Shown here: in pieces, positions 1 through 64,000 of the stretch
How positions within the stretch are numbered: position 1 is the first letter of the stretch
Layout: each line of letters starts with the position of its first letter
NCBI RefSeq assembly: GCF_023273855.1
Contig: NZ_CP096884.1
Span: 558,001 to 622,000 of the forward strand
Source of the DNA: Seonamhaeicola sp. ML3
Lineage (GTDB): Bacteria; Bacteroidota; Bacteroidia; Flavobacteriales; Flavobacteriaceae
Reading direction: 5' to 3'
Length of the DNA stretch: 64,000 nucleotides
Translations under genes and position numbers: made by a program
Notes under the pieces: model-generated
The model's database searches: none
What the model saw: the letters and a program-made list of their open reading frames with translations, nothing else
What the model was told of the DNA's origin: nothing

Positions 1-1
1 A

Positions 2-799
2 AGGAGCTTCTTATTCATTTTACTAACAGTTATGTTAAGTTGCTCTAAACCTCCTAATAATAAGGGCAACGTATCATTTTTTGAACTTAACGATACCACA
101 AAAGTTATATACGAGAACAAGTTACCATGTCCTGTTTTCACTAAAATAACTAACTTAAAAAATGGTAAATCTAATTTTATTCAATCAAAACCTAACGAAA
201 CTTCACTAATAATGCAGTTTAACACAAGTAAAAAGGACTCCTCGTTAATATTGGAAACCTATAAGTTTAGCCACTATTATGGTTACCATGAAAAGGGTAA
301 ACAAGGTTACGATACACTTCACAACTATGCTTTACCTTTTCCAAAAGGAAAACGTTATAAAATTATTCAAGGTTATAATGGTAGCTTTACACATAATACA
401 GATTTTTCAAGATACACTATAGACTTCAATTTAAAAATAGGAGATACTATTACGGCGTCACGTTCTGGTATTGTAATAAAAGTTATCGATACACATAACA
501 AACAGGGCACTACTAAAAAATATAAGCCTTATGGTAATTTTATCATGATATATCACAACGATAATACATTTGCCCAGTATGTGCATTTAAAGCAACATGG
601 AGCCTTGGTAAAGAAAGGAGATTCTATATCGATAAACCAACCCATTGGAATTTCAGGGTTTACAGGTTTAACCACCACACCACATTTACATTTCGGTGTT
701 TTTAAACCTACAACCAACGGTTTTAAATCCATACCTATTATCTTGGATTCAATCTCAGGAAGAAAATACACAAAAAATAAAATCGCAGTAAATGATTAA
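2..799 (+). CDS. M23-family metallopeptidase-like lipoprotein (5' partial)
   Basis: The reading frame is open to the left window edge. The residues before the first Met form the end of a lipoprotein signal peptide (hydrophobic run, then L-S-C), so the true start lies upstream and the Met at position 32 is internal. The C-terminal half is an M23/LytM-type beta-sheet fold: a YTIDFNL segment replaces the usual H-x(n)-D strand, followed by YVHLKQHG and the HLHFGV motif that supplies a zinc ligand. M23 enzymes cut peptidoglycan cross-bridges or act as inactive LytM activators; the family assignment is firm, the activity is not. It probably sits on the periplasmic face of a membrane. Its stop overlaps the next gene by 8 bp, so the two are probably cotranscribed. 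Confidence 0.8.
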   Translation, partial: RSFLFILLTVMLSCSKPPNNKGNVSFFELNDTTKVIYENKLPCPVFTKITNLKNGKSNFIQSKPNETSLIMQFNTSKKDSSLILETYKFSHYYGYHEKGKQGYDTLHNYALPFPKGKRYKIIQGYNGSFTHNTDFSRYTIDFNLKIGDTITASRSGIVIKVIDTHNKQGTTKKYKPYGNFIMIYHNDNTFAQYVHLKQHGALVKKGDSISINQPIGISGFTGLTTTPHLHFGVFKPTTNGFKSIPIILDSISGRKYTKNKIAVND

Positions 800-2441
800 T
801 CACAAATTTATATTCATTGTTTTAATAGCTCTTATCACAATACAATCTAATTCTCAAAATATTTTGAAAGAAAAGACCAAATTTACAAGGCAAGATACTC
901 TGAGAGGCAGCATAACACCAGAACGCGAATGGTGGGATTTAACCTATTACCATTTAGATATTAAAGTTGAACCAGATAAAAAGTTTATTTCTGGAAAAAA
1001 TACAATTCAGTATAAAGTATTGAAGACAGACTCGATTATGCAAATAGATTTACAACCGCCTATGGTTATATTAAAAGTGCTTCAAAACGGTGAAGAACTC
1101 GCGGTGAATCACGATGGAAACGCTCATTTTATCCACTTAAAAAAGAAACAAATTGTTGATGAAATTGAACATATTGAAGTCTACTATGAAGGGCTCCCTA
1201 AAGAAGCCGTTAGAGCGCCTTGGGATGGCGGGATTTCTTGGAAAAAAGATAACAATGGGAATCATTTTATTGCATCATCTTGTCAAGGTTTGGGCGCAAG
1301 TGTTTGGTGGCCCTGTAAAGACCATATGTACGACGAAGTAGATGGTATGAAAATTAGCGTAAATGTACCAGATGATTTAATTAATGTTTCTAATGGAAGA
1401 TTACGACTTGTAGAGCGTATTGGCAATACAAAAACATACCATTGGGTTGTAAAAAACCCCATCAACAATTATGGTGTAAATATCAATATCGGCGATTATG
1501 TAAACTTCTCTGAGGTTTATGATGGAATGGCCGGGAACCTTAATATGGATTATTATGTATTGAGTTATAACCTAGAAAAGGCCAAAGAACAATTTAAGCA
1601 GGTTCCAAAAATGATGGAAGCTTTTGAGCATTGGTTTGGACAATATCCGTTTTATGCCGATAGCTTCAAGTTAGTTGAAGCACCTTACCTAGGTATGGAA
1701 CATCAAAGCTCGGTTACTTATGGCAATGAGTTCAAAAACGGATATTTAGGTAGAGATTTGTCGGGAACTGGATGGGGCTTAAAATTCGATTTTATTCTAG
1801 TACATGAATCTGGGCATGAGTGGTTTGCTAACAATATTACCAACAAGGATGTCGCCGATATGTGGATTCATGAAGGTTTTACGGCCTATTCCGAAAATCT
1901 GTACTTAGACTATCATTTTGGGAAAGAGGCTTCAGCAGACTATGTTATTGGAACTCGTAAACTTATCGCAAACAAAAACCCAGTTATTGGGACTTATAAC
2001 GTTAATAAATCCAGTGAAGGTACAGATATGTATTATAAAGGTGCCAATATGCTCCACACACTTCGCCAACTTATTAAAGACGACGAAAAATGGCGTAAAA
2101 TTTTGCGTAAAATCAATGTGGAGTTTTACCATCAAACTGTGACAACAGAACAGATAGAATCGTTTTTGAGCAGAGAAACAAATATAGATTTAACAGCATT
2201 TTTCAATCAATATTTAAGAACTACTAAGATTCCCATTTTGGAATACCAAATTGATGGAAAACTCCTAAAATACCGCTGGACAAATGTAGTAGATGGCTTT
2301 GCTATGCCTTTACAAGTGACAATAAACGATAAAGAACTGTGGTTGCAACCAACAGCGATTTGGAATAAGGTTTCAATTGAACAGAAGATTGAGACTATGG
2401 AGATTGACCGCGATTTTTATGTAGAATCGAAAAAGATTTAA
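792..2441 (+). CDS. M1-family zinc aminopeptidase
   Basis: This is a 549-residue protein with an N-terminal Sec signal peptide (residues 1-21, ending SNSQN). The M1 signature is complete: HESGHE at residues 338-343 gives the two zinc histidines and catalytic Glu, and HEGFTAYSE supplies the third ligand Glu at about 361. A GMEHQ segment stands in place of the GAMEN substrate-binding motif, as in many bacterial M1 proteins. The family removes N-terminal residues from peptides, and export suggests a periplasmic or surface role in peptide nutrition. The gene lacks the long C-terminal ERAP-like domain, so it is a short M1 member. It overlaps the upstream M23 lipoprotein gene by 8 bp. Confidence 0.9.
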   Translation: MINHKFIFIVLIALITIQSNSQNILKEKTKFTRQDTLRGSITPEREWWDLTYYHLDIKVEPDKKFISGKNTIQYKVLKTDSIMQIDLQPPMVILKVLQNGEELAVNHDGNAHFIHLKKKQIVDEIEHIEVYYEGLPKEAVRAPWDGGISWKKDNNGNHFIASSCQGLGASVWWPCKDHMYDEVDGMKISVNVPDDLINVSNGRLRLVERIGNTKTYHWVVKNPINNYGVNINIGDYVNFSEVYDGMAGNLNMDYYVLSYNLEKAKEQFKQVPKMMEAFEHWFGQYPFYADSFKLVEAPYLGMEHQSSVTYGNEFKNGYLGRDLSGTGWGLKFDFILVHESGHEWFANNITNKDVADMWIHEGFTAYSENLYLDYHFGKEASADYVIGTRKLIANKNPVIGTYNVNKSSEGTDMYYKGANMLHTLRQLIKDDEKWRKILRKINVEFYHQTVTTEQIESFLSRETNIDLTAFFNQYLRTTKIPILEYQIDGKLLKYRWTNVVDGFAMPLQVTINDKELWLQPTAIWNKVSIEQKIETMEIDRDFYVESKKI

Positions 2442-2445
2442 AGAC

Positions 2446-3021
2446 TTGAAAGAACTCCCAGAACTATATTTTGAACGGGATACAGATTGGTATTACTGGC
2501 TTTTGAACAACCACTCAAAAAGTGATGGCGTATACCTTATCTTTTATAAGCTTGAATTGAATATCCCTACCATGCGCTGGGAAGATGCCGTGAAAGTAGC
2601 CATTTGTTTTGGCTGGATAGATTCTACTGTGAAAAGTTTAGGTAACGGCAAACGACGCCAGTACTTTACCAAAAGAAACCCCAAGAGTTCTTGGAGTGCT
2701 CTTAACAAACGCTATATTAAAGAACTAGAAGCTTCCGGACTAATTCATGAATCTGGTTATAAATCTATTGAAATTGCCAAACAAAACGGTAGTTGGACAG
2801 CTGCCGATGCTCTTGAACAGGGCATAATACCTGATGAGCTCCAAAACGCCTTTGATGAAAACCCAAGGGCTTTTGAAAATTACCAAAGCTTTTCTAAAGG
2901 CTATAAAAAAGCTTATTTATCATGGGTTTATAGTGCTAAAAGACCCGAAACCAAACAGAAACGTATTTCTGAGATTATAAAATTATGTCATAATAATATA
3001 AAATCTAGAAATAACATCTAG
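2446..3021 (+). CDS. YdeI/OmpD-associated family protein
   Basis: A soluble 191-residue protein with the family pattern: a WYYWLLNNH segment near the N-terminus, CFGWIDS around residue 55, the FTKRNPKSSWSALN block around 75-88, and a C-terminal FSKGYKKAYLSWV region with a YSAKRPETKQKRI tail. The family is annotated as bacteriocin-protection or OmpD-associated, but its biochemical role is not established. The start is a TTG five bases after the preceding stop; no in-frame ATG precedes the conserved region. The gene converges on the sugar-kinase gene and the two stop codons share the palindrome CTAG at 3018-3021, leaving no room for a terminator between them. Confidence 0.8.
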   Translation: MKELPELYFERDTDWYYWLLNNHSKSDGVYLIFYKLELNIPTMRWEDAVKVAICFGWIDSTVKSLGNGKRRQYFTKRNPKSSWSALNKRYIKELEASGLIHESGYKSIEIAKQNGSWTAADALEQGIIPDELQNAFDENPRAFENYQSFSKGYKKAYLSWVYSAKRPETKQKRISEIIKLCHNNIKSRNNI

Positions 3022-3920
3022 ATATTTGCAAATTCTATTATTTCATGTTGAGTGAATTTGGGATTTGCCCCCTTGTTTTGTGCAACCATAGCTCCAACAG
3101 CACAAGCAAAATCAATAGCCTTTTGTGGATTCTCATTCTGAAGTAATTTGTTAATGAGCGCCCCTAAAAATGAATCACCTGCACCAACAGTATCTGCCAC
3201 CTTAATTTTGTAACCACTGTTATAGAATAGACTGTCATTGTAAAATAACACAGCACCAAAAGCACCTTTGGTCACACAAATACAATTAGTATTTGTGTGT
3301 TCTGATATAAACTTAATGTTCTGTTCCAAACCCTTATATTTAGAACCTAAATAGTCTGCAACTTTATAAAGTTCTTCATCATTAAACTTAATGAAATCAG
3401 CTTTTTCCATCAGCTCTTTCAAAACTGTTATGTTATAATGCGGCGGCCTGAGATTTAAATCGAATATATTATACTTAGATAAATCGATTAAACGACATAA
3501 TGTTTGTTTGGACACCTCATCCCTAGCTATTAAACTACCAAAAACAAAGGCATCGGAGTTTTCGACATAGTTCTCTAATTCATCCGACATCTCTATTTTA
3601 TCCCATGCTCTTGGTTGCTCTATTTCATATGTAGCAGAGCCTTTATCGTTTAGTAAAACAGTGACTTCACCTGTACTAAAATGGTCTTTAGTTTGAATAT
3701 AGGCGTCATCAATTCCGTTTTCTCTAACGTAATCTATTAATTTCTGTCCGTTATCGTCTTTACCTATTGCACTTACCATAGTAACTTTATCTCCTAATGA
3801 AGCCAACCTAAGCGCAACATTTAAAGGTGCACCTCCTATTTTTTTATTCCCATTAGGAAATATATCCCATAGTACTTCTCCAAAACATACAATTCTAGAC
3901 ATCAGGCTATCATTTTTCAA
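3018..3920 (-). CDS. PfkB-family carbohydrate kinase (probable fructokinase)
   Basis: A 300-residue ribokinase-fold kinase. It shows the PfkB signature 1 region (GGAPLNVALRLASLG near residue 30) and signature 2 (DTVGAGDSF, catalytic Asp at about 249). The N-terminal CFGEVLWDIFP segment is typical of bacterial fructokinases. It presumably phosphorylates fructose to fructose-6-phosphate, which could feed or drain the sugar pathway of the two upstream genes. Its start overlaps the GT4 stop by 4 bp (ATGA), which indicates translational coupling. A Met at residue 7 is an alternative start giving the more usual MSRIVCFGE N-terminus. It is last in the 7294 to 3018 operon. Confidence 0.85.
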   Translation of the reverse strand: MKNDSLMSRIVCFGEVLWDIFPNGNKKIGGAPLNVALRLASLGDKVTMVSAIGKDDNGQKLIDYVRENGIDDAYIQTKDHFSTGEVTVLLNDKGSATYEIEQPRAWDKIEMSDELENYVENSDAFVFGSLIARDEVSKQTLCRLIDLSKYNIFDLNLRPPHYNITVLKELMEKADFIKFNDEELYKVADYLGSKYKGLEQNIKFISEHTNTNCICVTKGAFGAVLFYNDSLFYNSGYKIKVADTVGAGDSFLGALINKLLQNENPQKAIDFACAVGAMVAQNKGANPKFTQHEIIEFANI

Positions 3921-5194
3921 TAAATATTCGATTCCATTGTTTGCTGATTGATTGAGTTCCTGAAGACTTGCAGCATACGTTTAGCAATACCAGTCCATCC
4001 AAAATTACGTCTAGCAAAACGGGCACCTTCAACCGATAATTCATTTCGCATTTTAGGGTAAAGCAAAGGCATTGCCATCATAGCTCCAAACTCAAGTGGT
4101 CTATGAGGGTCAGCAAAAAGAGCCTGGTTTCCAAAATCAATTAAATCGTATAATCCGCCATGAACTGTAACTACACTTGGTGTTCCACAAGCCATTGCTT
4201 CAATAGCAACCATTCCAAAAGGTTCATATCTCGATGGCATAGCAAAAATATTTGCTGAACGGTAAACATTTGCTAAATCTTCATCAGCAATGTAACTTTT
4301 CCACTGTATTCTCTCCATAACTCCGAGCTCGCTTGCCATTTTTTTCAGTTTAGCAACCCCTTCATCATCCCTATTAGAATTATCGCTACCAATGGCCGCA
4401 ACCAATCTTGCCTCCGGACAAAGCTTAAAAACAGTTGGCAATGATTTTATCAAAAGGTCGTAACCTTTATTATGTGCCATTCTTCCTAATGTAAGTATAT
4501 CTGTAGGGTGGATATCGTATTTTAAACGAACCTTGTCGTTTTCTTTAGAAGGCACAGGAAAGAAGCGGTTTTCATCTATTCCTGGTGGAATCATCGTACA
4601 ATTTTTTGGCAACACATCGTACTGTTTAGTCAACAAATCTACTTGAGGAATAGTAGTTGCAATGATGTGATTACACATTTGATAAACGAAATATTCTTTT
4701 CTAATCCGTTCTTTAAAACGGTACTTTTCTTCCATTTCCTTTTCATCCATATCACTTCCCATGGTATGCTGTTTCCACCATCCTACAGAATGAGGTGTAT
4801 GAACATGAGAAACACCTAACTCTTCTGCTATTTTTTGTCCTGCCCAACCTGCATCCCAATAATGTGAATATACCACATCATACTTTTTACCTTCTTTTTT
4901 TATTGCTGCCAGTGTATTGGTTACAAACTTTTTAAGATGATCATGCATATCTTCTTTCCTAATAAACTTTTTACCACCAAACGGAATACGCCATACGCTG
5001 TAATTTTCATCTACATGATCGTATTCTGGTTGGTCTTCAAATTGTCGTGTAACTAAATCGACTTTTTTACCAAGTCGACTAAATCGTTCTGCAAGTTCCA
5101 AAACATATACAACCTGACCCCCTGTATCTGGTTTTCCTAATTCCGGGTTTGCTGCTACATATCCATGCAAAGAGATCATTAAAATAGATTTCAT
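3917..5194 (-). CDS. GT4 glycosyltransferase, sucrose-phosphate-synthase-like
   Basis: A 425-residue GT-B glycosyltransferase. The N-terminus carries the GKPDTGGQVVYVLELA block diagnostic of the sucrose synthase/sucrose-phosphate synthase branch, and the C-terminal donor domain has the EX7E motif at E324...E332 (EPFGMVAIE). In this family a UDP- or GDP-hexose is joined to fructose-6-phosphate. No phosphatase domain is attached; the adjacent upstream gene provides one, so the pair looks like a synthase plus phosphatase. The product could be sucrose-6-phosphate, or mannosylfructose-phosphate as in the Agrobacterium MfpsA/MfppB pair, which also has a fructokinase-like neighbour. The sequence alone does not decide donor specificity. 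Confidence 0.85.
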   Translation of the reverse strand: MKSILMISLHGYVAANPELGKPDTGGQVVYVLELAERFSRLGKKVDLVTRQFEDQPEYDHVDENYSVWRIPFGGKKFIRKEDMHDHLKKFVTNTLAAIKKEGKKYDVVYSHYWDAGWAGQKIAEELGVSHVHTPHSVGWWKQHTMGSDMDEKEMEEKYRFKERIRKEYFVYQMCNHIIATTIPQVDLLTKQYDVLPKNCTMIPPGIDENRFFPVPSKENDKVRLKYDIHPTDILTLGRMAHNKGYDLLIKSLPTVFKLCPEARLVAAIGSDNSNRDDEGVAKLKKMASELGVMERIQWKSYIADEDLANVYRSANIFAMPSRYEPFGMVAIEAMACGTPSVVTVHGGLYDLIDFGNQALFADPHRPLEFGAMMAMPLLYPKMRNELSVEGARFARRNFGWTGIAKRMLQVFRNSINQQTMESNIY

Positions 5195-5209
5195 AATATT
5201 TATTTTAGG

Positions 5210-7294
5210 TTATTTCTTAATAATTTTTAAATCGTGACAAGCAGAAATATACTGTGCGGCCGACCAAGCTTGATATGCTTTACCCATAGGTTTACCAGTT
5301 GTACCATGAGCCCATTCTGTAAATTCCCATTCGTGATTTATACCTTCCTTATTTATTAAAGCAAGTTTATACAGTTCTGAAATAGCAACGTCTTTTAGTC
5401 CTAATTTATTAATAAATTTAACCCAAAACCCACCTACAAAAGGCCATATACCTCCATTATGATAGTGGTTAGGTAAATTCAATAAATTTACTGTATAATA
5501 TGGTCTCCAATCTGGATCCCCAGGACTTACTACTGGATAAACATTGGCTACTGGATAGGGGTCATTAACACCAACGCCAAGCATAAACTTAAACGTTTGA
5601 TGGGCTTTTTCAGCATCAATAGTACCGTGTAAAAATGCTAAAACATTTCCTAAAACATCGCAACGCCAACTAAAATCGAAAGGTGTTGTTTGGGCTATTA
5701 AGTATGACGTATCCCCTAGAGTAAATTGTTTTTCTGCAAACGAAACTGATTGAAATAATTTTTGCTGTGTTGAAGGCCAAAAATTTTGTAAAATTTCTTT
5801 TTTTATTACCTGAGACCACCTTATGTACTCACCAGCTTGATCATAATCGCCCAACATTTCCAACATTCTACCAAAACACACATTGGATCGATACCACAAA
5901 ATTTCATCGTAAAGTATGTTGTAACTTCTTCCAAATAAATCTGTCCAATCACCTGCCTCTGGAATTTCTAAGAGGGCATCGTTATTACTATCATGAGCTC
6001 CTAACCACCGCATGGTCTCTTTTATATCGGATATATATTCTCTTAAAAAATCGATATCCTTAGTATAACTTACATATTCATAGAAGGCAATAACTACCCA
6101 AATACCGCTATCTATAGAACAGATGCCTCCAACACCAGAATAGTCTGGAACATTATCTTTAATTCTTACATTTGATGGAATTTGGCCGTTCTTGGTTATA
6201 TGTTCCAAAAGTGTGATAAGTGTCTGCCTTTGGCAATCATGAATTTCTTTATCATGACTAAGTGGAAGTGAACCAATAACAGTAATAGCACCATCTCGTG
6301 CCCATACACTATAATAGTTTTCATCAGTACCATGAGCAACATTATCTTCAATAGAACATGCAGAAAACCCTAAAGGTGTAATATTCTTTTTTAAGGCCTC
6401 AACTGCCTTAAAATAACCTTCCTTTATTAACGCTACCTTTTCATCTTCGTCTTCTAATGCTATAACCTCTAACTCCTTCTTAATATAAAAATCATGACTA
6501 TGGTCTATTCCACTAACAACTTTTGCCTCTTTAGGAAAAACTCCAAAATAAATGAGGCCCTCTATAACGCCGTCTCCTTTTTCTTGCTCGGCATGATATA
6601 CTTTTCTATGTTTAGTATAGCTGTACAACTCTTCATGTGCATTAGAGACCACTATGCCCTTTACCCCCTTTAAATCGAACATGGCTGAATCATTACCACT
6701 ATCTCCTGCCACCAATACCTCTTGGGTCTTTATATCCAACTGCTTGAGCAACCAATGTAAAGCATTACCTTTATTAGCATATTTAGGGAGTATGTCTAAA
6801 AATTTTTCTCCGGAATATACAACATTAACATCCATGTTAGCGTTATTAAAATCTTCTTCAATTTCTGCAATATGGTCTAGGCTAGCATTGTGAAAATAAT
6901 AACTTCTCTTATAAGCGTGCTGAAACTTTGTAGGCTGCTCGCTAATTGGATGACTTAATTTATTTATAATTTGTTCTACGATATTAAGGTCCCATCCATC
7001 ATCAAGTACGTTATTAAATTCTTTTACAACCTTTAGCTCATCATAATTATAAATATGTGTACCTACACCAGAAATAATATAATTTGGTGCAGGCAATACA
7101 CCCACATCTATCAAGTTTAAAACATCATCTATTAAACGCCCTGTATTGTAAGCCAGTAAAACGTCTTTGGTTTTAAAAGTTTCCCAAACGTTTTTGAAGT
7201 TACTCTTGAAAGTATGAAAATCTATTAATGTGTTGTCAATATCAAATGATAAAAGACGAATATTTCCTGAAATATCAACATAAGTTTTGCTCAT
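5210..7294 (-). CDS. Fusion: sucrose-phosphate-phosphatase-like HAD + invertase/amyloglucosidase-like (alpha/alpha)6 domain
   Basis: A 694-residue two-domain protein. Residues about 10-255 are a HAD-IIB phosphatase of the sucrose-phosphate phosphatase/MPGP type: DxDxT at D18-I-D-N-T22, a Lys in PKYANKGNAL, and GDSGND as motif IV. Residues about 270-690 resemble (alpha/alpha)6 glycosidases of the neutral invertase (GH100) and amylo-1,6-glucosidase kind: SVWARDG (candidate acid D334), HYHNGGIWPFVGGF, EFTEWAHG (candidate base E660) and a C-terminal KAYQAWSAAQYI. There is no signal peptide, so it acts in the cytoplasm. Coupling a biosynthetic phosphatase to a hydrolase-like domain in one chain is odd. 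It is first in the operon with the GT4 and fructokinase genes. The HAD call is firm; the glycosidase specificity is inferred. Confidence 0.8.
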   Translation of the reverse strand: MSKTYVDISGNIRLLSFDIDNTLIDFHTFKSNFKNVWETFKTKDVLLAYNTGRLIDDVLNLIDVGVLPAPNYIISGVGTHIYNYDELKVVKEFNNVLDDGWDLNIVEQIINKLSHPISEQPTKFQHAYKRSYYFHNASLDHIAEIEEDFNNANMDVNVVYSGEKFLDILPKYANKGNALHWLLKQLDIKTQEVLVAGDSGNDSAMFDLKGVKGIVVSNAHEELYSYTKHRKVYHAEQEKGDGVIEGLIYFGVFPKEAKVVSGIDHSHDFYIKKELEVIALEDEDEKVALIKEGYFKAVEALKKNITPLGFSACSIEDNVAHGTDENYYSVWARDGAITVIGSLPLSHDKEIHDCQRQTLITLLEHITKNGQIPSNVRIKDNVPDYSGVGGICSIDSGIWVVIAFYEYVSYTKDIDFLREYISDIKETMRWLGAHDSNNDALLEIPEAGDWTDLFGRSYNILYDEILWYRSNVCFGRMLEMLGDYDQAGEYIRWSQVIKKEILQNFWPSTQQKLFQSVSFAEKQFTLGDTSYLIAQTTPFDFSWRCDVLGNVLAFLHGTIDAEKAHQTFKFMLGVGVNDPYPVANVYPVVSPGDPDWRPYYTVNLLNLPNHYHNGGIWPFVGGFWVKFINKLGLKDVAISELYKLALINKEGINHEWEFTEWAHGTTGKPMGKAYQAWSAAQYISACHDLKIIKK

Positions 7295-7316
7295 AAAGAA
7301 TTTTTAAAATTTTACG

Positions 7317-7339
7317 TTTTTACAACCTTTTTGTAAAAA
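7317..7339. promoter_or_regulatory. Inverted repeat upstream of the sucrose-like operon
   Basis: The 8-bp arms TTTTTACA and TGTAAAAA are perfect complements around a 7-bp centre, ending 22 bp before the start codon of the HAD-glycosidase gene. It could be an operator or a leader hairpin. No regulator gene is adjacent, and I found no convincing TAnnTTTG element beside it. Confidence 0.35.
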
Positions 7340-7496
7340 ATAGGGCTTTAAAGAGCCAAAAACAAGTCAAAACAGTCGAATTTTGACCATTTTTAAAAAG
7401 TGCTAAATAAAGTGTGAACCACTACGAAATTTTGAACTATCCAATTGTATTTTTAAAGATTTTATAATACAGTAAAATATTACAAACAAAACAAAA

Positions 7497-7532
7497 AGAG
7501 CCAATTTGATAATTCAAATTGGCTCTTTTTTT
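7497..7532 (-). terminator. Rho-independent terminator, 3' of the VWA-MoxR genes (possibly bidirectional)
   Basis: Perfect 13-bp arms (7497-7509 and 7514-7526, AGAGCCAATTTGA and its complement) enclose a 4-base loop. The plus strand continues with seven T (7526-7532) and the minus strand with five T (complement of 7493-7497), so it can stop transcription either way. It lies 14 bp beyond the MoxR stop and separates that operon from the sugar operon. Confidence 0.85.
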
Positions 7533-7545
7533 GAATAATTTGGTC

Positions 7546-9024
7546 TTAGACTCCCCTTATAAAACTCCCATAAGGGTCTTTAAACTGAATGCTTTCTGCA
7601 AAGCGTTGTTTGCTTAACAATTTATATTCGGCTAAAGCCCAAAGCACGAATTCTTTCATAAAGAAAGTATCTTCAGAGCTTAAATTTGGTTGATATTTCC
7701 CTAATAAATCATCGAGAGGTGTTATGTTTTTTAACAAACTGTGATATTCTTTATCTCTTAAATCGTCTAAAAGTTCAAAGCCGTCCTTTTGATTAAAAAA
7801 CCAAGACACAATATCATCGTAGGGTGTATCTTCATCTTGTCGTTGTAATTTTTCAATCTTCGGAAAATGCTCAACAAATAAATGTTTTATGGCGTCACCA
7901 ATTAAGGTCATGGCTACAAAAGCTGCGCCTTCTTGCTCTCCTTCGTAAACAAGTTCCACCTTTCCTGTTATAGCAGGGATAACACCTACAAAGTCGCTTA
8001 ACCTTAAAGTTGTTTTACTTTCTCCGGTAATTAAAGCTCTACGTTCTGCCGTACTTAATAGATTTTCGAATGCTGTAATACTTAATCGGGCACTTACACC
8101 AGATTTAATATCTATGTATTCACTTTTTCTAGCTTCGAACACCACTTGTTCCAAAAGGTCTTTGGCTAGCTCAGGAACATAAACACTGTCTTTCTGCCCT
8201 TCAACTAAATTAGATTCCTGTTCGGTAATCTTTCTGGCCGTTTTTATATCCTCGGGGTAATGTGTTAATATCTGTGAGCCTATTCTATCCTTTAAAGGTG
8301 TAACAATACTACCTCTGTTTGTATAATCTTCTGGATTTGCCGTAAACACAAATTGAATATCTAAAGGCAATCGTAACTTAAAACCTCTAATTTGGATATC
8401 GCCTTCTTGTAATATATTGAATAAGGCCACCTGAATTCTAGCTTGTAAATCTGGCAACTCATTAATTACAAAAATGCAACGGTTGGCTCTTGGAATCATT
8501 CCGTAGTGAATTACCCGATCATCGGCATAACTCAGTTTTAAGTTGGCTGCTTTTATGGGATCAACATCACCAATAATATCGGCTACCGTTACATCTGGTG
8601 TTGCTAATTTTTCTGCAAAGCGCTCGCTTTTATGCAACCAAGAAATTGGAGTGTCATCTCCTTTTTCTTTAATCAATTCTACTGCAAATCTGGATATTGG
8701 ATTTAAAGGGTCATCATTGATTTCAGAACCTTCTAAAATAGGAATATATTCATCGAGCAGGTTAAGCATTAGTCTGGCTAAGCGCGTTTTTGCTTGTCCT
8801 CGTAGACCCAACAAGTTAATATTATGTCTTGATAGAATGGCTCTTTCTAAATCTGGAATTACCGAATTCTCATAACCATGAACACCTGTAAAAGTAGTTT
8901 CCTTATTTTTTATTTTTTTGACTAGGTTATCTCGTAATTCGTCTTTTATAGACTTAGATTGATATCCTGTTTCCTTTAGTTCTCCTAATGTTCTAATATT
9001 TTTCATTCTATAGCTTTTGTCCAT
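7546..9024 (-). CDS. MoxR/ChlI-type AAA+ ATPase
   Basis: A 492-residue soluble AAA+ protein. The P-loop is GLRGQAKT (residues 73-80); Ala before Lys is usual in MoxR-type P-loops. The Walker B segment is FVINELPDL, with Asn188-Glu189 where Asp-Glu is expected. The stretch TANPEDYTNRGSIVTPLKDRIGS provides sensor-1 and arginine-finger-like residues, as in magnesium-chelatase subunit I. MoxR ATPases work as chaperones with VWA-domain partners, and a VWA protein is encoded directly upstream on the same strand. Substrates are unknown. A Met at residue 7 is an alternative start. The 69-bp gap to the VWA gene holds a heptamer repeat array. Confidence 0.85.
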   Translation of the reverse strand: MDKSYRMKNIRTLGELKETGYQSKSIKDELRDNLVKKIKNKETTFTGVHGYENSVIPDLERAILSRHNINLLGLRGQAKTRLARLMLNLLDEYIPILEGSEINDDPLNPISRFAVELIKEKGDDTPISWLHKSERFAEKLATPDVTVADIIGDVDPIKAANLKLSYADDRVIHYGMIPRANRCIFVINELPDLQARIQVALFNILQEGDIQIRGFKLRLPLDIQFVFTANPEDYTNRGSIVTPLKDRIGSQILTHYPEDIKTARKITEQESNLVEGQKDSVYVPELAKDLLEQVVFEARKSEYIDIKSGVSARLSITAFENLLSTAERRALITGESKTTLRLSDFVGVIPAITGKVELVYEGEQEGAAFVAMTLIGDAIKHLFVEHFPKIEKLQRQDEDTPYDDIVSWFFNQKDGFELLDDLRDKEYHSLLKNITPLDDLLGKYQPNLSSEDTFFMKEFVLWALAEYKLLSKQRFAESIQFKDPYGSFIRGV

Positions 9025-9092
9025 TAGCTTTTAGCTTCTAGCTGCTTCACATTCTATGAAGCTAACAGCTAACTCCTAAAAGCTAAAGGCTA
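9025..9092. repeat. Heptamer direct/inverted repeat array (TAGCTNN / NNAGCTA)
   Basis: Three consecutive heptamers of form TAGCTNN (9025-9045) are followed by a 12-bp spacer and five consecutive heptamers of form NNAGCTA or close variants (9058-9092). AGCT recurs every 7 bp on each side. The halves are roughly complementary, and the inner hairpin pairs GCTTCA (9044-9049) with TGAAGC (9057-9062). It fills the whole gap between the VWA stop and the MoxR start. Confidence 0.75.
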
Positions 9093-9093
9093 A

Positions 9094-10221
9094 TTAACCT
9101 TTTATTCTTTTTTTTCTATTTGTTTCGTAATCTTCAAAAATCATTTCGCCCAAGCCCTTTAAACCTGTATAAAAGGCTTTGCCTTGATTGGCATGAGTAA
9201 ATTCGCGAACAAACTGCATTAAATAGTCATCTTTAGCAATCATAAATGTAGTTATCGGAATATGTAATTTTCGAGCTTGTTGTGCCATCATGTAACACTT
9301 ATTTACTATATCTGGATCTAAACCAAAACTATTTTTATAGTATTGCCCATCTGGTAAACGCAAACAGCTAGGCTTACCATCGGTTATCATGAATATTTGC
9401 TTATTGGTATTTCGCTTTCTTCTTAACATATCCATAGCCAATTGCAAACCTGCAACCGTATTGGTGTGGTATGGTCCAACCTTTAAGTAGGGTAAATCTT
9501 TTATTTCGATTCGCCAGGCATCATTTCCAAAGACCAAAATATCCAGAGTGTCTTTTGGATAACGCGTGGTAATGAGTTCGGCTAGAGCCATAGCTACTTT
9601 CTTCGCTGGTGTTATACGATCTTCTCCATACAATATCATACTATGACTGATATCTATCATGAGCACTGTACTCATTTGCGATTTATGTAGAGACTCTTCT
9701 ACTACTAAATCATTTTCAGACAGGGTAAAATCATTGATACCGTGATTAATTTGAGCATTTCTTAAACTTTCGGTCATAGACACCTTATCTAAAGCGTCTC
9801 CAAATTGATAAGACCTGTAGTCTCCTGTATGCTCGTCTCCTATACCTTGAGCTTTGCTCTTATGATTTCCCTTACCACTTTTCTTAATCTTACCAAATAT
9901 TTGATCCAAAGCCTGTTGCCGTATGGCTCGTTCTGTTTTCGCCGTTATGGCAAGAGAGGGCTCTCCATTAGGGTCAATTTCCTCCCTTAAGTAGCCTTTC
10001 TTTTTGAGGTCTTCAATAAAATCATCGATAGTATATTCTGGTGTAGTAAGTTTATACTCTTTATCGAGTTCGAGTAACCAGTTAATAGCTTCATCAAAAT
10101 CTCCGGAAGTATGGGTAATAAGTTCTTTAAAAATTTCGAAGAGTGTATCGAACGGTGACTTGGAGGGCGCTTCGTACTTTTTAAACACAAACCCTTTTCT
10201 TGAAACTTCATAGTTTTTCAT
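9094..10221 (-). CDS. VWA-domain protein, partner of MoxR ATPase
   Basis: A 375-residue protein with no signal peptide or membrane segment. The C-terminal half is a von Willebrand A domain with an intact MIDAS motif, D190-I-S192-H-S194 in MIDISHSM, a Thr in KRITPAKKV-like context (DRITPAKK), and the later FMITDGKPS Asp. The N-terminal 180 residues are helical and charged, with no family I recognise. VWA proteins beside MoxR ATPases bind substrates or metal-dependent partners for the ATPase, as in RavA-ViaA or chelatase I/D pairs. It is upstream of, and probably cotranscribed with, the ATPase. Confidence 0.85.
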   Translation of the reverse strand: MKNYEVSRKGFVFKKYEAPSKSPFDTLFEIFKELITHTSGDFDEAINWLLELDKEYKLTTPEYTIDDFIEDLKKKGYLREEIDPNGEPSLAITAKTERAIRQQALDQIFGKIKKSGKGNHKSKAQGIGDEHTGDYRSYQFGDALDKVSMTESLRNAQINHGINDFTLSENDLVVEESLHKSQMSTVLMIDISHSMILYGEDRITPAKKVAMALAELITTRYPKDTLDILVFGNDAWRIEIKDLPYLKVGPYHTNTVAGLQLAMDMLRRKRNTNKQIFMITDGKPSCLRLPDGQYYKNSFGLDPDIVNKCYMMAQQARKLHIPITTFMIAKDDYLMQFVREFTHANQGKAFYTGLKGLGEMIFEDYETNRKKRIKG

Positions 10222-10331
10222 AGCAACATAAAATTACGATAATTATGAATTCTTACCGTTAAGATTAACATCTATTTAGGTTATTGACGGATAAGTTTTA
10301 GTTATTTGCTCAACTACGAAAAACAGTAAAT

Positions 10332-13300
10332 TTATCGTTTAACTGATAATGGAAAATCCTGACCAAAACCAAAGCTAGCCGGATACTGAGCGCTTCCTTT
10401 GTACTGCTCTGAAATTTCTGGAACACGAACTTCTAAGTATGCCTTAAGCTCATTAACGGTAACTTTGGAGTCGCCATTATCTGCTTTTCCAGATAAAGCC
10501 TCGAGTAATGCATAAGTAAACACCCCATGACCAAGCTTTTCAAACTCGGTGGCGAATTGGTCACTGCCGCTTGCGGTTAACCAATGTGTACCTGTACTTC
10601 TTGCTAGTTGGGCTATAGCTTTTTCTTCTGCAACACCTCTTGAAGCCAAAGTATTGATAGCGCCCCCACTTTGGCAGGCATCTAATATAAATAGTTGCTT
10701 TTGCGCAGGAATTATGGCAGATAAATCTTTAATTTCTGTGGCAGAAACTCCTTTTGTATTTAATATATCATCGTTTCCGAAAAGCTGGGTAATATCATGC
10801 GGTATTAGGAAAAAATCTTTTGAATCGCCTTCGCTCATCATACCATGTCCTGCATAATAAAAAACAAAAACATCTTGTGGATTTGACTGTTCAGCAATTG
10901 TTTTTAAGGCATTGATAATATTGGCTTTATTGGCATCTTTATCCTGAACGCTATAGGTGTGTATTTTAGGTATAAACCCTTTTACACCATCCATAACCGC
11001 TTTTTTAAATCCAAGGGCATCGGCAACCGCATAATTTAAATTATATCTAGGGTTTTTATATTTATCAATTCCTATGGTTAATAAATGTATTTCAATGGTA
11101 TCCGATTTAGGCTCGGTTTTCTTAGGCCGATATTTGGCGATAACTTTTCTTGTCGCACTTTCCGTATTTTGAGAATTAACAGCAACAGCCGTAATTACAT
11201 TTTCTCCTTCAATTAAACTAATAGCAAAATCAGAACTATTTTCACTAGCAAGTACACGCTTTCCATTGTGGTATAACCTCATTTCTTTAATGGCATCTCC
11301 AAAAGCGTCTGCCTGTAACTTAAAACGCTGTGCTTTAGAATTGGTTTCAAAAACTTGAACCTCCCCTTTTACAGAAATATTCCTTGTACCATCATTGAAT
11401 TCAATGCTAACCTCTGGTGCTTTATTAAGGCTATAAACCGATTTTTCAGTATCAACTTTTTGATTATTTAAAATTGTACTCGTAAGGTTAGGCGTATAAA
11501 AGTCATTAAATATCTGGTTCAATGGTATAATATCGGCTCCCTTGGTAAACAACACTCTGTTCCATGCTTTTTGTGAACCCTCGAATAGTCCCTCTGGTGT
11601 GTGTGCCAGCCACTCCCCATCTATAAACACGTAAAGCCTGAGTATTTCTTCGTGAGTTACAACATCATAAAACCTAAAGTGTCCGTTGGTAAGGGTAACG
11701 TAAATCTGATCAGTTATAAATTTAACAAAGGTAAATCCATCAATAAATTTATCGGTTTCACTAATTAAACGTCCACTCTCCAAATCATATACTTTCAAGG
11801 CCGATTTATAATCTGAAAATATGATTAAATTCTCCGATGGATTTAAAACTAAGTTAGGAAAATCGATATCAGGAACCTTGAAAACCCTGTCAATCTCTCC
11901 ATTAGAAACGTTGATAATTTCTACCTGTTGCTTTTCAAAATTGAGCGTTAGGATTTTGGTTTGTTCTTCTATAAATAACAGATTTGTATACTCTCCTTCT
12001 CTTTGCCACAACAACTTTTTATTTTTGTAATCGTAATAATCTATTCGTCTTTTGTAAACGGCTTCTGGCACCACTTCGTTCAAAATCAGAAAGCCAACTT
12101 CATTATCACTATCTTTCACAACCGCTGTAAAATCAGCAATGGTATTAACACCTTTAAAGGTTTCTGAAAACAGAAGTTCCTGAGTTTTTAAATCTGTAAC
12201 AGAAAATCCGTTTTTATTATGGGTTACAGCAACTTTAGAATTCGTATTGACCACCGCTTTATCCTTGTAGTCACCAGATATTTTTTGAGTCTTAAAGCTT
12301 AAAGGTTTACCTATAGTAAACTGCTTTACCCCTTCATCTTTTCCCATACCATAATAAACAGCTTTGGTTTCCTTACTGGTGTAAAAGTCTCCTCTTAATG
12401 AAAACTTTTGAAGGTATTCCGTAAAATAACTGGTAACTGATGTTCCCGTAATATTGATTGAAACCGATCCAATATCTCCATTTAAATTCTTGAACAAGAG
12501 TCCTTTTTCTTGTTTGTATTTATAAGTTTCTAAATCATTGACATCAAAAATCGGGCTCCCAAAAGTAGTTAAAGGCATTTCGGAATAGCGCCTGTATTTA
12601 TTAAAGTAGGAAGGCGCTCCATAGGTGTCAGATGTTGGTTCTAGGGCGTAAACAAAATTGTTGTCGGCCGTAATTATTCTTTTATCGACACTAGAATTTA
12701 TCAAACCAATAATGTCTCCAGTTTCAGAATTTAGCTCATACATTGCAGCTTTGGAAGGAGCGACCCATAACCGGGATTTATCAGGAGTGAAAGAAAACGT
12801 AGGATGATGAATGGTAAAACCTGTTTTTGTTCTTCCTGCTTCTAAAACCGTTTCCCAAACCGTTTTATTTTCAACCGAACTGTATCGAACTACCTTGATA
12901 TGTTTTTCGTCAACAATATCGAAGTACAACAAATCCAGATTTCCAAAAAAATCTTTGTGTTCTCCATTGAACAACTGAAATGTATTCGATTGCGTTTCAA
13001 AATAAATATTTTCCCTAAAGTTTGTTTTGAATTCAATCATGGTATAATCTCCAGCCGAAATTAATTTGGCATACATGGGATACCCTTCACTAGGCCATTT
13101 AGGATAGGTGCTTTCAATTTTTCCGGTATTAGGATTTAAACTTTGAAACGTATGATTGCCATCGAATTCGGCAGTTCCCGATACAAAATAAATGAACTTG
13201 CTATTCGGGTCGTAGACGAAGTTCTTTAGGAACTTTATGGGATATTGCTGTATAACCTTTAATGTTTTATTATCTAAAACATCAATACCGTTTTTATCAC

Positions 13301-13562
13301 CAATAAAGGTTCTGTCATTTTCTTTATCAATAACAATATTCTTGACTAAGGCTGGATAGTCCATCGTTTTTAGAAGGAACCCAGAATATAAATCCCATAT
13401 TTTTACCGATTGATCGGTATACCCGCCGTAGGTCAATAATCTACCGTTTTTGGAGTCTATATTCGGTAAACCAAAACCGTAAGCCTGCTGTACCTCGATT
13501 TTAGCTTCTTGAGAAAAAAGAAAATTTAAACTGAAAAAAAATATAAGTGCGAGTTTCTTCAT
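10332..13562 (-). CDS. Secreted caspase-like (peptidase C14) protein with beta-propeller N-terminal region
   Basis: A 1076-residue protein with a Sec signal peptide (residues 1-18, ending FLFSQEA). Residues about 20-680 contain repeated WD40/PQQ-like strands (for example KIWDLYSGFLLKT and LKVYDLESGRLI), so a beta-propeller is likely. A short Ig-like stretch follows, then a caspase-like domain from about residue 835: LLTIGIDKYKNP, the catalytic His in YYAGHG (H906) and the catalytic Cys in LDACQSGG (C963). Bacterial caspase homologues cut after Arg/Lys or Asp; this copy is predicted to be extracytoplasmic. The substrate is unknown. It is probably its own unit, 110 bp upstream of the VWA gene. 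Confidence 0.88.
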   Translation of the reverse strand: MKKLALIFFFSLNFLFSQEAKIEVQQAYGFGLPNIDSKNGRLLTYGGYTDQSVKIWDLYSGFLLKTMDYPALVKNIVIDKENDRTFIGDKNGIDVLDNKTLKVIQQYPIKFLKNFVYDPNSKFIYFVSGTAEFDGNHTFQSLNPNTGKIESTYPKWPSEGYPMYAKLISAGDYTMIEFKTNFRENIYFETQSNTFQLFNGEHKDFFGNLDLLYFDIVDEKHIKVVRYSSVENKTVWETVLEAGRTKTGFTIHHPTFSFTPDKSRLWVAPSKAAMYELNSETGDIIGLINSSVDKRIITADNNFVYALEPTSDTYGAPSYFNKYRRYSEMPLTTFGSPIFDVNDLETYKYKQEKGLLFKNLNGDIGSVSINITGTSVTSYFTEYLQKFSLRGDFYTSKETKAVYYGMGKDEGVKQFTIGKPLSFKTQKISGDYKDKAVVNTNSKVAVTHNKNGFSVTDLKTQELLFSETFKGVNTIADFTAVVKDSDNEVGFLILNEVVPEAVYKRRIDYYDYKNKKLLWQREGEYTNLLFIEEQTKILTLNFEKQQVEIINVSNGEIDRVFKVPDIDFPNLVLNPSENLIIFSDYKSALKVYDLESGRLISETDKFIDGFTFVKFITDQIYVTLTNGHFRFYDVVTHEEILRLYVFIDGEWLAHTPEGLFEGSQKAWNRVLFTKGADIIPLNQIFNDFYTPNLTSTILNNQKVDTEKSVYSLNKAPEVSIEFNDGTRNISVKGEVQVFETNSKAQRFKLQADAFGDAIKEMRLYHNGKRVLASENSSDFAISLIEGENVITAVAVNSQNTESATRKVIAKYRPKKTEPKSDTIEIHLLTIGIDKYKNPRYNLNYAVADALGFKKAVMDGVKGFIPKIHTYSVQDKDANKANIINALKTIAEQSNPQDVFVFYYAGHGMMSEGDSKDFFLIPHDITQLFGNDDILNTKGVSATEIKDLSAIIPAQKQLFILDACQSGGAINTLASRGVAEEKAIAQLARSTGTHWLTASGSDQFATEFEKLGHGVFTYALLEALSGKADNGDSKVTVNELKAYLEVRVPEISEQYKGSAQYPASFGFGQDFPLSVKR

Positions 13563-13692
13563 TAAACCAAGATATCCATATTTCTAAACTAAAATTATTA
13601 AAAAAATACGATTAATCCATTTGGTAAAATCAAAAACCAAACCAGTTTAAAAAATGAGAGGTAAAAAAAATACTTGTTTATTGAGACGAAGC

Positions 13693-14370
13693 CTAATCTA
13701 CCCTGCTTAACCCGCTTAGATCCTCTATTTTAATATGCTTGCCCTTTGAGGAAATGAGTCCTTCTTTTTTAAATTGAGAAAGTACTCTTATAGCAGATTC
13801 TGTGGCGGTGCCTACAATATTTGCAAAATCTTCTCTTGAAAGCAACACACTTAAAGTTCCATCTGGGTTTACACCAAAACTATCGTGGATATAAAGCAAG
13901 GTTTCTGCCATACGTTGCCTGACAGATTTTTGTGCCATATTTACGATGACGTCATCTGCCTCTTTTAAGTCTTTCGCCATCTGCTTTAACACATCGAAAG
14001 TAAAATCTGGGTTTTTTTGAAGATCCTTTAAAATTTCACTTTTGGGAATAAAACACACCTCCATATCGTTTAGTGCTGTGGCTTGTAAATTAGACCGTTC
14101 GTCACCAACCACAGAACGTTGCCCAAGCAAATCGCCCTTAACCACCATTTTTACAATTTGATCTTTACCGTTTGCACTCAACTTGGTTAATTTACAAATA
14201 CCATTTCTTACGCAATAAACACCATTAAGCATATCGCCTTCCTCAAAAATGACTTCACCTTTTTTTATAACTCTGGATGTTTTACAAGCCGAAATCCTAA
14301 TCAACTCTTCTTTGGAAAGTGCCTTTAATGAATTAAACTGTTTTATGATACACTGCTCACATTTACCCAT
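13693..14370 (-). CDS. Crp/Fnr-family regulator, FNR-like (candidate oxygen sensor)
   Basis: A 225-residue cNMP-fold plus winged-helix regulator. The N-terminus has C4-x2-C7 and a further Cys29, and another Cys lies in EVCFIPK near residue 110; this roughly matches the four ligands of the [4Fe-4S] cluster in E. coli FNR, though the N-terminal spacing differs. The HTH is at LSREDFANIVGTATESAIRVLSQFKKEGLI. Aligned to FNR, Glu209 and Arg213 are conserved and Ser212 is Ile, which keeps recognition of the TGA core but should alter the flanking base. It lies 35 bp downstream of a USP gene in one operon, and that operon has a palindrome of the type I assign to this regulator, so autoregulation is likely. 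Confidence 0.88.
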   Translation of the reverse strand: MGKCEQCIIKQFNSLKALSKEELIRISACKTSRVIKKGEVIFEEGDMLNGVYCVRNGICKLTKLSANGKDQIVKMVVKGDLLGQRSVVGDERSNLQATALNDMEVCFIPKSEILKDLQKNPDFTFDVLKQMAKDLKEADDVIVNMAQKSVRQRMAETLLYIHDSFGVNPDGTLSVLLSREDFANIVGTATESAIRVLSQFKKEGLISSKGKHIKIEDLSGLSRVD

Positions 14371-14405
14371 ATCTATCTTTTTAAAACAAACTTCATTTTC
14401 ATTTT

Positions 14406-15215
14406 TTAATGCAATACTAAAAAAGGTATATCTGTGTAATATTTTAGTTCTGGCATTTTAGGATGGAATAAAATCTTCTCAAAATAGCTTAGGTTCTTCG
14501 CAAACATGGTAATAAGGTTTATCCTCTTATTTTCAACAAAATCCTGAACCTGGTTCTCTACCTGATTATTAGCTAAAAAATGAAAACTATGTGTGTTGGC
14601 TCCTAAGTAATCATCCAGAAGCTCTTTATTTCTCTGTTGATCTTCGTTTAGAGTTGTATTTTCGTTTTTAATATGCAAAACACGTGCAGAGGCTTTGTGT
14701 TTCTCAACAATGCTTGTAATAGACTCTAAAGTTTTTGAAGAATATCTGGAAAGAAAATCTGTAGGAAAAGCGATTTCCTTTAAATCTGAATACTTAGCAT
14801 TCTCTGGAACTATTACAGTAGTGCACTGTACTTTGGTTATGATACTAGAAGCATTACTACCTATTGGGATTTTCTTTAAATCTGAAGTTCCCTTAGTACC
14901 CATTACTATAAAATCTATATGGTTCTTATCGACTTGAGTTCTTACGGAATTGACTATGTATCCATTATCAACTATGCTAAAAAACCTATGCTTCGGAAAT
15001 TTTGGTAGTTCCTGATTAATTTTGCTTAACAATTCCTGCATGCGCTTTTCGCAGGTCTCCTTTAAATCATCTTGAATTCCATTTTCAATACCAGACGCAG
15101 AACACACATGAAGAATATAGAAATTGCAGGAAGATTTCTTAAAGAAATTAACCGCATATTCTACTGCATTCCATGCGTTCGTAGAAAAATCTGTTGGTAT
15201 TAAAATATTTTCCAT
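14406..15215 (-). CDS. Universal stress protein, tandem UspA domains
   Basis: A 269-residue cytoplasmic protein with two UspA-like halves. The first is complete (MENILIPTDFSTNAWNAVEYA at the start, then a GTKGTSDLKKIPIGSNASSII nucleotide-binding-like loop at about 110-130). The second, from about residue 145 (KEIAFPTDFLSRYSSKTLESI), is more degenerate and lacks a clear G-x9-G-[ST] loop. Family members bind ATP or act as stress effectors. It is first in an operon with the FNR-like gene, behind a promoter with the ATGAC-N4-ATCAG site, which suggests induction when oxygen is low. Confidence 0.85.
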   Translation of the reverse strand: MENILIPTDFSTNAWNAVEYAVNFFKKSSCNFYILHVCSASGIENGIQDDLKETCEKRMQELLSKINQELPKFPKHRFFSIVDNGYIVNSVRTQVDKNHIDFIVMGTKGTSDLKKIPIGSNASSIITKVQCTTVIVPENAKYSDLKEIAFPTDFLSRYSSKTLESITSIVEKHKASARVLHIKNENTTLNEDQQRNKELLDDYLGANTHSFHFLANNQVENQVQDFVENKRINLITMFAKNLSYFEKILFHPKMPELKYYTDIPFLVLH

Positions 15216-15237
15216 ACTTATACAAGTAGCTATCTTG

Positions 15238-15281
15238 CAAAATTACAAGTATGGTTTCGGTGGAAATATGACCAAAATCAG
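15238..15281 (-). promoter_or_regulatory. FNR-like operator and -7 element of the usp-fnr operon
   Basis: On the minus strand a -7 element TAATTTTG (complement of 15238-15245) matches TAnnTTTG. An imperfect palindrome ATGACCAAAATCAG lies at 15268-15281. The centre-to-centre distance is 33 bp, identical to the three other sites in this window. The site centre is about 59 bp from the USP start codon. Confidence 0.7.
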
Positions 15282-15302
15282 AATTTGGGACAAATAAGGA
15301 GC

Positions 15303-16352
15303 TTATTCTATTTTTTGAAGATCTGCTAAGTTGAGCACCTTGATATTCCTACCTTCAATTTCAATTAAACCTTTATCTTTAAAACGCGAGAGTGTACGTA
15401 TAAGACTTTCTGTGGCAACACCTGCTACACTTGCCAAATCGTTTCGCGAAATCCTGATAAATTCTCCCGGTCTACTACCCAACTTTTCAGCAAACCTTAT
15501 AATGGTCGTAGCTGTTCTTTTTCTCACAGAACTATATGCCATTTGAAGCAACTGGTCTTTGGCATCTACCAAGTCTTCATTTAATAACTGAATAAACTCT
15601 AAAGTTACATTATGATTGGCATGCAGAATATCTTGAAGTTCATGCTTTGAAAGCCCCAACAGGACAGTATCTTGAATGGCCGCAGCAGTTTCTTTGTAAG
15701 TAATATTTTGGGTAAAAGATGTATACCCGAACAAGTCGTCTTCTTTGTGTAAGGCCGTAGTTAAATCTTTGCCTTGTTCATCGAGTTTATGACATTTAAC
15801 AAGCCCTTTTTCTATTAAATAGATATGGTTAGAATGCTGGCCTTCTTCATAAATCGTTTCACCCTTTTTAAACTTATAGGTTTCACCATTATCATCGAAA
15901 AAATTTTTAAGATCGTTTAAATCCCTAATATCACTTTCCTCTGCTTGCTTATCGATTTCATGTTCTCTTCGTTCTTGTAAAATAGCTGCTTTTGCCAACC
16001 TACTTTCTATGGCGCTAATAAGCTCATCTTCTTCAAAAGGCTTGGTTATATAATCATCTGCACCTAAATCCATACCCTTGCGTACATCTTTGCGTTCGGT
16101 TTTGGCCGATAAAAATATAAACGGAATATGCATGGTTTCCTCATGCTTGGCCAATCCTTCTAAAACGCCATAACCATCTAATTCTGGCATCATGATATCA
16201 CACACTATAATATCTGGAACTATTTTCAAAGCGGTCTCCAAACCAGCTTTACCATTGGGAGCAGTGGTTACGTGATAGTCAGACAACTCTAATAATTCGG
16301 ATGTATTCTCTCTTAAAATTGTATCGTCTTCTATTAACAATATTTTTTTCAT
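15303..16352 (-). CDS. Response regulator receiver fused to Crp/Fnr-type cNMP-binding and HTH domains
   Basis: A 349-residue protein in three parts. Residues 1-120 are a receiver with D9/D10, phospho-acceptor D52 and K104 intact. Residues about 150-270 are a cNMP-binding fold (FKKGETIYEEGQHSNHIYLIEKG). Residues about 280-345 are a Crp-type winged helix (ISRNDLASVAGVATESLIRTLSRFKDKGLI). There are no FNR-like N-terminal cysteines, so phosphorylation is the likely input. The recognition helix has the same E-x-x-I-R residues as the neighbouring FNR-like protein, so both may read the same operator. The PAS histidine kinase directly upstream (85-bp gap) is the probable partner. Confidence 0.88.
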   Translation of the reverse strand: MKKILLIEDDTILRENTSELLELSDYHVTTAPNGKAGLETALKIVPDIIVCDIMMPELDGYGVLEGLAKHEETMHIPFIFLSAKTERKDVRKGMDLGADDYITKPFEEDELISAIESRLAKAAILQERREHEIDKQAEESDIRDLNDLKNFFDDNGETYKFKKGETIYEEGQHSNHIYLIEKGLVKCHKLDEQGKDLTTALHKEDDLFGYTSFTQNITYKETAAAIQDTVLLGLSKHELQDILHANHNVTLEFIQLLNEDLVDAKDQLLQMAYSSVRKRTATTIIRFAEKLGSRPGEFIRISRNDLASVAGVATESLIRTLSRFKDKGLIEIEGRNIKVLNLADLQKIE

Positions 16353-16437
16353 GTGTTACTTTTCATTTTTAAATAATCCTGTCGAATTTAGATGTCTTAA
16401 CCTCTTCTGTAAAGATTATTTTAAATACCTCAATTCT

Positions 16438-17679
16438 TTAACTTGCTTTATTTGGCAGTGTTATAGTGAACGAACTTCCTTTATTTTCTTCGCTGATGAA
16501 GGTTATATTGCCTCCTAAGTTATTCAAATGACTTTTTACAATATTCAGTCCAATTCCTGTCCCTTGCACTAAAAGCGCATTTTCAGCCCTAAAATAACGA
16601 TTAAATATTTGTTTTTGGTCGGCTTCTGGAATTCCCATGCCATTATCTGAAACCACAAAAGTGGTATCCGTTTCATTTTGGTCTATTTTTATATCAATAA
16701 CTGTATTCTCTGGCGAATATTTAATGGCATTATGCACCAAATTACTTAAAGATAATTCCAATATTTTTTCATCTTGATGTAATGACAAATCATCAATTTG
16801 CTTCGGATAGTTTATTTTCTGTCCTTCCTTTAAAAGCATATTGGCATTGTATATAACCTCATCAATAACTTTGGTCAATCTAAAAGTGCCATATTTGTAG
16901 GTTACCTTACCGGTTTCCAACTTTTCTACAGAAAGAAAATCATTAAGAATATTGTTAAGATAATGCACTTTATCAGAAATGGTTTTAATGTGCTTATCCC
17001 GTCTTTGCTGCTGTTCGGTTAACTTATACTTACTTAACAACATGGCAGAGGTTAAGATACCACTTAAAGGGGTTTTAAACTCATGCGATACAAGAGATAA
17101 AAATTTTGTTTTCAACTCATTAAGCTCTTTTTCTTTCTTAAGCGCATCACTAATTTTATTTTGAGCTTCTATTCGTTTTTGTATCTCAATATCTCGTTTT
17201 TTGTTGGCCTCTTTTAATTCTTCAACTGTGGTACTTAAAGCCTTTGTTCGCTCCGCCACTTTTTTCTCCAACTTACTGTTTAGCTCTTGTAACTCCTCTT
17301 CTTGTTTTTTACGAACAGAGATATCAATAACTAAGGCCATTACATAAGTATTCCCATTAAAATCCAAAGGATTAAGACCAGCCTCAACCGGAAAGGAGTA
17401 TCCACTTTTATGAGCTCCATACAAATCCCTTCCATGCCCCATTCGTCTGCTTTCTCTTGCTTTCATAAAGCCATCTACATGCTTTCCATGGCCGGCATGA
17501 TATTGTTTAGGAATTAAAATCTCTAAGTGTTGATTTAACAATTCGTCATTAGAATAACCGAACATGTGTTCAGCCGACTTATTGATAGACACGATTTTCT
17601 GGTCTTTATCAACTACAATGACCCCCTCTGAAACAGCCTCGAAAAGAGCATCAAATACATCATTACCGTTTTGAAACAT
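16438..17679 (-). CDS. PAS-domain sensor histidine kinase
   Basis: A 413-residue kinase without membrane segments. Residues about 8-125 form a PAS domain (ALFEAVSEGVIVVDKDQKIVSINKSA, later YGAHKSGYSFPVEAGLNPL). A coiled coil covers about 125-185, then HisKA with phospho-His199 in FLSLVSHEFKTPLSG, then HATPase_c with N, G1 and G2 boxes (HNAIKYSP, DNGMGIPE, GTGIGLNIV). A soluble PAS kinase next to cbb3 oxidase genes recalls FixL. The PAS has several His residues (GHGKHVDGF), but their placement is typical of generic PAS domains, so heme binding is speculative. Its likely partner is the downstream receiver-Crp fusion. Confidence 0.88.
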   Translation of the reverse strand: MFQNGNDVFDALFEAVSEGVIVVDKDQKIVSINKSAEHMFGYSNDELLNQHLEILIPKQYHAGHGKHVDGFMKARESRRMGHGRDLYGAHKSGYSFPVEAGLNPLDFNGNTYVMALVIDISVRKKQEEELQELNSKLEKKVAERTKALSTTVEELKEANKKRDIEIQKRIEAQNKISDALKKEKELNELKTKFLSLVSHEFKTPLSGILTSAMLLSKYKLTEQQQRRDKHIKTISDKVHYLNNILNDFLSVEKLETGKVTYKYGTFRLTKVIDEVIYNANMLLKEGQKINYPKQIDDLSLHQDEKILELSLSNLVHNAIKYSPENTVIDIKIDQNETDTTFVVSDNGMGIPEADQKQIFNRYFRAENALLVQGTGIGLNIVKSHLNNLGGNITFISEENKGSSFTITLPNKAS

Positions 17680-17778
17680 TATTAAACTACTAGGATTAAA
17701 TGGTTTAGAACTCGAAACAAAAAAGACGGTATGTTCACTTCGAATTTCCTGCTCATGTTGTGTAAAAATATATAAATC

Positions 17779-17822
17779 ATGACTAATATCATATTTTAAT
17801 TTTCACTTTCCCTCCACCTTTG
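17779..17822 (+). promoter_or_regulatory. FNR-like operator and -7 element of ccoI
   Basis: The palindrome ATGACTAATATCAT (17779-17792) is centred 33 bp upstream of the centre of CACCTTTG (17815-17822), which matches TAnnTTTG at every fixed position but the first. Transcription would start near 17827-17830, placing the operator at about -41. Confidence 0.75.
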
Positions 17823-17846
17823 CATTGGGTAAAAATGAGCAAATTT

Positions 17847-20222
17847 ATGGAGCATAAAACATGTTTCCACTGTGGCTTGGATGCCACATCGTCCAACATC
17901 ACTTTTGATGACAAGTCGTTTTGTTGTAACGGTTGCAAAACCGTTTACGAGATTTTTTCGGCTAACGATTTAACTTGCTATTACGATTTACAAAACGCTC
18001 CAGGAGCAACTCCAAAAGAAGTTGCCGGCAAATACAATTTCTTGGAAAACGAGAAAATTGTTGAGCAGCTCTTGGAATTTAATAGTGACGATACCGAAAT
18101 TGTAAATCTTTACATTCCGCATATTCATTGTAGTTCTTGTATCTGGATTTTAGAAAATTTAAACAAGCTCCACCCAGCCGTTAGTGCTTCCGTAGTAAAC
18201 TTTGGAAAGAAAACCGTTAGGGTTACGTATAACTCAGAAAAGACCACGCTTAAAGAGTTAGTTATTCTTTTAAGTAGTATTGGTTATGAACCTTATATTA
18301 GTTTAGAAGATTACAGCGTTGGAAAAAAGAAAACCGACCGTTCTTTAATCTACAAACTAGGTGTTGCTGGTTTTGCCTTTGGAAATGTGATGTTTCTATC
18401 CTTCCCAGAATATTTTGAAGTTGGTGAATTTTGGCTTGAAAAATACAAACACCTGTTTAGGTGGTTGATGTTTACCTATAGTTTACCTGTAGTTTTTTAT
18501 TCGGCCCAAGGTTATTTTATTTCGGCTTTTAAAGGCCTACGCTCTAAAATATTGAACATTGATGTACCCATTGCTTTAGGTGCAGCCGTGTTATTTATTA
18601 GAAGTAGTGTTGAAATTATTCTGGATTCCGGTTCTGGCTTTTTTGATAGTTTAACAGGGCTCATCTTCTTCTTATTGGTTGGTAAGTTCTTCCAACAGAA
18701 AACGTATACATTCTTATCATTCGAACGGGATTATAAATCCTATTTCCCCATCGGAATTACCAAAATAACTGATGAAGGTAAAGAGGAATCCATTCAGGTT
18801 TATGACATTAAAAAAGGCGACAGACTTCTTATTAGAAATGAAGAGCTTATTCCAGTTGATAGTATACTTATAAAAGGAAAAGCAAGAATTGATTATAGCT
18901 TTGTTACCGGAGAATCCAAAACGGTTAGTAAGCAATCTGGCGACAAATTGTTTGCCGGCGGTAAGCAAGTAGATGGTAATATTGAATTAGATGTTTTAAA
19001 ATCGGTAGAGCAAAGTTACCTCACCCAACTTTGGAGTAATGATGTCTTTAAAAAAGACAAAGCATCTTCTTTTACCACAATCACTAACAAGATTAGCAAA
19101 AACTTCACATTGGTTCTATTACTAATTGCCGTAATAGCTACGAGTTATTGGCTTGTAAATGATTCTAGCAAAGCCATTAATGTATTTACAGCGGTATTGA
19201 TTATTGCCTGTCCGTGTGCCATCGCCCTATCGGCACCTTTTACTTTTGGAAACATATTACGGATTCTGGGAAAGAAAAAATTCTATCTAAAGAATGCCAG
19301 TGTTATAGAACAATTAGCTAAAATAAATACGATAATTTTTGACAAAACCGGAACAATAACTTCCAACAAAGAGGCCTCTATAAATTATGATGGTGAAACA
19401 TTATCTGCATCTGAAGAAGCTTTACTAAAAAGTACATTACGAGGCTCTAATCATCCGCTAAGCCGTTCATTATATGAACTGTTGAATGAGCAGGACATTG
19501 TAACACTCGATGATTACCAAGAACACACCGGCAAAGGTATTGAGGCGCAATATAACAACGATTATATTAAAGTAGGTTCGGCGCCTTTTGTAGGTCATCA
19601 AGCTGAAACCACCACTCTAAATACAACTGTTCATGTAAGTACCAACAATACATACAAAGGCAAGTTCACCTTTTACAATGCTTATAGAAAGGGCTTAGCG
19701 CAACTGTTCAATATTCTTAAAAAAGATTATGATTTAGCCATTCTTTCTGGCGATAATGCAGGGGAAAAAGAGAACTTGACCAAGCTGTTACCTCCCAAGA
19801 CGAAGCTTCTGTTCAATCAGAAACCAGAGGATAAACTGGAATACATAGAATACCACCAAAGTGAAGGCGCGAGTGTTTTAATGATAGGTGACGGATTAAA
19901 TGACGCTGGTGCATTAGCCCAAAGCAATGTTGGCATCGCCATCTCAGAGAAAGTGAATGTATTCTCTCCTGCTTGTGATGCCATTTTAGATGCTTCAAAA
20001 TTTAATGAACTGTCTAATTATTTGAAAATATCGAGGTCGGCCATAAAGATTATAAAATGGAGTTTTGTGCTCTCATTCATCTACAACATCATAGGCTTAT
20101 ACTTCGCCGTTACTGGGCAATTGGCCCCTGTTGTGGCGGCTATATTAATGCCTTTAAGTTCTATTAGCATTGTGGTATTTACTACAATTTGCACCAACAT
20201 TGTTGGTAGAAGATTGAAATAA
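17847..20222 (+). CDS. ccoI: CcoI/FixI-type copper-translocating P-type ATPase
   Basis: A P1B ATPase of about 791 residues that exports or delivers Cu for cbb3 oxidase assembly. It starts with a Cys-rich segment (CFHCGL, CCNGCKTVYEIF), then a metal-binding domain with CSSC (HIHCSSCIW). The core has TGES, the transmembrane C455-P-C457 motif, phosphorylation site D499-KTGT, and the GDGLNDAGAL hinge. The CcoI/FixI class is supported by the adjacent cbb3 genes. I chose the ATG at 17847 because the predicted transcription start is near 17827-17830, leaving a leader of about 20 nt and MEHKTCFHCG as N-terminus. An ATG at 17835 is possible with a very short leader; a TTG at 17820 overlaps the -7 element and is unlikely. 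Confidence 0.92.
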   Translation: MEHKTCFHCGLDATSSNITFDDKSFCCNGCKTVYEIFSANDLTCYYDLQNAPGATPKEVAGKYNFLENEKIVEQLLEFNSDDTEIVNLYIPHIHCSSCIWILENLNKLHPAVSASVVNFGKKTVRVTYNSEKTTLKELVILLSSIGYEPYISLEDYSVGKKKTDRSLIYKLGVAGFAFGNVMFLSFPEYFEVGEFWLEKYKHLFRWLMFTYSLPVVFYSAQGYFISAFKGLRSKILNIDVPIALGAAVLFIRSSVEIILDSGSGFFDSLTGLIFFLLVGKFFQQKTYTFLSFERDYKSYFPIGITKITDEGKEESIQVYDIKKGDRLLIRNEELIPVDSILIKGKARIDYSFVTGESKTVSKQSGDKLFAGGKQVDGNIELDVLKSVEQSYLTQLWSNDVFKKDKASSFTTITNKISKNFTLVLLLIAVIATSYWLVNDSSKAINVFTAVLIIACPCAIALSAPFTFGNILRILGKKKFYLKNASVIEQLAKINTIIFDKTGTITSNKEASINYDGETLSASEEALLKSTLRGSNHPLSRSLYELLNEQDIVTLDDYQEHTGKGIEAQYNNDYIKVGSAPFVGHQAETTTLNTTVHVSTNNTYKGKFTFYNAYRKGLAQLFNILKKDYDLAILSGDNAGEKENLTKLLPPKTKLLFNQKPEDKLEYIEYHQSEGASVLMIGDGLNDAGALAQSNVGIAISEKVNVFSPACDAILDASKFNELSNYLKISRSAIKIIKWSFVLSFIYNIIGLYFAVTGQLAPVVAAILMPLSSISIVVFTTICTNIVGRRLK

Positions 20223-20282
20223 AAAAAGATATCCTTTTTATTCTAGATAGAGTAAGTATGCGAAATAATCTCATTGATTTAA

Positions 20283-20323
20283 GAGATTGCCACAGCACGT
20301 ATAAAAACGTGACTCGCAATGAC
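20283..20323. repeat. REP-like palindromic intergenic element
   Basis: An imperfect hairpin: ATTGC (20286-20290) pairs with GCAAT (20316-20320), and CACGT (20296-20300) pairs with ACGTG (20307-20311) around a six-base loop. The sequence, beginning GAGATTGCCAC and ending CGCAATGAC, resembles dispersed extragenic palindromes I recall from many genomes. It lies between ccoI and the ccoS promoter. Confidence 0.55.
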
Positions 20324-20340
20324 AGACAAAAAACATAAAC

Positions 20341-20384
20341 ATGACCATTGTCATGTTTTAAAAATGTATATGAAAGTACTTTTG
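20341..20384 (+). promoter_or_regulatory. FNR-like operator and -7 element of the ccoS-ccoNOQP operon
   Basis: ATGACCATTGTCAT (20341-20354) is a palindrome with both half-sites ATGAC, lying inside a longer inverted repeat (arms 20337-20345 and 20350-20358). Its centre is 33 bp upstream of the centre of TACTTTTG (20377-20384), a full TAnnTTTG match. The centre is about 57 bp before the ccoS start. Confidence 0.8.
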
Positions 20385-20404
20385 ATCCATAACTTCAAAT
20401 AGGT

Positions 20405-20593
20405 ATGAGTGTTATATATGTATTACTTGCTATAAGTATAATTGTAGCCGTTGGTTTTTTTATAGCCTTTATTATGGCCGTTAAGAGCGGACAATATGAT
20501 GATAGCTATACACCATCGGTACGCATGCTTTTTGAGGATGAACTCATCAAAGAAAAATCAGATAATTCAATACTAACCAAAAAAAAAGATTAA
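20405..20593 (+). CDS. ccoS: cbb3 oxidase assembly protein CcoS
   Basis: A 62-residue protein with one transmembrane helix (residues 4-26) followed by the CcoS pattern of a short cytoplasmic tail with SGQYDD and a PSVRMLFEDE segment. CcoS/FixS is needed for cofactor (heme b and CuB) insertion into CcoN. It is first in the operon, 9 bp before the ccoNO gene, and directly behind the FNR-type promoter. Gene order and length support the call strongly. Confidence 0.92.
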   Translation: MSVIYVLLAISIIVAVGFFIAFIMAVKSGQYDDSYTPSVRMLFEDELIKEKSDNSILTKKKD

Positions 20594-20602
20594 CAACTAA
20601 TT

Positions 20603-22795
20603 ATGGAGATGCAACAATTTCATTACGATAATAAAATCGTTACAAAGTTCATTTACGCCACAATAATTTTTGGAGTAGTTGGGATGTTAGTAGGTCTTCT
20701 ACTAGCATTTATGTTTTTATTCCCCAACCTTACGGATGGTATTTCGTGGCTTAGTTTTGGTAGATTAAGACCATTGCACACCAACGCTGTTATTTTTGCC
20801 TTTGTTGGTAACGCCATGTTTGCTGGGGTCTACTACTCACTGCAACGATTATTGAAAACACGTATGGCTAGTGACCTCTTGAGTAATATCAACTTTTGGG
20901 GTTGGCAGCTTATCATTGTGGCGGCAGCAATCACCTTACCTTTAGGTATTACAACTTCTAAAGAATACGCCGAATTAGAATGGCCCATAGATATCGCCAT
21001 TGCACTTGTGTGGGTGGTTTTTGGCGTGAACATGATTTGGACCATTTTAAAACGTAGACAACGTCATTTATATGTTGCTGTTTGGTTCTACATTGCCACA
21101 TTTGTAACAGTTGCAGTACTTCATATTTTTAACAGCTTGGAATTACCAGTAAGTGCTTTAAAAAGTTACTCGGTATACGCCGGTGTTCAAGATGCCTTGG
21201 TACAATGGTGGTACGGGCATAATGCGGTAGCATTCTTCTTAACCACACCATTCTTAGGTTTGATGTACTACTTTATTCCTAAAGCAGCAAACAGACCGGT
21301 TTACTCTTATAGATTATCTATAGTGCACTTCTGGTCATTAATCTTTATATACATTTGGGCAGGACCTCACCACTTATTGTACACCGCTCTACCAGAATGG
21401 GCTCAAAACTTGGGTGTTACATTCTCTGTGATGTTATTGATGCCTTCTTGGGGTGGTATGATAAACGGTTTATTAACCTTACGTGGTGCTTGGGACAAAG
21501 TTAGAACAGACCCTGTTTTAAAATTCATGGTAGTGGCAATTACCGGTTACGGTATGGCGACTTTTGAAGGGCCTACCTTATCGCTTAAAAACGTAAATGC
21601 CATTGCCCACTTTACCGACTGGATTATTGCCCACGTACACGTTGGTGCATTGGCCTGGAACGGATTCATGGCCTTTGGTATGATTTACTACTTAGTCCCA
21701 AGGTTATTTAAAACAAAAATACACTCGCTTCCATTGGCCAACCTACATTTCTGGTTGGGTACTTTAGGTATCATTATATATGCATTACCAATGTATGTTG
21801 CTGGTTTCACACAAGCCAGTATGTGGAAACAGTTTAACCCAGACGGTACTTTAGTTTATGGTAACTTCTTAGAAACAGTTACCGAGATTATTCCAATGTA
21901 CTGGATGCGTGCTATTGGTGGAACCATGTATGTGGTTGGATTGTTAATCTTAGTTTATAACGTATGGGTTACTATTAAGCACGGAAGCAAAGTTGAAGAC
22001 GAACTGGCAGAAGCACCTGCATTAGAGCGTGTAACTAAAAGGCGAACGGCCAATGAAGGATGGCATACTTGGTTAGAAAGAAGACCTATACAGTTAACTA
22101 TTTTAGCAACGGTTGCCATTCTAATTGGTGGTATTATTCAGATTGTTCCCACTATTATGGTGAAGTCTAATATCCCAACCATTGCCAGCGTGCAACCTTA
22201 CACACCTTTAGAATTGGAAGGTAGAGATATCTACATACGTGAAGGTTGTGTTAGCTGTCACTCGCAAATGATTAGACCTTTTAGAAGTGAAGTTGAACGT
22301 TACGGTGAGTATTCTAAAGCCGGTGAGTTTGTTTATGACCATCCGTTCCTTTGGGGTAGTAAACGTACAGGACCAGACTTACATAGAATTGGTGGAAAGT
22401 ACAATGACAACTGGCACTTTAACCATATGTACGACCCACAAAGTACCTCATCTGGTTCCATCATGCCACGTTATCCTTGGTTGATTACCGGTTCTTCAAG
22501 TACACTTGATAAATCACAGACTGAAGCTAAGATGCGCACCATGGTATCCTTAGGTGTTCCATATTCTGATGAAGAGATTGCCAACGCGCAACAAAGTATG
22601 ACAGCACAAGGAACTCAGATTGAAGAGAACTTGAAATCTGATCCAGACTTTGCCAGTAACTACGAAGCAGATAAAAAATATGCTGCCGATAACGGTGAAG
22701 AATTTGTGGAGATGAAGAATAGAGAGATTGTTGCACTTATTGCTTATTTACAGCGATTAGGAACAGATATTAATGTTGAAACCGCTCAGAACTAA
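20603..22795 (+). CDS. ccoN: cbb3 cytochrome c oxidase, fused CcoN-CcoO
   Basis: A 730-residue fusion. Residues 1 to about 480 are the CcoN heme-copper core (RPLHTNAVIFAFVGNAMF, GHNAVAFFLTTPFLG, WAGPHHLLYTALPEW and IIAHVHVGALAWNG with heme and CuB histidines). After a transmembrane segment at about 495-515, the C-terminal part is CcoO, with heme c motif CVSCH at about 549 and the RTGPDLHRIGGKYND block. This oxidase reduces O2 with high affinity and pumps protons. The fused form is known in Bacteroidota. Starts at 20603 or 20609 are both possible. A CcoO-type end with MKNREIVALIAYLQRLG is present, so it is complete. Confidence 0.95.
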   Translation: MEMQQFHYDNKIVTKFIYATIIFGVVGMLVGLLLAFMFLFPNLTDGISWLSFGRLRPLHTNAVIFAFVGNAMFAGVYYSLQRLLKTRMASDLLSNINFWGWQLIIVAAAITLPLGITTSKEYAELEWPIDIAIALVWVVFGVNMIWTILKRRQRHLYVAVWFYIATFVTVAVLHIFNSLELPVSALKSYSVYAGVQDALVQWWYGHNAVAFFLTTPFLGLMYYFIPKAANRPVYSYRLSIVHFWSLIFIYIWAGPHHLLYTALPEWAQNLGVTFSVMLLMPSWGGMINGLLTLRGAWDKVRTDPVLKFMVVAITGYGMATFEGPTLSLKNVNAIAHFTDWIIAHVHVGALAWNGFMAFGMIYYLVPRLFKTKIHSLPLANLHFWLGTLGIIIYALPMYVAGFTQASMWKQFNPDGTLVYGNFLETVTEIIPMYWMRAIGGTMYVVGLLILVYNVWVTIKHGSKVEDELAEAPALERVTKRRTANEGWHTWLERRPIQLTILATVAILIGGIIQIVPTIMVKSNIPTIASVQPYTPLELEGRDIYIREGCVSCHSQMIRPFRSEVERYGEYSKAGEFVYDHPFLWGSKRTGPDLHRIGGKYNDNWHFNHMYDPQSTSSGSIMPRYPWLITGSSSTLDKSQTEAKMRTMVSLGVPYSDEEIANAQQSMTAQGTQIEENLKSDPDFASNYEADKKYAADNGEEFVEMKNREIVALIAYLQRLGTDINVETAQN

Positions 22796-22813
22796 CCCTC
22801 AAAACCAGAAATC

Positions 22814-22999
22814 ATGTTAAAATTTGTAAAAAATCATATGGAGAGTATCACTGGGATAGAGATATACCCTATCATCTCCCTACTAATCTTTTTTATCTTT
22901 TTTGTAGCACTGTTTTGGTGGGTAGTATCTGCAAAAAAAGACTATATAAACACCGTTAGCAATATTCCATTAGACAACCAAAACGACGACACATTATGA
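22814..22999 (+). CDS. ccoQ: cbb3 oxidase subunit CcoQ-like
   Basis: A 61-residue single-pass membrane protein (helix about residues 17-37, IISLLIFFIFFVALFWWVV) followed by a short polar tail. Size, topology and position between the CcoN/O fusion and CcoP match CcoQ/FixQ, which stabilises the oxidase complex. The sequence of this subunit is poorly conserved, so the call rests mostly on context. Its stop overlaps the ccoP start by 4 bp (ATGA). Confidence 0.85.
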   Translation: MLKFVKNHMESITGIEIYPIISLLIFFIFFVALFWWVVSAKKDYINTVSNIPLDNQNDDTL

Positions 23000-23895
23000 G
23001 AAAATTAGTTCCATCTTGGGTAAGAGTACCCGTAGTATTCTTCATCATCTTCGGAGTTGTTGAATTCTTTATAGACTCAGGCGAAAAACCTGCCTTTATA
23101 GAATATCCCGTAGTATTACTATTTCTCTTTCTAGTACTTCTAATTTTAATCGCTATTGAAGCGATTATTGGAGCACTTGAAAATGTGATGCTTCATAAGT
23201 TAGATGAAGAAGCTAAAGCCAAATTTTTAGCCGATAAAGAAAAAGCGTATCAATTCACTTGGTTAAAGAAAACTTACACGAAACTTCTTGGACAAAAACC
23301 AATTGAAGAAGAAGGCGAAATTATCCTAGACCACAACTATGATGGCATTAAGGAGCTTGACAATAACTTACCACCATGGTGGTTATACGGATTTTATATC
23401 TCAATAATTTTTGCTGTTGTTTATCTAATTAGATATCATGTATTTGATGGCCCCGGACAAATTGATGAATTAGAAACCGAATTGGCAGAAGCCAAAATAG
23501 CCATTGAAGAATACAAGAAAACTGCCAAAGATTTGGTTGATATTAATACCGTAACACTGCTAACTGATGCTGGCGATTTAAGTGCTGGAAAAGCGGTTTT
23601 TAACACCAATTGTGTGGCCTGTCACATGGCCGATGGCGGCGGAGGTATTGGACCAAACCTTACTGATGACCATTGGATTTTAGGTGGTGGTATCAAAAAT
23701 GTATTTAAAACAGTTTCTGAAGGTGGTCGTTCCGGTAAAGGGATGATAGCTTGGAAAACACAACTAAAACCATCGCAGATAGCACAAGTAAGTAGTTACG
23801 TATTAAGTTTACAAGGTACAACGCCAGCGAACCCCAAACCACCAGAAGGTGATATTTGGGTCGCTGAAGATACAGAAGCAAAAGCACAGGAATAA
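22996..23895 (+). CDS. ccoP: cbb3 oxidase subunit CcoP, one heme c
   Basis: A 299-residue protein. It has two N-terminal hydrophobic segments (about 9-25 and 35-57), then the CcoP N-terminal domain signature (YDGIKELDNNLPPWWLYGFYISIIFAVVYL in pieces around 113-145). A C-terminal cytochrome c domain has a single CVACH motif (Cys at about 206) and a GMIAW Met ligand. Proteobacterial CcoP carries two CxxCH motifs; only one is seen here, apparently the C-terminal one. It passes electrons toward CcoO/CcoN. A hairpin (23931-23960) lies just downstream. Confidence 0.93.
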   Translation: MRKLVPSWVRVPVVFFIIFGVVEFFIDSGEKPAFIEYPVVLLFLFLVLLILIAIEAIIGALENVMLHKLDEEAKAKFLADKEKAYQFTWLKKTYTKLLGQKPIEEEGEIILDHNYDGIKELDNNLPPWWLYGFYISIIFAVVYLIRYHVFDGPGQIDELETELAEAKIAIEEYKKTAKDLVDINTVTLLTDAGDLSAGKAVFNTNCVACHMADGGGGIGPNLTDDHWILGGGIKNVFKTVSEGGRSGKGMIAWKTQLKPSQIAQVSSYVLSLQGTTPANPKPPEGDIWVAEDTEAKAQE

Positions 23896-23930
23896 AGACA
23901 TGTAGTTCGACTAACTCATTCATATCCAAT

Positions 23931-23960
23931 GATTCCCTTTGTTTTTAAACAAAGGGAATC
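23931..23960. other. Perfect hairpin between ccoP and ccoG
   Basis: Arms 23931-23944 (GATTCCCTTTGTTT) and 23947-23960 are exact complements with a two-base centre. No T-run follows on the plus strand, so it is not a classical terminator; it may be a processing or attenuation point between ccoP and ccoG. It overlaps a possible TTG start at 23939, which argues against that start. Confidence 0.7.
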
Positions 23961-23977
23961 ATAAAAACCAAAATTAC

Positions 23978-25402
23978 TTGGAAACCCCAGAAAACGAAAT
24001 ATTCAGAGATTCCATAAGCACAGTTACCGAAGAAGGGAAGCGTGCCTGGGTGTATCCTAAAAAACCAAGTGGAAAATATTACGACAAAAGAAAACTTGTT
24101 AGCTATGGCCTGCTGGCATTTTTATTGGCATCGCCATTTGTAAAAATTGGCGGGAATCAATTTTTAATGTTCAACGTTCTGGAGAGACGATTTAACATTT
24201 TTGGTTTCCCTTTTTGGCCTCAAGATTTTCACTTGTTCGTTATCTCAATGATAATTGGGGTGGTATTTATAACACTGTTTACAGTGGCTTTTGGGCGTAT
24301 TTTTTGTGGCTGGATTTGTCCGCAAACCATTTTCATGGAAATGGTTTTTAGGCGTATTGAGTATTGGATTGAAGGCGACCGAAACAAACAACGCAAATTA
24401 GCACGACAAAAATGGGATGCTGAAAAGATTAGAAAAAAAGGATTAAAGCTTTTTATTTTCGTAGTCATTTCATTTTTAATAGCCAATGTATTTCTTGCCT
24501 ATTTGATTGGTGGAGACAGGTTACTAGAATACATTGTAGAAGGCCCATTTAGTCATATGGGCACACTTATACCTTTAATAATCTTTACAGCTGTTTTCTA
24601 TTTTGTATTTGCATGGTTTAGGGAACAGGTTTGCGTAATCGCTTGTCCTTACGGAAGGCTACAAGGCGTTCTTTTAGATACCAAATCGGTTGTGGTTGCA
24701 TACGACTATAAACGTGGTGAAGGCCCTAGTGGCAGAAAAAAATTTAGAAAAAACGAAGACAGACAAGCGCTTGGACATGGCGACTGTATAGACTGCTTGC
24801 AATGTGTACATGTTTGTCCCACGGGCATTGACATAAGAAACGGCACCCAATTGGAATGTGTAAACTGTACAGCATGTATTGACGAATGTGATCATATTAT
24901 GGAAAGCATCAATCTCCCAAAAGGATTGATACGCTATGCCAGTGAGGAAAACATTAAAAACAAAGTACCGTTTAAACTTTCGGCTAGAATGAAAGGCTAT
25001 ATCGCGGTCTTGACTATTTTGATTGGTATATTAACCGGTATGCTCTTTTTAAGAAATGAGGTGGAGGCTAATGTTCTAAGATTGCCAGGACAACTGTACG
25101 AGCACAAAGCAGATAATATTATAAGTAATGTGTTTACTTATAAATTGGTAAATAAAACAACACGAGACATAGAAGATGTAACGCTAAAACTGATGTCTCA
25201 CAAAGGAACTTTAAAATTAGTCGCCACGAGCGATGATTTTGTTGTTCCTAAACAAGGTATTGCAGAAGGCACCTTGTTTATTGAAATAAACAATTCGGCG
25301 TTAACTGGTGATCGTAATAAAATTAAGATTGGGGTTTTCGTTGGTGATGAATTGATAGAAACTTGTACGGCCAATTTTTTAGGCCCTAGAAGTTATAAAT
25401 AA
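23978..25402 (+). CDS. ccoG: Cytochrome c oxidase accessory protein CcoG (ferredoxin-type)
   Basis: A polytopic protein of about 474 residues with several transmembrane segments, the CGWICPQTIFMEMVFRRIEYW signature region, and two 4Fe-4S clusters of ferredoxin type (C-x2-C-x2-C-x3-CP in DCIDCLQCVHVCPTGID, and CVNCTACIDECD). A C-terminal Ig-like periplasmic domain follows a last helix. CcoG reduces Cu(II) to Cu(I) for cbb3 assembly. I chose the TTG at 23978, giving LETPENEIFRDS, which matches the usual N-terminus; the only earlier in-frame candidate, TTG 23939, is buried in a hairpin and adds residues that do not look like CcoG. Confidence 0.92.
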   Translation: METPENEIFRDSISTVTEEGKRAWVYPKKPSGKYYDKRKLVSYGLLAFLLASPFVKIGGNQFLMFNVLERRFNIFGFPFWPQDFHLFVISMIIGVVFITLFTVAFGRIFCGWICPQTIFMEMVFRRIEYWIEGDRNKQRKLARQKWDAEKIRKKGLKLFIFVVISFLIANVFLAYLIGGDRLLEYIVEGPFSHMGTLIPLIIFTAVFYFVFAWFREQVCVIACPYGRLQGVLLDTKSVVVAYDYKRGEGPSGRKKFRKNEDRQALGHGDCIDCLQCVHVCPTGIDIRNGTQLECVNCTACIDECDHIMESINLPKGLIRYASEENIKNKVPFKLSARMKGYIAVLTILIGILTGMLFLRNEVEANVLRLPGQLYEHKADNIISNVFTYKLVNKTTRDIEDVTLKLMSHKGTLKLVATSDDFVVPKQGIAEGTLFIEINNSALTGDRNKIKIGVFVGDELIETCTANFLGPRSYK

Positions 25403-25415
25403 TTTTTTGGTTGGT

Positions 25416-25473
25416 GGTCGTAAAGTTATTGATTGGTTTTTGGCATTTAATACAATCAATAGCTTTTACGGCC
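25416..25473. repeat. Long imperfect inverted repeat between ccoG and fixH
   Basis: Arms 25416-25435 and 25453-25473 pair over about 19 positions (CGTAAA with TTTACG and ATTGATTG with CAATCAAT, with one bulge), around a 17-base loop. It is not followed by a T-run. It may be a REP-like element or an mRNA processing structure. Confidence 0.6.
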
Positions 25474-25512
25474 AAATTTAGAAACTAAAGTGCATTAGGG
25501 ATTGAGGTATTG

Positions 25513-25567
25513 TTGGAGCTCCTTGAAAAGAGCGACTACCGAAAGCCCGACCCGATAGGGGAATGCC
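25513..25567. repeat. Probable dispersed intergenic repeat
   Basis: The stretch begins with the palindrome GGAGCTCC and contains CGAAAGCCCGACCCG, then GATAGGGG. It is much richer in G+C than its surroundings and encodes nothing. From memory, strings like AGCCCGACCCGATAGGG recur between genes in Flavobacteriaceae, but I cannot check that here. Confidence 0.4.
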
Positions 25568-25582
25568 ATAAAAATAGAAGTC

Positions 25583-26029
25583 ATGAAACTAAACTGGGGA
25601 ACAGGTATCGTACTAGCATTTATAGGGTTTATTTCCTTTATAATGTACTTTATCATTACAATGAACATCGACGATTCGTATGACCATGATTTGGTTAGCG
25701 AAAATTACTATGCCGAAGAGCTGGCATACCAAAAGGATATTGATAAGCTTAAAAATTCGAAAGCATTAAGTGAAAACATCACTTATAAGAAGACAGAAAA
25801 AGGGCTAACCATTGTGTTTCCCAGTAATAAAGATTTTAAAAACATAACCGGAAAAGTGTTCTTATATAGGCCATCTAACAAACAATTAGATTTTGAAAGT
25901 ACCATTTCATTATCTAATCCATATTTGCTCATACCTGACTCCCGTTTGGTAGATGGCCGTTGGAACATTAAAATTGATTGGCAATACGATGGGATGTCTT
26001 ATTTGTATAAAGAATCCATAGAATATTAA
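25583..26029 (+). CDS. fixH: FixH/CcoH family protein
   Basis: A 148-residue protein with one N-terminal transmembrane helix (residues 7-27) and a periplasmic beta domain. The family features seen are the DLVSENYYAEELAYQKDID segment just after the helix and the C-terminal pattern YRPSNKQLD ... LVDGRWNIKIDWQYDG. FixH/CcoH takes part in cbb3 oxidase assembly together with CcoG, CcoI and CcoS, all encoded here. The part covering 25871-25956 was copied downstream: 26075-26160 is a degenerate, non-coding duplicate. The coding copy is intact. Confidence 0.9.
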   Translation: MKLNWGTGIVLAFIGFISFIMYFIITMNIDDSYDHDLVSENYYAEELAYQKDIDKLKNSKALSENITYKKTEKGLTIVFPSNKDFKNITGKVFLYRPSNKQLDFESTISLSNPYLLIPDSRLVDGRWNIKIDWQYDGMSYLYKESIEY

Positions 26030-26073
26030 TAAAGCCATTTTTAACATGACAATATAATTGTTCTAAAAAATAG

Positions 26074-26167
26074 ACCATCTAGCAAACTCCTAGATTTTGA
26101 AAGTACCATTTCACAATCTAATCCACTTTTGCTCATACCTGACTCCTGTTTGCTAGGTGGTTTTTTT
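26074..26167 (+). terminator. Terminator-like hairpin built from the fixH duplicate
   Basis: Positions 26074-26087 pair with 26148-26161 over 14 positions (13 Watson-Crick, one G-T), with a 60-base loop, and seven T follow (26161-26167). The stem ends the fixH transcript. The loop is unusually large for an intrinsic terminator, but the stem plus T-run geometry is right. Confidence 0.6.
26075..26160 (+). repeat. Degenerate 86-bp duplicate of an internal fixH segment
   Basis: This stretch aligns without gaps to 25871-25956 inside fixH, with about 75 of 86 positions identical by hand count. Ends of both copies are short inverted repeats (CCATCTA... and ...GATGG or GGTGG). It lies 45 bp after the fixH stop and has no start codon or reading frame of its own, so it is a fragment. 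Confidence 0.9.
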
Positions 26168-26231
26168 ATTAATAGAATTGACAGCAATATAATAGAATTT
26201 CTAGTTTAATTAAAAATCTATAATTTTTACT

Positions 26232-26933
26232 ATGCTTGTTTCGGCATTTGTTTTGGGTATTTTAGGAAGCTTTCACTGTATAGGCATGTGTGGGCCAATT
26301 GCCTTTATGCTTCCAGTAGATAGAACAAATGCGTTTAAAAAGATATCTCAAATAGTAATTTACCATGCTGGGAGATTACTCGCATACAGCTTTATAGGAC
26401 TAGTTTTTGGACTAATAGGCAAGAGTCTTTACATTTTTGGTTTTCAACAACAACTTTCCATAATCATAGGTGTTCTTATGATTGTATTGGTTTTAATACC
26501 ACAGCATAAATTGAATCAATTTAGGGTTTCAAAACCTATTTACAGATTAATCTCAAAGGTGAAATCTGCACTTGGTTCTGCTTTAAAAAGAAAAACAGCA
26601 GATACTTTTTTAACTATCGGTTTTTTAAATGGCTTTTTGCCATGTGGCCTTGTTTACATGGCTCTTTTTGGAGCTATCTCTGCAGGCCATGCACTTCAAG
26701 GCAGCCTATATATGATTTTATTTGGCCTGGGAACTGTTCCTTTAATGACCACCGCCATTTACGCCAGTAACTTATTAAAAGGTGTAGCTAGACAAAAAAT
26801 TCAGAAAGCCATCCCGGTTTTCGTAATCATTATAGGTGCCTTATTTATTATTCGTGGCCTAGGACTTGGCATTCCTTACATCTCTCCCACTCCAGTGTAC
26901 GATGTTGTGAATAGTTCTATAGATTGCCACTAG
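26232..26933 (+). CDS. TauE/SafE (DsbD-like) family membrane protein
   Basis: A 233-residue protein with about six transmembrane segments. The N-terminus has LGSFHCIGMCGPIAFMLP and the second half has GFLNGFLPCGLVYMALFGA, a duplicated Cys-containing motif of the DsbD/CcdA-like branch annotated as sulfite exporter TauE/SafE. Members next to cbb3 genes are thought to serve copper or thiol handling for oxidase assembly; that is inferred from position. The C-terminus ends IDCH. It follows fixH by 203 bp and a terminator-like hairpin, so it may have its own promoter, which I could not identify. Confidence 0.8.
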   Translation: MLVSAFVLGILGSFHCIGMCGPIAFMLPVDRTNAFKKISQIVIYHAGRLLAYSFIGLVFGLIGKSLYIFGFQQQLSIIIGVLMIVLVLIPQHKLNQFRVSKPIYRLISKVKSALGSALKRKTADTFLTIGFLNGFLPCGLVYMALFGAISAGHALQGSLYMILFGLGTVPLMTTAIYASNLLKGVARQKIQKAIPVFVIIIGALFIIRGLGLGIPYISPTPVYDVVNSSIDCH

Positions 26934-27010
26934 AACACTCTTCTCTTTTTGAGTAATTAGACCCACGTATCTAATTGATTTTAAATTAGTTAACCAGACA
27001 ACATATTCTT

Positions 27011-27031
27011 TTCATAAGAATTTGTTATGAA
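27011..27031. promoter_or_regulatory. Inverted repeat upstream of the TetR gene
   Basis: TTCATAA (27011-27017) and TTATGAA (27025-27031) are exact complements with a 7-bp spacer. It may be an operator for the TetR-family protein or another regulator. It differs in spacing from the ATGAY-N4-RTCAT sites. Confidence 0.35.
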
Positions 27032-27067
27032 CACCATTAACAAAATCAATAGTTTTATTCTCAATAA

Positions 27068-27084
27068 TAATAGTAATACTATTA
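27068..27084. promoter_or_regulatory. Candidate TetR operator
   Basis: TAATAGTA (27068-27075) and TACTATTA (27077-27084) form a perfect palindrome around one A, 24 bp before the TetR start codon. Position and symmetry suit autorepression of the efflux operon. Confidence 0.5.
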
Positions 27085-27108
27085 ATTTAGCGCAAAATAT
27101 TATTAATC

Positions 27109-27780
27109 ATGGACAGATTACTATCAAATTTAAAAATTACTGTACCAGAAAAAATCTATGTAAAAGACCCAGAATCTTCAGATCTAGGAAAGCGTATCGT
27201 CGAGCACAGTATAAATTTAATAGATGAAATTGGCTTTGATGCTTTTACCTTTAAAAAACTTGGCGCTGTTATTGGTTCTAACGAAAGTTCTATATACAGA
27301 TACTTTGAAAGTAAACACAAATTATTACTTTATTTAACGTCCTGGTATTGGGCATGGATTGAATACCAGCTAGTATTTGAAACTTATAGTTTGCAACCAG
27401 AAGATAAACTTGAAAAAGCAATTGAGATTGTTTCTAGAAGTACTAAAGAAGACACAAACTTCAGCCATATTAATGAGGTTGTATTAAACAGAATTATAGT
27501 TAACGAGAACTCAAAATCTTTTTTAACAAAAGAAGTAGACCAAAAAAACAAGGAAGGATATTATATCATTTATAAACGTATTGTTTATCGTTTAAGAGAC
27601 ATGATTAAAGCCATTTATCCAGACTACAAATACCCTTCAAGCTTGGCAAGCACCATATTAGAGGGAAGCTTACACCAACATTTTTTAAAGGAACATTTCG
27701 AATCTATAACAGATTGTAATTTAAATGTTTCTCCTTCAAATTTCATAAAAAACTTAGTCCTTAACACTTTGAACTCTTAA
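27109..27780 (+). CDS. TetR/AcrR-family regulator
   Basis: A 223-residue protein. The TetR HTH is at about residues 25-75 (KRIVEHSINLIDEIGFDAFTFKKLG, then SNESSIYRYFESKHKLLLYL). The C-terminal ligand domain is all-helical and unlike well-known TetR members. It is first in a four-gene operon, two bases before the ABC transporter start, so it probably controls that exporter. A perfect palindrome 24 bp upstream is a likely operator. The ligand is unknown. A short overlapping frame starting at 27027 looks like chance coding. Confidence 0.88.
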   Translation: MDRLLSNLKITVPEKIYVKDPESSDLGKRIVEHSINLIDEIGFDAFTFKKLGAVIGSNESSIYRYFESKHKLLLYLTSWYWAWIEYQLVFETYSLQPEDKLEKAIEIVSRSTKEDTNFSHINEVVLNRIIVNENSKSFLTKEVDQKNKEGYYIIYKRIVYRLRDMIKAIYPDYKYPSSLASTILEGSLHQHFLKEHFESITDCNLNVSPSNFIKNLVLNTLNS

Positions 27781-27782
27781 TT

Positions 27783-29441
27783 ATGACAAAAAAACAAATG
27801 ACACCATGGCTTCGATTAGTGGGACTATTGGAGTTGGAAAAGAAAGATATTTTTCAAATTTTTTATTACGCGATTTTTGCCGGTATAGTTGCACTCTCTT
27901 TACCACTGGGCATACAGGCTATTATAAATCTTATTCAAGGTGCGCAAATATCAACCTCATGGATAATACTCGTAATTGTAGTAACCTTAGGCGTTGCGTT
28001 TTCAGGAGGGTTGCAACTTATGCAATTACGTATTATTGAAACCATTCAACAACGTATTTTTATGCGTTCGTCTTTTGAATTGGCATATCGATTTCCAAAG
28101 ATAAAAATGGCCGAATTGCGAAACTATTACCCACCAGAATTAGCAAATAGATTTTTTGACACCTTAACCATACAAAAAAGTCTGTCAAAAATATTAATCG
28201 ATGTACCTACAGCAGTGCTACAAATTTTGTTTGCACTTATTCTGCTGTCTTTCTATCATCCATTTTTTATCATTTTTGGATTACTGCTACTTATTCTAAT
28301 AGCAGCTGTTTTTAGATTCACAGCCAGAAAAGGCTTAGAAACCAGTTTAAAAGAGTCGAAGAACAAATATAAGGTTGCGCACTGGATCCAAGAAGTTGCA
28401 CGTTCTGTTATAAGTTTTAAACTTTCAGGAAACACAAGTCTGAGTCTTTCAAAAAATGACGAATTGGTAAACAACTATCTGGAGGCACGTGAGAGCCATT
28501 TCAAGGTTTTAATCCTTCAATTTATCCAAATGATAAGTTTTAAAGTCGTTGTAACTGCAAGTTTATTATTAATTGGAGGGGCTTTAGTTCTTAATCAAGA
28601 AATGAATATTGGTCAATTTGTTGCCGCCGAGATTATTATCATCTTAGTAATAGCCTCTGTAGAAAAACTTATTCTAGGTCTAGAATCGTTTTATGACACC
28701 TTAACGTCTCTTGAAAAAATCGGACAGATTGTAGACAAAGAAATGGAAGATCAAACAGGAGAAACTCCGGCTTATGACCGCGGTATAACTGTTGAATTAG
28801 AGGATGTTTCTTATGGCGTCTCCAATAGGGACAAACACATATTAAAAAATATTTCTTTAAAATTAAACAACAAGAGTAGAATTTTAGTAACTGGTGAAAG
28901 TGGCGCTGGAAAATCTACCTTACTAAGATTGGTTGCAGGAGTGATCGAAGCAACTTCCGGTCATGTTTATGTGAACGACATGTCCATAAATAATCTAAAG
29001 TTGAACTATTACCGATCACAACTTGGATTATCACTTTCAGATGAATCGCCTTTTGAAGGTTCTATTCGTGAAAACTTAACCTTTGGCAACAAAGAGATTT
29101 CAGATGATAAAATCTATGAGGTCCTGGAAATAGTGGGACTAAAAAATTTCATTAAAGAACAAATCAATGGGTTAAATACCATTTTGTACCCAGACGGAAA
29201 GCAGCTTTCTTATACCCTTTCTAAAAAAATTGTTTTAGCTAGGGCTATTTTAAAAGCTCCAAAAATTATAATTCTTGAAGATGCTTTGGACAGATTCAAC
29301 AAAACAGAAACAAAGTCTATTATCGATTTCTTAACCCACAAAGACAGGCCCTGGGGACTAATTGTGGTTAGTAGTAGTCGCGCTTGGATCGATCCATGTA
29401 CAGAAGTAATAACACTTGAAAAAGGTCAAGTTAAAAACTAA
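27783..29441 (+). CDS. ABC exporter (membrane + ATPase) with degenerate catalytic motifs
   Basis: A 552-residue half-transporter of type-I-secretion architecture. Six hydrophobic segments lie within residues 25-310, followed by a nucleotide-binding domain from about 335. Walker A is intact (GESGAGKST, about 371-379). The other motifs deviate: the Q-loop reads LSDESPFEG with no Gln, the signature reads LSYTLSKK instead of LSGGQ, Walker B reads IIILED with Glu/Asp swapped, and the H-loop reads VVSSS without His. ATP binding looks possible and hydrolysis doubtful. It is cotranscribed with TetR, HlyD and TolC-like genes, 6 bp before the HlyD gene. Confidence 0.88.
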   Translation: MTKKQMTPWLRLVGLLELEKKDIFQIFYYAIFAGIVALSLPLGIQAIINLIQGAQISTSWIILVIVVTLGVAFSGGLQLMQLRIIETIQQRIFMRSSFELAYRFPKIKMAELRNYYPPELANRFFDTLTIQKSLSKILIDVPTAVLQILFALILLSFYHPFFIIFGLLLLILIAAVFRFTARKGLETSLKESKNKYKVAHWIQEVARSVISFKLSGNTSLSLSKNDELVNNYLEARESHFKVLILQFIQMISFKVVVTASLLLIGGALVLNQEMNIGQFVAAEIIIILVIASVEKLILGLESFYDTLTSLEKIGQIVDKEMEDQTGETPAYDRGITVELEDVSYGVSNRDKHILKNISLKLNNKSRILVTGESGAGKSTLLRLVAGVIEATSGHVYVNDMSINNLKLNYYRSQLGLSLSDESPFEGSIRENLTFGNKEISDDKIYEVLEIVGLKNFIKEQINGLNTILYPDGKQLSYTLSKKIVLARAILKAPKIIILEDALDRFNKTETKSIIDFLTHKDRPWGLIVVSSSRAWIDPCTEVITLEKGQVKN

Positions 29442-29447
29442 TTAGTT

Positions 29448-30806
29448 ATGCTTAATATATCCCATAACAAATTGAACAAAAAGGTAGATTTAAATCAGTA
29501 TAAATCTAGCAAAAACATAATGAACAAAGGCTATTACAAGTACTTTAACAGGTTCTTGCTTACAGCAGCCGTTATTTTACTTATTGTCTTATTCCTTCCT
29601 TGGACACAAAATATTACCGGCCAAGGTTTGGTAACTACCCTAAAGCCAAATCAAAGACCTCAAACTATACAGTCTCAAATTCCAGGACGAATTGAAGAAT
29701 GGTTCGTGCAAGAAGGTGCTTTCGTAAAAAAAGGAGATACTATTTTAAGAATCTCTGAGGTGAAAAGTGATTATTTTGATGATAAGCTGGTTGAAAGAAC
29801 CAATCAGCAAATTGTAGCAAAATCACAATCTGTAGAGGCTTACAGTGGAAAAGTTGGCGCTTTAAACAGACAGATTTCTGCACTAAAAAACGAACAGCGT
29901 TTAAAACTAGAGCAAACTCAAAATAAGCTATTACAAGCTAATTTAAAGGTTAAAAGCGATAGCATTGATTTAGAGGCTGCTAAAACCAATTTGAAAATTG
30001 CAGAAACACAATTTAACCGAATTCAAACGCTTCAAAACGAGGGCTTAAAGGCCGTAAAAGATGTTGAAGAGAAGCGCCTTAAACTTCAGGAGACACAGGC
30101 TAAATTTATCTCTCAAGAGAACAAGTATTTAATGAGTCAAAATGAAGTTATTAATGCTAAAATAGAGCTATCACGAATTGAAGCAACTTTTGGTGATAAA
30201 ATATCAAAAGCACAAAGTGATATGTTTACGGCCCAATCGAGCCAATTTGATACCGAAGCTCAGGTTACCAAATTAGAGAACACATATACAAACTATAAGA
30301 GACGAAATAGCTTATTGTATGTAACTGCCCCACAAAGCGGATACATTAACAGGGCAATAACAGGCGGTCTTGGTATTACATTTAAAGAAGGTCAAGAATT
30401 AGTAAGTATTATGCCTGCTCAAATAGATTTGGCGGTAGAAACTTTTGTAAGACCTATAGATTTACCACTTATCCACAAAGGTGAGAAAGTTAGAATCCAG
30501 TTCGATGGTTGGCCCGCAATAGTTTTTAGCGGTTGGCCCAATGTTTCTTATGGCACCTATGGTGCAGAAGTTGTAGCCATAGAACGTTACATTAGTGCTA
30601 ACGGAAAATACAGGGTGCTTTTAGCCCCAGATACTAACGACCATGAATGGCCTGAAGCTATTCGTGTAGGATCTGGCGCTAGGACCATAGCCTTATTAGA
30701 AGATGTACCTATTTGGTTCGAATTATGGAGACAGATTAACAGTTTTCCTCCAAATTACTATGAGCCTGAAATTAACAAAACTGCCTCAAAAAAAGATAAA
30801 AAATGA
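29448..30806 (+). CDS. HlyD-family membrane fusion (adaptor) protein
   Basis: A 452-residue adaptor with one transmembrane helix (about residues 35-50). A lipoyl-like beta segment follows (IPGRIEEWFVQEGAFVKKGDTILRI, about 75-105), then long coiled coils (about 115-275), then the second lipoyl half and beta-barrel (YVTAPQSGYINRAI, then VRIQFDGWPAIVFSGWP). It bridges the inner-membrane ABC protein to the outer-membrane channel. It lies 6 bp after the ABC gene, and its stop overlaps the TolC-like start by 4 bp (ATGA), so the exporter is encoded as one unit. Confidence 0.9.
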   Translation: MLNISHNKLNKKVDLNQYKSSKNIMNKGYYKYFNRFLLTAAVILLIVLFLPWTQNITGQGLVTTLKPNQRPQTIQSQIPGRIEEWFVQEGAFVKKGDTILRISEVKSDYFDDKLVERTNQQIVAKSQSVEAYSGKVGALNRQISALKNEQRLKLEQTQNKLLQANLKVKSDSIDLEAAKTNLKIAETQFNRIQTLQNEGLKAVKDVEEKRLKLQETQAKFISQENKYLMSQNEVINAKIELSRIEATFGDKISKAQSDMFTAQSSQFDTEAQVTKLENTYTNYKRRNSLLYVTAPQSGYINRAITGGLGITFKEGQELVSIMPAQIDLAVETFVRPIDLPLIHKGEKVRIQFDGWPAIVFSGWPNVSYGTYGAEVVAIERYISANGKYRVLLAPDTNDHEWPEAIRVGSGARTIALLEDVPIWFELWRQINSFPPNYYEPEINKTASKKDKK

Positions 30807-32203
30807 GAATAAGCTTATTAGCCATATTACTTTTTATTGGAACGGCATCTGCCCAAACTAACGATAGCATGTTAACGTTAGAAGAATATTTGGGCTATGT
30901 TAAATCTTTTCACCCTATTGTTAAGCAAGCCAATTTGGTTATTAACGAAAGCCAAGCCAAGCTCATGAAAGCTCGTGGTGCATTCGACCCAAAACTTGAA
31001 GTAGATTATGACCGTAAAAAGTTTAAAGGCACAGAATATTTTGACAAACTGAATGCTGCATTTAAAATACCTGTTTGGTTTGGTATTGAGTTTAAGGGAA
31101 ATTTTGAGGAAAATACTGGAGATTTTCTGGATCGCGAATCTGATGTTCCAATCGATGGTTTATATAGTGCTGGCGTGTCTGTTCCATTGGCTAGAGGCCT
31201 GCTAACAAATAAGCGCATGGCTACATTAAGACAATCTAGACTATACGTAAAGCAAGCGGAGGCAGATAGACAATTACTAATTAATGATATTCTATTTGAG
31301 GCTACCAAAACCTATTTTAAATGGTTAAGGCATTATAACGAAAAAATGGTTTACGAAAACTTTTTAGAAAATGCCTCTATTCGTTTTAATGGTATAAAAA
31401 AGAGCTACGAAGTTGGAGACAAACCAGCCATTGACACTCTAGAGGCTAGAATCACATTGAACAACCGTAAATTAAATTTAGAGAAAGCACGCATAAAATT
31501 TATTAAATCCTCTTTGGAACTATCGAATTACTTATGGCTAAACGATAATACTCCGGTAGAAATTAAAGAAAATATCATTCCAGATGAGGGCACATTCAAC
31601 ATTGTTGACAATATCCTTAATACGTCGGCTATTGAAATAGAAAGTTTTGATATTGAGTCGCACCCTAAATTAAGGTCGCTAGATTATAAGATTCAAAGTT
31701 TAAGTATAGAGCGAAGACTAAAAAGAAACAACCTATTACCACAGATAGACCTGCAATACAATTTCTTGTCTGAAACACCCGAAATTGCGCGATCTTTCAG
31801 CACGGCGGCTTACAAGAGCGGACTTAACATCAACTTCCCTCTATTCTTGAGAAAAGAACGCGGCGATTTGAAGTTGGCGACCATTAAACTACAGGATACA
31901 CGATTCGATCTTCAGAATACCAGACTGAGTTTAAAAAACAAGGTTGATGCCATTAATCAAGAACTAGACTCTTTTGTTACCCAGAACGACTTCACTTTAG
32001 CTATTGTAGAAGATTATTCGAAACTGTTAACTGCAGAAGAACGGAAATTCTTTTTGGGAGAAAGCTCACTGTTTTTGGTAAATTCCAGAGAATCTAAACT
32101 TATAGACTCTAAGCTTAAGGCTATTGAAATAGAGAATAGCTTTTTAAACACTAAAGCAAGTCTCTTTAATGTTTTAGCATTGTCTGATGTTCCTTTGGAC
32201 TAA
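30803..32203 (+). CDS. TolC-family outer-membrane efflux protein
   Basis: A 466-residue protein with a Sec signal peptide (residues 1-17, ending ASAQ) and the TolC pattern of two repeated helical hairpins. The N-terminal repeat contains LTLEEYLGYVKSFHPIVKQANLVI, and the second begins near SHPKLRSLDYKIQSLSIE. It should form the trimeric outer-membrane exit duct for the upstream ABC/HlyD pair. It is last in the TetR operon, which converges with a USP gene; a hairpin at 32212-32241 lies between. Confidence 0.9.
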   Translation: MRISLLAILLFIGTASAQTNDSMLTLEEYLGYVKSFHPIVKQANLVINESQAKLMKARGAFDPKLEVDYDRKKFKGTEYFDKLNAAFKIPVWFGIEFKGNFEENTGDFLDRESDVPIDGLYSAGVSVPLARGLLTNKRMATLRQSRLYVKQAEADRQLLINDILFEATKTYFKWLRHYNEKMVYENFLENASIRFNGIKKSYEVGDKPAIDTLEARITLNNRKLNLEKARIKFIKSSLELSNYLWLNDNTPVEIKENIIPDEGTFNIVDNILNTSAIEIESFDIESHPKLRSLDYKIQSLSIERRLKRNNLLPQIDLQYNFLSETPEIARSFSTAAYKSGLNINFPLFLRKERGDLKLATIKLQDTRFDLQNTRLSLKNKVDAINQELDSFVTQNDFTLAIVEDYSKLLTAEERKFFLGESSLFLVNSRESKLIDSKLKAIEIENSFLNTKASLFNVLALSDVPLD

Positions 32204-32211
32204 AAATAGAA

Positions 32212-32241
32212 GGGCGCCGAAGTCCTAAAACCTCAGCGCCC
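32212..32241. other. GC-rich hairpin between convergent operons
   Basis: Arms 32212-32222 and 32231-32241 (GGGCGC against GCGCCC, plus further pairs with two mismatches) around an 8-base loop. There is no T-run on either side, so if it ends transcription it is not a classical intrinsic terminator. Confidence 0.55.
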
Positions 32242-32276
32242 CTCTCGCGAAATTAATAACCAAAATTATAAACAAT

Positions 32277-33107
32277 CTATATCTTAAAAGTCATAACTGG
32301 CAGATTAGCATGGTTAGCGACATCTTCGCCAACACTACCTTGAAAGAAATGAGCTAAGCCCTTTCTACCGTGGGTAGCAATCACAATTAAATCTGCACCA
32401 ACTTTATTGGCACTATTTAGTATACCATCTTCTACACTATAGTCACAGACATAATGTACATCTTCCATTTTTTCTAAGTTTCGCTCTGCCTTTGTGAAAA
32501 AGTTCACAACATTCTTTTCTATTTCAACAGAGCTCTTAAATCTATCATTTGGCAAATTAACATGAACCAAATACAACCTGGAATCCATGGCATTGAACAT
32601 TTTAGAAGCTTTTAAATAAGACTCTATGGACTCTTCGGAAAAATCGCAGGCGAAAAGAACAATATCAAAATTCACTTCTCCTATATCATTTTTAACAACT
32701 AAAACCGGAACATCGGCATTTCGTATAACACGTTCGGTATTAGAGCCAATAAAAAATTCTTTAGCCCCACTTACACCATGAGATCCCATAACAATAAGAT
32801 CAGCCTTGTTAGTCCTAGCAACATCGTTAACCTCACTAAACACTTTAAAATGCTTAACGATTGGGGTAACCTTTAGCCCATTTAAATAGTCCTTCTTCAA
32901 AAACTTTTCAAATCGTTGCTCTGCCAATTTCAAAAAGTAAATTACCTTTTGTGGTTCTTCTCCCGCTCCTGTTAACATGATATCAGACATTTCCAGCATG
33001 TGCAACACCAATAGCTCGGCATTATTCTTCTTGGCTAAACTAGCCGCAGCTTTAAGTGCGTATTCAGAGTATTCGGAGAAATCTATAGGTACTATTATTT
33101 TTTTCAT
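32277..33107 (-). CDS. Universal stress protein, tandem UspA domains
   Basis: A 276-residue cytoplasmic protein with two complete UspA halves. Half 1 (MKKIIVPIDFSEYSEYALKAA; MGSHGVSGAKEFFIGSNTERVI) and half 2 (VNFDIVLFACDFSEESIESYL; IATHGRKGLAHFFQGSVGEDV) both have the G-x2-G-x9-G-[ST] nucleotide-binding loop. It is thus more intact than the USP at 14406. It sits 17 bp downstream of hemN in one transcription unit whose promoter carries the FNR-like palindrome, so low-oxygen induction is likely. Confidence 0.9.
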   Translation of the reverse strand: MKKIIVPIDFSEYSEYALKAAASLAKKNNAELLVLHMLEMSDIMLTGAGEEPQKVIYFLKLAEQRFEKFLKKDYLNGLKVTPIVKHFKVFSEVNDVARTNKADLIVMGSHGVSGAKEFFIGSNTERVIRNADVPVLVVKNDIGEVNFDIVLFACDFSEESIESYLKASKMFNAMDSRLYLVHVNLPNDRFKSSVEIEKNVVNFFTKAERNLEKMEDVHYVCDYSVEDGILNSANKVGADLIVIATHGRKGLAHFFQGSVGEDVANHANLPVMTFKI

Positions 33108-33124
33108 TATTTCTACAGTTTAGT

Positions 33125-34489
33125 TTAAACAGTCATGGAAAACAGTTGAGTGTCCGGCTGTTTCCGCTTCAACAACAAGTCAAAAGCCATACAAATGTTC
33201 CTTACGAACGGCTGTCCTTTTTTAGTCACCTCAATACTATTCGAGTTGATATTGAGTAATCCATCGGCCTCCATTTCTTTCAACCTAATCAGAGTTTCAG
33301 GAAGCTCATTAAAATATAATTTACCCCTAGTCCATTCTGTTTTAAAGGCACACATTAAATTTAAAATGTGCCGCCTTATAACAAGGTCTTCATTATTTAA
33401 AATATGACCTCTATAAACCGGGATTATGTCCTTGTCCAATAATTTATAATACGCTTCAATTCCTTTTACGTTTTGTGAAAAGCCATACCAACTATCGCTT
33501 ATCGACGACACCCCCAAACCAATCATCGCCTGAGTTTTAGAAGCAGTATAGCCCATAAAATTTCTATGTAAAGTGCCTTTATGCATGGACTTATAGAGCG
33601 TATCTGTTTCTAGAGCAAAATGGTCCATACCTATTTCATGATAACCTACCTCTGCCAATAAATCTTTTCCTAACTCGTACTGCGCTCGTTTTAGTTCGGC
33701 TGAAGGCAAATCGGTATCACTAAAACCCCGTTGTCCGTTTCCTTTAATCCAAGGCACGTGCGCATAACTATAAAAAGCTAGTCTATCGGGAAGTAAAGCC
33801 TTTGTTTTTAGTATGGTTTCTTTTACATGTTCTAGATTTTGAAACGGTAAACCAAAGATAATATCGTGCCCAACCGAGGTATATCCTATCTCTCTTGCAA
33901 GTTCGGTTGCTCGTTTTACGTTTTCAAAAGGTTGCACTCTATGAATGGCTTTCTGCACGGTTTCATTATAATCTTGAACACCATAACTCACCCTTCTAAA
34001 GCCAACATTGTACAATGCCTGTAAATGTTCACTTGTTGTATTATTGGGGTGACCCTCAAAGCTAAACTCATATTGTTCTGCAAGAACAGCATCTTTTAAA
34101 ATTCCTTTTATTAAAAACTCTAAATTTTCAGGGTTGAAAAAAGTAGGTGTGCCACCACCAAGATGCAATTCCTTAATAATAGGCTTTTCATCAAATAACT
34201 GGAGGTATAAGCCCCATTCTTTCAATACCGCATTTATATAAGGTGATTCTACACTATGCTGTTTCGTTATTCGCTTATTACAACCACAAAACGTACATAA
34301 ACTTTCGCAAAAAGGAAGGTGTATATAAAGACTTATTCCTTCTTTGGAATTGCTTTCCTTTAGTGATTTTACAAGTGATTCTTTCCATGAATTTAACGAG
34401 AACGTCCTTTCATCCCAATAAGGAACGGTTGGATAGCTCGTATACCGGGGACCCGCAATATTATACTTATTAATTAACGCTCTTGACAT
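33125..34489 (-). CDS. hemN: Oxygen-independent coproporphyrinogen III oxidase
   Basis: A 454-residue radical-SAM enzyme converting coproporphyrinogen III to protoporphyrinogen IX without O2, in heme synthesis. The cluster motif is C61-x3-C65-x2-C68 with C70 after it (PFCESLCTFCGC), preceded by YIHLPF; GGGTPTFF is the SAM glycine motif. The N-terminal GPRYTSYPTVPYW segment is typical of true HemN rather than HemW. Heme supply at low oxygen fits the nearby cbb3 oxidase genes. Its promoter (34508-34551) has a perfect ATGAT-N4-ATCAT palindrome. The downstream USP gene is cotranscribed. Confidence 0.95.
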   Translation of the reverse strand: MSRALINKYNIAGPRYTSYPTVPYWDERTFSLNSWKESLVKSLKESNSKEGISLYIHLPFCESLCTFCGCNKRITKQHSVESPYINAVLKEWGLYLQLFDEKPIIKELHLGGGTPTFFNPENLEFLIKGILKDAVLAEQYEFSFEGHPNNTTSEHLQALYNVGFRRVSYGVQDYNETVQKAIHRVQPFENVKRATELAREIGYTSVGHDIIFGLPFQNLEHVKETILKTKALLPDRLAFYSYAHVPWIKGNGQRGFSDTDLPSAELKRAQYELGKDLLAEVGYHEIGMDHFALETDTLYKSMHKGTLHRNFMGYTASKTQAMIGLGVSSISDSWYGFSQNVKGIEAYYKLLDKDIIPVYRGHILNNEDLVIRRHILNLMCAFKTEWTRGKLYFNELPETLIRLKEMEADGLLNINSNSIEVTKKGQPFVRNICMAFDLLLKRKQPDTQLFSMTV

Positions 34490-34507
34490 ACCTGACTTTT
34501 AATAGTT

Positions 34508-34551
34508 CAAAAGTATTATCTATACTGCTTTTAAAAAATGATATATATCAT
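34508..34551 (-). promoter_or_regulatory. FNR-like operator and -7 element of the hemN-usp operon
   Basis: On the minus strand the -7 element is TACTTTTG (complement of 34508-34515), identical to that of ccoS. The palindrome ATGATATATATCAT is at 34538-34551. Centres are 33 bp apart, and the palindrome centre is about 55 bp from the hemN start. Confidence 0.78.
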
Positions 34552-34559
34552 ATAGGTAT

Positions 34560-34589
34560 TTGTATTTATTTGAATATTGCGTACCTTCA
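34560..34589 (+). promoter_or_regulatory. Probable promoter of the YceI gene
   Basis: TTG (34560-34562) lies 19 bp before TACCTTCA (34582-34589), a partial match to TAnnTTTG. It sets the transcription start near 34595 and supports the ATG at 34614. Confidence 0.4.
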
Positions 34590-34613
34590 CATAAACAAAA
34601 AAACACATTGAAA

Positions 34614-35240
34614 ATGAAAAAAATTAGTTTGCTTTTATTAGCATTAATGCTAGTAACAACAGCTTGTAAAGATGAAAAAAAGGCAACCGATACAACAGAA
34701 AAAGAAGTCGTTAAAACCGAAAAATTTGTTGTAAAACCAGAAGCAACTTCTGTAAAATGGACGGCTTACAAAACAACAGAAAAAAAAGGTGTTGGCGGGG
34801 AATTTACATCGGTAAAATTTGATGTAAAAGAGGGCAGCTCTGCTCAAGAGGCTCTTAACAATTTAAAATTCTCTATTCCAATTAGTAGTTTGTTCACTAA
34901 TGATGCCACAAATACTAGAGATGCCAAAATCAAAACATTCTTCTTTGGAAAAATGCTCGATACCGATATGCTGAAAGGCACAATAAGTTATGATGGTGAC
35001 AAATGTTCTGCTGCACTTACTATGAATGGCGTTACCAACGACCTCCCTTTAGAGGTAAGTATTACAGACGGAAGACGCGTATCTATGACCGGTGTAATGA
35101 ACTTGGCAGAATGGGATGCACTTGATGCGCTTAGCGCACTAAATAAAGTATGTTACGATTTACATAAAGGCCCCGACGGTGTTAGTAAAACTTGGGAAGA
35201 CGTTGCTATTGAAGTAAGCACATACTTAAGAGACAAATAG
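34614..35240 (+). CDS. YceI-family lipoprotein
   Basis: A lipoprotein of about 208 residues. The signal peptide ends LVTTAC, giving an SPII site, then a charged KDEKKATDTTEK linker and a YceI lipocalin-like beta-barrel (VKWTAYKTTEKKGVGGEFTSVKFD; ATNTRDAKIKTFFFGKM). YceI proteins bind amphiphilic, often isoprenoid, ligands. I chose the ATG at 34614 because it starts the lipoprotein signal; an in-frame ORF opening at 34560 would overlap the predicted promoter. It lies 12 bp upstream of argE and is divergent from hemN. Confidence 0.88.
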   Translation: MKKISLLLLALMLVTTACKDEKKATDTTEKEVVKTEKFVVKPEATSVKWTAYKTTEKKGVGGEFTSVKFDVKEGSSAQEALNNLKFSIPISSLFTNDATNTRDAKIKTFFFGKMLDTDMLKGTISYDGDKCSAALTMNGVTNDLPLEVSITDGRRVSMTGVMNLAEWDALDALSALNKVCYDLHKGPDGVSKTWEDVAIEVSTYLRDK

Positions 35241-35252
35241 GTTAAAAACTTA

Positions 35253-36413
35253 ATGACCACCCAACAAATCCTTGAAAAGCTAGTTTCATTCCCAGTACTG
35301 GGCGGCGAAAGTAATTTAGAAATTATCCATTGGATAAAAGATTATATAGAAAGCTTTGGTATTACAACAAAATTGGTTCCCAATGAGCGTAATACCAAGG
35401 CTTCTTTGCATTGTAGAATGGGACCAGCGGTTGACGGAGGTGTTATCTTATCTGGCCATACCGATGTGGTTCCTGTAAAAGGTCAGCCCTGGGACTCCGA
35501 TCCTTTTACATTAACAGAAAAAGACGACAATAACCTTTATGGACGTGGCAGCTGCGACATGAAAGGCTTTTTAGCTTGCTGCTTAGCAGCACTACCTGAA
35601 ATAGTAAATAGTAAATTAAACAAACCATTATATTTCGCGTTCTCTTACGATGAAGAAATAGGCTGTTTGGCTGCCCCTGCACTTATAGAAGATATTAAAA
35701 AAACGTATTCTGAAATCCCTAAATATGCCATAATTGGTGAGCCATCCATGCTACAACCTATCATAGGGCAAAAAAGCATTCATATAATTGATATTAGTAT
35801 TACCGGATCCCAAGGGCATAGCAGCCGAATTAAACAGGAAGTTAGTGCTGTGCACGAAGCGGCACATATTATTCTTTGGGCCGAAGCTAAAATGAATGAA
35901 CTCATTAATACGGGCCGACTGGATGATAGATTCAATCCGCCACATTCCTCCCTGCATACAGGTCTAGTTAATGGTGGCATTGCACCAAATATTATTGCAA
36001 ACAAAGCCACTTTATCATTGGATATACGGTGTCTACCTCAAGATAATGCCGAAAGTCTCTATAAAGAACTCAAGGCTTTTTGTGAGCAAAGAGAAACTTT
36101 ACAACAATCGGTTTTTCCTAAATTTAATATTGAAGTGGTTGAAAACCACCCTATAGTACCGTCATTAAATACAAGTGAAAATTCTACTGTTGTAGACTTA
36201 ATAGGAAAAATAACAGGCAACTACAATTGGACAACCGTATCCTATGCCTCGGAAGCAGGTCATTTTTCCAATGCCGGTTTCGAAAGTATTATATGCGGAC
36301 CTGGATCTATAGCCCAAGCACACCGAGCTAACGAATTTATTTCTAAAGATCAATTAAACAAAGGATTGGAAATGATAAAAAACTTAGTTAGCCTAGAAGC
36401 AAACACACTTTAA
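35253..36413 (+). CDS. argE: Acetylornithine deacetylase (M20 family)
   Basis: A 386-residue M20 metallopeptidase-fold enzyme. The metal motifs are GHTDVVPV near residue 70, GRGSCDMKG near 95, DEEIGC near 132, and a late SEAGHFSNAGFESIICGPGS. The PWDSDPFTL segment after the first motif and the C-terminal block are those of ArgE, which releases acetate from N-acetylornithine in arginine synthesis. No other arginine genes are in the window, so a related N-acyl-amino-acid deacylase remains possible. It probably shares the YceI transcript. Confidence 0.85.
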   Translation: MTTQQILEKLVSFPVLGGESNLEIIHWIKDYIESFGITTKLVPNERNTKASLHCRMGPAVDGGVILSGHTDVVPVKGQPWDSDPFTLTEKDDNNLYGRGSCDMKGFLACCLAALPEIVNSKLNKPLYFAFSYDEEIGCLAAPALIEDIKKTYSEIPKYAIIGEPSMLQPIIGQKSIHIIDISITGSQGHSSRIKQEVSAVHEAAHIILWAEAKMNELINTGRLDDRFNPPHSSLHTGLVNGGIAPNIIANKATLSLDIRCLPQDNAESLYKELKAFCEQRETLQQSVFPKFNIEVVENHPIVPSLNTSENSTVVDLIGKITGNYNWTTVSYASEAGHFSNAGFESIICGPGSIAQAHRANEFISKDQLNKGLEMIKNLVSLEANTL

Positions 36414-36493
36414 TTCTTATGTTTTTTGTTTTCGAAAAAATTTAAAGCTAACTTCACAAAAAATCTTTAAAAAAAGAACCTAGCATTAATTAA

Positions 36494-37024
36494 ATGCAAT
36501 TAGAAACACTTGTTAAAAAATTTCAGGATAAAGACGAAAACGCTTTTGAATCACTATATAACATGTATAGCCAAAGTATTCATGGTGTTATTTTTAATAT
36601 TGTAAAAGATGATGCTTTAGCCGATGAAATAACCCAAGACGTGTTTATAAAAGCCTGGCATAAATCTAACTCTTATAATAGTGGTAAAGGCCGATTTTTT
36701 ACTTGGATTTTAAATATTGCTAGAAATGCAGCAATTGACAAAACACGTTCTAAAGACTTTAAGAAAAATAAGCAAAACCTTAATGCCGATTTTTTCGTAA
36801 ATATTATTGAAGCCTCTGATAATTTGGACAACAAAACCGATGCTATTGGCATTAAACAATTTGTAAGCAAACTAGCCGATAACTGTAAAAAAATCATAAC
36901 CCTACTATATTTTAAAGGATATACTCAAAGTGAAGCTTCAGAAACACTAAACATGCCTATAGGCACAATAAAAACTAGAAACCGAAATTGCATTAAAGAA
37001 CTTCGAAACATGGTTCTTAATTAA
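36494..37024 (+). CDS. ECF RNA polymerase sigma factor
   Basis: A 176-residue sigma-70-family protein with region 2 (ESLYNMYSQSIHGVIFNIVKDDALADEITQDVFIKAW and FTWILNIARNAAIDKTRSK, residues about 18-90) and region 4 (ITLLYFKGYTQSEASETLNMPIGTIKTRNRNCIKEL, about 134-172). There is no extra C-terminal domain. The gene three bases downstream encodes an RskA-like membrane anti-sigma, so this is a SigK-type ECF pair. The convergent DUF4331/TPR/TonB operon is a plausible target by position. Confidence 0.92.
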   Translation: MQLETLVKKFQDKDENAFESLYNMYSQSIHGVIFNIVKDDALADEITQDVFIKAWHKSNSYNSGKGRFFTWILNIARNAAIDKTRSKDFKKNKQNLNADFFVNIIEASDNLDNKTDAIGIKQFVSKLADNCKKIITLLYFKGYTQSEASETLNMPIGTIKTRNRNCIKELRNMVLN

Positions 37025-37027
37025 ACA

Positions 37028-37825
37028 ATGGATACAAAAGCATACATAGAATCTGGAATTTTAGAGCTATACGTAGCCGGCGTCCTCTCCAAAAAAGAAA
37101 ATGAAGAGATATATGCGCTTATGCAAAAACATCCTGAAATTTTACAAGAGGTTTTAGAAATTGAAAGTGCTGTGGTTAAACTTACTGCTGCGACTTCTTC
37201 ACATAACACGAATAAAAATATTCAGTATTTAAAACATAAGTTAGGTTTTAAAAACACCAAAGTAGTTTCAATAAAACCTAAGTACAATTGGCTGACTTAC
37301 ACCGGTTGGGCAGCTTCCATAATTTTAGGAGCTGGATTATTATGGACTATAAACCAAAATAATCAGTTAAAATCCGATATTAATGTTGCTACTATAAATG
37401 AACAATTATTAGAATCTGAAATAGAAAAAGCAAACAGTAATTTAAAAGATGCCAAACACCTTATTTCGGTTTTAAGGGATAGAAACATAATAGCTGTACC
37501 GCTTCCTGGACAAACCGCTTACCCAGATGCTTACGCCAAGGTTTATTGGGATAAAAATGCCAATAACATTTATTTAGATGCAGAAGGTTTACCCTTACCA
37601 CCAGAAGGCAAAGTTTACCAAGTTTGGTCTTTAACATTAAATCCTTTGAGCCCTACAAGCCTAGGAATACTCAATAACTTTAATACAGATGAAAATAAAA
37701 TATTTACCATAAGAAACACTAACCAATCTCAGGCATTTGGCATTACTTTAGAACCTGCTGGTGGTAGCTCATCACCTACTTTAGACCAACTTTACACCTT
37801 AGGTCTTGTTGAAAACAATTCTTAA
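37028..37825 (+). CDS. RskA-like anti-sigma factor
   Basis: A 265-residue protein. The N-terminal cytoplasmic part (residues 1-85; GILELYVAGVLSKKENEEIYALM) matches the sigma-binding region of RskA-type anti-sigmas. One transmembrane helix lies at about 92-112 (WAASIILGAGLLWTI), followed by a coiled stretch and a periplasmic RskA C-terminal domain (AKVYWDKNANNIYLDAEGLPLPPEGKVYQVWSL in part, then FGITLEPAGGSSSPT). It should hold the ECF sigma inactive until a periplasmic signal leads to its cleavage. It overlaps nothing and directly follows the sigma gene. Confidence 0.9.
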   Translation: MDTKAYIESGILELYVAGVLSKKENEEIYALMQKHPEILQEVLEIESAVVKLTAATSSHNTNKNIQYLKHKLGFKNTKVVSIKPKYNWLTYTGWAASIILGAGLLWTINQNNQLKSDINVATINEQLLESEIEKANSNLKDAKHLISVLRDRNIIAVPLPGQTAYPDAYAKVYWDKNANNIYLDAEGLPLPPEGKVYQVWSLTLNPLSPTSLGILNNFNTDENKIFTIRNTNQSQAFGITLEPAGGSSSPTLDQLYTLGLVENNS

Positions 37826-37867
37826 AAAAAGGAAAGCTACTAATTATTTCAAATTAAGTAACTTTCC
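37824..37867 (-). terminator. Terminator of the TonB-receptor operon
   Basis: Arms 37831-37841 (GGAAAGCTACT) and 37857-37867 pair with one mismatch around a 15-base loop. On the minus strand seven T follow (complement of 37824-37830). It lies between convergent units and overlaps the anti-sigma stop. Confidence 0.65.
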
Positions 37868-37936
37868 TAAGCAACAAACCAACCAAAAAAAACTAATACT
37901 TTTAATCTACAAAAGACGTTTAAAGATTTCTACTGT

Positions 37937-40171
37937 TTAAAATTTATAACTTATTACACCCTTTATGAAAAATGGTGTACCGGGCGTAAAATGAATTTCT
38001 TCAACAGGTGTTATTTCGTTTTGAAGTCTTGATTCTGTAGCAAATTGTGTTTCGTTCCACTCGGTGTCAAAAAGGTTTTCTATCACAACACCAAAAGTTA
38101 TATTTTTAATAGTGTAATTCGCATTAATATCAGTCACAAAATAACCATCGGCAACAATACTGTTATCTTCATTGGCAGGTCTATCATCTAAGTACCTATA
38201 GTTTATGCTTCCAGAAAACCCTTTATAATCTTGCAAAGACAAACCTCCAGTTACTGTGAAATCTGGGGCCAACGGAATGTAATCATTTCCTTCATCTTCA
38301 GCAGTACTTCGTGCTTTAGTATAGGTAGCATCGGTATTAAAATGAATATAGTCTGAAAACTGATAGCGAATACCGAAATCTACTCCATAACGTTCTGTTT
38401 TTCCGCTGGGTTCAACAACCCCGGCATCGCCCACATAAACAAATTCCTGTTCTAAAAACAAATACCAAAATGCAGTATTTAAGAGCAATTTTTGTGTTGG
38501 TTTCCAAATATTACCAAAATCAACACCATATGCTTTGGGCAAAATATTTTCTTGTGTATTGGTTACAACCACACGTGTATCGTTTGAGTGAAAACCAATG
38601 CCCGATTTTAAAAACCACTTTATGTTGTTATTAGCTGTGTAAAATAAGTTAAGCTTAGGGCTGAAAATCGTTTTGCCTTCAGATAACGTTTCACCAGTAT
38701 TGCTAAGTTTATCTTTGTAGATAAACTTATAATTATCTAACCTAACACCTGGTGTAAACGTAAATTTGCCTTTTGTAAATGCTGTATTAAAAAAAGCTGA
38801 TGTATTAGTTTGATTAATATCTCCTAACTGTACCGCTTCGTTTAATGTAGTTTTATTTATAGTTTTTGACAACTCATTATTATTCGAAATATCATACCTA
38901 AAAGACAACCCATAATTTAAATTCACCTCAATATCATTTAAAAATGTTTCGGTTGTAAAGGCGGTGTTCAAACCAAAAATATTGCGACTTTCCTTTTGTT
39001 TAATTTGGTCTCCGTTCTCCTCATCATCTAAAAAGAAGGTGAAATTTGAAAATAATTCGAAATTATAATTACTGTAAAAAGCGTTGGTTTTAAATATAGT
39101 GTTATCACTAACCTGTTTTGTTAAACTCACATTGAAATTAGTTCTGTCAGTAGTACCACCTTCAGTATCATCAATTGCGCCAAATCTTGAGATTAATCCG
39201 CTATTTACGGCTCGCACAGGAATTTGTCCCGAAGCATCCCAAGTACTTGTAAAATGCGAAGCTGTTAGCGTTATTTTATCGTTTGAAGGTGTGAATAACA
39301 CGTATTTTCCAAACATATTAAGTCTGTTGAAATTTTGTGGCGACTCAAAAGGACCATCACTTTGTAAATTTTCAATGGCTACGTATGCATGTTGGTTATT
39401 CACCTTATCAAGTAAATTAAACATACCCAATACACGTGACGTATTAAACTGCCCCAAACCAAATGAAATAGTACTGTTGTTTAAATAATCTTTGGTGGAA
39501 AAATCTACATATCCCGCAGTATTAAAATCGCCTTTATTGGCATAATATGGTCCTTTACCAAAATCTATTTTATTCACCGTTTCTGGTATTATAAAATGCA
39601 AATCACTATACCCTTGCCCATGAGAATGTGAGACCATATTTACTGGCATACCATCAACCGAAAGAGCTATATCTGTACCGTGATCTATATCAAAACCTCG
39701 TAAAAATATTTGTTCGGCTTTACCACCTCCTGCATGCTGCCCGATAATTAATCCGGGTACTTTACGTAATATTTCTTGTGATGACTTTACAGGATTTGTA
39801 TTTAAATCTAAATCGGTAACAGTGCTTAAGGCATTTAACTGCTCTGAAATCACCAATTCATCTAACGAATATACTTTTTCAGATAACTGAATGGTTATAT
39901 ACTCTTGCACATTCTCTAGATATATAATTTTTGTTTTGTAACCTAAAAGTCCAATTTTAATAGAATCACCAACTTTTGTGTCATTTAAAATAAACGTTCC
40001 TGTTTCTAGTGAATGAGCGTGACTTTTAGAGTTTAAATTATAAATATACGCGGCTTCTAAAGGTTGGTTTTTAGTGTTTAACACTTTCCCTTTAAGCTGC
40101 TGCGCGTTAGTTTTAACAAAAGCGAAAAGCACCAGTAAGCAAAGCCATATTTTGGTTAATTTAATTATCAT
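37937..40171 (-). CDS. TonB-dependent outer-membrane receptor
   Basis: A 744-residue receptor with a Sec signal peptide (ending TNAQ). Residues about 24-95 are a carboxypeptidase-D-like regulatory domain (LKGKVLNTKNQPLEAAYIYN). The plug follows (VKSSQEILRKVPGLIIGQHAGGGKAEQIFLRG), then a 22-strand barrel ending in F (VISYKF). The plug has a His-rich stretch, GMPVNMVSHSHGQGYSDLHF, often seen in receptors annotated for metal or metallophore uptake; specificity cannot be read from sequence. It is last in an operon after two DUF4331 genes and a TPR gene, 9 bp from the latter. Confidence 0.92.
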   Translation of the reverse strand: MIIKLTKIWLCLLVLFAFVKTNAQQLKGKVLNTKNQPLEAAYIYNLNSKSHAHSLETGTFILNDTKVGDSIKIGLLGYKTKIIYLENVQEYITIQLSEKVYSLDELVISEQLNALSTVTDLDLNTNPVKSSQEILRKVPGLIIGQHAGGGKAEQIFLRGFDIDHGTDIALSVDGMPVNMVSHSHGQGYSDLHFIIPETVNKIDFGKGPYYANKGDFNTAGYVDFSTKDYLNNSTISFGLGQFNTSRVLGMFNLLDKVNNQHAYVAIENLQSDGPFESPQNFNRLNMFGKYVLFTPSNDKITLTASHFTSTWDASGQIPVRAVNSGLISRFGAIDDTEGGTTDRTNFNVSLTKQVSDNTIFKTNAFYSNYNFELFSNFTFFLDDEENGDQIKQKESRNIFGLNTAFTTETFLNDIEVNLNYGLSFRYDISNNNELSKTINKTTLNEAVQLGDINQTNTSAFFNTAFTKGKFTFTPGVRLDNYKFIYKDKLSNTGETLSEGKTIFSPKLNLFYTANNNIKWFLKSGIGFHSNDTRVVVTNTQENILPKAYGVDFGNIWKPTQKLLLNTAFWYLFLEQEFVYVGDAGVVEPSGKTERYGVDFGIRYQFSDYIHFNTDATYTKARSTAEDEGNDYIPLAPDFTVTGGLSLQDYKGFSGSINYRYLDDRPANEDNSIVADGYFVTDINANYTIKNITFGVVIENLFDTEWNETQFATESRLQNEITPVEEIHFTPGTPFFIKGVISYKF

Positions 40172-40180
40172 AATCAGGCA

Positions 40181-41473
40181 TTAAATATTTTCAATTTTTT
40201 TTGTGGTAAGCGGACCTAGTTCAAAACTACTTTCTAACAACTCGTGTTTTATTTTTTTTGCTTCATCAAACTTTCCGTTAGCTTTATAAACTTCTGCTAA
40301 ATGATAAAGCGCTTCGGGTTCAAAGGTTTTTCCAACAACATGGTCTTCCATTATAGTTAAAGCCTTATCTTCTTGGTTATTGTTAAAATACACCCATGCT
40401 AACAAACTGTAAGTTTGCGGTGTTGCTCTGTTTTCCACTTCTGTATGAGCTGTATTAAGAGCTTTCATAAAATGTGAAGGCTCATCAGCGAGCAAAAGTA
40501 CATTATTAATATTATACATATCACCGTAAAAAGGGTTTTTAACGACCTCTCTAAACGAATTTAACTGCCTTTCTTTAAACTTATTATCACCTTTATAATC
40601 AGCTATTTCAGCTTTTAACAGGTAATAATCTGGTGAGTTGTGAGTTGATTTTATCGCTTCTAAAATATTTAAGGCTTCATCAGGATTTTTCTCATGTGAA
40701 TATACTATCCAAGCTATACCTTTTTTTGCATAAGCATTATTTGGATTTAATTGTAAGGCTTTTAAATAATGATTATACGAGGCCCTGATTTTACCAGCAT
40801 GCCCATAATAATCTGCTAAATTAGTATAGACCCATTGTTTCATGGTTTTGAGGTTTGAAGATTCAGCAATGTCTTTAGCGCGTTCCATATATCTGATGGT
40901 CGCTTCAAGATTACCCTCGTAATCTGACCACTTTGATAATCGGATTAAAAAATCAAAATCTGACAAATCTCTAATCTCAGTTAGGTAGGTTTTCGCTAAT
41001 TCATAATTACCCAATTCTAAATATACATCAAACATCATGCATTGTGTAGCTCTTAGATTTTCACCCACGATTTCGGCCTTTTTTAAAAGTTCTAAAGCTT
41101 CTTTAAATCTATGTTGTGAAATGTAGTTTCTTGCCAAACCTCTTAAGTAACTAGCATTTTTGTATTGCGTTTTTTTATTAGCTTCGGCTAGATATTGTCC
41201 AGCTTTAACTAAATACTCTATATTACCTGTTTCATTAAACAAAACAGATTGAGATGCTGCAAGTTTTACTAAATAAGGGAATTGATTTGGTTCTTTTTCT
41301 AGCTTTTCTTCCCAAAAGATGGCATCCTTATTTGCTAAATGTAGCACCTCATTTTCTGTTGTATTTAAAAACGCATTGTAATGTGCTTTTTGAGTTATTC
41401 TTTGCGAAGTATCATTACAACTACTTGTAATTATAATAATAGCAAGTAGTAATATTTTTTTTGTGGTCTGCAT
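40181..41473 (-). CDS. TPR-repeat lipoprotein
   Basis: A 430-residue protein with an SPII signal peptide (residues 1-18, ITSSC) and at least six TPR-like helical pairs (for example YLRGLARNYISQHRFKEALELLKKA and AYAKKGIAWIVYSHEKNPDEALNIL). The C-terminal repeat YHLAEVYKANGKFDEAKKIK is the clearest. It is likely a periplasmic-facing scaffold. No enzymatic domain is seen. It is third in the DUF4331 operon, between the two DUF4331 genes and the TonB receptor. Confidence 0.85.
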   Translation of the reverse strand: MQTTKKILLLAIIIITSSCNDTSQRITQKAHYNAFLNTTENEVLHLANKDAIFWEEKLEKEPNQFPYLVKLAASQSVLFNETGNIEYLVKAGQYLAEANKKTQYKNASYLRGLARNYISQHRFKEALELLKKAEIVGENLRATQCMMFDVYLELGNYELAKTYLTEIRDLSDFDFLIRLSKWSDYEGNLEATIRYMERAKDIAESSNLKTMKQWVYTNLADYYGHAGKIRASYNHYLKALQLNPNNAYAKKGIAWIVYSHEKNPDEALNILEAIKSTHNSPDYYLLKAEIADYKGDNKFKERQLNSFREVVKNPFYGDMYNINNVLLLADEPSHFMKALNTAHTEVENRATPQTYSLLAWVYFNNNQEDKALTIMEDHVVGKTFEPEALYHLAEVYKANGKFDEAKKIKHELLESSFELGPLTTKKIENI

Positions 41474-41566
41474 ATTTTTTATTTTTTTTTATTGATACTC
41501 TTTTTAAAGTCGTTGTAAAATAACCTCAAGGACATTAAAACATACCTTGAGGCTAATTATTTTATT

Positions 41567-42118
41567 TTACCAAGGTGAGGCTAAATAAGGGAAAGAGGCT
41601 AAAAAAGGTTTATCGTTTGCATCAACATTATCATTAGATAACCCTGGGTTTTCTGTAAAATCTTCACCTCCAAAGATTAGCAAAAGTTCTACTGTAATAA
41701 CATCGTCTACCAAAGCTCTTCCCGTTAAAACATTTGTTCCATCGAAAAATGTTGTTGTTCCATCCAGAGAAACATTTAAAACATCTGTAGCTAAAAGCCC
41801 TGTAAATGCTGCTGCATCTAAACCTAGCGCATTAGTATCTCCATTGTTTGAAAACGCAGGACTAAGCGCCGTTAGATTAGTTTGAAACATACTTTGAAAA
41901 GCAGCATTTTGTTGAGATGGCACTGTTACATTGAATGTGTCTTTACTATCCGATGATACAAAAACTGTGTTTACTGCTGGCCTACCCATTTGATCTTTTT
42001 GCGTATAGGTTCCAGAAAAATCTATTGGCTCTGGTAGAATGACATCATCACTGTTAGAACAATTAAAAACTGTTAATACCATAACCATAAAGACTGTTAA
42101 TATTTTAATATTTTTCAT
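41567..42118 (-). CDS. DUF4331 family lipoprotein, C-terminal-half type
   Basis: A 183-residue lipoprotein (signal peptide ending TVFNC). After a short linker it carries GTYTQKDQMGRPAVNTVFV, then LLATDVLNVSLDG, LTGRALVDDVITVELLLIFGG and the terminal FPYLASPW. These are the blocks of the C-terminal half of DUF4331 proteins; the N-terminal DHIDAP block is missing and is found in the gene just upstream. Function is unknown. I infer the two halves act together outside the cytoplasm. The gene is 24 bp downstream of its partner and 93 bp upstream of the TPR gene. Confidence 0.78.
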   Translation of the reverse strand: MKNIKILTVFMVMVLTVFNCSNSDDVILPEPIDFSGTYTQKDQMGRPAVNTVFVSSDSKDTFNVTVPSQQNAAFQSMFQTNLTALSPAFSNNGDTNALGLDAAAFTGLLATDVLNVSLDGTTTFFDGTNVLTGRALVDDVITVELLLIFGGEDFTENPGLSNDNVDANDKPFLASFPYLASPW

Positions 42119-42142
42119 AATTTAAATTTTTAGTTGTGTTTG

Positions 42143-42793
42143 TTATTTTCTTTTAGCTTCAACCCAAGTATTAATAGTGCCACTGCCACCAATCATAGGT
42201 TTTGGCACTTCAACTATTACAGACATTACGTTTGTGCCTGCAAAGGTATCTGCCCCGGGGTTGTTAAAACTCGTGGCGTTACCTGCAATAATTTCGGAAT
42301 ATTGGGCAAAATCCATAAAAAAGGGATCGTCCCTAGGACCTGCAAAAAATGACATACCATTATTAGTTGCTATTATGGCAGAAGAACCGTAAGGTGTAAT
42401 ATCTACAACACCTCCTACAGTAGCATTCACTTGTATTACACTATTTAAACCTGTTGAAGAAGGCTGTATCGGACCAAAGAAATACATTTTACCATCCCTT
42501 GGAATGGCTTGAATCACCAAATCTTCAACACTATCTCCTGTAGTATCAATATTAAATTCTACTAATACATTTTCGTCAAAGCTGGCTGTTGATGTTCCTG
42601 AAGGACTCAATAAACCTTGTAGATTAGCTACAAACACTAAGTTATCTGTATTCTCCGCCTGAAAGGCATAAAAATCGGTAATATCACTTGTGCCACCCTG
42701 TACGCTTGGAGCATCAATATGATCTGCCGCTACCACTATTAAACCTATTACGGTTATAATAGTTATTCCTAGAACATTTCTAATTTTTTTCAT
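42143..42793 (-). CDS. DUF4331 family protein, N-terminal-half type
   Basis: A 216-residue exported protein with a hydrophobic N-terminus (residues 5-22). The DUF4331 opening motif AADHIDAPSVQGGTSDITDFYAF follows directly, then LEFN-like strands, FFAGPRDDPFFMDF and NVMSVIVEVPKPMIG. In other bacteria a single longer DUF4331 protein contains these blocks followed by the C-terminal ones; here the protein ends after the first half. It is first in the operon. The 107-bp divergent gap to the LETM1-like gene should hold its promoter, but I see no clear TAnnTTTG element, which is compatible with an ECF-type promoter. Confidence 0.8.
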   Translation of the reverse strand: MKKIRNVLGITIITVIGLIVVAADHIDAPSVQGGTSDITDFYAFQAENTDNLVFVANLQGLLSPSGTSTASFDENVLVEFNIDTTGDSVEDLVIQAIPRDGKMYFFGPIQPSSTGLNSVIQVNATVGGVVDITPYGSSAIIATNNGMSFFAGPRDDPFFMDFAQYSEIIAGNATSFNNPGADTFAGTNVMSVIVEVPKPMIGGSGTINTWVEAKRK

Positions 42794-42900
42794 AATTCTT
42801 GATTTTAGTTAAATTAAAACTCTGTTTAATGTGAATACCTACGTAAAAACAAAAAGAGCGGTTTTGTTAAAATTTTGTTAATGCAATTAGTTTTTAGATT

Positions 42901-44121
42901 ATGCTACCAATGCATTACATTTACAATAGCATTAAAAACACCTTTTCAATGAACCCATCTGCTCAAGGTTGGATTAAAAAATTATTACTAGAAGTTTCTG
43001 AAAATGATGCTTTTCTAAATGTTGAGGACACCTATTTTTACGATGCATTGCGAGGTTGTGGATTTATTTATGGCAATAATTTAGATGTTATACTTGCTGT
43101 TGTTGACAAAAAAGATTTCACTGAAGAAGAAATATCCAAGACCAACTTACTTTTGGCATTGCTCTACACACATCATAACGCTAACACTAACACCAATTTT
43201 GTAGACAGTGCTATCGATTTTTACTCCTCAATAAACGAATTGAAAATCTCTTTTTTGCAAGGTTTACTAGGCGGGAAAAAATCTAGTGAAAAATTAGAAA
43301 AAATAATTCACAAGCGCACACAAATTGACGCCAATGCACTCACAAAGAACTTCAAATATTTTATTATCAATGCGCTTTTATACTTAGACGTTCTAGCCTA
43401 CTCTGAATTTTTGAAGAAAGCATCTATTTCAATAGACTATCTTAGAAATTTGGAAGCCTCTATAGAAGCTATTATAATGAATGTTTTAAACTCTAAATCA
43501 TTCAAAAACAAATACGATGAAAGTCTTATAAAATTATTCGAGTCTTCGTTGAGGTATCACGACTCAAAAGCTCTTGGCTACAAAAGTGCTATAACTAATA
43601 TAACATCTCACTTAGAAAAAAATTACATTTTGGATTTGGCCTGTATGGCTACTTGGACGGATAAAAAAATTGACAAAAATGAACAACGCTTTTTAGTAAC
43701 CCTTGGTACAGACTTGAACATTTCTAAAGATAGAATAAGGGAGTCTATTTCTTCAGTAAACCTATTTTATTCGGTCAATAAAGACAATATAGCATTATTG
43801 AGTTCCAAGAATATTGTACAGAGTTTTTACACAAACTCCAGCAATATGGTATCCAAGCTTATTTCTAGAAATAGAAAACGCTTATACCGAGAACTTTTAG
43901 ACAGTAAAGAGCTTATGGTGCTGCTAACACAATCTACAGTTAGGGACTTAAGCCAAGATGAACAGAAAAAAGTACAAGAACAGCTACTAGATATTTTTAA
44001 ATCCATACCTAGTTTAGCAATTTTCATGTTACCCGGCGGAGCGCTATTACTACCCTTGGTCATTAAATTTATCCCGAAACTTTTACCATCTGCCTTTGAT
44101 GAAAATAGGATTGATGATTAA
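42901..44121 (+). CDS. LETM1-related protein
   Basis: A 406-residue mainly helical protein with no signal peptide. The C-terminal 50 residues (LLDIFKSIPSLAIFMLPGGALLLPLVIKFIPKLLPSAF in pieces) match the conserved core of LETM1-like proteins, including the FMLPGG and IPKLLPSAF strings. A hydrophobic helix at about 370-395 may anchor it. The middle has TerB-like character (LDLACMATWTDKKIDKNEQRFLVTLG). Flavobacterial homologues are named LETM1-related biofilm-associated proteins, but mechanism is unknown. It is first in an operon with NlpC/P60 and ComEC, 21-22 bp between genes. Confidence 0.8.
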   Translation: MLPMHYIYNSIKNTFSMNPSAQGWIKKLLLEVSENDAFLNVEDTYFYDALRGCGFIYGNNLDVILAVVDKKDFTEEEISKTNLLLALLYTHHNANTNTNFVDSAIDFYSSINELKISFLQGLLGGKKSSEKLEKIIHKRTQIDANALTKNFKYFIINALLYLDVLAYSEFLKKASISIDYLRNLEASIEAIIMNVLNSKSFKNKYDESLIKLFESSLRYHDSKALGYKSAITNITSHLEKNYILDLACMATWTDKKIDKNEQRFLVTLGTDLNISKDRIRESISSVNLFYSVNKDNIALLSSKNIVQSFYTNSSNMVSKLISRNRKRLYRELLDSKELMVLLTQSTVRDLSQDEQKKVQEQLLDIFKSIPSLAIFMLPGGALLLPLVIKFIPKLLPSAFDENRIDD

Positions 44122-44142
44122 CAGTAATTTACAATCAAAAAA

Positions 44143-44676
44143 ATGAAGCTAAAAACCCAATCTATAATCTTGAAAAAAAACCTTTTACTACTTATTATAA
44201 TTTTGAGCTTCACTTGTTGTAAATCTTCTAAAAAAGCTAAAAACAAAACTGAAACACCCACAGAAGTTACTGCTAAAAAAAGCAAGACATTATCTTTACC
44301 TGAATCCATCATTAATTTTGCGAAACAGTTTAAAGGAGTACGATATAAATGGGGCGGAACATCAAAATCTGGCATGGATTGTTCTGGTCTAGTTTATGAG
44401 TCGTTTAGAGCTCATCAAATATACTTACCTAGAATTTCTAGGGACATGGCTCGCAAAGGAAAAAAAATAAAACTCAAAGAAATAAAAGAAGGCGATTTAT
44501 TGTTCTTTAAAACAAAAAATAGAAGGAATGCCATAAATCATGTGGGCTTAGTAACAAAGTCAAATGCTAAAGAAATCGAGTTTATACATGCTACCACCAG
44601 CAAGGGCGTAATTATATCTAATCTCTCTGAAAAATACTGGAATAAAGCCTTTGCTGAAGCCAGACGTATTCTGTAA
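44143..44676 (+). CDS. NlpC/P60 (C40) peptidoglycan endopeptidase
   Basis: A 177-residue exported protein with a signal peptide ending in a double Cys (SFTCCKSS), probably a lipoprotein although the lipobox is irregular. The C40 catalytic triad is visible: C80 in MDCSGL, H133 in NHVGLV and H149 in FIHAT. GVRYKWGGTSKSG before the Cys is the usual lead-in. It would cleave D-Glu-to-diamino-acid bonds in cell-wall stem peptides. It lies between the LETM1-like gene and comEC in one operon. Confidence 0.9.
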   Translation: MKLKTQSIILKKNLLLLIIILSFTCCKSSKKAKNKTETPTEVTAKKSKTLSLPESIINFAKQFKGVRYKWGGTSKSGMDCSGLVYESFRAHQIYLPRISRDMARKGKKIKLKEIKEGDLLFFKTKNRRNAINHVGLVTKSNAKEIEFIHATTSKGVIISNLSEKYWNKAFAEARRIL

Positions 44677-44698
44677 GATTTTTTTATCTTACATCTAA

Positions 44699-46738
44699 AT
44701 GCGATTACTCAACTTTTCCATAATAAAACTAACCATTTGCCTTATTGTAGGCATTGCCGTTGGTTATTTTATCAATCTATCGGTAAACCTATCGCTATTA
44801 ATTACATTATTACTCATTCTTCTTTTATTAATCTCCTACACCGTTGCCAAAAAACAGTTTATCCAAACCCCATGGTTTGGTCTTTTGAGTTTATTGACTA
44901 TGATAAGTATAGGAGTGCTTACGGTAAACCTTCACAATGAACAGAACTTTTCTAACCACTATTCGACTGAAATATCTAGTTCACCAGATTCTTCAAGGAC
45001 AATAACCTTTAGAATCAGAGAAACATTAAAACCGGGAGCTTATCACAACAAGTATGTGGTAGATATTTTAAAAATTGACACTATTGAAGTAACGGGCAAA
45101 TCGTTATTAAATATTGAAAAAGCCCCCTTACACCCTTATTTACAAATAGATGACATCTATGTAACAAAAACAGAATTCTCTAATATAGCAGCACCTTTAA
45201 ACCCAGGGCAATTTGATTATAAGAGCTATTTAAAAAAGAAGTACATATACCACCAATTATACCTAAAAAACGAATCTCTATTCCTTATAAATTCTGAAGT
45301 GCACACGTTATTAGGAGTCGCCAATACATTGAGAAACTTCATCAATACAAAACTAAAATCATTCAGTTTTAAACCAGATGAATTAGCTATTATCAATGCT
45401 TTGTTCTTGGGGCAACGACAAGATATAAGCGAAGATGTTTATAGGAGTTACGCCAACGCTGGCGCTATACATATTTTAGCTGTTTCGGGCTTACATGTAG
45501 GTATCATTTTGATTTTTTTATCATTTGTTTTAAAACCTATTGAACGCTTTAAAAATGGTCACGTACTTAAAACCATATTGCTACTCATTCTTTTGTGGAG
45601 TTTTGCCATAATAGCCGGACTTTCAGCATCGGTAACCAGAGCTGTAACCATGTTTAGTATCGTGGCTATTGCCATGAATTTAAAAAGACCAACAAACATA
45701 TACAATACACTTGCCATTTCTATATTGGTTATATTACTTTTTAAGCCGTTGTTTATTTTTGATGTAGGGTTCCAATTGAGTTATTTTGCCGTTTTGGCCA
45801 TTGTTTCAATAGACCCGTTACTCTATAAGGTTTGGCGACCCAAAAACTGGTTATTAGACAAATACTGGCACACTCTTACTGTTACAATTTCGGCCCAATT
45901 AGGCATTATTCCCTTGAGCCTTTTTTACTTCCACCAATTCCCCGGATTGTTCTTTATTTCAAATTTAGTAATCATCCCATTATTGGGAATTATTTTAGGT
46001 TTTGGTATTCTAGTTATCATTTTGGCTATTTTAAATCTTCTTCCCCAGATTTTAGCCAATGTTTTCGGAAACATAATAGAAATCATGAATCGGTTTGTGA
46101 ATTGGGTTTCTAATCAGAAAATGTTTCTTTTTGAGGATGTTTCCTTTAGTATCTTTTACACGATAGCATCTTATCTTGTAATTATCGCATTGGTTCAACT
46201 TTTTATAAAACGAAATTATAAGAGACTAAAATTATTTTTAATTACGATTTTAATATTTCAGCTATCCATTTTAATAATAAAATTTAAATCACCAGACAAC
46301 CAGTTCGTTATCTTTCATAAGAGCAGAAACACCTTGGTTGCAAATATTAAAGACAACAAAATAATAGTTGCCCATGACTTTGATAGTATTACTAAATCTA
46401 AAAACAATATTGTAAAAAACTTCAGTGTTAAAAATCATATAAATACCATTGAAACTCATAGCATTAAACCAATATACCAGTTCAACAATAAAATATTTTT
46501 AGTTGTTGATAGCTTAGGAATTTATAATTTAAAATCTATGAAACCCGATTATGTTTTTTTACGACAATCACCCAAAATAAACCTGAATAGATTAATAGAT
46601 TCCATAAAGCCAAAACAAATTATTGCAGATGGTAGCAACTATAAATCGTTTGTGAATAGTTGGGAAAGTATTTGTGAAAAAAGAAAACTCCCTTTTCACA
46701 ATACCAGTAAAAATGGAGCTTTTATTATAGACTATTAA
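44699..46738 (+). CDS. comEC: ComEC/Rec2-type DNA uptake channel
   Basis: A 679-residue polytopic protein. Three N-terminal helices lead to a periplasmic OB-like DUF4131 domain (about 90-200), then the competence domain with LGQRQDISEDVYRSYANAGAIH and HILAVSGLHVGIIL, and eight or so helices to about residue 525. The C-terminal 150 residues lack the HxHxDH metallo-beta-lactamase motif but end IIADGSNYKSFVNSW, as in shorter Bacteroidota ComEC proteins. It should form the inner-membrane channel for DNA entry. No other competence genes are in the window. Its stop is 3 bp from the stop of the convergent thioredoxin gene. Confidence 0.9.
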   Translation: MRLLNFSIIKLTICLIVGIAVGYFINLSVNLSLLITLLLILLLLISYTVAKKQFIQTPWFGLLSLLTMISIGVLTVNLHNEQNFSNHYSTEISSSPDSSRTITFRIRETLKPGAYHNKYVVDILKIDTIEVTGKSLLNIEKAPLHPYLQIDDIYVTKTEFSNIAAPLNPGQFDYKSYLKKKYIYHQLYLKNESLFLINSEVHTLLGVANTLRNFINTKLKSFSFKPDELAIINALFLGQRQDISEDVYRSYANAGAIHILAVSGLHVGIILIFLSFVLKPIERFKNGHVLKTILLLILLWSFAIIAGLSASVTRAVTMFSIVAIAMNLKRPTNIYNTLAISILVILLFKPLFIFDVGFQLSYFAVLAIVSIDPLLYKVWRPKNWLLDKYWHTLTVTISAQLGIIPLSLFYFHQFPGLFFISNLVIIPLLGIILGFGILVIILAILNLLPQILANVFGNIIEIMNRFVNWVSNQKMFLFEDVSFSIFYTIASYLVIIALVQLFIKRNYKRLKLFLITILIFQLSILIIKFKSPDNQFVIFHKSRNTLVANIKDNKIIVAHDFDSITKSKNNIVKNFSVKNHINTIETHSIKPIYQFNNKIFLVVDSLGIYNLKSMKPDYVFLRQSPKINLNRLIDSIKPKQIIADGSNYKSFVNSWESICEKRKLPFHNTSKNGAFIIDY

Positions 46739-46741
46739 CTC

Positions 46742-47212
46742 TTAAAGCGATCTATTAACTATATTGTTGGCAACATTTAACCAAGCACTGGCTCCGCCAC
46801 GAACATATCCGGTTTTTCCTAAATTTTGAAGATTAGTTTTTCCGTCTGGTTTTTTCTCAGGCTTTACAAAATACACCGAGGGGTACCCTCTTACCTTAAA
46901 GATACTTTGCAAATACAGATTTTGATTTCTAATCGTTTCATCTTGAGGTGTTCTTCTGGGAAAATCCAATTCTACAAGTACAACCTTGTTAGACCACTCC
47001 ATAAAATCGTTGGTTGCAAAAACCTCTTTTTGAAGTCTTTTACACCAACCACACCAATCGGAACCTGTAAAGAAAAGCATTAATTTTTTATCCTGAGCGC
47101 TTGCCACTTCTACAGCCTCATTAATATCGGTATACCACTTAACACGTTCTTGGGCATTAACTTCTACAGTAAAAATCGAGAATACAGCCAAAACAAACAC
47201 TAATTTCCTCAT
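46742..47212 (-). CDS. Exported thioredoxin-fold protein (CGWC)
   Basis: A 156-residue protein with a signal peptide (ending VNA) and a thioredoxin fold. The active site is CGWC in GSDWCGWCKRLQKEVF, and VRGYPSVYFVKPE supplies the cis-Pro. This resembles the DUF255/thioredoxin_7 group rather than classical TrxA. It probably reduces or isomerises disulfides in the periplasm. Its start overlaps the stop of a second thioredoxin-fold gene by 4 bp, so the two form an operon and may work in sequence. Confidence 0.88.
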   Translation of the reverse strand: MRKLVFVLAVFSIFTVEVNAQERVKWYTDINEAVEVASAQDKKLMLFFTGSDWCGWCKRLQKEVFATNDFMEWSNKVVLVELDFPRRTPQDETIRNQNLYLQSIFKVRGYPSVYFVKPEKKPDGKTNLQNLGKTGYVRGGASAWLNVANNIVNRSL

Positions 47213-47766
47213 TCTTCTTTATTTTTAAATTCGGGTTTAAACGCTTTGTAATATGTATTGAATTCCTCTTGCGTTTCTATTTCCTTGTGTTTATCGTTCT
47301 TGAACATTTTTAAATACAACTCTAGCTGAACAGGTGTTTTATATCCTCTAAGTGGAAAAATTAATTTCCCACCTTCATCTAGAAATACAATGGTAGGATA
47401 GGCCTGTATTTGAAGATATCTCGATAGCTCATGAGCCGAATTGCGTCTATTTGCCAAACTAGGATTATAATTCGGGTTTTTAAAGGTTCTACCCTCATAA
47501 CTTACAGTATCATTTCCTTCAGCATTAAACTTTACGGCGTAATAATGCTTGTTTACATATTCAACAACATCATTATTATGAAATGTATTCCTGTCCAGCA
47601 TTTTACAAGGGCCACACCAGTTGGTGTAAACATCCATCATAATCTTTTTGGGAGTCTTCTTTTGAAGGCTTAAAGCCTCATTTAAGCTCACCCAATGTAT
47701 TTCTTGGGCTACAACTCCAAGAGAAGTAAAAATAGTAAGTAGGAGTACAAAATGTAATCTTTTCAT
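47209..47766 (-). CDS. Exported thioredoxin-fold protein (CGPC)
   Basis: A 185-residue protein with a signal peptide (ending VVAQ). The thioredoxin_7-type domain has CGPC in TNWCGPCKMLDRNTF and IQAYPTIVFLDEGG with the cis-Pro. The extended stretch YEGRTFKNPNYNPSLANRRNSAHELSRYL between these two is typical of Bacteroidota members. The C-terminus is charged. It is upstream partner of the CGWC gene with a 4-bp overlap and follows the POT gene operon on the same strand at 86 bp. Confidence 0.88.
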   Translation of the reverse strand: MKRLHFVLLLTIFTSLGVVAQEIHWVSLNEALSLQKKTPKKIMMDVYTNWCGPCKMLDRNTFHNNDVVEYVNKHYYAVKFNAEGNDTVSYEGRTFKNPNYNPSLANRRNSAHELSRYLQIQAYPTIVFLDEGGKLIFPLRGYKTPVQLELYLKMFKNDKHKEIETQEEFNTYYKAFKPEFKNKEE

Positions 47767-47852
47767 AGTCGATTTGTAGCAAATGGTGTGCCCAACTTAC
47801 AAAAAACACAGTAAATAGGGCCATTTTAAACAAACTTTAGCTTTTTACTCGA

Positions 47853-49631
47853 TTAACGAACACCGTGCATGAGTTTTTTAAGTACTGGATTAAGAGCATA
47901 GACCAACAAACCTGCCACTAATGGTACAATGGTAAAGATTAAGAAGAAAGTCGACAAACTATACTCCTTTGTAATGTTTTCGATTTGACCACCAATAACT
48001 GCTGCCAACTTGTTACCAATAGCTATAGCTAAATACCACATACCAAACATCAAAGCAATCATTCTTGCTGGGACCAGCTTGCTCACATAAGACAAACCAA
48101 CAGGTGATAAACATAATTCGCCAAGAGTATGAAACAAATAGGCCATTACCAACCATATCATACTAACTTTCACACCTGCTTGAACGCCATAGGAACCAAA
48201 AGCTAACAAACCAAAACCAACTGCCATAATTACAAGCCCTAAAGCATATTTTGTAGCAGCTGACGGATTATATTTACTTTCCCACCATTTAGAAAAGAAT
48301 GAAGCGAAAACGATTATGAAGAACGAATTCAAAATACTAAACCACGATACTGTTATTTCCGAAATTTCAGCAGTAAATTCCCTGTTCAACATCCATACCA
48401 CCAAGCCCCACATACTTAAAAAGCACAATACCAAAACAACGTTTGACCCCGGAATCTTTTTAAACGTTTTTTTCCAAAGTAAATACAAAACATATGTGAT
48501 AATTACCAAAGGTACTATAGTCAATATGGCATTAATGATATTGAAAGTCACTGCAGCATTTCCAATTAAAACTCTATTAACATTATCTCTAGCAAAAAGA
48601 ATCAATGATGAAGCCCCCTGTTCAAAACTCATCCAAAAGAAAACCGTAAAAAAAGCAAAAATGATAAAAGCAATCATTCTATCCCTCACAATTTTAGTAT
48701 ACCTAGAAATCCGACTTACACTAAGAATCAAAAACAATATTAAACCTGCTATGACTATAACATACTGTCCCTCTAAACTTGAAGTTTGCGCCCAAGAAAA
48801 GATATCAATCTTAACAATTTTAGACATCGGGTCATTTATTGCATATGCTAACGCAATTAGTGAAGTTATTCCAATCAATACCTTATCAAAAAAAGTGAAA
48901 GGATTTAACTTTTCTTCATTATTACTTTGTGACTTCACCTCTGGTGATTCCTCATTTATGTTTTGAGGCAATTCAACTTCATGTATTTTGCTCGGCTTAG
49001 CACCAATATTCCCAAACAGATTTCCCGAAAACCAAAACTGTAAAGTTCCCAATAACATAAAAATTCCAGCTAAACCAAATCCATAAGCCCAACCTATTTT
49101 TTCCGCCAAGTAACCACATAACATCATTCCGAAAAATGCACCCGCATTAACACCCATATAAAAAATGGTATAGGCACCATCTTTTTTTTCTGGATTATTC
49201 TTATACATCTCTGAAATTATCGACGTTATATTTGGCTTAAAAAAACCTGTACCAATAACCAATAAAGCTAAGCCTAGATATAATGAAAGCTCTGTTTCTA
49301 GTGCCATAAAAGCATGACCCAATGCCATTATAACCGAACCTATTATAACAGCCCACCTATACCCTGTAATCTTATCAGCGATAATACCTCCTAAAATTGG
49401 TGTTACGTAAAGTAACATTGCATAAGTTCCAAATAACGCTCCAGCATTTTCAGCACTCCATCCCCATCCAGGATTTGAAGCTGTAATGGCCATTGTTAGA
49501 AAATTTACCAAAAGAACTCTCATCCCGTAAAATGAAAAACGCTCCCACATTTCAGTAAAGAATAGAACGAAAAGCCCAGCTGGATGACCTAAGACTTTAT
49601 CTTTAAATAAATTTTGTATATCTGTATTCAT
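47853..49631 (-). CDS. POT-family proton-coupled oligopeptide transporter (long form)
   Basis: A 592-residue polytopic transporter of the POT/PTR2 family. The E-x-x-E-R motif of helix 1 is present (EMWERFSFYGMRVLL), as are FYMGVNAGAFFG and GELCLSPVGLSYV. It has a longer cytoplasmic loop plus extra helices around residues 215-330 compared with the neighbouring copy. It imports di- and tripeptides with protons. With its 462-residue paralogue and the DPP-IV gene upstream it makes a peptide-use operon with gaps of 13 and 21 bp. Confidence 0.93.
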   Translation of the reverse strand: MNTDIQNLFKDKVLGHPAGLFVLFFTEMWERFSFYGMRVLLVNFLTMAITASNPGWGWSAENAGALFGTYAMLLYVTPILGGIIADKITGYRWAVIIGSVIMALGHAFMALETELSLYLGLALLVIGTGFFKPNITSIISEMYKNNPEKKDGAYTIFYMGVNAGAFFGMMLCGYLAEKIGWAYGFGLAGIFMLLGTLQFWFSGNLFGNIGAKPSKIHEVELPQNINEESPEVKSQSNNEEKLNPFTFFDKVLIGITSLIALAYAINDPMSKIVKIDIFSWAQTSSLEGQYVIVIAGLILFLILSVSRISRYTKIVRDRMIAFIIFAFFTVFFWMSFEQGASSLILFARDNVNRVLIGNAAVTFNIINAILTIVPLVIITYVLYLLWKKTFKKIPGSNVVLVLCFLSMWGLVVWMLNREFTAEISEITVSWFSILNSFFIIVFASFFSKWWESKYNPSAATKYALGLVIMAVGFGLLAFGSYGVQAGVKVSMIWLVMAYLFHTLGELCLSPVGLSYVSKLVPARMIALMFGMWYLAIAIGNKLAAVIGGQIENITKEYSLSTFFLIFTIVPLVAGLLVYALNPVLKKLMHGVR

Positions 49632-49644
49632 GGTATAGGCCTTA

Positions 49645-51033
49645 TTAATTCTCTGCTAACTCAAAACCTTCTGTTTCATCATATTTCATCTCACGTTCAT
49701 TATCTTCTGCTCCATGTGTTAGAGTTTCTAATTTCTTCCTAAAAACCATAACCAATGCACCAAATACTAAACAAAAAACAGCAATTCCTGTAAATATTGC
49801 ATACTCCCCTAAACTCTCTGATGCTTCTCCCAAAAGCCCTGCTACTTTATTACCAAATCCTGTCATTGCAAAGTAAACTCCCATCATTAATGAGGCATAT
49901 TTTACAGGCGCTAATTTAGTTATATAAGAAAGAGCGACCGGAGAAATACAAAGTTCCCCAACAGTATGGAATAGATAAGCTAACACTAACCAATACATAG
50001 CTGACGCCCCAGTGCTTTCATATTGAGCTGCAGCTGCGGTCATAAAAAAGAAACCTGTTCCCATTATAATCAAACCAATAATCATTTTAAATAAAGAGGA
50101 AGCAACTTTTCCTTTTAATTTTCTATTGGCCCAATAAAGTGCTACAGAAGTTCCTAGGAAAATTATAAACATAGCGTTTAACGATTGAAACCAGGTCGCA
50201 GGAACCTCCCACCCTAACAACATTCTATTTGTGTTTTCTTTTGCATAAATATTCATTAAACCTCCAGCTTGTTCAAAGGCACCCCAAAAAACAACAACTA
50301 ATAAGAATGAAATGAATAAAACCACTACCCTTTCTTTTTCTATTTTAGTTAAAGGTCTTTTCATTGCTTCCTTTTCTTCTTGGTTTTCGGAAGACCCCAA
50401 AAAGTTACCCACATACTTAAGATGCTTTTGTCCCAAAACATATTGTATAAGACCTAAGGTCATTCCAATACCCGCAAGACCAAAGCCATAATGCCATCCA
50501 TGCACCTCTCCTACATACCCAACTATTAAACTTGAAAGAAATGCACCAACATTTATACCGATATAAAATATTGTAAAACCTTTATCTCTTCTAATATCGC
50601 CTTGCTTATAAAGACCTCCAACCATTGTTGAAATGTTTGGTTTTAACATACCCACACCGGCAATAATCAATGCAAGTCCAGAATAAAAAGCCCACATCTG
50701 CTCAATAGCCAATACACTGTGCCCGGCAACCAAAAGAATACCTCCATAAAGCACAGATTTTTTTTGACCTAAAAACTTATCTGCAATCCAACCTCCTGGA
50801 ATCGACATGACATAAACAAGCATTGTATACCAACCATAAAGCGCTAAGGCCTCTCCACTTGACCAACCTAATCCAGGGTTATCAGAAGTGGTAACCTCTA
50901 CTAAATAAAGTGTTAATAATGCACGCATTCCGTAGTACGAAAATCGCTCCCACATTTCGGTAAAAAAAAGAACATACAACCCAACCGGATGCCCAAAAAG
51001 TTCTTTTTGCTTTATTGTTTCAGAATTTGCCAT
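49645..51033 (-). CDS. POT-family proton-coupled oligopeptide transporter (short form)
   Basis: A 462-residue POT transporter: EMWERFSYYGMRALLTLYL contains the E-x-x-E-R motif, and FYIGINVGAFLSS and GELCISPVALSYITKL are family blocks. It lacks the extra helices of the downstream paralogue, giving the standard 12-helix arrangement plus a charged C-terminal tail (DNEREMKYDETEGFELAEN). It takes up short peptides. It lies between DPP-IV and the long-form transporter, so products of the peptidase are the likely substrates. Confidence 0.93.
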   Translation of the reverse strand: MANSETIKQKELFGHPVGLYVLFFTEMWERFSYYGMRALLTLYLVEVTTSDNPGLGWSSGEALALYGWYTMLVYVMSIPGGWIADKFLGQKKSVLYGGILLVAGHSVLAIEQMWAFYSGLALIIAGVGMLKPNISTMVGGLYKQGDIRRDKGFTIFYIGINVGAFLSSLIVGYVGEVHGWHYGFGLAGIGMTLGLIQYVLGQKHLKYVGNFLGSSENQEEKEAMKRPLTKIEKERVVVLFISFLLVVVFWGAFEQAGGLMNIYAKENTNRMLLGWEVPATWFQSLNAMFIIFLGTSVALYWANRKLKGKVASSLFKMIIGLIIMGTGFFFMTAAAAQYESTGASAMYWLVLAYLFHTVGELCISPVALSYITKLAPVKYASLMMGVYFAMTGFGNKVAGLLGEASESLGEYAIFTGIAVFCLVFGALVMVFRKKLETLTHGAEDNEREMKYDETEGFELAEN

Positions 51034-51054
51034 AATCTATTTCAAGTTAGTTTT

Positions 51055-53286
51055 TTATCCTTTAACCTTAATCTCTTCATGTTTCTTTTCAACAACCTTC
51101 TCTCTTTTGTCTCCAAGATTCTCATGAATGAAATTGGTCATTTTTTTATATAAATGTAGCCTGGTATTACCTCCATAAATACCATGATTATCATCTGGGT
51201 AAACAGCCCATTCAAATGGTTTATCTGCCTGAATCAAGGCTTCGGCCAATCGCATAGTATTTTGTACGTGTACGTTATCATCAGCAGAACCATGGACCAA
51301 AAGAAAATCTCCTTTTAATTTATCTACATGGTTAATAGGTGAGTTATCGTCATAGCCACTGGGGTTTTCCTGAGGTGTCGTCATGTAACGTTCTGTATAA
51401 ATCGTATCATAGAATCTCCAACTGGTAGGAGGCGCCACAGCAATAGCCATTTTAAAAACATCATTACCTTTAAACAAACAATTACTACTCATAAAGCCTC
51501 CATAACTCCATCCCCAAATTCCAATTCTACTGGCATCTATATAAGGACGTTCGCCAAGTTGTTTAGCTGCTGCTATTTGGTCTTCAACTTCATATTTCCC
51601 AAGTTGTTTTTGAGTAACCTTCTTAAAGGCGGCTCCTTTAAACCCAGTACCTCTTCCATCTATACAAACAACAATATAGCCTTGTTGTGCTAGGTATTGA
51701 AACCAATAATCATTTGTACCGTTCCAACTATTGGCTACAGACTGAGATCCTGGACCAGAATATTGAGTCATAAACAACGGATACTGCTTTGTCTCATCAA
51801 AATTAGCCGGTTTAATCATCCACATATTCAAATCGTACCCGTTAACATCTATAGTACTGAACTCTTTTTTTGAAGTTTTATAGTCTGAAAGTTTTCGAGC
51901 TAGTTTATCATTATCCTTGATACTCTTTATGAGATTTCCCGAAGCAGAGCTGTTCAAAGCATATTCTGGTGGAGACGTAGCACTGGAAAAAGCATTTATA
52001 AAATACGAGAAATCTGCACTAAATGATGCGTTGTTCGTTCCGTCACTCTTAGTCAACCTCTTTTTATCGCGACCGTTTAATTTTATAGAATAGACATCTC
52101 TGTTTATAGAGCTATTTTCTACCGATTGATAGAATATACGCTTTGTCTTCTCATCGTAACCATAATAATTGGTTACCTCCCAGTTTCCTTTAGTAACTTG
52201 ATTTATAAGGTCTCCTTTTTTGTTATAGTGATAAATGTGGTTAAAACCATCTTTCTCACTTGTCCAAATAAAACTGTTGTTCTTTAAAAAGGTGAGATTA
52301 TCTGTAATTTCAACATAAGCATCATCACGTTCCTCAAGAACCAGCGTTGCTGTATTATCTTCTGTATTAATGAACCATAAATCCAATTCATTTTGATGCC
52401 TATTTAAAAAATGGGCGCTTAAAATATTACTTTCATTGGTCCATTTTATTCTTGGAATGTAGAAATCTTCATAAGCCTTCCCAAAGTTCACCAAACTTAC
52501 AGTTTTAGAATTCAAATCATAGACATGAAGTGAGACCACTGAGTTTTTTTCACCTGCCTTAGGATACTTAAAGACTTGTTGTGTTTGATAAAGTCCCGTT
52601 CCATAAATATCCATAGAAAACTCCGGAACTTCAGTTTCGTCAAATCTAATAAATGCTATTTTATTACTGTCTGAATTCCATTCAAAAGCTCTTACAAAAG
52701 CAAACTCTTCTTCGTATACCCAATCTGTAATACCATTGATAATACTGTTCTTTTTTCCATCGGTAGTTATTTGAAGCGTATCACCTGTTATCAAATCCTT
52801 CACATATAGATTATTGTTGTAGGCATAAGCTACCTTTTTTCCATCGGGTGAAAAAGTAGGCTCCTGAATAAGTTGCTCTGAAATTAAATCAAGTGTACCG
52901 CTTTCAATATCAAACACAAAATAATTACCCGCGGATGAATGCCTGTAAATGGACTCCTCGTTAGTTGCTAAAACCACTTTTTTTTCATCCAGGCTAAACT
53001 TATAGTCTGAAAAATAATTTACAGCACTTAAATCTGCTGAACTCACTAGAGTCTTTACCTTTTCTAAGGTTTGATAGTCGTAGATATCTATAGACGTATT
53101 ACCGTTAGCTCTGTTAAAGTTAAGCACCGAATACTGTTGCCCATTGGCCATAGAATGGAGAACGTCCATACGCTCTGTTCTAAACGCTCCTTTCCATATT
53201 TCCTCTAATGTAATGTCTTTATTTTGAGCGTTAATAATTGAAGTGAGTAAAAATAAAACGCCAAAAAAATATTTAAGGTATCTCAT
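51055..53286 (-). CDS. Dipeptidyl peptidase IV-type serine peptidase (S9B)
   Basis: An exported protein of about 743 residues. A signal peptide (MRYLKYFFGVLFLLTSIINAQ) is followed by an eight-bladed-propeller domain with the AFVRAFEWNSDSNKIAF-type DPP4 region and by an alpha/beta hydrolase. The catalytic residues are S594 (GWSYGG), Asp in GSADDNVHV and His in DDNHGIYGG. It removes X-Pro dipeptides from N-termini. I chose the ATG at 53286, which begins the signal peptide; an upstream frame from 53325 would put a polar extension before it. It starts the operon with two POT transporters. Confidence 0.92.
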   Translation of the reverse strand: MRYLKYFFGVLFLLTSIINAQNKDITLEEIWKGAFRTERMDVLHSMANGQQYSVLNFNRANGNTSIDIYDYQTLEKVKTLVSSADLSAVNYFSDYKFSLDEKKVVLATNEESIYRHSSAGNYFVFDIESGTLDLISEQLIQEPTFSPDGKKVAYAYNNNLYVKDLITGDTLQITTDGKKNSIINGITDWVYEEEFAFVRAFEWNSDSNKIAFIRFDETEVPEFSMDIYGTGLYQTQQVFKYPKAGEKNSVVSLHVYDLNSKTVSLVNFGKAYEDFYIPRIKWTNESNILSAHFLNRHQNELDLWFINTEDNTATLVLEERDDAYVEITDNLTFLKNNSFIWTSEKDGFNHIYHYNKKGDLINQVTKGNWEVTNYYGYDEKTKRIFYQSVENSSINRDVYSIKLNGRDKKRLTKSDGTNNASFSADFSYFINAFSSATSPPEYALNSSASGNLIKSIKDNDKLARKLSDYKTSKKEFSTIDVNGYDLNMWMIKPANFDETKQYPLFMTQYSGPGSQSVANSWNGTNDYWFQYLAQQGYIVVCIDGRGTGFKGAAFKKVTQKQLGKYEVEDQIAAAKQLGERPYIDASRIGIWGWSYGGFMSSNCLFKGNDVFKMAIAVAPPTSWRFYDTIYTERYMTTPQENPSGYDDNSPINHVDKLKGDFLLVHGSADDNVHVQNTMRLAEALIQADKPFEWAVYPDDNHGIYGGNTRLHLYKKMTNFIHENLGDKREKVVEKKHEEIKVKG

Positions 53287-53497
53287 CCAGTAGTTTTTAA
53301 ATATGAGTGTCTCAAGATACGACATCCATTACACATCTCTTACAATTTATAATAGAAAATAACGAATGGTTCTTTAATAAAAATGCTTTTTGATTAAAAC
53401 AGTGTCAATTTTAATAAAAACTGCCCTAAAACCAATCTTTATTAACACATATTTAGCTAGTCATTGCTTTGTTGTTCAAAATTCATGCCGAGTGTAG

Positions 53498-53505
53498 TAT
53501 CTTTG
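53498..53505 (+). promoter_or_regulatory. -7 element of the mevalonate-pathway genes
   Basis: TATCTTTG matches TAnnTTTG fully and lies 18 bp before the ATG at 53524. TTG occurs at 53472-53474 as a possible -33 element, though the 23-bp spacing is long. Confidence 0.6.
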
Positions 53506-53523
53506 TTCTTAAAACACCCCTTT

Positions 53524-54837
53524 ATGAGTAAAACTATTGCCGGTTTTTCCAAACTTTCTAAAGAACAAAAAATCGATTGGCTTGCAAATACGCATTTTGT
53601 CAACCAAAAAGAGGCCAAGGCCATACTTAAACAATATTGGAATACTAATGATAAGCTCCAAAAATTACACGATGAGTTTATTGAAAACACCATAACCAAT
53701 TATTATTTGCCGCTTGGTGTAGCACCAAACTTTCTAATAAACAACAAGCTTTACACCATACCCATGGCCATTGAGGAAAGTTCTGTTGTAGCAGCAGCAA
53801 GTAAAGCAGCTAAATTTTGGCTGGACAGAGGCGGCTTTAAAACGGAGGTTATCTCGACTACCAAAATAGGCCAGGTTCATTTCATCTATAAAGGCGATTT
53901 TAATAAGTTAGAACAGTATTTTCAACATATAAAGTCCGCTTTATTTGAGGACACCAAATCCATAACAGCCAATATGGAAAAACGTGGCGGTGGCATTCTA
54001 GATATTGAACTTAGAAATAAAACCGAAGATATCGAGAATTACTACCAGCTTCATGCTTCTTTTGAAACTCTCGATGCCATGGGAGCTAATTTCATCAATT
54101 CTTGTCTTGAACAGTTTGCTAAAACCTTTAAGGCTAATGCTCTGGAGTTTGAATTATTTACTGCCGAAGAAAAGGATATAGATATCATTATGAGTATCTT
54201 ATCTAACTATGTTCCAAATTGCATAGTGAAAGCTGAAGTTAGCTGTCACGTTGATGAACTTTCCGAAAACAACAAGATATCTGGAAAAGCCTTTGCCGAA
54301 AAATTTGTTCAAGCCGTATCGATAGCTGAAAAAGAACCTTACAGAGCTGTTACCCACAATAAGGGTATCATGAACGGTATTGATGCCGTAGTTCTTGCTA
54401 CTGGGAACGATTTTAGAGCTATTGAAGCCTGTGTACACGCGTATGCTTCTAGAAACGGACAGTATAGCAGCCTTACTCACGCTAAAATAGAAAACGATAT
54501 TTTTCGATTTTGGATTGAAATACCCCTAGCCTTAGGAACAGTAGGTGGCCTTACAAGTTTACATCCGCTCGTAAAATTAGGACTGGAACTACTAGACAAA
54601 CCTTCTGCTAAAGAACTTATGCAAATTGTTGCTGTTGCCGGACTTGCACAAAATTTCGCTGCATTGCGTTCACTTACCACGACAGGTATTCAACAAGGAC
54701 ACATGAAAATGCACCTCATGAACATCTTAAATCAATTCGAGGCTACAGATACCGAAAAAAAGAGACTGGTAGAACATTTTAAAACCAATACCGTAACACA
54801 TAGTGCCGTGGTAGAAGCTTTAAACAATCTAAGATAA
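53524..54837 (+). CDS. mvaA: Class II (degradative-type) HMG-CoA reductase
   Basis: A soluble enzyme of about 437 residues. Class II features are the N-terminal GFSKLSKEQKIDWL, LPLGVAPNF and IPMAIEESSVVAAAS segments, DAMGANFIN, the ALGTVGG nucleotide-binding stretch, and the catalytic His in GIQQGHMKMH. Despite the class name these enzymes usually serve mevalonate synthesis in Bacteroidota. The start at 53524 is fixed by a -7 element (53498-53505) just upstream; an earlier in-frame start at 53464 would precede the promoter. The GHMP kinase gene 12 bp downstream belongs to the same pathway. Confidence 0.93.
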   Translation: MSKTIAGFSKLSKEQKIDWLANTHFVNQKEAKAILKQYWNTNDKLQKLHDEFIENTITNYYLPLGVAPNFLINNKLYTIPMAIEESSVVAAASKAAKFWLDRGGFKTEVISTTKIGQVHFIYKGDFNKLEQYFQHIKSALFEDTKSITANMEKRGGGILDIELRNKTEDIENYYQLHASFETLDAMGANFINSCLEQFAKTFKANALEFELFTAEEKDIDIIMSILSNYVPNCIVKAEVSCHVDELSENNKISGKAFAEKFVQAVSIAEKEPYRAVTHNKGIMNGIDAVVLATGNDFRAIEACVHAYASRNGQYSSLTHAKIENDIFRFWIEIPLALGTVGGLTSLHPLVKLGLELLDKPSAKELMQIVAVAGLAQNFAALRSLTTTGIQQGHMKMHLMNILNQFEATDTEKKRLVEHFKTNTVTHSAVVEALNNLR

Positions 54838-54849
54838 CTTACTCGTAAT

Positions 54850-55764
54850 ATGAAGCATTATTTTAGTCACGGTAAGTTATTAATCACTGGAGAATATTTG
54901 GTTCTAGACGGGGCACAAGCCCTAGCTATTCCCACTAAATACGGACAATCTCTGGAAATAGAGACAATACCTGAATCGTCTATCTACTGGGAAAGCATAG
55001 ATTTAAATGGTTCTATTTGGTTTAAAACAGAAATAAAAATAGCTCCTAACGGAGATCTTAAATCTGCCCAAAATGATGTTGTTACCGAAAGACTGATTGA
55101 AATATTTAATGCAATTAAAACTCAAAAGCCTGACTTTTTTGGTATTGAAGGTGGTTATAGCATAAAAACAGTTCTAGATTTTCCTAAAAACTGGGGTTTA
55201 GGAACGTCCTCTACCTTAATAAACAACTTGTCTAATTGGGCAGACATTAATGCCTTTAAGTTACTAGACCTAACTTTTGGGGGCAGCGGTTATGACATTG
55301 CATGCGCCCAAAATGATGGCCCTATCATTTATAAAACGATACCGAAAGGGCAACCTGAAGTTGAAACAACACCATTTAATCCAATTTTTAAAGAGGATTT
55401 ATATTTTATTCACCTTAATAAAAAACAAAATAGCCGAGATGGCATTGCTTACTACCGGGCTCAACAAAAAGAAGCGCTTAAAGATGTTATTTTAGAGATT
55501 AATGCTATTACATCAAAAATGGTTTCTTGTCGTGATTTGAACGAATTTCAAGATTTAATGGATAAACACGAAACTATAATAGCCAACATAACCAATCAAA
55601 CTCCAGTAAAAGAACAGTTGTTTAAAGATTTCAACGGAAGCATTAAAAGTCTTGGTGCGTGGGGAGGAGATTTTATTATGGCTGCATGCGATACAAATCC
55701 AACTAATTATTTTACAAATAAAGGGTTTGAAACCATTATCCCTTACAGTGCTATGGTATTATAA
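54850..55764 (+). CDS. GYDIA-family GHMP kinase (mevalonate-pathway candidate)
   Basis: A 304-residue GHMP kinase. The start SHGKLLITGEYLVLDGAQALAIPT has the substrate-binding segment of mevalonate and phosphomevalonate kinases; GLGTSST (around residue 118) is a modified P-x3-GLGSSAA phosphate loop; and GGSGYDIACAQ contains the GYDIA signature. The C-terminal GAWGGDFIMA matches motif 3. Which mevalonate-pathway step it catalyses cannot be fixed from sequence; adjacency to HMG-CoA reductase supports the pathway. A strong bidirectional terminator follows at 55801-55837. Confidence 0.85.
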   Translation: MKHYFSHGKLLITGEYLVLDGAQALAIPTKYGQSLEIETIPESSIYWESIDLNGSIWFKTEIKIAPNGDLKSAQNDVVTERLIEIFNAIKTQKPDFFGIEGGYSIKTVLDFPKNWGLGTSSTLINNLSNWADINAFKLLDLTFGGSGYDIACAQNDGPIIYKTIPKGQPEVETTPFNPIFKEDLYFIHLNKKQNSRDGIAYYRAQQKEALKDVILEINAITSKMVSCRDLNEFQDLMDKHETIIANITNQTPVKEQLFKDFNGSIKSLGAWGGDFIMAACDTNPTNYFTNKGFETIIPYSAMVL

Positions 55765-55800
55765 GCATCTACTCTTGAACATTTTAGAAGATGCAAAAAA

Positions 55801-55837
55801 ATAAAGCCTCGTAAAAGTTACGAGGCTTTATTTTTTT
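55801..55837. terminator. Bidirectional rho-independent terminator
   Basis: Perfect 14-bp arms (55801-55814 ATAAAGCCTCGTAA and 55818-55831) with a 3-base loop, seven T after on the plus strand (55831-55837) and an A-run before (T-run on the minus strand). It ends both the HMGR/GHMP operon and the PpiD gene. Confidence 0.95.
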
Positions 55838-55855
55838 GGTTAACACCAAATAATT

Positions 55856-57979
55856 TTATTGAACCTGAGACGATGCTCTGTTATCTTCAATCTCTGCAGC
55901 AGCCTTTAGAGCATTGTATAACTTGGTTGACACCGTTCTGGATTTTTGTTGTTCAATACGGTTTGCTGCGGCTTGATAGTTATCAAGTTCTACGGCCGGA
56001 GTAACCTTTGTAACCTGAACCATATAAATCCCTTTCTCTCCAACAACAAGTCCTGAAGTCTCTCCTTCAGATAAACCAAATGCAGTCCCAACTACAAGCG
56101 GCTCTCTACCTGCTCCAGAAATGGTTGGGTTTTTCATGTTTATTGCAGATGCAGTTCTTACAGAACCACCTTCGGCAGTTGCTAAATCCTCTAAGGTAGT
56201 AGCCGATATTCTTTCTTTTATAATCTCAGCTTTCTTTTCTTTTCTGATCTTTGGTAATACAGTTGCCGTTGCATCTTCAACAGACATTAAACCTGCTTCA
56301 TTCTTAGCCACTAATTGTGCAACAACATATCCTCCAGTAACGTTGAAACGTTTTATATCACCAACTTCAGCTTCTTCTTCAAAAGCCCAACGTACAATTG
56401 GTCTTTGGTTACCAACACCAGGAATACTTTCGTCTAACGCTTTTATACCGTTAACCGGTCTAACTGTATAACTGCTTTCTTTTGCAAGAGCTTCAAAATC
56501 TTGTTTGGCAGCATCAATTTCAAACTTAGATGCATCTCTAAAGATTTTAGCTGATGTTTCTTCAGATGGTTCTATTTGTCTAGCAATAGTTCCTACCTGA
56601 ACTGCTCTCTTCTTATTTTTCTGTCCTTCAATTTCTATAATGTGAAATCCAAATACAGTTTTAACAACTCCCATATCACCAACTTTACCCTCAAATTCAA
56701 AGTCATTAAATTCAGGAACCATGGTGTTGTATGGATGCCAATCATATCGTCCTTCGTTAGCTACACTTCCTTGATCCGAGGAAAATTCTTTTACAAAATC
56801 TGGGAATTTAGATTTATTTCTCTTTAATACAGCCAATAAACTATCTGCTCTTTCTTTGGCTTGATCTTCAGTTAAAGTTACTTCAGGAGATGCACTTTGC
56901 GACCCTAAAAACGGAATTAATATGTGCCTAACTTTAGCTGAATCTGGAATGTTTTTTTCAGCGATAAGTTTAGATAACTTAAAGAAACCAGATTCTTTGT
57001 AAGGACCATAAACTTCTCCAACGCTTAAACCAAATATACTGTCTGCAACCTGAGATGGTAATCCAGATTTGAATACAAAACGCTCATTGAACTTAACATC
57101 AGATTTTAAGTTGATGTATTCTGCATCGTTTTTAACTTTAGAAAAAGCTACAATAGTATCTTTTCTTCCTGTCTCATCAACTAATTGGCCATTTAGAAAA
57201 GTCTTCAATTCATTTTCTATTGCTGCCTCGTCTTCAACAGAAGCAACTTCCTTGAATTGAACAAATCTGATATCGCGCGATTCTTCAACCTCAAAATCTT
57301 TTCTGTTATCGTTAATGTATTTTGATATATCTGACTTGGTAACTTGTACAGTACTATCTGCAATAGAAGTGTAAGGCACTTGAACATATTTAATGTCAAT
57401 CTTGTTTCCTTCTAAATTATGGTCTAGTTTACCTTCGGCCAACGTACCTGTTAAACCAGCCTTAACTAAATTAAAATAGTTTTGTTGTAAACCATTAGCT
57501 GCTAATTGTTGCTCGTAATCCACCCAACTTTTGTAGGCAGCAGCCGAAGTTGCTTTTAGATTAGAGATGTACTCATTAAGCATGTATTCATCGAATAAAC
57601 CTGCTTCGTTAGAAAACTGAGGATTGTTAGCCAAAGCTGTTTTTAACAAGTCTCTCATTTGATCTTGCTCCACAGTAATACCCAAAGCCTCGTATTCTGT
57701 TTCCAAAATGGCATTTCTAACTTCCTGTTCCCAAACCCTATTCATTACTTGTGTATTAGTAGCATTAGGACCAAGTTGTCTTTGTGCATTTTCTACTTTT
57801 TGAGTAAAATCTTCTCGCGATATCTCTTTTCCGTTTATTGTGCCAACTACACTTTGAGATTTATCTGAGAAACTTGCACTTCCATCAAAAAGACCTGATA
57901 ACACAAAAGCAAACAACGCCATTGCGATTACTAAAATTAATACTAAGGTCTTCTGTCTTATCTTGTTTAAAATTGCCAT
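55856..57979 (-). CDS. PpiD-like periplasmic peptidyl-prolyl isomerase
   Basis: A chaperone of about 707 residues anchored by one N-terminal helix (LVLILVIAMALFAFVLSGLF, residues 12-31). SurA_N-like helices follow, then a parvulin PPIase domain at about residues 340-445 (AKVRHILIPFLG; YDWHPYNTMVPEFNDFEFEGKVGDMGVVKTVFGFHIIEIEG in parts), and a second, degenerate parvulin-like region later. It assists folding of exported proteins. I chose the ATG at 57979, since MAILNKIRQKTLVLIL is the usual start; the frame continues 13 codons further. It is the last gene of the envelope cluster and ends at a strong terminator. Confidence 0.9.
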   Translation of the reverse strand: MAILNKIRQKTLVLILVIAMALFAFVLSGLFDGSASFSDKSQSVVGTINGKEISREDFTQKVENAQRQLGPNATNTQVMNRVWEQEVRNAILETEYEALGITVEQDQMRDLLKTALANNPQFSNEAGLFDEYMLNEYISNLKATSAAAYKSWVDYEQQLAANGLQQNYFNLVKAGLTGTLAEGKLDHNLEGNKIDIKYVQVPYTSIADSTVQVTKSDISKYINDNRKDFEVEESRDIRFVQFKEVASVEDEAAIENELKTFLNGQLVDETGRKDTIVAFSKVKNDAEYINLKSDVKFNERFVFKSGLPSQVADSIFGLSVGEVYGPYKESGFFKLSKLIAEKNIPDSAKVRHILIPFLGSQSASPEVTLTEDQAKERADSLLAVLKRNKSKFPDFVKEFSSDQGSVANEGRYDWHPYNTMVPEFNDFEFEGKVGDMGVVKTVFGFHIIEIEGQKNKKRAVQVGTIARQIEPSEETSAKIFRDASKFEIDAAKQDFEALAKESSYTVRPVNGIKALDESIPGVGNQRPIVRWAFEEEAEVGDIKRFNVTGGYVVAQLVAKNEAGLMSVEDATATVLPKIRKEKKAEIIKERISATTLEDLATAEGGSVRTASAINMKNPTISGAGREPLVVGTAFGLSEGETSGLVVGEKGIYMVQVTKVTPAVELDNYQAAANRIEQQKSRTVSTKLYNALKAAAEIEDNRASSQVQ

Positions 57980-58171
57980 TTTATATATGTGATTTTTAAC
58001 TTTTTCTTGAAATATCAATCAAAATAGTGCGATTGATGAAAATATCGTGCGCGAAAATACCATTTTATGTTTAATAATAAAAGTGCAATAGGGCATTAAT
58101 TGGAATAAAGAAGCGTATTGCAAACACTAAAATGATAAACACAAGAAAGATGTACGCTGGTCACAAATTAA

Positions 58172-59461
58172 TTAATTATCATTCAGCAGTTTAAGTTCTA
58201 CTAAATCTATCTTTGTATTGGAGACTTCGGTTATTTTAAACTGAAAATTCTCTATTTTGATGACGTCATCCTGACTTGGAATTTCTTCGGTAAAATTTAC
58301 AATTAGTCCACCTAAAGTCTCATAGTTTTCGCTTTCCGGTAAATTAATTTTATAGGTCTCGTTAATATAGTCTACTTCCAACCTTGCTGAAAACAAGAAA
58401 GAATCACCATCAAGAACCTGTTCTACCAAATCTACAGTATCATGTTCATCCTCTATTTCACCAAATAATTCTTCAACTATATCTTCAACAGTCATTATGC
58501 CAGATGTACCACCATATTCATCAAGAACTACAGCTATACTTCTTCGTTTTTTTGTTAGCACATTCAACACATCCTTAATTAAAACGGTTTCGGGCACGAA
58601 CTCAACCGGCATCATCATAGACCGAATATCCTTGTGCTTTTTAAATAGTTCGAAAGAGTGTACATAACCTAAAATATCATCAATACTTTCTTTGTAAACT
58701 AAAACTTTTGTTCTTCCAGTATCAGTGAAAAGTTCGCTTAGTGTCTTTATGGATTCATTTATTTCTACGGCAATAATCTCTGTTCTAGGCACCATAACTT
58801 CACGTGCCTTAACATCTGAAAACTCTAGGGCATTTTGAAATATCTGAATTTCAGAATCCACTTCATCATGCTCTTCCACAGATTCCATTTGCTCACTAAT
58901 ATAATTCCCTAATTCAACCTTAGTAAACGCCAGTTGAATTTGGTCTCCATCGGTTTTGAAAAAGGTTTTTAGAACAATATCTGAAACCCAAATAACAAAT
59001 TCTGATATCAATCCGAATAGTACATAAAAAAAGTAAGCGGGTATTGCCAAAACTTTTATGAGTGTGTTGGCATAAATCTGAAAAAACACTTTGGGTAAAA
59101 ACTCAGCAGTAATTAAAATCACAAACGTGGATATGACAGTTTGAGAAAGCAAACTTAAATCTTGTAGCAAATAATTTAAAAAACCACTATCTGTGGGCAA
59201 AAAGGATTGAAACCATTTTACCAACAAGTCGCCCATAAAAAATCCATAAATTACTAACGCTATATTGTTACCAATTAGCATAGTTGTTATGAATTTAGAA
59301 GGTCTGGCAGTGAGTTTAGAGAGGGTAGTAGCAAGAATACCTTCTTGCTTTTTTTCAATTTCTATATGAATTTTATTTGAAGACACATAAGCAATCTCCA
59401 TACCAGAAAAAAAAGCCGAAAGCACTAAAGAAAGGACAATAATTACAATATATATTGTCAT
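58172..59461 (-). CDS. CNNM/CorC-type membrane protein with CBS pair
   Basis: A 429-residue protein. Residues 1 to about 190 are a CNNM (DUF21) domain with four helices and the SAFFSGMEIAYVSSNKI opening. Two CBS domains follow (VMVPRTEIIAVEINESIKTLSELF; MPVEFVPETVLIKDVLNVLTKKRRS), then a CorC_HlyC domain (about 345-425). Such proteins are called hemolysin-like, but the likely role is Mg2+ or other divalent-metal transport or sensing. It differs from GldE, which is in the same superfamily. It lies 153 bp upstream of the coding region for PpiD and abuts the small membrane gene. Confidence 0.9.
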   Translation of the reverse strand: MTIYIVIIVLSLVLSAFFSGMEIAYVSSNKIHIEIEKKQEGILATTLSKLTARPSKFITTMLIGNNIALVIYGFFMGDLLVKWFQSFLPTDSGFLNYLLQDLSLLSQTVISTFVILITAEFLPKVFFQIYANTLIKVLAIPAYFFYVLFGLISEFVIWVSDIVLKTFFKTDGDQIQLAFTKVELGNYISEQMESVEEHDEVDSEIQIFQNALEFSDVKAREVMVPRTEIIAVEINESIKTLSELFTDTGRTKVLVYKESIDDILGYVHSFELFKKHKDIRSMMMPVEFVPETVLIKDVLNVLTKKRRSIAVVLDEYGGTSGIMTVEDIVEELFGEIEDEHDTVDLVEQVLDGDSFLFSARLEVDYINETYKINLPESENYETLGGLIVNFTEEIPSQDDVIKIENFQFKITEVSNTKIDLVELKLLNDN

Positions 59462-59656
59462 TTAGCTTTTATTATTTCTATCCTGAAATTTTTGCCGAAA
59501 CCTCCGCCTAAAGAAAAACATAAAAACAGCTAAACCTGCTAGCAAAAGATATGGATAATTAACCGCTCCAGTTTTATTGTAAGTTTCCCAAACATTGTAC
59601 AAAAAAAGTCCAGCAAAGATTAAATATGCGTATTGAAAAATACTTAAATATTTCAT
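59462..59656 (-). CDS. Small two-helix membrane protein, unknown function
   Basis: A 64-residue protein with two hydrophobic segments (residues 6-21 and 34-49) and a strongly basic tail (FRRRFRQKFQDRNNK). No family recognised. Its stop is immediately adjacent to the CNNM start, and it is on the same strand between lptC and the CNNM gene, so it is a real gene of the envelope operon rather than a chance frame. The positive tail predicts a cytoplasmic C-terminus. Confidence 0.75.
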   Translation of the reverse strand: MKYLSIFQYAYLIFAGLFLYNVWETYNKTGAVNYPYLLLAGLAVFMFFFRRRFRQKFQDRNNKS

Positions 59657-59706
59657 TTGTTTAATTTAATGTAAAGATAGTTAATTAGAGGTGAATACGG
59701 TATTGA

Positions 59707-60261
59707 TTAATCTTCTACAGAGAAAATCCCGGTAACTTCGAGTACCTCTGCATTAGAAAAACTCTTATTGGAATCGAAACCATTACCATGTATGATATCC
59801 TCACCAGAAATATAAGTTACAGGTTCGTTGGTAAATAACCATTTCCGCTTTTGGTCGAAATACAATTGTTGCGATTTTAAAACATCTCCATTGTGAGTGA
59901 TTATTTCAACGTTACCTTGTAAATCTATAATACCTGTTTTATCATACACAATTGCATAGTCTGATACTATAGTGCTCTTCTTTTTTTCTTTATCAAAAAG
60001 ATTCATAACAACACCGTCTATAAACTCATAGTAAGGAAAATGTCTATTAGTATAATTAAACATTTTTTTTCCAATTAAGTGCCTCGTAACCCTACCCGAA
60101 TCTGTATACTTTAAATTAAAGTTTTCAGCTTCTCCAATAGGTTCATTTTCTGAGATACCTAAATTTTGAACCTCGTTATAATTGTCTTTACATGAAAAAA
60201 ACATAGCCACAGTAAAAACTGTGACTATGCTTAACATATAATGTTTATAAAATTGTATCAT
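59707..60261 (-). CDS. lptC: LPS-transport periplasmic protein LptC
   Basis: A 184-residue protein with a lipoprotein-type signal (MFFSC at residues 20-24); a Met at residue 9 is an alternative start. The rest is the LptC beta-jellyroll pattern (TDSGRVTRHLIGKKMFNYTNRHFPYYEFIDGVVMNLFD in parts; AIVYDKTGIIDLQGNVEIITHNGDVLKSQQLYFDQKRKWLFTNEPVTY in parts). LptC links the LptBFG extractor to LptA in LPS transport. A lipoprotein rather than membrane-anchored form is usual in Bacteroidota. It lies 38 bp downstream of the TPR gene. Confidence 0.9.
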   Translation of the reverse strand: MIQFYKHYMLSIVTVFTVAMFFSCKDNYNEVQNLGISENEPIGEAENFNLKYTDSGRVTRHLIGKKMFNYTNRHFPYYEFIDGVVMNLFDKEKKKSTIVSDYAIVYDKTGIIDLQGNVEIITHNGDVLKSQQLYFDQKRKWLFTNEPVTYISGEDIIHGNGFDSNKSFSNAEVLEVTGIFSVED

Positions 60262-60299
60262 TTATTTTAGTTCAGACCAAGAGCTAGTCTAATCTAGTC

Positions 60300-61679
60300 T
60301 TAAATTTTTGGCACTGTAACCTGGCCTCCAATCCAACAACCAATCTTAATTACTTGACCAGAATTAGCAGCACTAAAAATATCTGCTTTTGATGGGGCTT
60401 TAGCCTTATAATTTGCAACAGACTTAGCAGCATTTTTCTTTTGTGTTGGATCAACTCTTGCTGCTTTATTGGCTTCATCAGCAGCTAACCAATATACTGC
60501 TCTTTTGTTAAACGTTGTATCTCCACAATTATTTGCACTTGCAGCATACATAGCTGCGATAGATAAATGTGGGCGACCGTTAGAAGGGTTTAACCTTAAA
60601 GCGTTTCTAAAATACGTTCTGGCCTGACCATATCTACCTTTTTTCTTAAGAATCAATCCGATATTATTCGCCAGTTTAGCCTTTTTAAAAGTATCGGTCT
60701 CTAAGTCATAAGACTCCTGAAAATATCCAATAGCCTCATTTTCCTTGTGGTTCTTGAACAATACAGTTGCAACGAAATATTTTGTATCGGCTGAAGGTGC
60801 AGTTTCATCATAAGCCTTTACCAATTGTTCGTATAAATCGCTATCAGTACACTCTTTGTGATACATTCTACTAACCGCACGTTTAAGCCAAACTGCATCA
60901 GATTTGTGAGCTTCAAAATCCTTAGTATAGAGAGGAATCAAATTATCACAATTAGCTCTAGTCCCTAACTTTTCATCAACTCCTGAAGATATCTGGTCGT
61001 AGGCTTTCAAATAACTTTCATAAAACCTTTTGTATTTACCATCTTTACTTGATAACGGAGTACCAGCTTCTTCTTTGGCAACCAATTTATTAAGCTTTTC
61101 AGAATAGTTTTTTATTTCGTCTTCAACTTTCTCAACAACATCATCGTACTTATTGAATAAATCTTTTGCTGGTTTCTTTCCTGCGTCATACAATTGTACC
61201 ATTAAAGAGAAATAAGTGTACAAACTCTTTGGATTTGTGAACGTTTTTTTATCGGCATTGTATGCTGTATCAAAACCTTCGTATAACTCTTCTGTTGTCT
61301 TATTAAGCTCTTTTTTATAGTCGTACATTAACTGACAAGCAATGGCACCATACTTCCCTTTTGGTGTTTTACTTGGGAAATATTCTGCTCTCTGTTCGTA
61401 AAGTTTTAAAAGGTCGTTAATGAACCCTATTTTTTCTGCTCCCGTTGAGTTGTCTATTTTATGGTTTAAGATTTTTTCTCCATCAACGTAAATAGCGTTG
61501 TTAAACTTCGGACATTTATTCCTTACGGCAGACCAAGGTTCAAATGCTGCATCGTAATTTTTTGCCTTTACATACTCATGGAATATTGACAATTTAGTCA
61601 TGCACTCTTCATCCTGCTGCGCAAAACCAAAACTTATCCCTACAAATAATGCAATTAAAAAAGTAATTTTCGTTTTCAT
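60300..61679 (-). CDS. Exported TPR-repeat protein
   Basis: A 459-residue protein with a Sec signal peptide (ending FGFAQ). Several TPR-like helices are visible, clearest at NEAIGYFQESYDLETDTFKKAKL and ARTYFRNALRLNPSNGRPHLSIA near residues 330-390. Between them is a charged helical region. The C-terminus (GQVIKIGCWIGGQVTVPKI) is a short beta-rich tail. No enzymatic motif is present. It is encoded between an outer-membrane protein and lptC, which suggests an envelope role such as OM protein or LPS assembly, but that is inferred only from neighbours. Confidence 0.82.
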   Translation of the reverse strand: MKTKITFLIALFVGISFGFAQQDEECMTKLSIFHEYVKAKNYDAAFEPWSAVRNKCPKFNNAIYVDGEKILNHKIDNSTGAEKIGFINDLLKLYEQRAEYFPSKTPKGKYGAIACQLMYDYKKELNKTTEELYEGFDTAYNADKKTFTNPKSLYTYFSLMVQLYDAGKKPAKDLFNKYDDVVEKVEDEIKNYSEKLNKLVAKEEAGTPLSSKDGKYKRFYESYLKAYDQISSGVDEKLGTRANCDNLIPLYTKDFEAHKSDAVWLKRAVSRMYHKECTDSDLYEQLVKAYDETAPSADTKYFVATVLFKNHKENEAIGYFQESYDLETDTFKKAKLANNIGLILKKKGRYGQARTYFRNALRLNPSNGRPHLSIAAMYAASANNCGDTTFNKRAVYWLAADEANKAARVDPTQKKNAAKSVANYKAKAPSKADIFSAANSGQVIKIGCWIGGQVTVPKI

Positions 61680-61697
61680 GATAAAATTTATACTGTG

Positions 61698-63002
61698 TTA
61701 GTTATACTTTCGTTTCTGGAACCATCTGTCGCCCAAAGATAAACTTAATTGAACGTTTATAAAATTCTCTTGTATTAAATTATTATTAGTTGTTCCTCGT
61801 TTACCTAGCTCTACTCCTAAGTTGGCATTAGATATTCCACCTCTTAATGGTAATCCTACTCCAAAAGATATGCCAAACTCTTTAATAGATTCAGAATTTA
61901 TGTTTAAACCTGTTTTTTCCATCCTTACACCTGCACGGTAAACCATTCTCTTATAATAACCATTTAAAGATCGATAGTTCGGAATATAAAATCCGCCAAT
62001 AGATAGTGTAGTGGCATCTTCGTATATCGTATTGACACTGCTGTATAGGTCATTTGTAAAATCACTGGTTTTTTGAAAGGTATAATCTGCACCTAGAAAC
62101 CAAACTCTAGGTCTTCCTATACCTAAACCAAACGACATCTTAGAAGGCATAACCAAATCTGTCTCTAAAAGCCCAGCAGATTCTAAATCCACATCGATAT
62201 TTTCACTAACAAATTCTTGTCCTGTACTACCAACAGTGGTTATTGTTGCAATAGACCGTTGGTTTTTTGATGTTAAGTCGCTTTCTGGAGTATAAGTGGT
62301 AGTTGCTTTAAGCTCCAAATTATCGGTAAGCATAGTGCTATAATATAAGCCTAGATTAAAATTCAATCCACTTAAATCAGAACGATTACTTTCTCTAGAC
62401 TGTAATTGCAAACGAACACCGTCATCATAGACATATTCTACAATACTGTTCTGAATATTACCAAAATTATAATGTGCATCTACACCAAAACTAAGCCCTT
62501 TAGCTATACGATAACCCAAACCTAAAAAAGCCTTGTTAACGCCTCCTTCTCCACGAAATCTATTCTCTATATCACCTGCTGTGTTTAACGATTCTAATTT
62601 ATATCCTACTGAGGTATAAGGAAGTAATCCTAAAGCAAAACCAAACTTACCCATTGGTATAGATAAAGCCAGATAATCGAATGTTGTTGCACTTGATGTA
62701 GCACTCCCAGTCTGAGTGTCTAAGTTTGTATTAACATAACTACCGCCAACGGTAAACTTTACAGGTCTACTCTCGTTATTCCAATCACTTATGTTTTCAG
62801 TGGCATAAGAGGCAGGGTTACGAAGGTTTACATGAATACTATCAATGTAAACACCTATTCCTCCCATACTCCTATTTTCTACTGTTCCTTTGAACTTAAG
62901 GCTACCTATACCATAAAAAGAATAAGGTGAAGCTGTCCCTTCTTGTGCATAACTTGTTACAGCTATCAACGCAATAAAAACTACTACAAGTTTTTTTATC
63001 AT
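61698..63002 (-). CDS. Outer-membrane beta-barrel protein (FadL/PorV-like)
   Basis: A 434-residue protein with a Sec signal peptide (ending SYAQ). The N-terminal SPYSFYGIGSLKFKGTVENRSMGGIGVYIDSIHVNLRNPASYA (in parts) is an OmpP1/FadL-type plug-like start, followed by alternating amphipathic strands through to SLSLGDRWFQKRKYN. The group includes PorV-like type IX secretion accessory proteins, but I cannot tell which this is. Its start overlaps the coaX stop by 4 bp. Confidence 0.82.
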   Translation of the reverse strand: MIKKLVVVFIALIAVTSYAQEGTASPYSFYGIGSLKFKGTVENRSMGGIGVYIDSIHVNLRNPASYATENISDWNNESRPVKFTVGGSYVNTNLDTQTGSATSSATTFDYLALSIPMGKFGFALGLLPYTSVGYKLESLNTAGDIENRFRGEGGVNKAFLGLGYRIAKGLSFGVDAHYNFGNIQNSIVEYVYDDGVRLQLQSRESNRSDLSGLNFNLGLYYSTMLTDNLELKATTTYTPESDLTSKNQRSIATITTVGSTGQEFVSENIDVDLESAGLLETDLVMPSKMSFGLGIGRPRVWFLGADYTFQKTSDFTNDLYSSVNTIYEDATTLSIGGFYIPNYRSLNGYYKRMVYRAGVRMEKTGLNINSESIKEFGISFGVGLPLRGGISNANLGVELGKRGTTNNNLIQENFINVQLSLSLGDRWFQKRKYN

Positions 63003-63730
63003 TCGTTTGAATTAAATTGTAATAAAAAATTCAGACCCTCTAAAAGAAAATTTGAATTGGCAAATATGCTACTTTTTAATTGTTTAGACAAGAAATTAGC
63101 ATCGCCGCCTGTTAAAATAACTGTTAAATGAGGATATTTGATTTTATACTCCGTTATTACCCCATCAATTTCTTTCACGAGTCCGTTCACTACACCAGAG
63201 TGGATTGATTCATTCGTTGAATTTCCAGTTATATTCTCAGGTAGTTTCAAATCCAACAACGGTAAATTTGCAGTTAAATTATTTAATGACCTATATCTTG
63301 TGCTTAATCCCGGTGAAATAGCACCACCAATGTACTCATTACTTGAATTGATAAAATCATAGGTAACACAGGTTCCTGCATCGATGATGAGCACATCATC
63401 ATTAGGAAATTGATTTACTGAAGCTGAAACGAGAGCTATACGATCTACCCCTAGCGTACTGGGTGTTTTGTATTTGTTTTCAAACGGTAGCTTCGTTTTG
63501 GAATTTAAAATCATCAGATTTACCAATTCGGTTATCTTAGATATCACTTTATCATCAAATCCACCTACAGAAGACATTATAGCACCTGTTATTGATTTAT
63601 AACGCTCAACTAACATACAAATCTGTTCAAATAAGTTATCCTGACTTGTGGTTAAACGTTCTTCTAGGTGGCTACCATTGTAAACAGCTAACTTCACCCT
63701 GGTGTTTCCAACATCAATAATTAGTTTCAT
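62999..63730 (-). CDS. coaX: Type III pantothenate kinase
   Basis: An ASKHA-fold enzyme of about 243 residues that phosphorylates pantothenate, the first step of coenzyme A synthesis. The phosphate-1 motif DVGNTRVKLAV is at residues 5-15, GVDRIALV near 100 and the DAGTCVTYDF block near 125, followed by GGAISPGLSTRYRSL. Type III enzymes require a monovalent cation. I chose the ATG at 63730 (MKLIIDVGNT); the upstream in-frame extension adds 12 residues not seen in the family. It is first gene of the envelope operon. Confidence 0.93.
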   Translation of the reverse strand: MKLIIDVGNTRVKLAVYNGSHLEERLTTSQDNLFEQICMLVERYKSITGAIMSSVGGFDDKVISKITELVNLMILNSKTKLPFENKYKTPSTLGVDRIALVSASVNQFPNDDVLIIDAGTCVTYDFINSSNEYIGGAISPGLSTRYRSLNNLTANLPLLDLKLPENITGNSTNESIHSGVVNGLVKEIDGVITEYKIKYPHLTVILTGGDANFLSKQLKSSIFANSNFLLEGLNFLLQFNSNE

Positions 63731-63858
63731 ATGTTTTGTTATGAAAGCGGTAAAAATACAAAACACTGAAAACTATACTCTTAATGAAATTATAATATTG
63801 AGTTTAAATAAACAGAAGAAATTTAAATAATTAAAAGGCATATTTTTTAGTTTTTATT

Positions 63859-63888
63859 TTGTGAAATGTAAATTAGAACATATATTTG
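63859..63888 (+). promoter_or_regulatory. Promoter of tRNA-Phe
   Basis: TTG (63859-63861), a 19-bp spacer and TATATTTG (63881-63888), a full match to the Bacteroidota -33/-7 consensus. Transcription should start near 63894, about 11 bp before the tRNA. Confidence 0.8.
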
Positions 63889-63904
63889 CATCCGCATTTA
63901 GCGA

Positions 63905-63977
63905 GGTACCTTAGCTCAGTTGGTAGAGCAAAGGACTGAAAATCCTTGTGTCCCTGGTTCGATTCCTGGAGGTACCA
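63905..63977 (+). tRNA. tRNA-Phe (GAA)
   Basis: A 73-nt cloverleaf. The acceptor stem GGTACCT/AGGTACC, D arm GCTC/GAGC, anticodon stem AAGGA/TCCTT with loop CTGAAAA (anticodon GAA) and a T arm with loop TTCGATT are all present. The T stem CCTGG/CCTGG leaves one T-T mismatch at its middle pair (63955 with 63967). The 3' CCA is not encoded; it must be added by the CCA-adding enzyme. Confidence 0.93.
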
Positions 63978-64000
63978 CAAAAAAATCCCGAAACTTTATT

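Follow-up and report, generated by a model that had tools for sequence, protein, structure and literature searches.

The evidence supports a conserved, non-random box that lies at the predicted class II activator position and precedes genes for low-oxygen respiration, heme and anaerobic metabolism. Probably one or two proteins under oxygen control land on it and so switch these genes on at low oxygen. Four such boxes occur in the window, which is the whole stretch of 64,000 nucleotides from Seonamhaeicola sp. ML3 that was analysed.

Boxes and -7 elements in the window

The usp-fnr promoter has the box CTGAT-N4-GTCAT on its coding strand (CTGATTTTGGTCAT, 15268–15281, minus strand), with C for A at base 1 as the one mismatch, and the -7 element TAATTTTG (15238–15245, minus). 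The unit comprises a universal stress protein gene as its first gene (14406–15215, minus) and the gene for A (13693–14370, minus), an FNR-like CRP/FNR protein with an N-terminal CxxC. The ccoI promoter contains ATGAC-N4-ATCAT (ATGACTAATATCAT, 17779–17792, plus) and the -7 element CACCTTTG (17815–17822, plus), which starts with C and, as in relatives, lacks the first T. The gene itself (17835–20222, plus) encodes a heavy-metal P-type ATPase, assigned to copper by context. The ccoS-ccoNO promoter consists of ATGAC-N4-GTCAT (ATGACCATTGTCAT, 20341–20354, plus), a T-tract at -33 to -30 directly 3' of the box (20356–20359, plus), and the -7 element TACTTTTG (20377–20384, plus). Downstream are a small ORF, probably ccoS from its place before ccoNO (20405–20593, plus), ccoNO with fused cbb3 oxidase subunits (20603–22795, plus), a ccoP-like gene named by position and sequence (22996–23895, plus), and ccoG of the FixG family (23939–25402, plus). 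The hemN-usp promoter has ATGAT-N4-ATCAT (ATGATATATATCAT, 34538–34551, minus) and TACTTTTG again as its -7 element (34508–34515, minus). It precedes hemN, the gene for oxygen-independent coproporphyrinogen dehydrogenase (33125–34489, minus; radical SAM in Pfam, named by sequence), and a universal stress protein gene 3' of hemN (32277–33107, minus).

In all four promoters the box and the -7 element are separated by a 22-bp gap, and their centres are 33 bp apart. The TAnnTTTG of the Bacteroidota sigma-A promoter is present in three of the four, the exception being ccoI. The T-tract is kept at the ccoNO and hemN promoters, though it is outside the search pattern. In Flavobacterium psychrophilum the -7 box occupies -12 to -5 relative to the start (PMC9723704), and with this geometry, taken from the start sites of another flavobacterium, the centre of the box would fall at -41.5, where class II activators sit. 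Transcription would then be predicted to start near 15233 (minus), 17827 (plus), 20389 (plus) and 34503 (minus). The promoters resemble Bacteroidota sigma-A promoters in the TAnnTTTG element and in how it is positioned with respect to the start as given there (PMC9723704), and differ in the putative activator box of the upstream region and in the missing first T of the ccoI -7 element. The same study reports that the cbb3 oxidase of F. psychrophilum is strongly up and heme-pathway enzymes are up under oxygen limitation (PMC9723704).

The signal is the fixed distance from the palindrome to the -7 element, not the palindrome alone. Without fixed spacing and with up to one mismatch, the palindrome has 14 matches in the window against 8.8 expected, which is not significant, as 9 of 100 shuffles reach 14. 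The combined pattern, palindrome-N22-TAnnTTTG with up to one mismatch, has four matches against a shuffled mean of 0.02, and none of 300 dinucleotide shuffles of the window equals this. The coordinates that the original prediction gave for the four palindromes and -7 elements are all correct, and its exact 33-bp spacing holds at every site.

The 3.47-Mb genome contains 4 exact combined patterns, 21 with up to one mismatch and 47 with up to two, while window shuffles scaled up give expectations of 0, 1.1 and 23, respectively; a reversed-pattern control finds 20 with up to two mismatches. This indicates that, without further evidence, only genome matches with up to one mismatch are meaningful. 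Those with exactly two mismatches (26 against about 22 expected from the scaled shuffles) are as a class not clearly above chance. As many random matches as matches at respiration and heme genes would have counted against the original prediction, and the 21 sites against about 1.1 expected do not refute it.

Eighteen of these 21 sites are upstream of genes, among them those for the cbb3 oxidase and its copper pump, class II ribonucleotide reductase, hemN, pflB, and pta. A further usp, nrfH, RIC, and the gene of an iron-containing alcohol dehydrogenase fall in the two-mismatch class, as candidates only.

Conservation in Flavobacteriaceae

Across 120 genomes of the family, which as relatives are non-independent samples, the 22-bp gap is found in 98 of the 150 matches listed (632 in all), and the next commonest gap among those listed, 23 bp, in 14. 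The named loci were selected for their resemblance to A, so every one of them carries A. The combined pattern is exact in 66 of 71 orthologous ccoNO promoters and within one mismatch in 70. For ccoI it is within one mismatch in 69 of 75 and within two in 72; in all 69 one-mismatch sites the mismatch is the first T of the -7 element. All seven usp orthologues found in named loci match exactly, and 30/30 hemN orthologues examined are within one mismatch. Orthologous promoters without the palindrome were another refutation that the original prediction had allowed for, and the ccoNO and hemN promoters do not provide it. Its third, a transcription start off the -7 elements, was checked through the published start-site geometry of F. 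psychrophilum.

The box is not a property of internal operon genes, as no combined pattern within two mismatches occurs upstream of ccoP (0/69 orthologues) or ccoG (0/64). Upstream of the gene for C and of the kinase gene adjoining it, six named loci each contain no box, the best matches having four and three mismatches, respectively.

The E. coli FNR box is TTGAT-N4-ATCAA, at the class II position. The conserved box is ATGAY-N4-RTCAT and is thus not the canonical one. The canonical box has 113 matches in the 120 genomes against 36 for reversed controls (controls added by eye). Ten of the 113 have a gap of 22, above most other gaps, with the largest count, 14, at gap 26. The canonical box was rejected as the main signal on this count, though the small excess leaves weak use possible.

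Candidate readers of the box

Protein A comprises a cNMP-binding-like domain (PF00027) and a Crp-type HTH (PF13545), both above cut-off. Bizionia arctica is among the species that carry A. A profile built from 19 orthologues of A gives 7e-27 against FNR (5cvr) and has the Crp/Fnr-family structure 2gau as its best match, at 9e-34. The cluster cysteines of FNR are C20, C23, C29, and C122 in E. coli numbering. When A is aligned with the FNR chain 9qlt, C4, C7, and C106 fall on cysteines, which is three of the four. At the position of Cys29, A has N13, an Asn that is invariant in 19/19 aligned orthologues, and a separate C29 of A is invariant in the same set; the full set of four FNR cluster cysteines is thus absent. 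The AlphaFold model has a mean pLDDT of 75.8, with about 55 for the first 20 residues, too weak to judge a cluster. FNR uses Glu209, Ser212, and Arg213 of its recognition helix. The helix of A is ATESAIR, in which Glu191 and Arg195 are invariant in the 19 aligned orthologues and Ile194 takes the position of Ser212. The FNR likeness of A, claimed earlier, extends in the recognition helix to Glu and Arg but not to Ser212, and is limited by the Asn at the Cys29 position.

Protein C (15303–16352, minus) consists of receiver, cNMP-binding, and HTH_Crp_2 domains. Its recognition helix, ATESLIR, is nearly identical to that of A, with Glu and Arg invariant in 15 aligned orthologues and, by eye, Ile at the position of Ser212. 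The adjoining gene (16438–17679, minus) encodes a PAS histidine kinase whose PAS domain is nearest to the heme-PAS oxygen sensors FixL (1d06, the best PDB match, 3e-13) and DosP (3e-12). The heme PAS of FixL has a proximal His and a distal Arg. In the kinase PAS the aligned His64 is kept in 28/33 and Arg84 in 30/33 sequences that cover them, counts that take in the kinase of the window itself and one pair of identical sequences, and heme binding is predicted. The recognition helix of a third protein of the CRP/FNR type, B (G000:C1:2627708-2628457), is related as well, and two one-mismatch boxes are present in the cluster downstream of B.

Mean box matches per genome are 5.6 with A only (42 genomes), 5.2 with C only (27), 8.6 with both (27), and 0.9 with neither (24). 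Of the 24 genomes with neither protein, 22 also lack ccoNO, so that regulator loss and target loss are confounded in the co-occurrence, which weakens it as evidence. The remaining two are G048, an 82% complete genome with an exact box, and G020, in which a one-mismatch box is found together with a diverged A-like protein. The 26 ccoNO promoters of C-only genomes comprise 3 exact, 8 one-mismatch, and 14 two-mismatch boxes and one promoter without a box. Of the 25 boxes, 18 begin with C and 15 have TAnnTTTA, which suggests that A and C may differ in box preference.

The palindrome lies 8 bp from the -7 box of A's own gene in 61 of 80 loci, and in 65 of the 72 named loci with a ccoI site the ccoI palindrome is shared with A, lying no more than 65 bp from where A starts. 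The 8-bp distance predicts autorepression, and A probably represses its own gene.

A chance origin of the four window matches in an AT-rich genome, compatible with the near-chance level of the palindrome alone, is refuted by the 300 shuffles and by retention of the box in orthologous promoters, and its probability is negligible. That only A reads the box, with C controlling other genes and its co-occurrence incidental, is an unlikely reading. The closeness of the ccoI palindrome to the start of A would fit it, in loci that all carry A by choice, as would the fixed 8-bp gap; however, in the 27 genomes where A is missing at 50% identity the spacing is retained (gap 22 in 99/141 matches), as are the ccoNO box in 25/26 promoters within two mismatches and the hemN box in 6/6 examined within one. 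The original prediction of the 13693–14370 protein as the single regulator is too narrow: A stays a candidate, and boxes are kept also in genomes that lack A and carry C.

Equally improbable is that the box is read mainly by C, or by a different CRP/FNR paralogue such as B, with A in a minor or opposing role. The related helices of C and B, the place of the C gene beside the operons, and the boxes downstream of B speak for it, but the 42 genomes with A and without C have as many boxes as C-only genomes. A weaker candidate still is some unrelated transcription factor, such as a dimeric repressor acting on these genes. The roles of A and C as readers are themselves predicted from sequence, which leaves room for such a factor; against it, a TGA half-site, a 4-bp centre, and position -41.5 are features of FNR-type activators, and boxes are few in genomes that lack both A and C, though most of these genomes also lack the oxidase.

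Proposed mechanism and known systems

The box [A/C]TGAY-N4-RTCAT is likely the class II binding site of the CRP/FNR-type activators A and C for low-oxygen induction. With A and C as readers, the box would centre at about -41.5, just upstream of the T-rich -33 element and the TAnnTTTG -7 box. At low oxygen, a dimer of the CRP/FNR type would bind it and recruit RNA polymerase, turning on the cbb3 oxidase, the copper pump, hemN, usp, and fermentation genes. The two readers would be A, with its three of four FNR cluster cysteines and a putative iron-sulphur cluster, and the receiver-CRP/FNR fusion C, which probably receives its phosphate from the FixL-like kinase next to it, with its heme-PAS-like domain. 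Where relatives lack the C, kinase, and usp genes between A and ccoI, one palindrome would activate ccoI across the 22-bp gap and cover the A promoter at the 8-bp gap, so that A is probably self-repressing.

The system resembles the FNR regulon of E. coli and its relatives in its five-base half-sites with a TGA core, the 4-bp centre, the predicted class II position, the recognition-helix Glu and Arg, low-oxygen targets, and predicted autorepression. In contrast, the outer base is A or C and not T, the Ser212 position is Ile in A and C, and the Cys29 position is Asn in A. The promoter is of the Bacteroidota type, with TAnnTTTG and a T-tract at -33, and the box is apparently shared with a receiver-fused paralogue.

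The rhizobial FixL-FixJ-FixK cascade controls fixNOQP and fixGHIS, and FixJ is composed of a receiver and a LuxR-type HTH. Both systems have a heme-PAS-like kinase, a receiver protein, and an output of the CRP/FNR type, adjoining the genes for the cbb3 oxidase and the copper pump. In the present case, however, receiver and CRP/FNR output form one protein, C, and the LuxR-type output domain of FixJ is lacking. Searches covering open-licence PMC papers listed no description of the box, or of fusion C in this role. There is about an even chance that the following joint reading is correct: two oxygen inputs, an FNR-like protein and a FixL-like kinase with a receiver-FixK-like fusion, converge on one box; A and C replace each other while regulon and geometry stay fixed; the ccoI palindrome represses the A gene; and the cascade is collapsed by one step through the receiver fused to a FixK-like module.

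The result offers a testable box with an exact promoter geometry, together with a list of candidate genes and two candidate regulators, and it would help in reading flavobacterial promoters. If both regulators read one site, the family would present a natural experiment in sensor replacement with the regulon kept.

Promoter architecture in the window and the whole genome

The palindrome ATGAY-N4-RTCAT occurs upstream of usp-fnr (15268-15281, minus strand), ccoI (17779-17792, plus), ccoS-ccoNO (20341-20354, plus) and hemN-usp (34538-34551, minus). These four palindromes and their distances to the -7 element are exactly as originally noted, with 22 bp between the 14-mer and a TAnnTTTG-like octamer at all four sites. 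The usp-fnr box departs from ATGAY-N4-RTCAT at one base, and the ccoI -7 element reads CACCTTTG. Within the window, the palindrome alone occurs about as often as by chance (14 matches at up to one mismatch, 8.8 expected). The combined pattern, palindrome-N22-TAnnTTTG, is found at four sites with at most one mismatch, against a mean of 0.02 in 300 dinucleotide shuffles, none of which attains four.

Mapped transcription starts in Flavobacterium psychrophilum place the TAnnTTTG box at -12 to -5, and the available part of that paper holds no description of this palindrome (PMC9723704). The same placement in the window would put the palindrome centre at -41.5. This is the class II position. A T-tract lies on the promoter side, immediately 3' of the ccoS-ccoNO box (20356-20359, -33 to -30).

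The 3,467,789-base contig, of which the window is 558001-622000, contains 4 exact sites, 21 with at most one mismatch and 47 with at most two, compared with 0, 1.1 and 23 expected from scaled window shuffles. The reversed-pattern control gives 20 sites with up to two mismatches, and the two-mismatch genome sites as a class show no clear excess over chance. An ORF starts 10 to 82 bases past the -7 element at 18 of the 21 sites, ccoNO being counted through a small ORF at 20405; of the remaining three, two fall inside other reading frames, and no gene was found for the third.

Conservation in the family and phylum

The nearest named relatives belong to the Flavobacteriaceae, and 120 genomes of this family were searched with the gap left free from 8 to 36 bp. 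Matches occur in 106 genomes, with 632 in total against 86 for the reversed control. Among the 150 family matches that were listed out of the 632, 98 have a gap of 22, 14 of 23 and 5 of 21, and every other gap has at most 3. In the same genomes, the E. coli-type box TTGAT-N4-ATCAA gives 113 matches against 36 for the reversed control (added by eye); 10 have gap 22 and 14 have gap 26, so no spacing dominates, and there may be a small excess at 22. Across 247 genomes drawn from the phylum (totals given here added by eye), the signal is strong in the Flavobacteriaceae and in three genomes from another family of the order (27 matches, 2 control), weaker in the remainder of the class (57 against 13, 31 genomes), and low in most other families except f22. 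This family, outside the window's class, has 23 matches and 2 controls, by eye, in five genomes (G142, G285, G308, G320 and G336).

Orthologous promoters, checked for the palindrome in the best 80 of at least 532 relatives of the FNR-like protein 13693-14370 (A), retain it. These named loci include Gaetbulibacter, Algibacter, Flavivirga, Kordia, Psychroserpens and Bizionia. The combined pattern is exact in 66 of 71 ccoNO promoters (70 with at most one mismatch) and in all 7 usp promoters. It is found at one mismatch in 69 of 75 ccoI promoters and at two in three more; all 69 owe their sole mismatch to the loss of the leading T from the -7 element, a T also absent in the window. Upstream of ccoNO, ccoI or usp, the reversed pattern has no match at up to two mismatches; the same is true of the combined pattern before the internal genes ccoP (69) and ccoG (64). 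A hemN match is present in only 4 of the 80 named loci, without a box at up to two mismatches in the stretch searched. The hemN gene occurs in 50 of 52 genomes searched, and all of the best 30 of these 50 loci carry the box (20 exact, 10 with one mismatch), about 15 to 22 bases 5' of the aligned start. The T-tract at -33 to -30 did not enter the search pattern; it is conserved among the ccoNO and hemN promoters and is weaker in those of ccoI and usp.

Candidate regulators

The genome encodes five Crp-type HTH proteins. The recognition helices of A (ATESAIR) and of C (ATESLIR), a receiver-CRP/FNR fusion at 15303-16352, are nearly alike, and their Glu and Arg do not vary among the 19 A and 15 C sequences that were aligned. 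The third CRP/FNR protein, B (G000:C1:2627708-2628457), has EEQVIR, and the other two differ. B has a cysteine-rich N-terminus and heads a cluster (G000:C1:2627708-2638355, L257) with two one-mismatch boxes and, by appearance, globin, c-type cytochrome, ABC transporter and porin genes.

With A scored at 50% identity or above (69 of 120 genomes) and C by full-length matches (54), free-gap matches per genome average 8.6 where both occur (27 genomes), 5.6 where A occurs alone (42), 5.2 where C occurs alone (27) and 0.9 where both are missing (24; control 0.6). In the last group, 9 of 22 matches come from one 82%-complete genome, and ccoNO is absent in 22 of 24, which indicates joint loss of regulator and targets. 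C-only genomes exceed those with neither at p = 1.6e-7 (Mann-Whitney, a statistic that ignores kinship). A firmer point than these means is that C-only genomes keep box and spacing: 99 of 141 matches have gap 22, and the box is present at 6 of 6 hemN promoters examined (at most one mismatch) and 25 of 26 ccoNO promoters (L310-L335, at most two). Unlike those of A-bearing loci, these 25 ccoNO boxes begin with C in 18 and are followed by TAnnTTTA in 15, which may mark a preference of C. Of the original proposal, the regulon is supported; A, proposed as the only regulator, probably gives half of the picture.

The profile of A matches FNR 5cvr at 7e-27. In the alignment of A to FNR chain 9qlt, cysteines of A occupy the CxxC and the Cys122 position (E. 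coli numbering), and Asn occupies the Cys29 position. The kinase beside C (16438-17679) has a PAS domain with FixL (3e-13) and DosP (3e-12) as best PDB matches. His64 is kept in 28 and Arg84 in 30 of 33 sequences covering those positions, including the window's own and one identical pair; these residues are aligned to the proximal, heme-binding histidine and the distal arginine of FixL, and heme binding by the kinase is putative.

Repression of A itself is predicted from the promoter layout. Of 72 named loci that have a ccoI site, 65 place the ccoI palindrome at most 65 bp from the start of the divergently transcribed A. In 61 of 80 named loci, exactly 8 bp separate a palindrome from a downstream TAnnTTTA/G that is presumably the -7 element of A itself; the palindrome centre, near -27.5, would overlie the A promoter, hence the predicted repression. 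Eight loci have the palindrome without this element at 8 bp, and 11 have no palindrome within 62 bp. At L186, L193 and L206, inspection by eye suggests a second, imperfect palindrome closer to A, in addition to the one that ccoI shares. A and ccoI are separated in the window by C, the kinase and usp, and A comes after usp.

Gene content of the regulon

Besides ccoS-ccoNO, ccoI, hemN and usp-fnr, genes behind the 18 genome sites include pyruvate formate-lyase, phosphate acetyltransferase, the class II ribonucleotide reductase NrdJ, an Rrf2 regulator, two porin-like proteins (one with a Pfam Alginate_exp match), a thioredoxin-fold protein, a TonB C-terminal protein, a citrate/sulphate-type transporter, a CBS protein (named by sequence) and an ABC substrate-binding protein, nitrate-like by reading and with NCBIfam matches only to the SsuA family, below cut-off. 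The 18 also include a gene for a protein of 604 residues (L264:1918-3729), preceded by a one-mismatch box, that has no Pfam or NCBIfam family match. Candidate targets with two-mismatch sites are nrfH, the iron-sulphur repair protein RIC, an iron-containing alcohol dehydrogenase, another usp and a multiheme cytochrome resembling a component of alternative complex III.

In 55 loci of relatives, 43 sites with gaps of 21-23 were inspected. A gene begins within 250 bp of 42 of them, and 5 fall inside long reading frames. hemN, ccoNO, ccoI and usp recur by sequence reading. Pfam, run on 10 of the 42 downstream proteins, identifies a thioredoxin fold, pyridine nucleotide oxidoreductase, PfkB kinase, ribosome hibernation-type S30AE protein, cytochrome c, PEPCK, 2-oxoacid ferredoxin oxidoreductase, NadA, formate-THF ligase and, below cut-off, a LysR-type HTH. 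The boxed thioredoxin-fold protein of the window's genome (G000:C1:1684849) has sequence-similar boxed proteins at L054, L057, L058 and L059, one of the four checked with Pfam.

Under oxygen limitation, F. psychrophilum strongly raises cbb3 oxidase and also raises heme-pathway enzymes, according to the available part of PMC9723704. The box set is a real, family-wide regulon with a distinct FNR-like box and a fixed geometry, predicted to be class II, and by its gene content it is a low-oxygen regulon.
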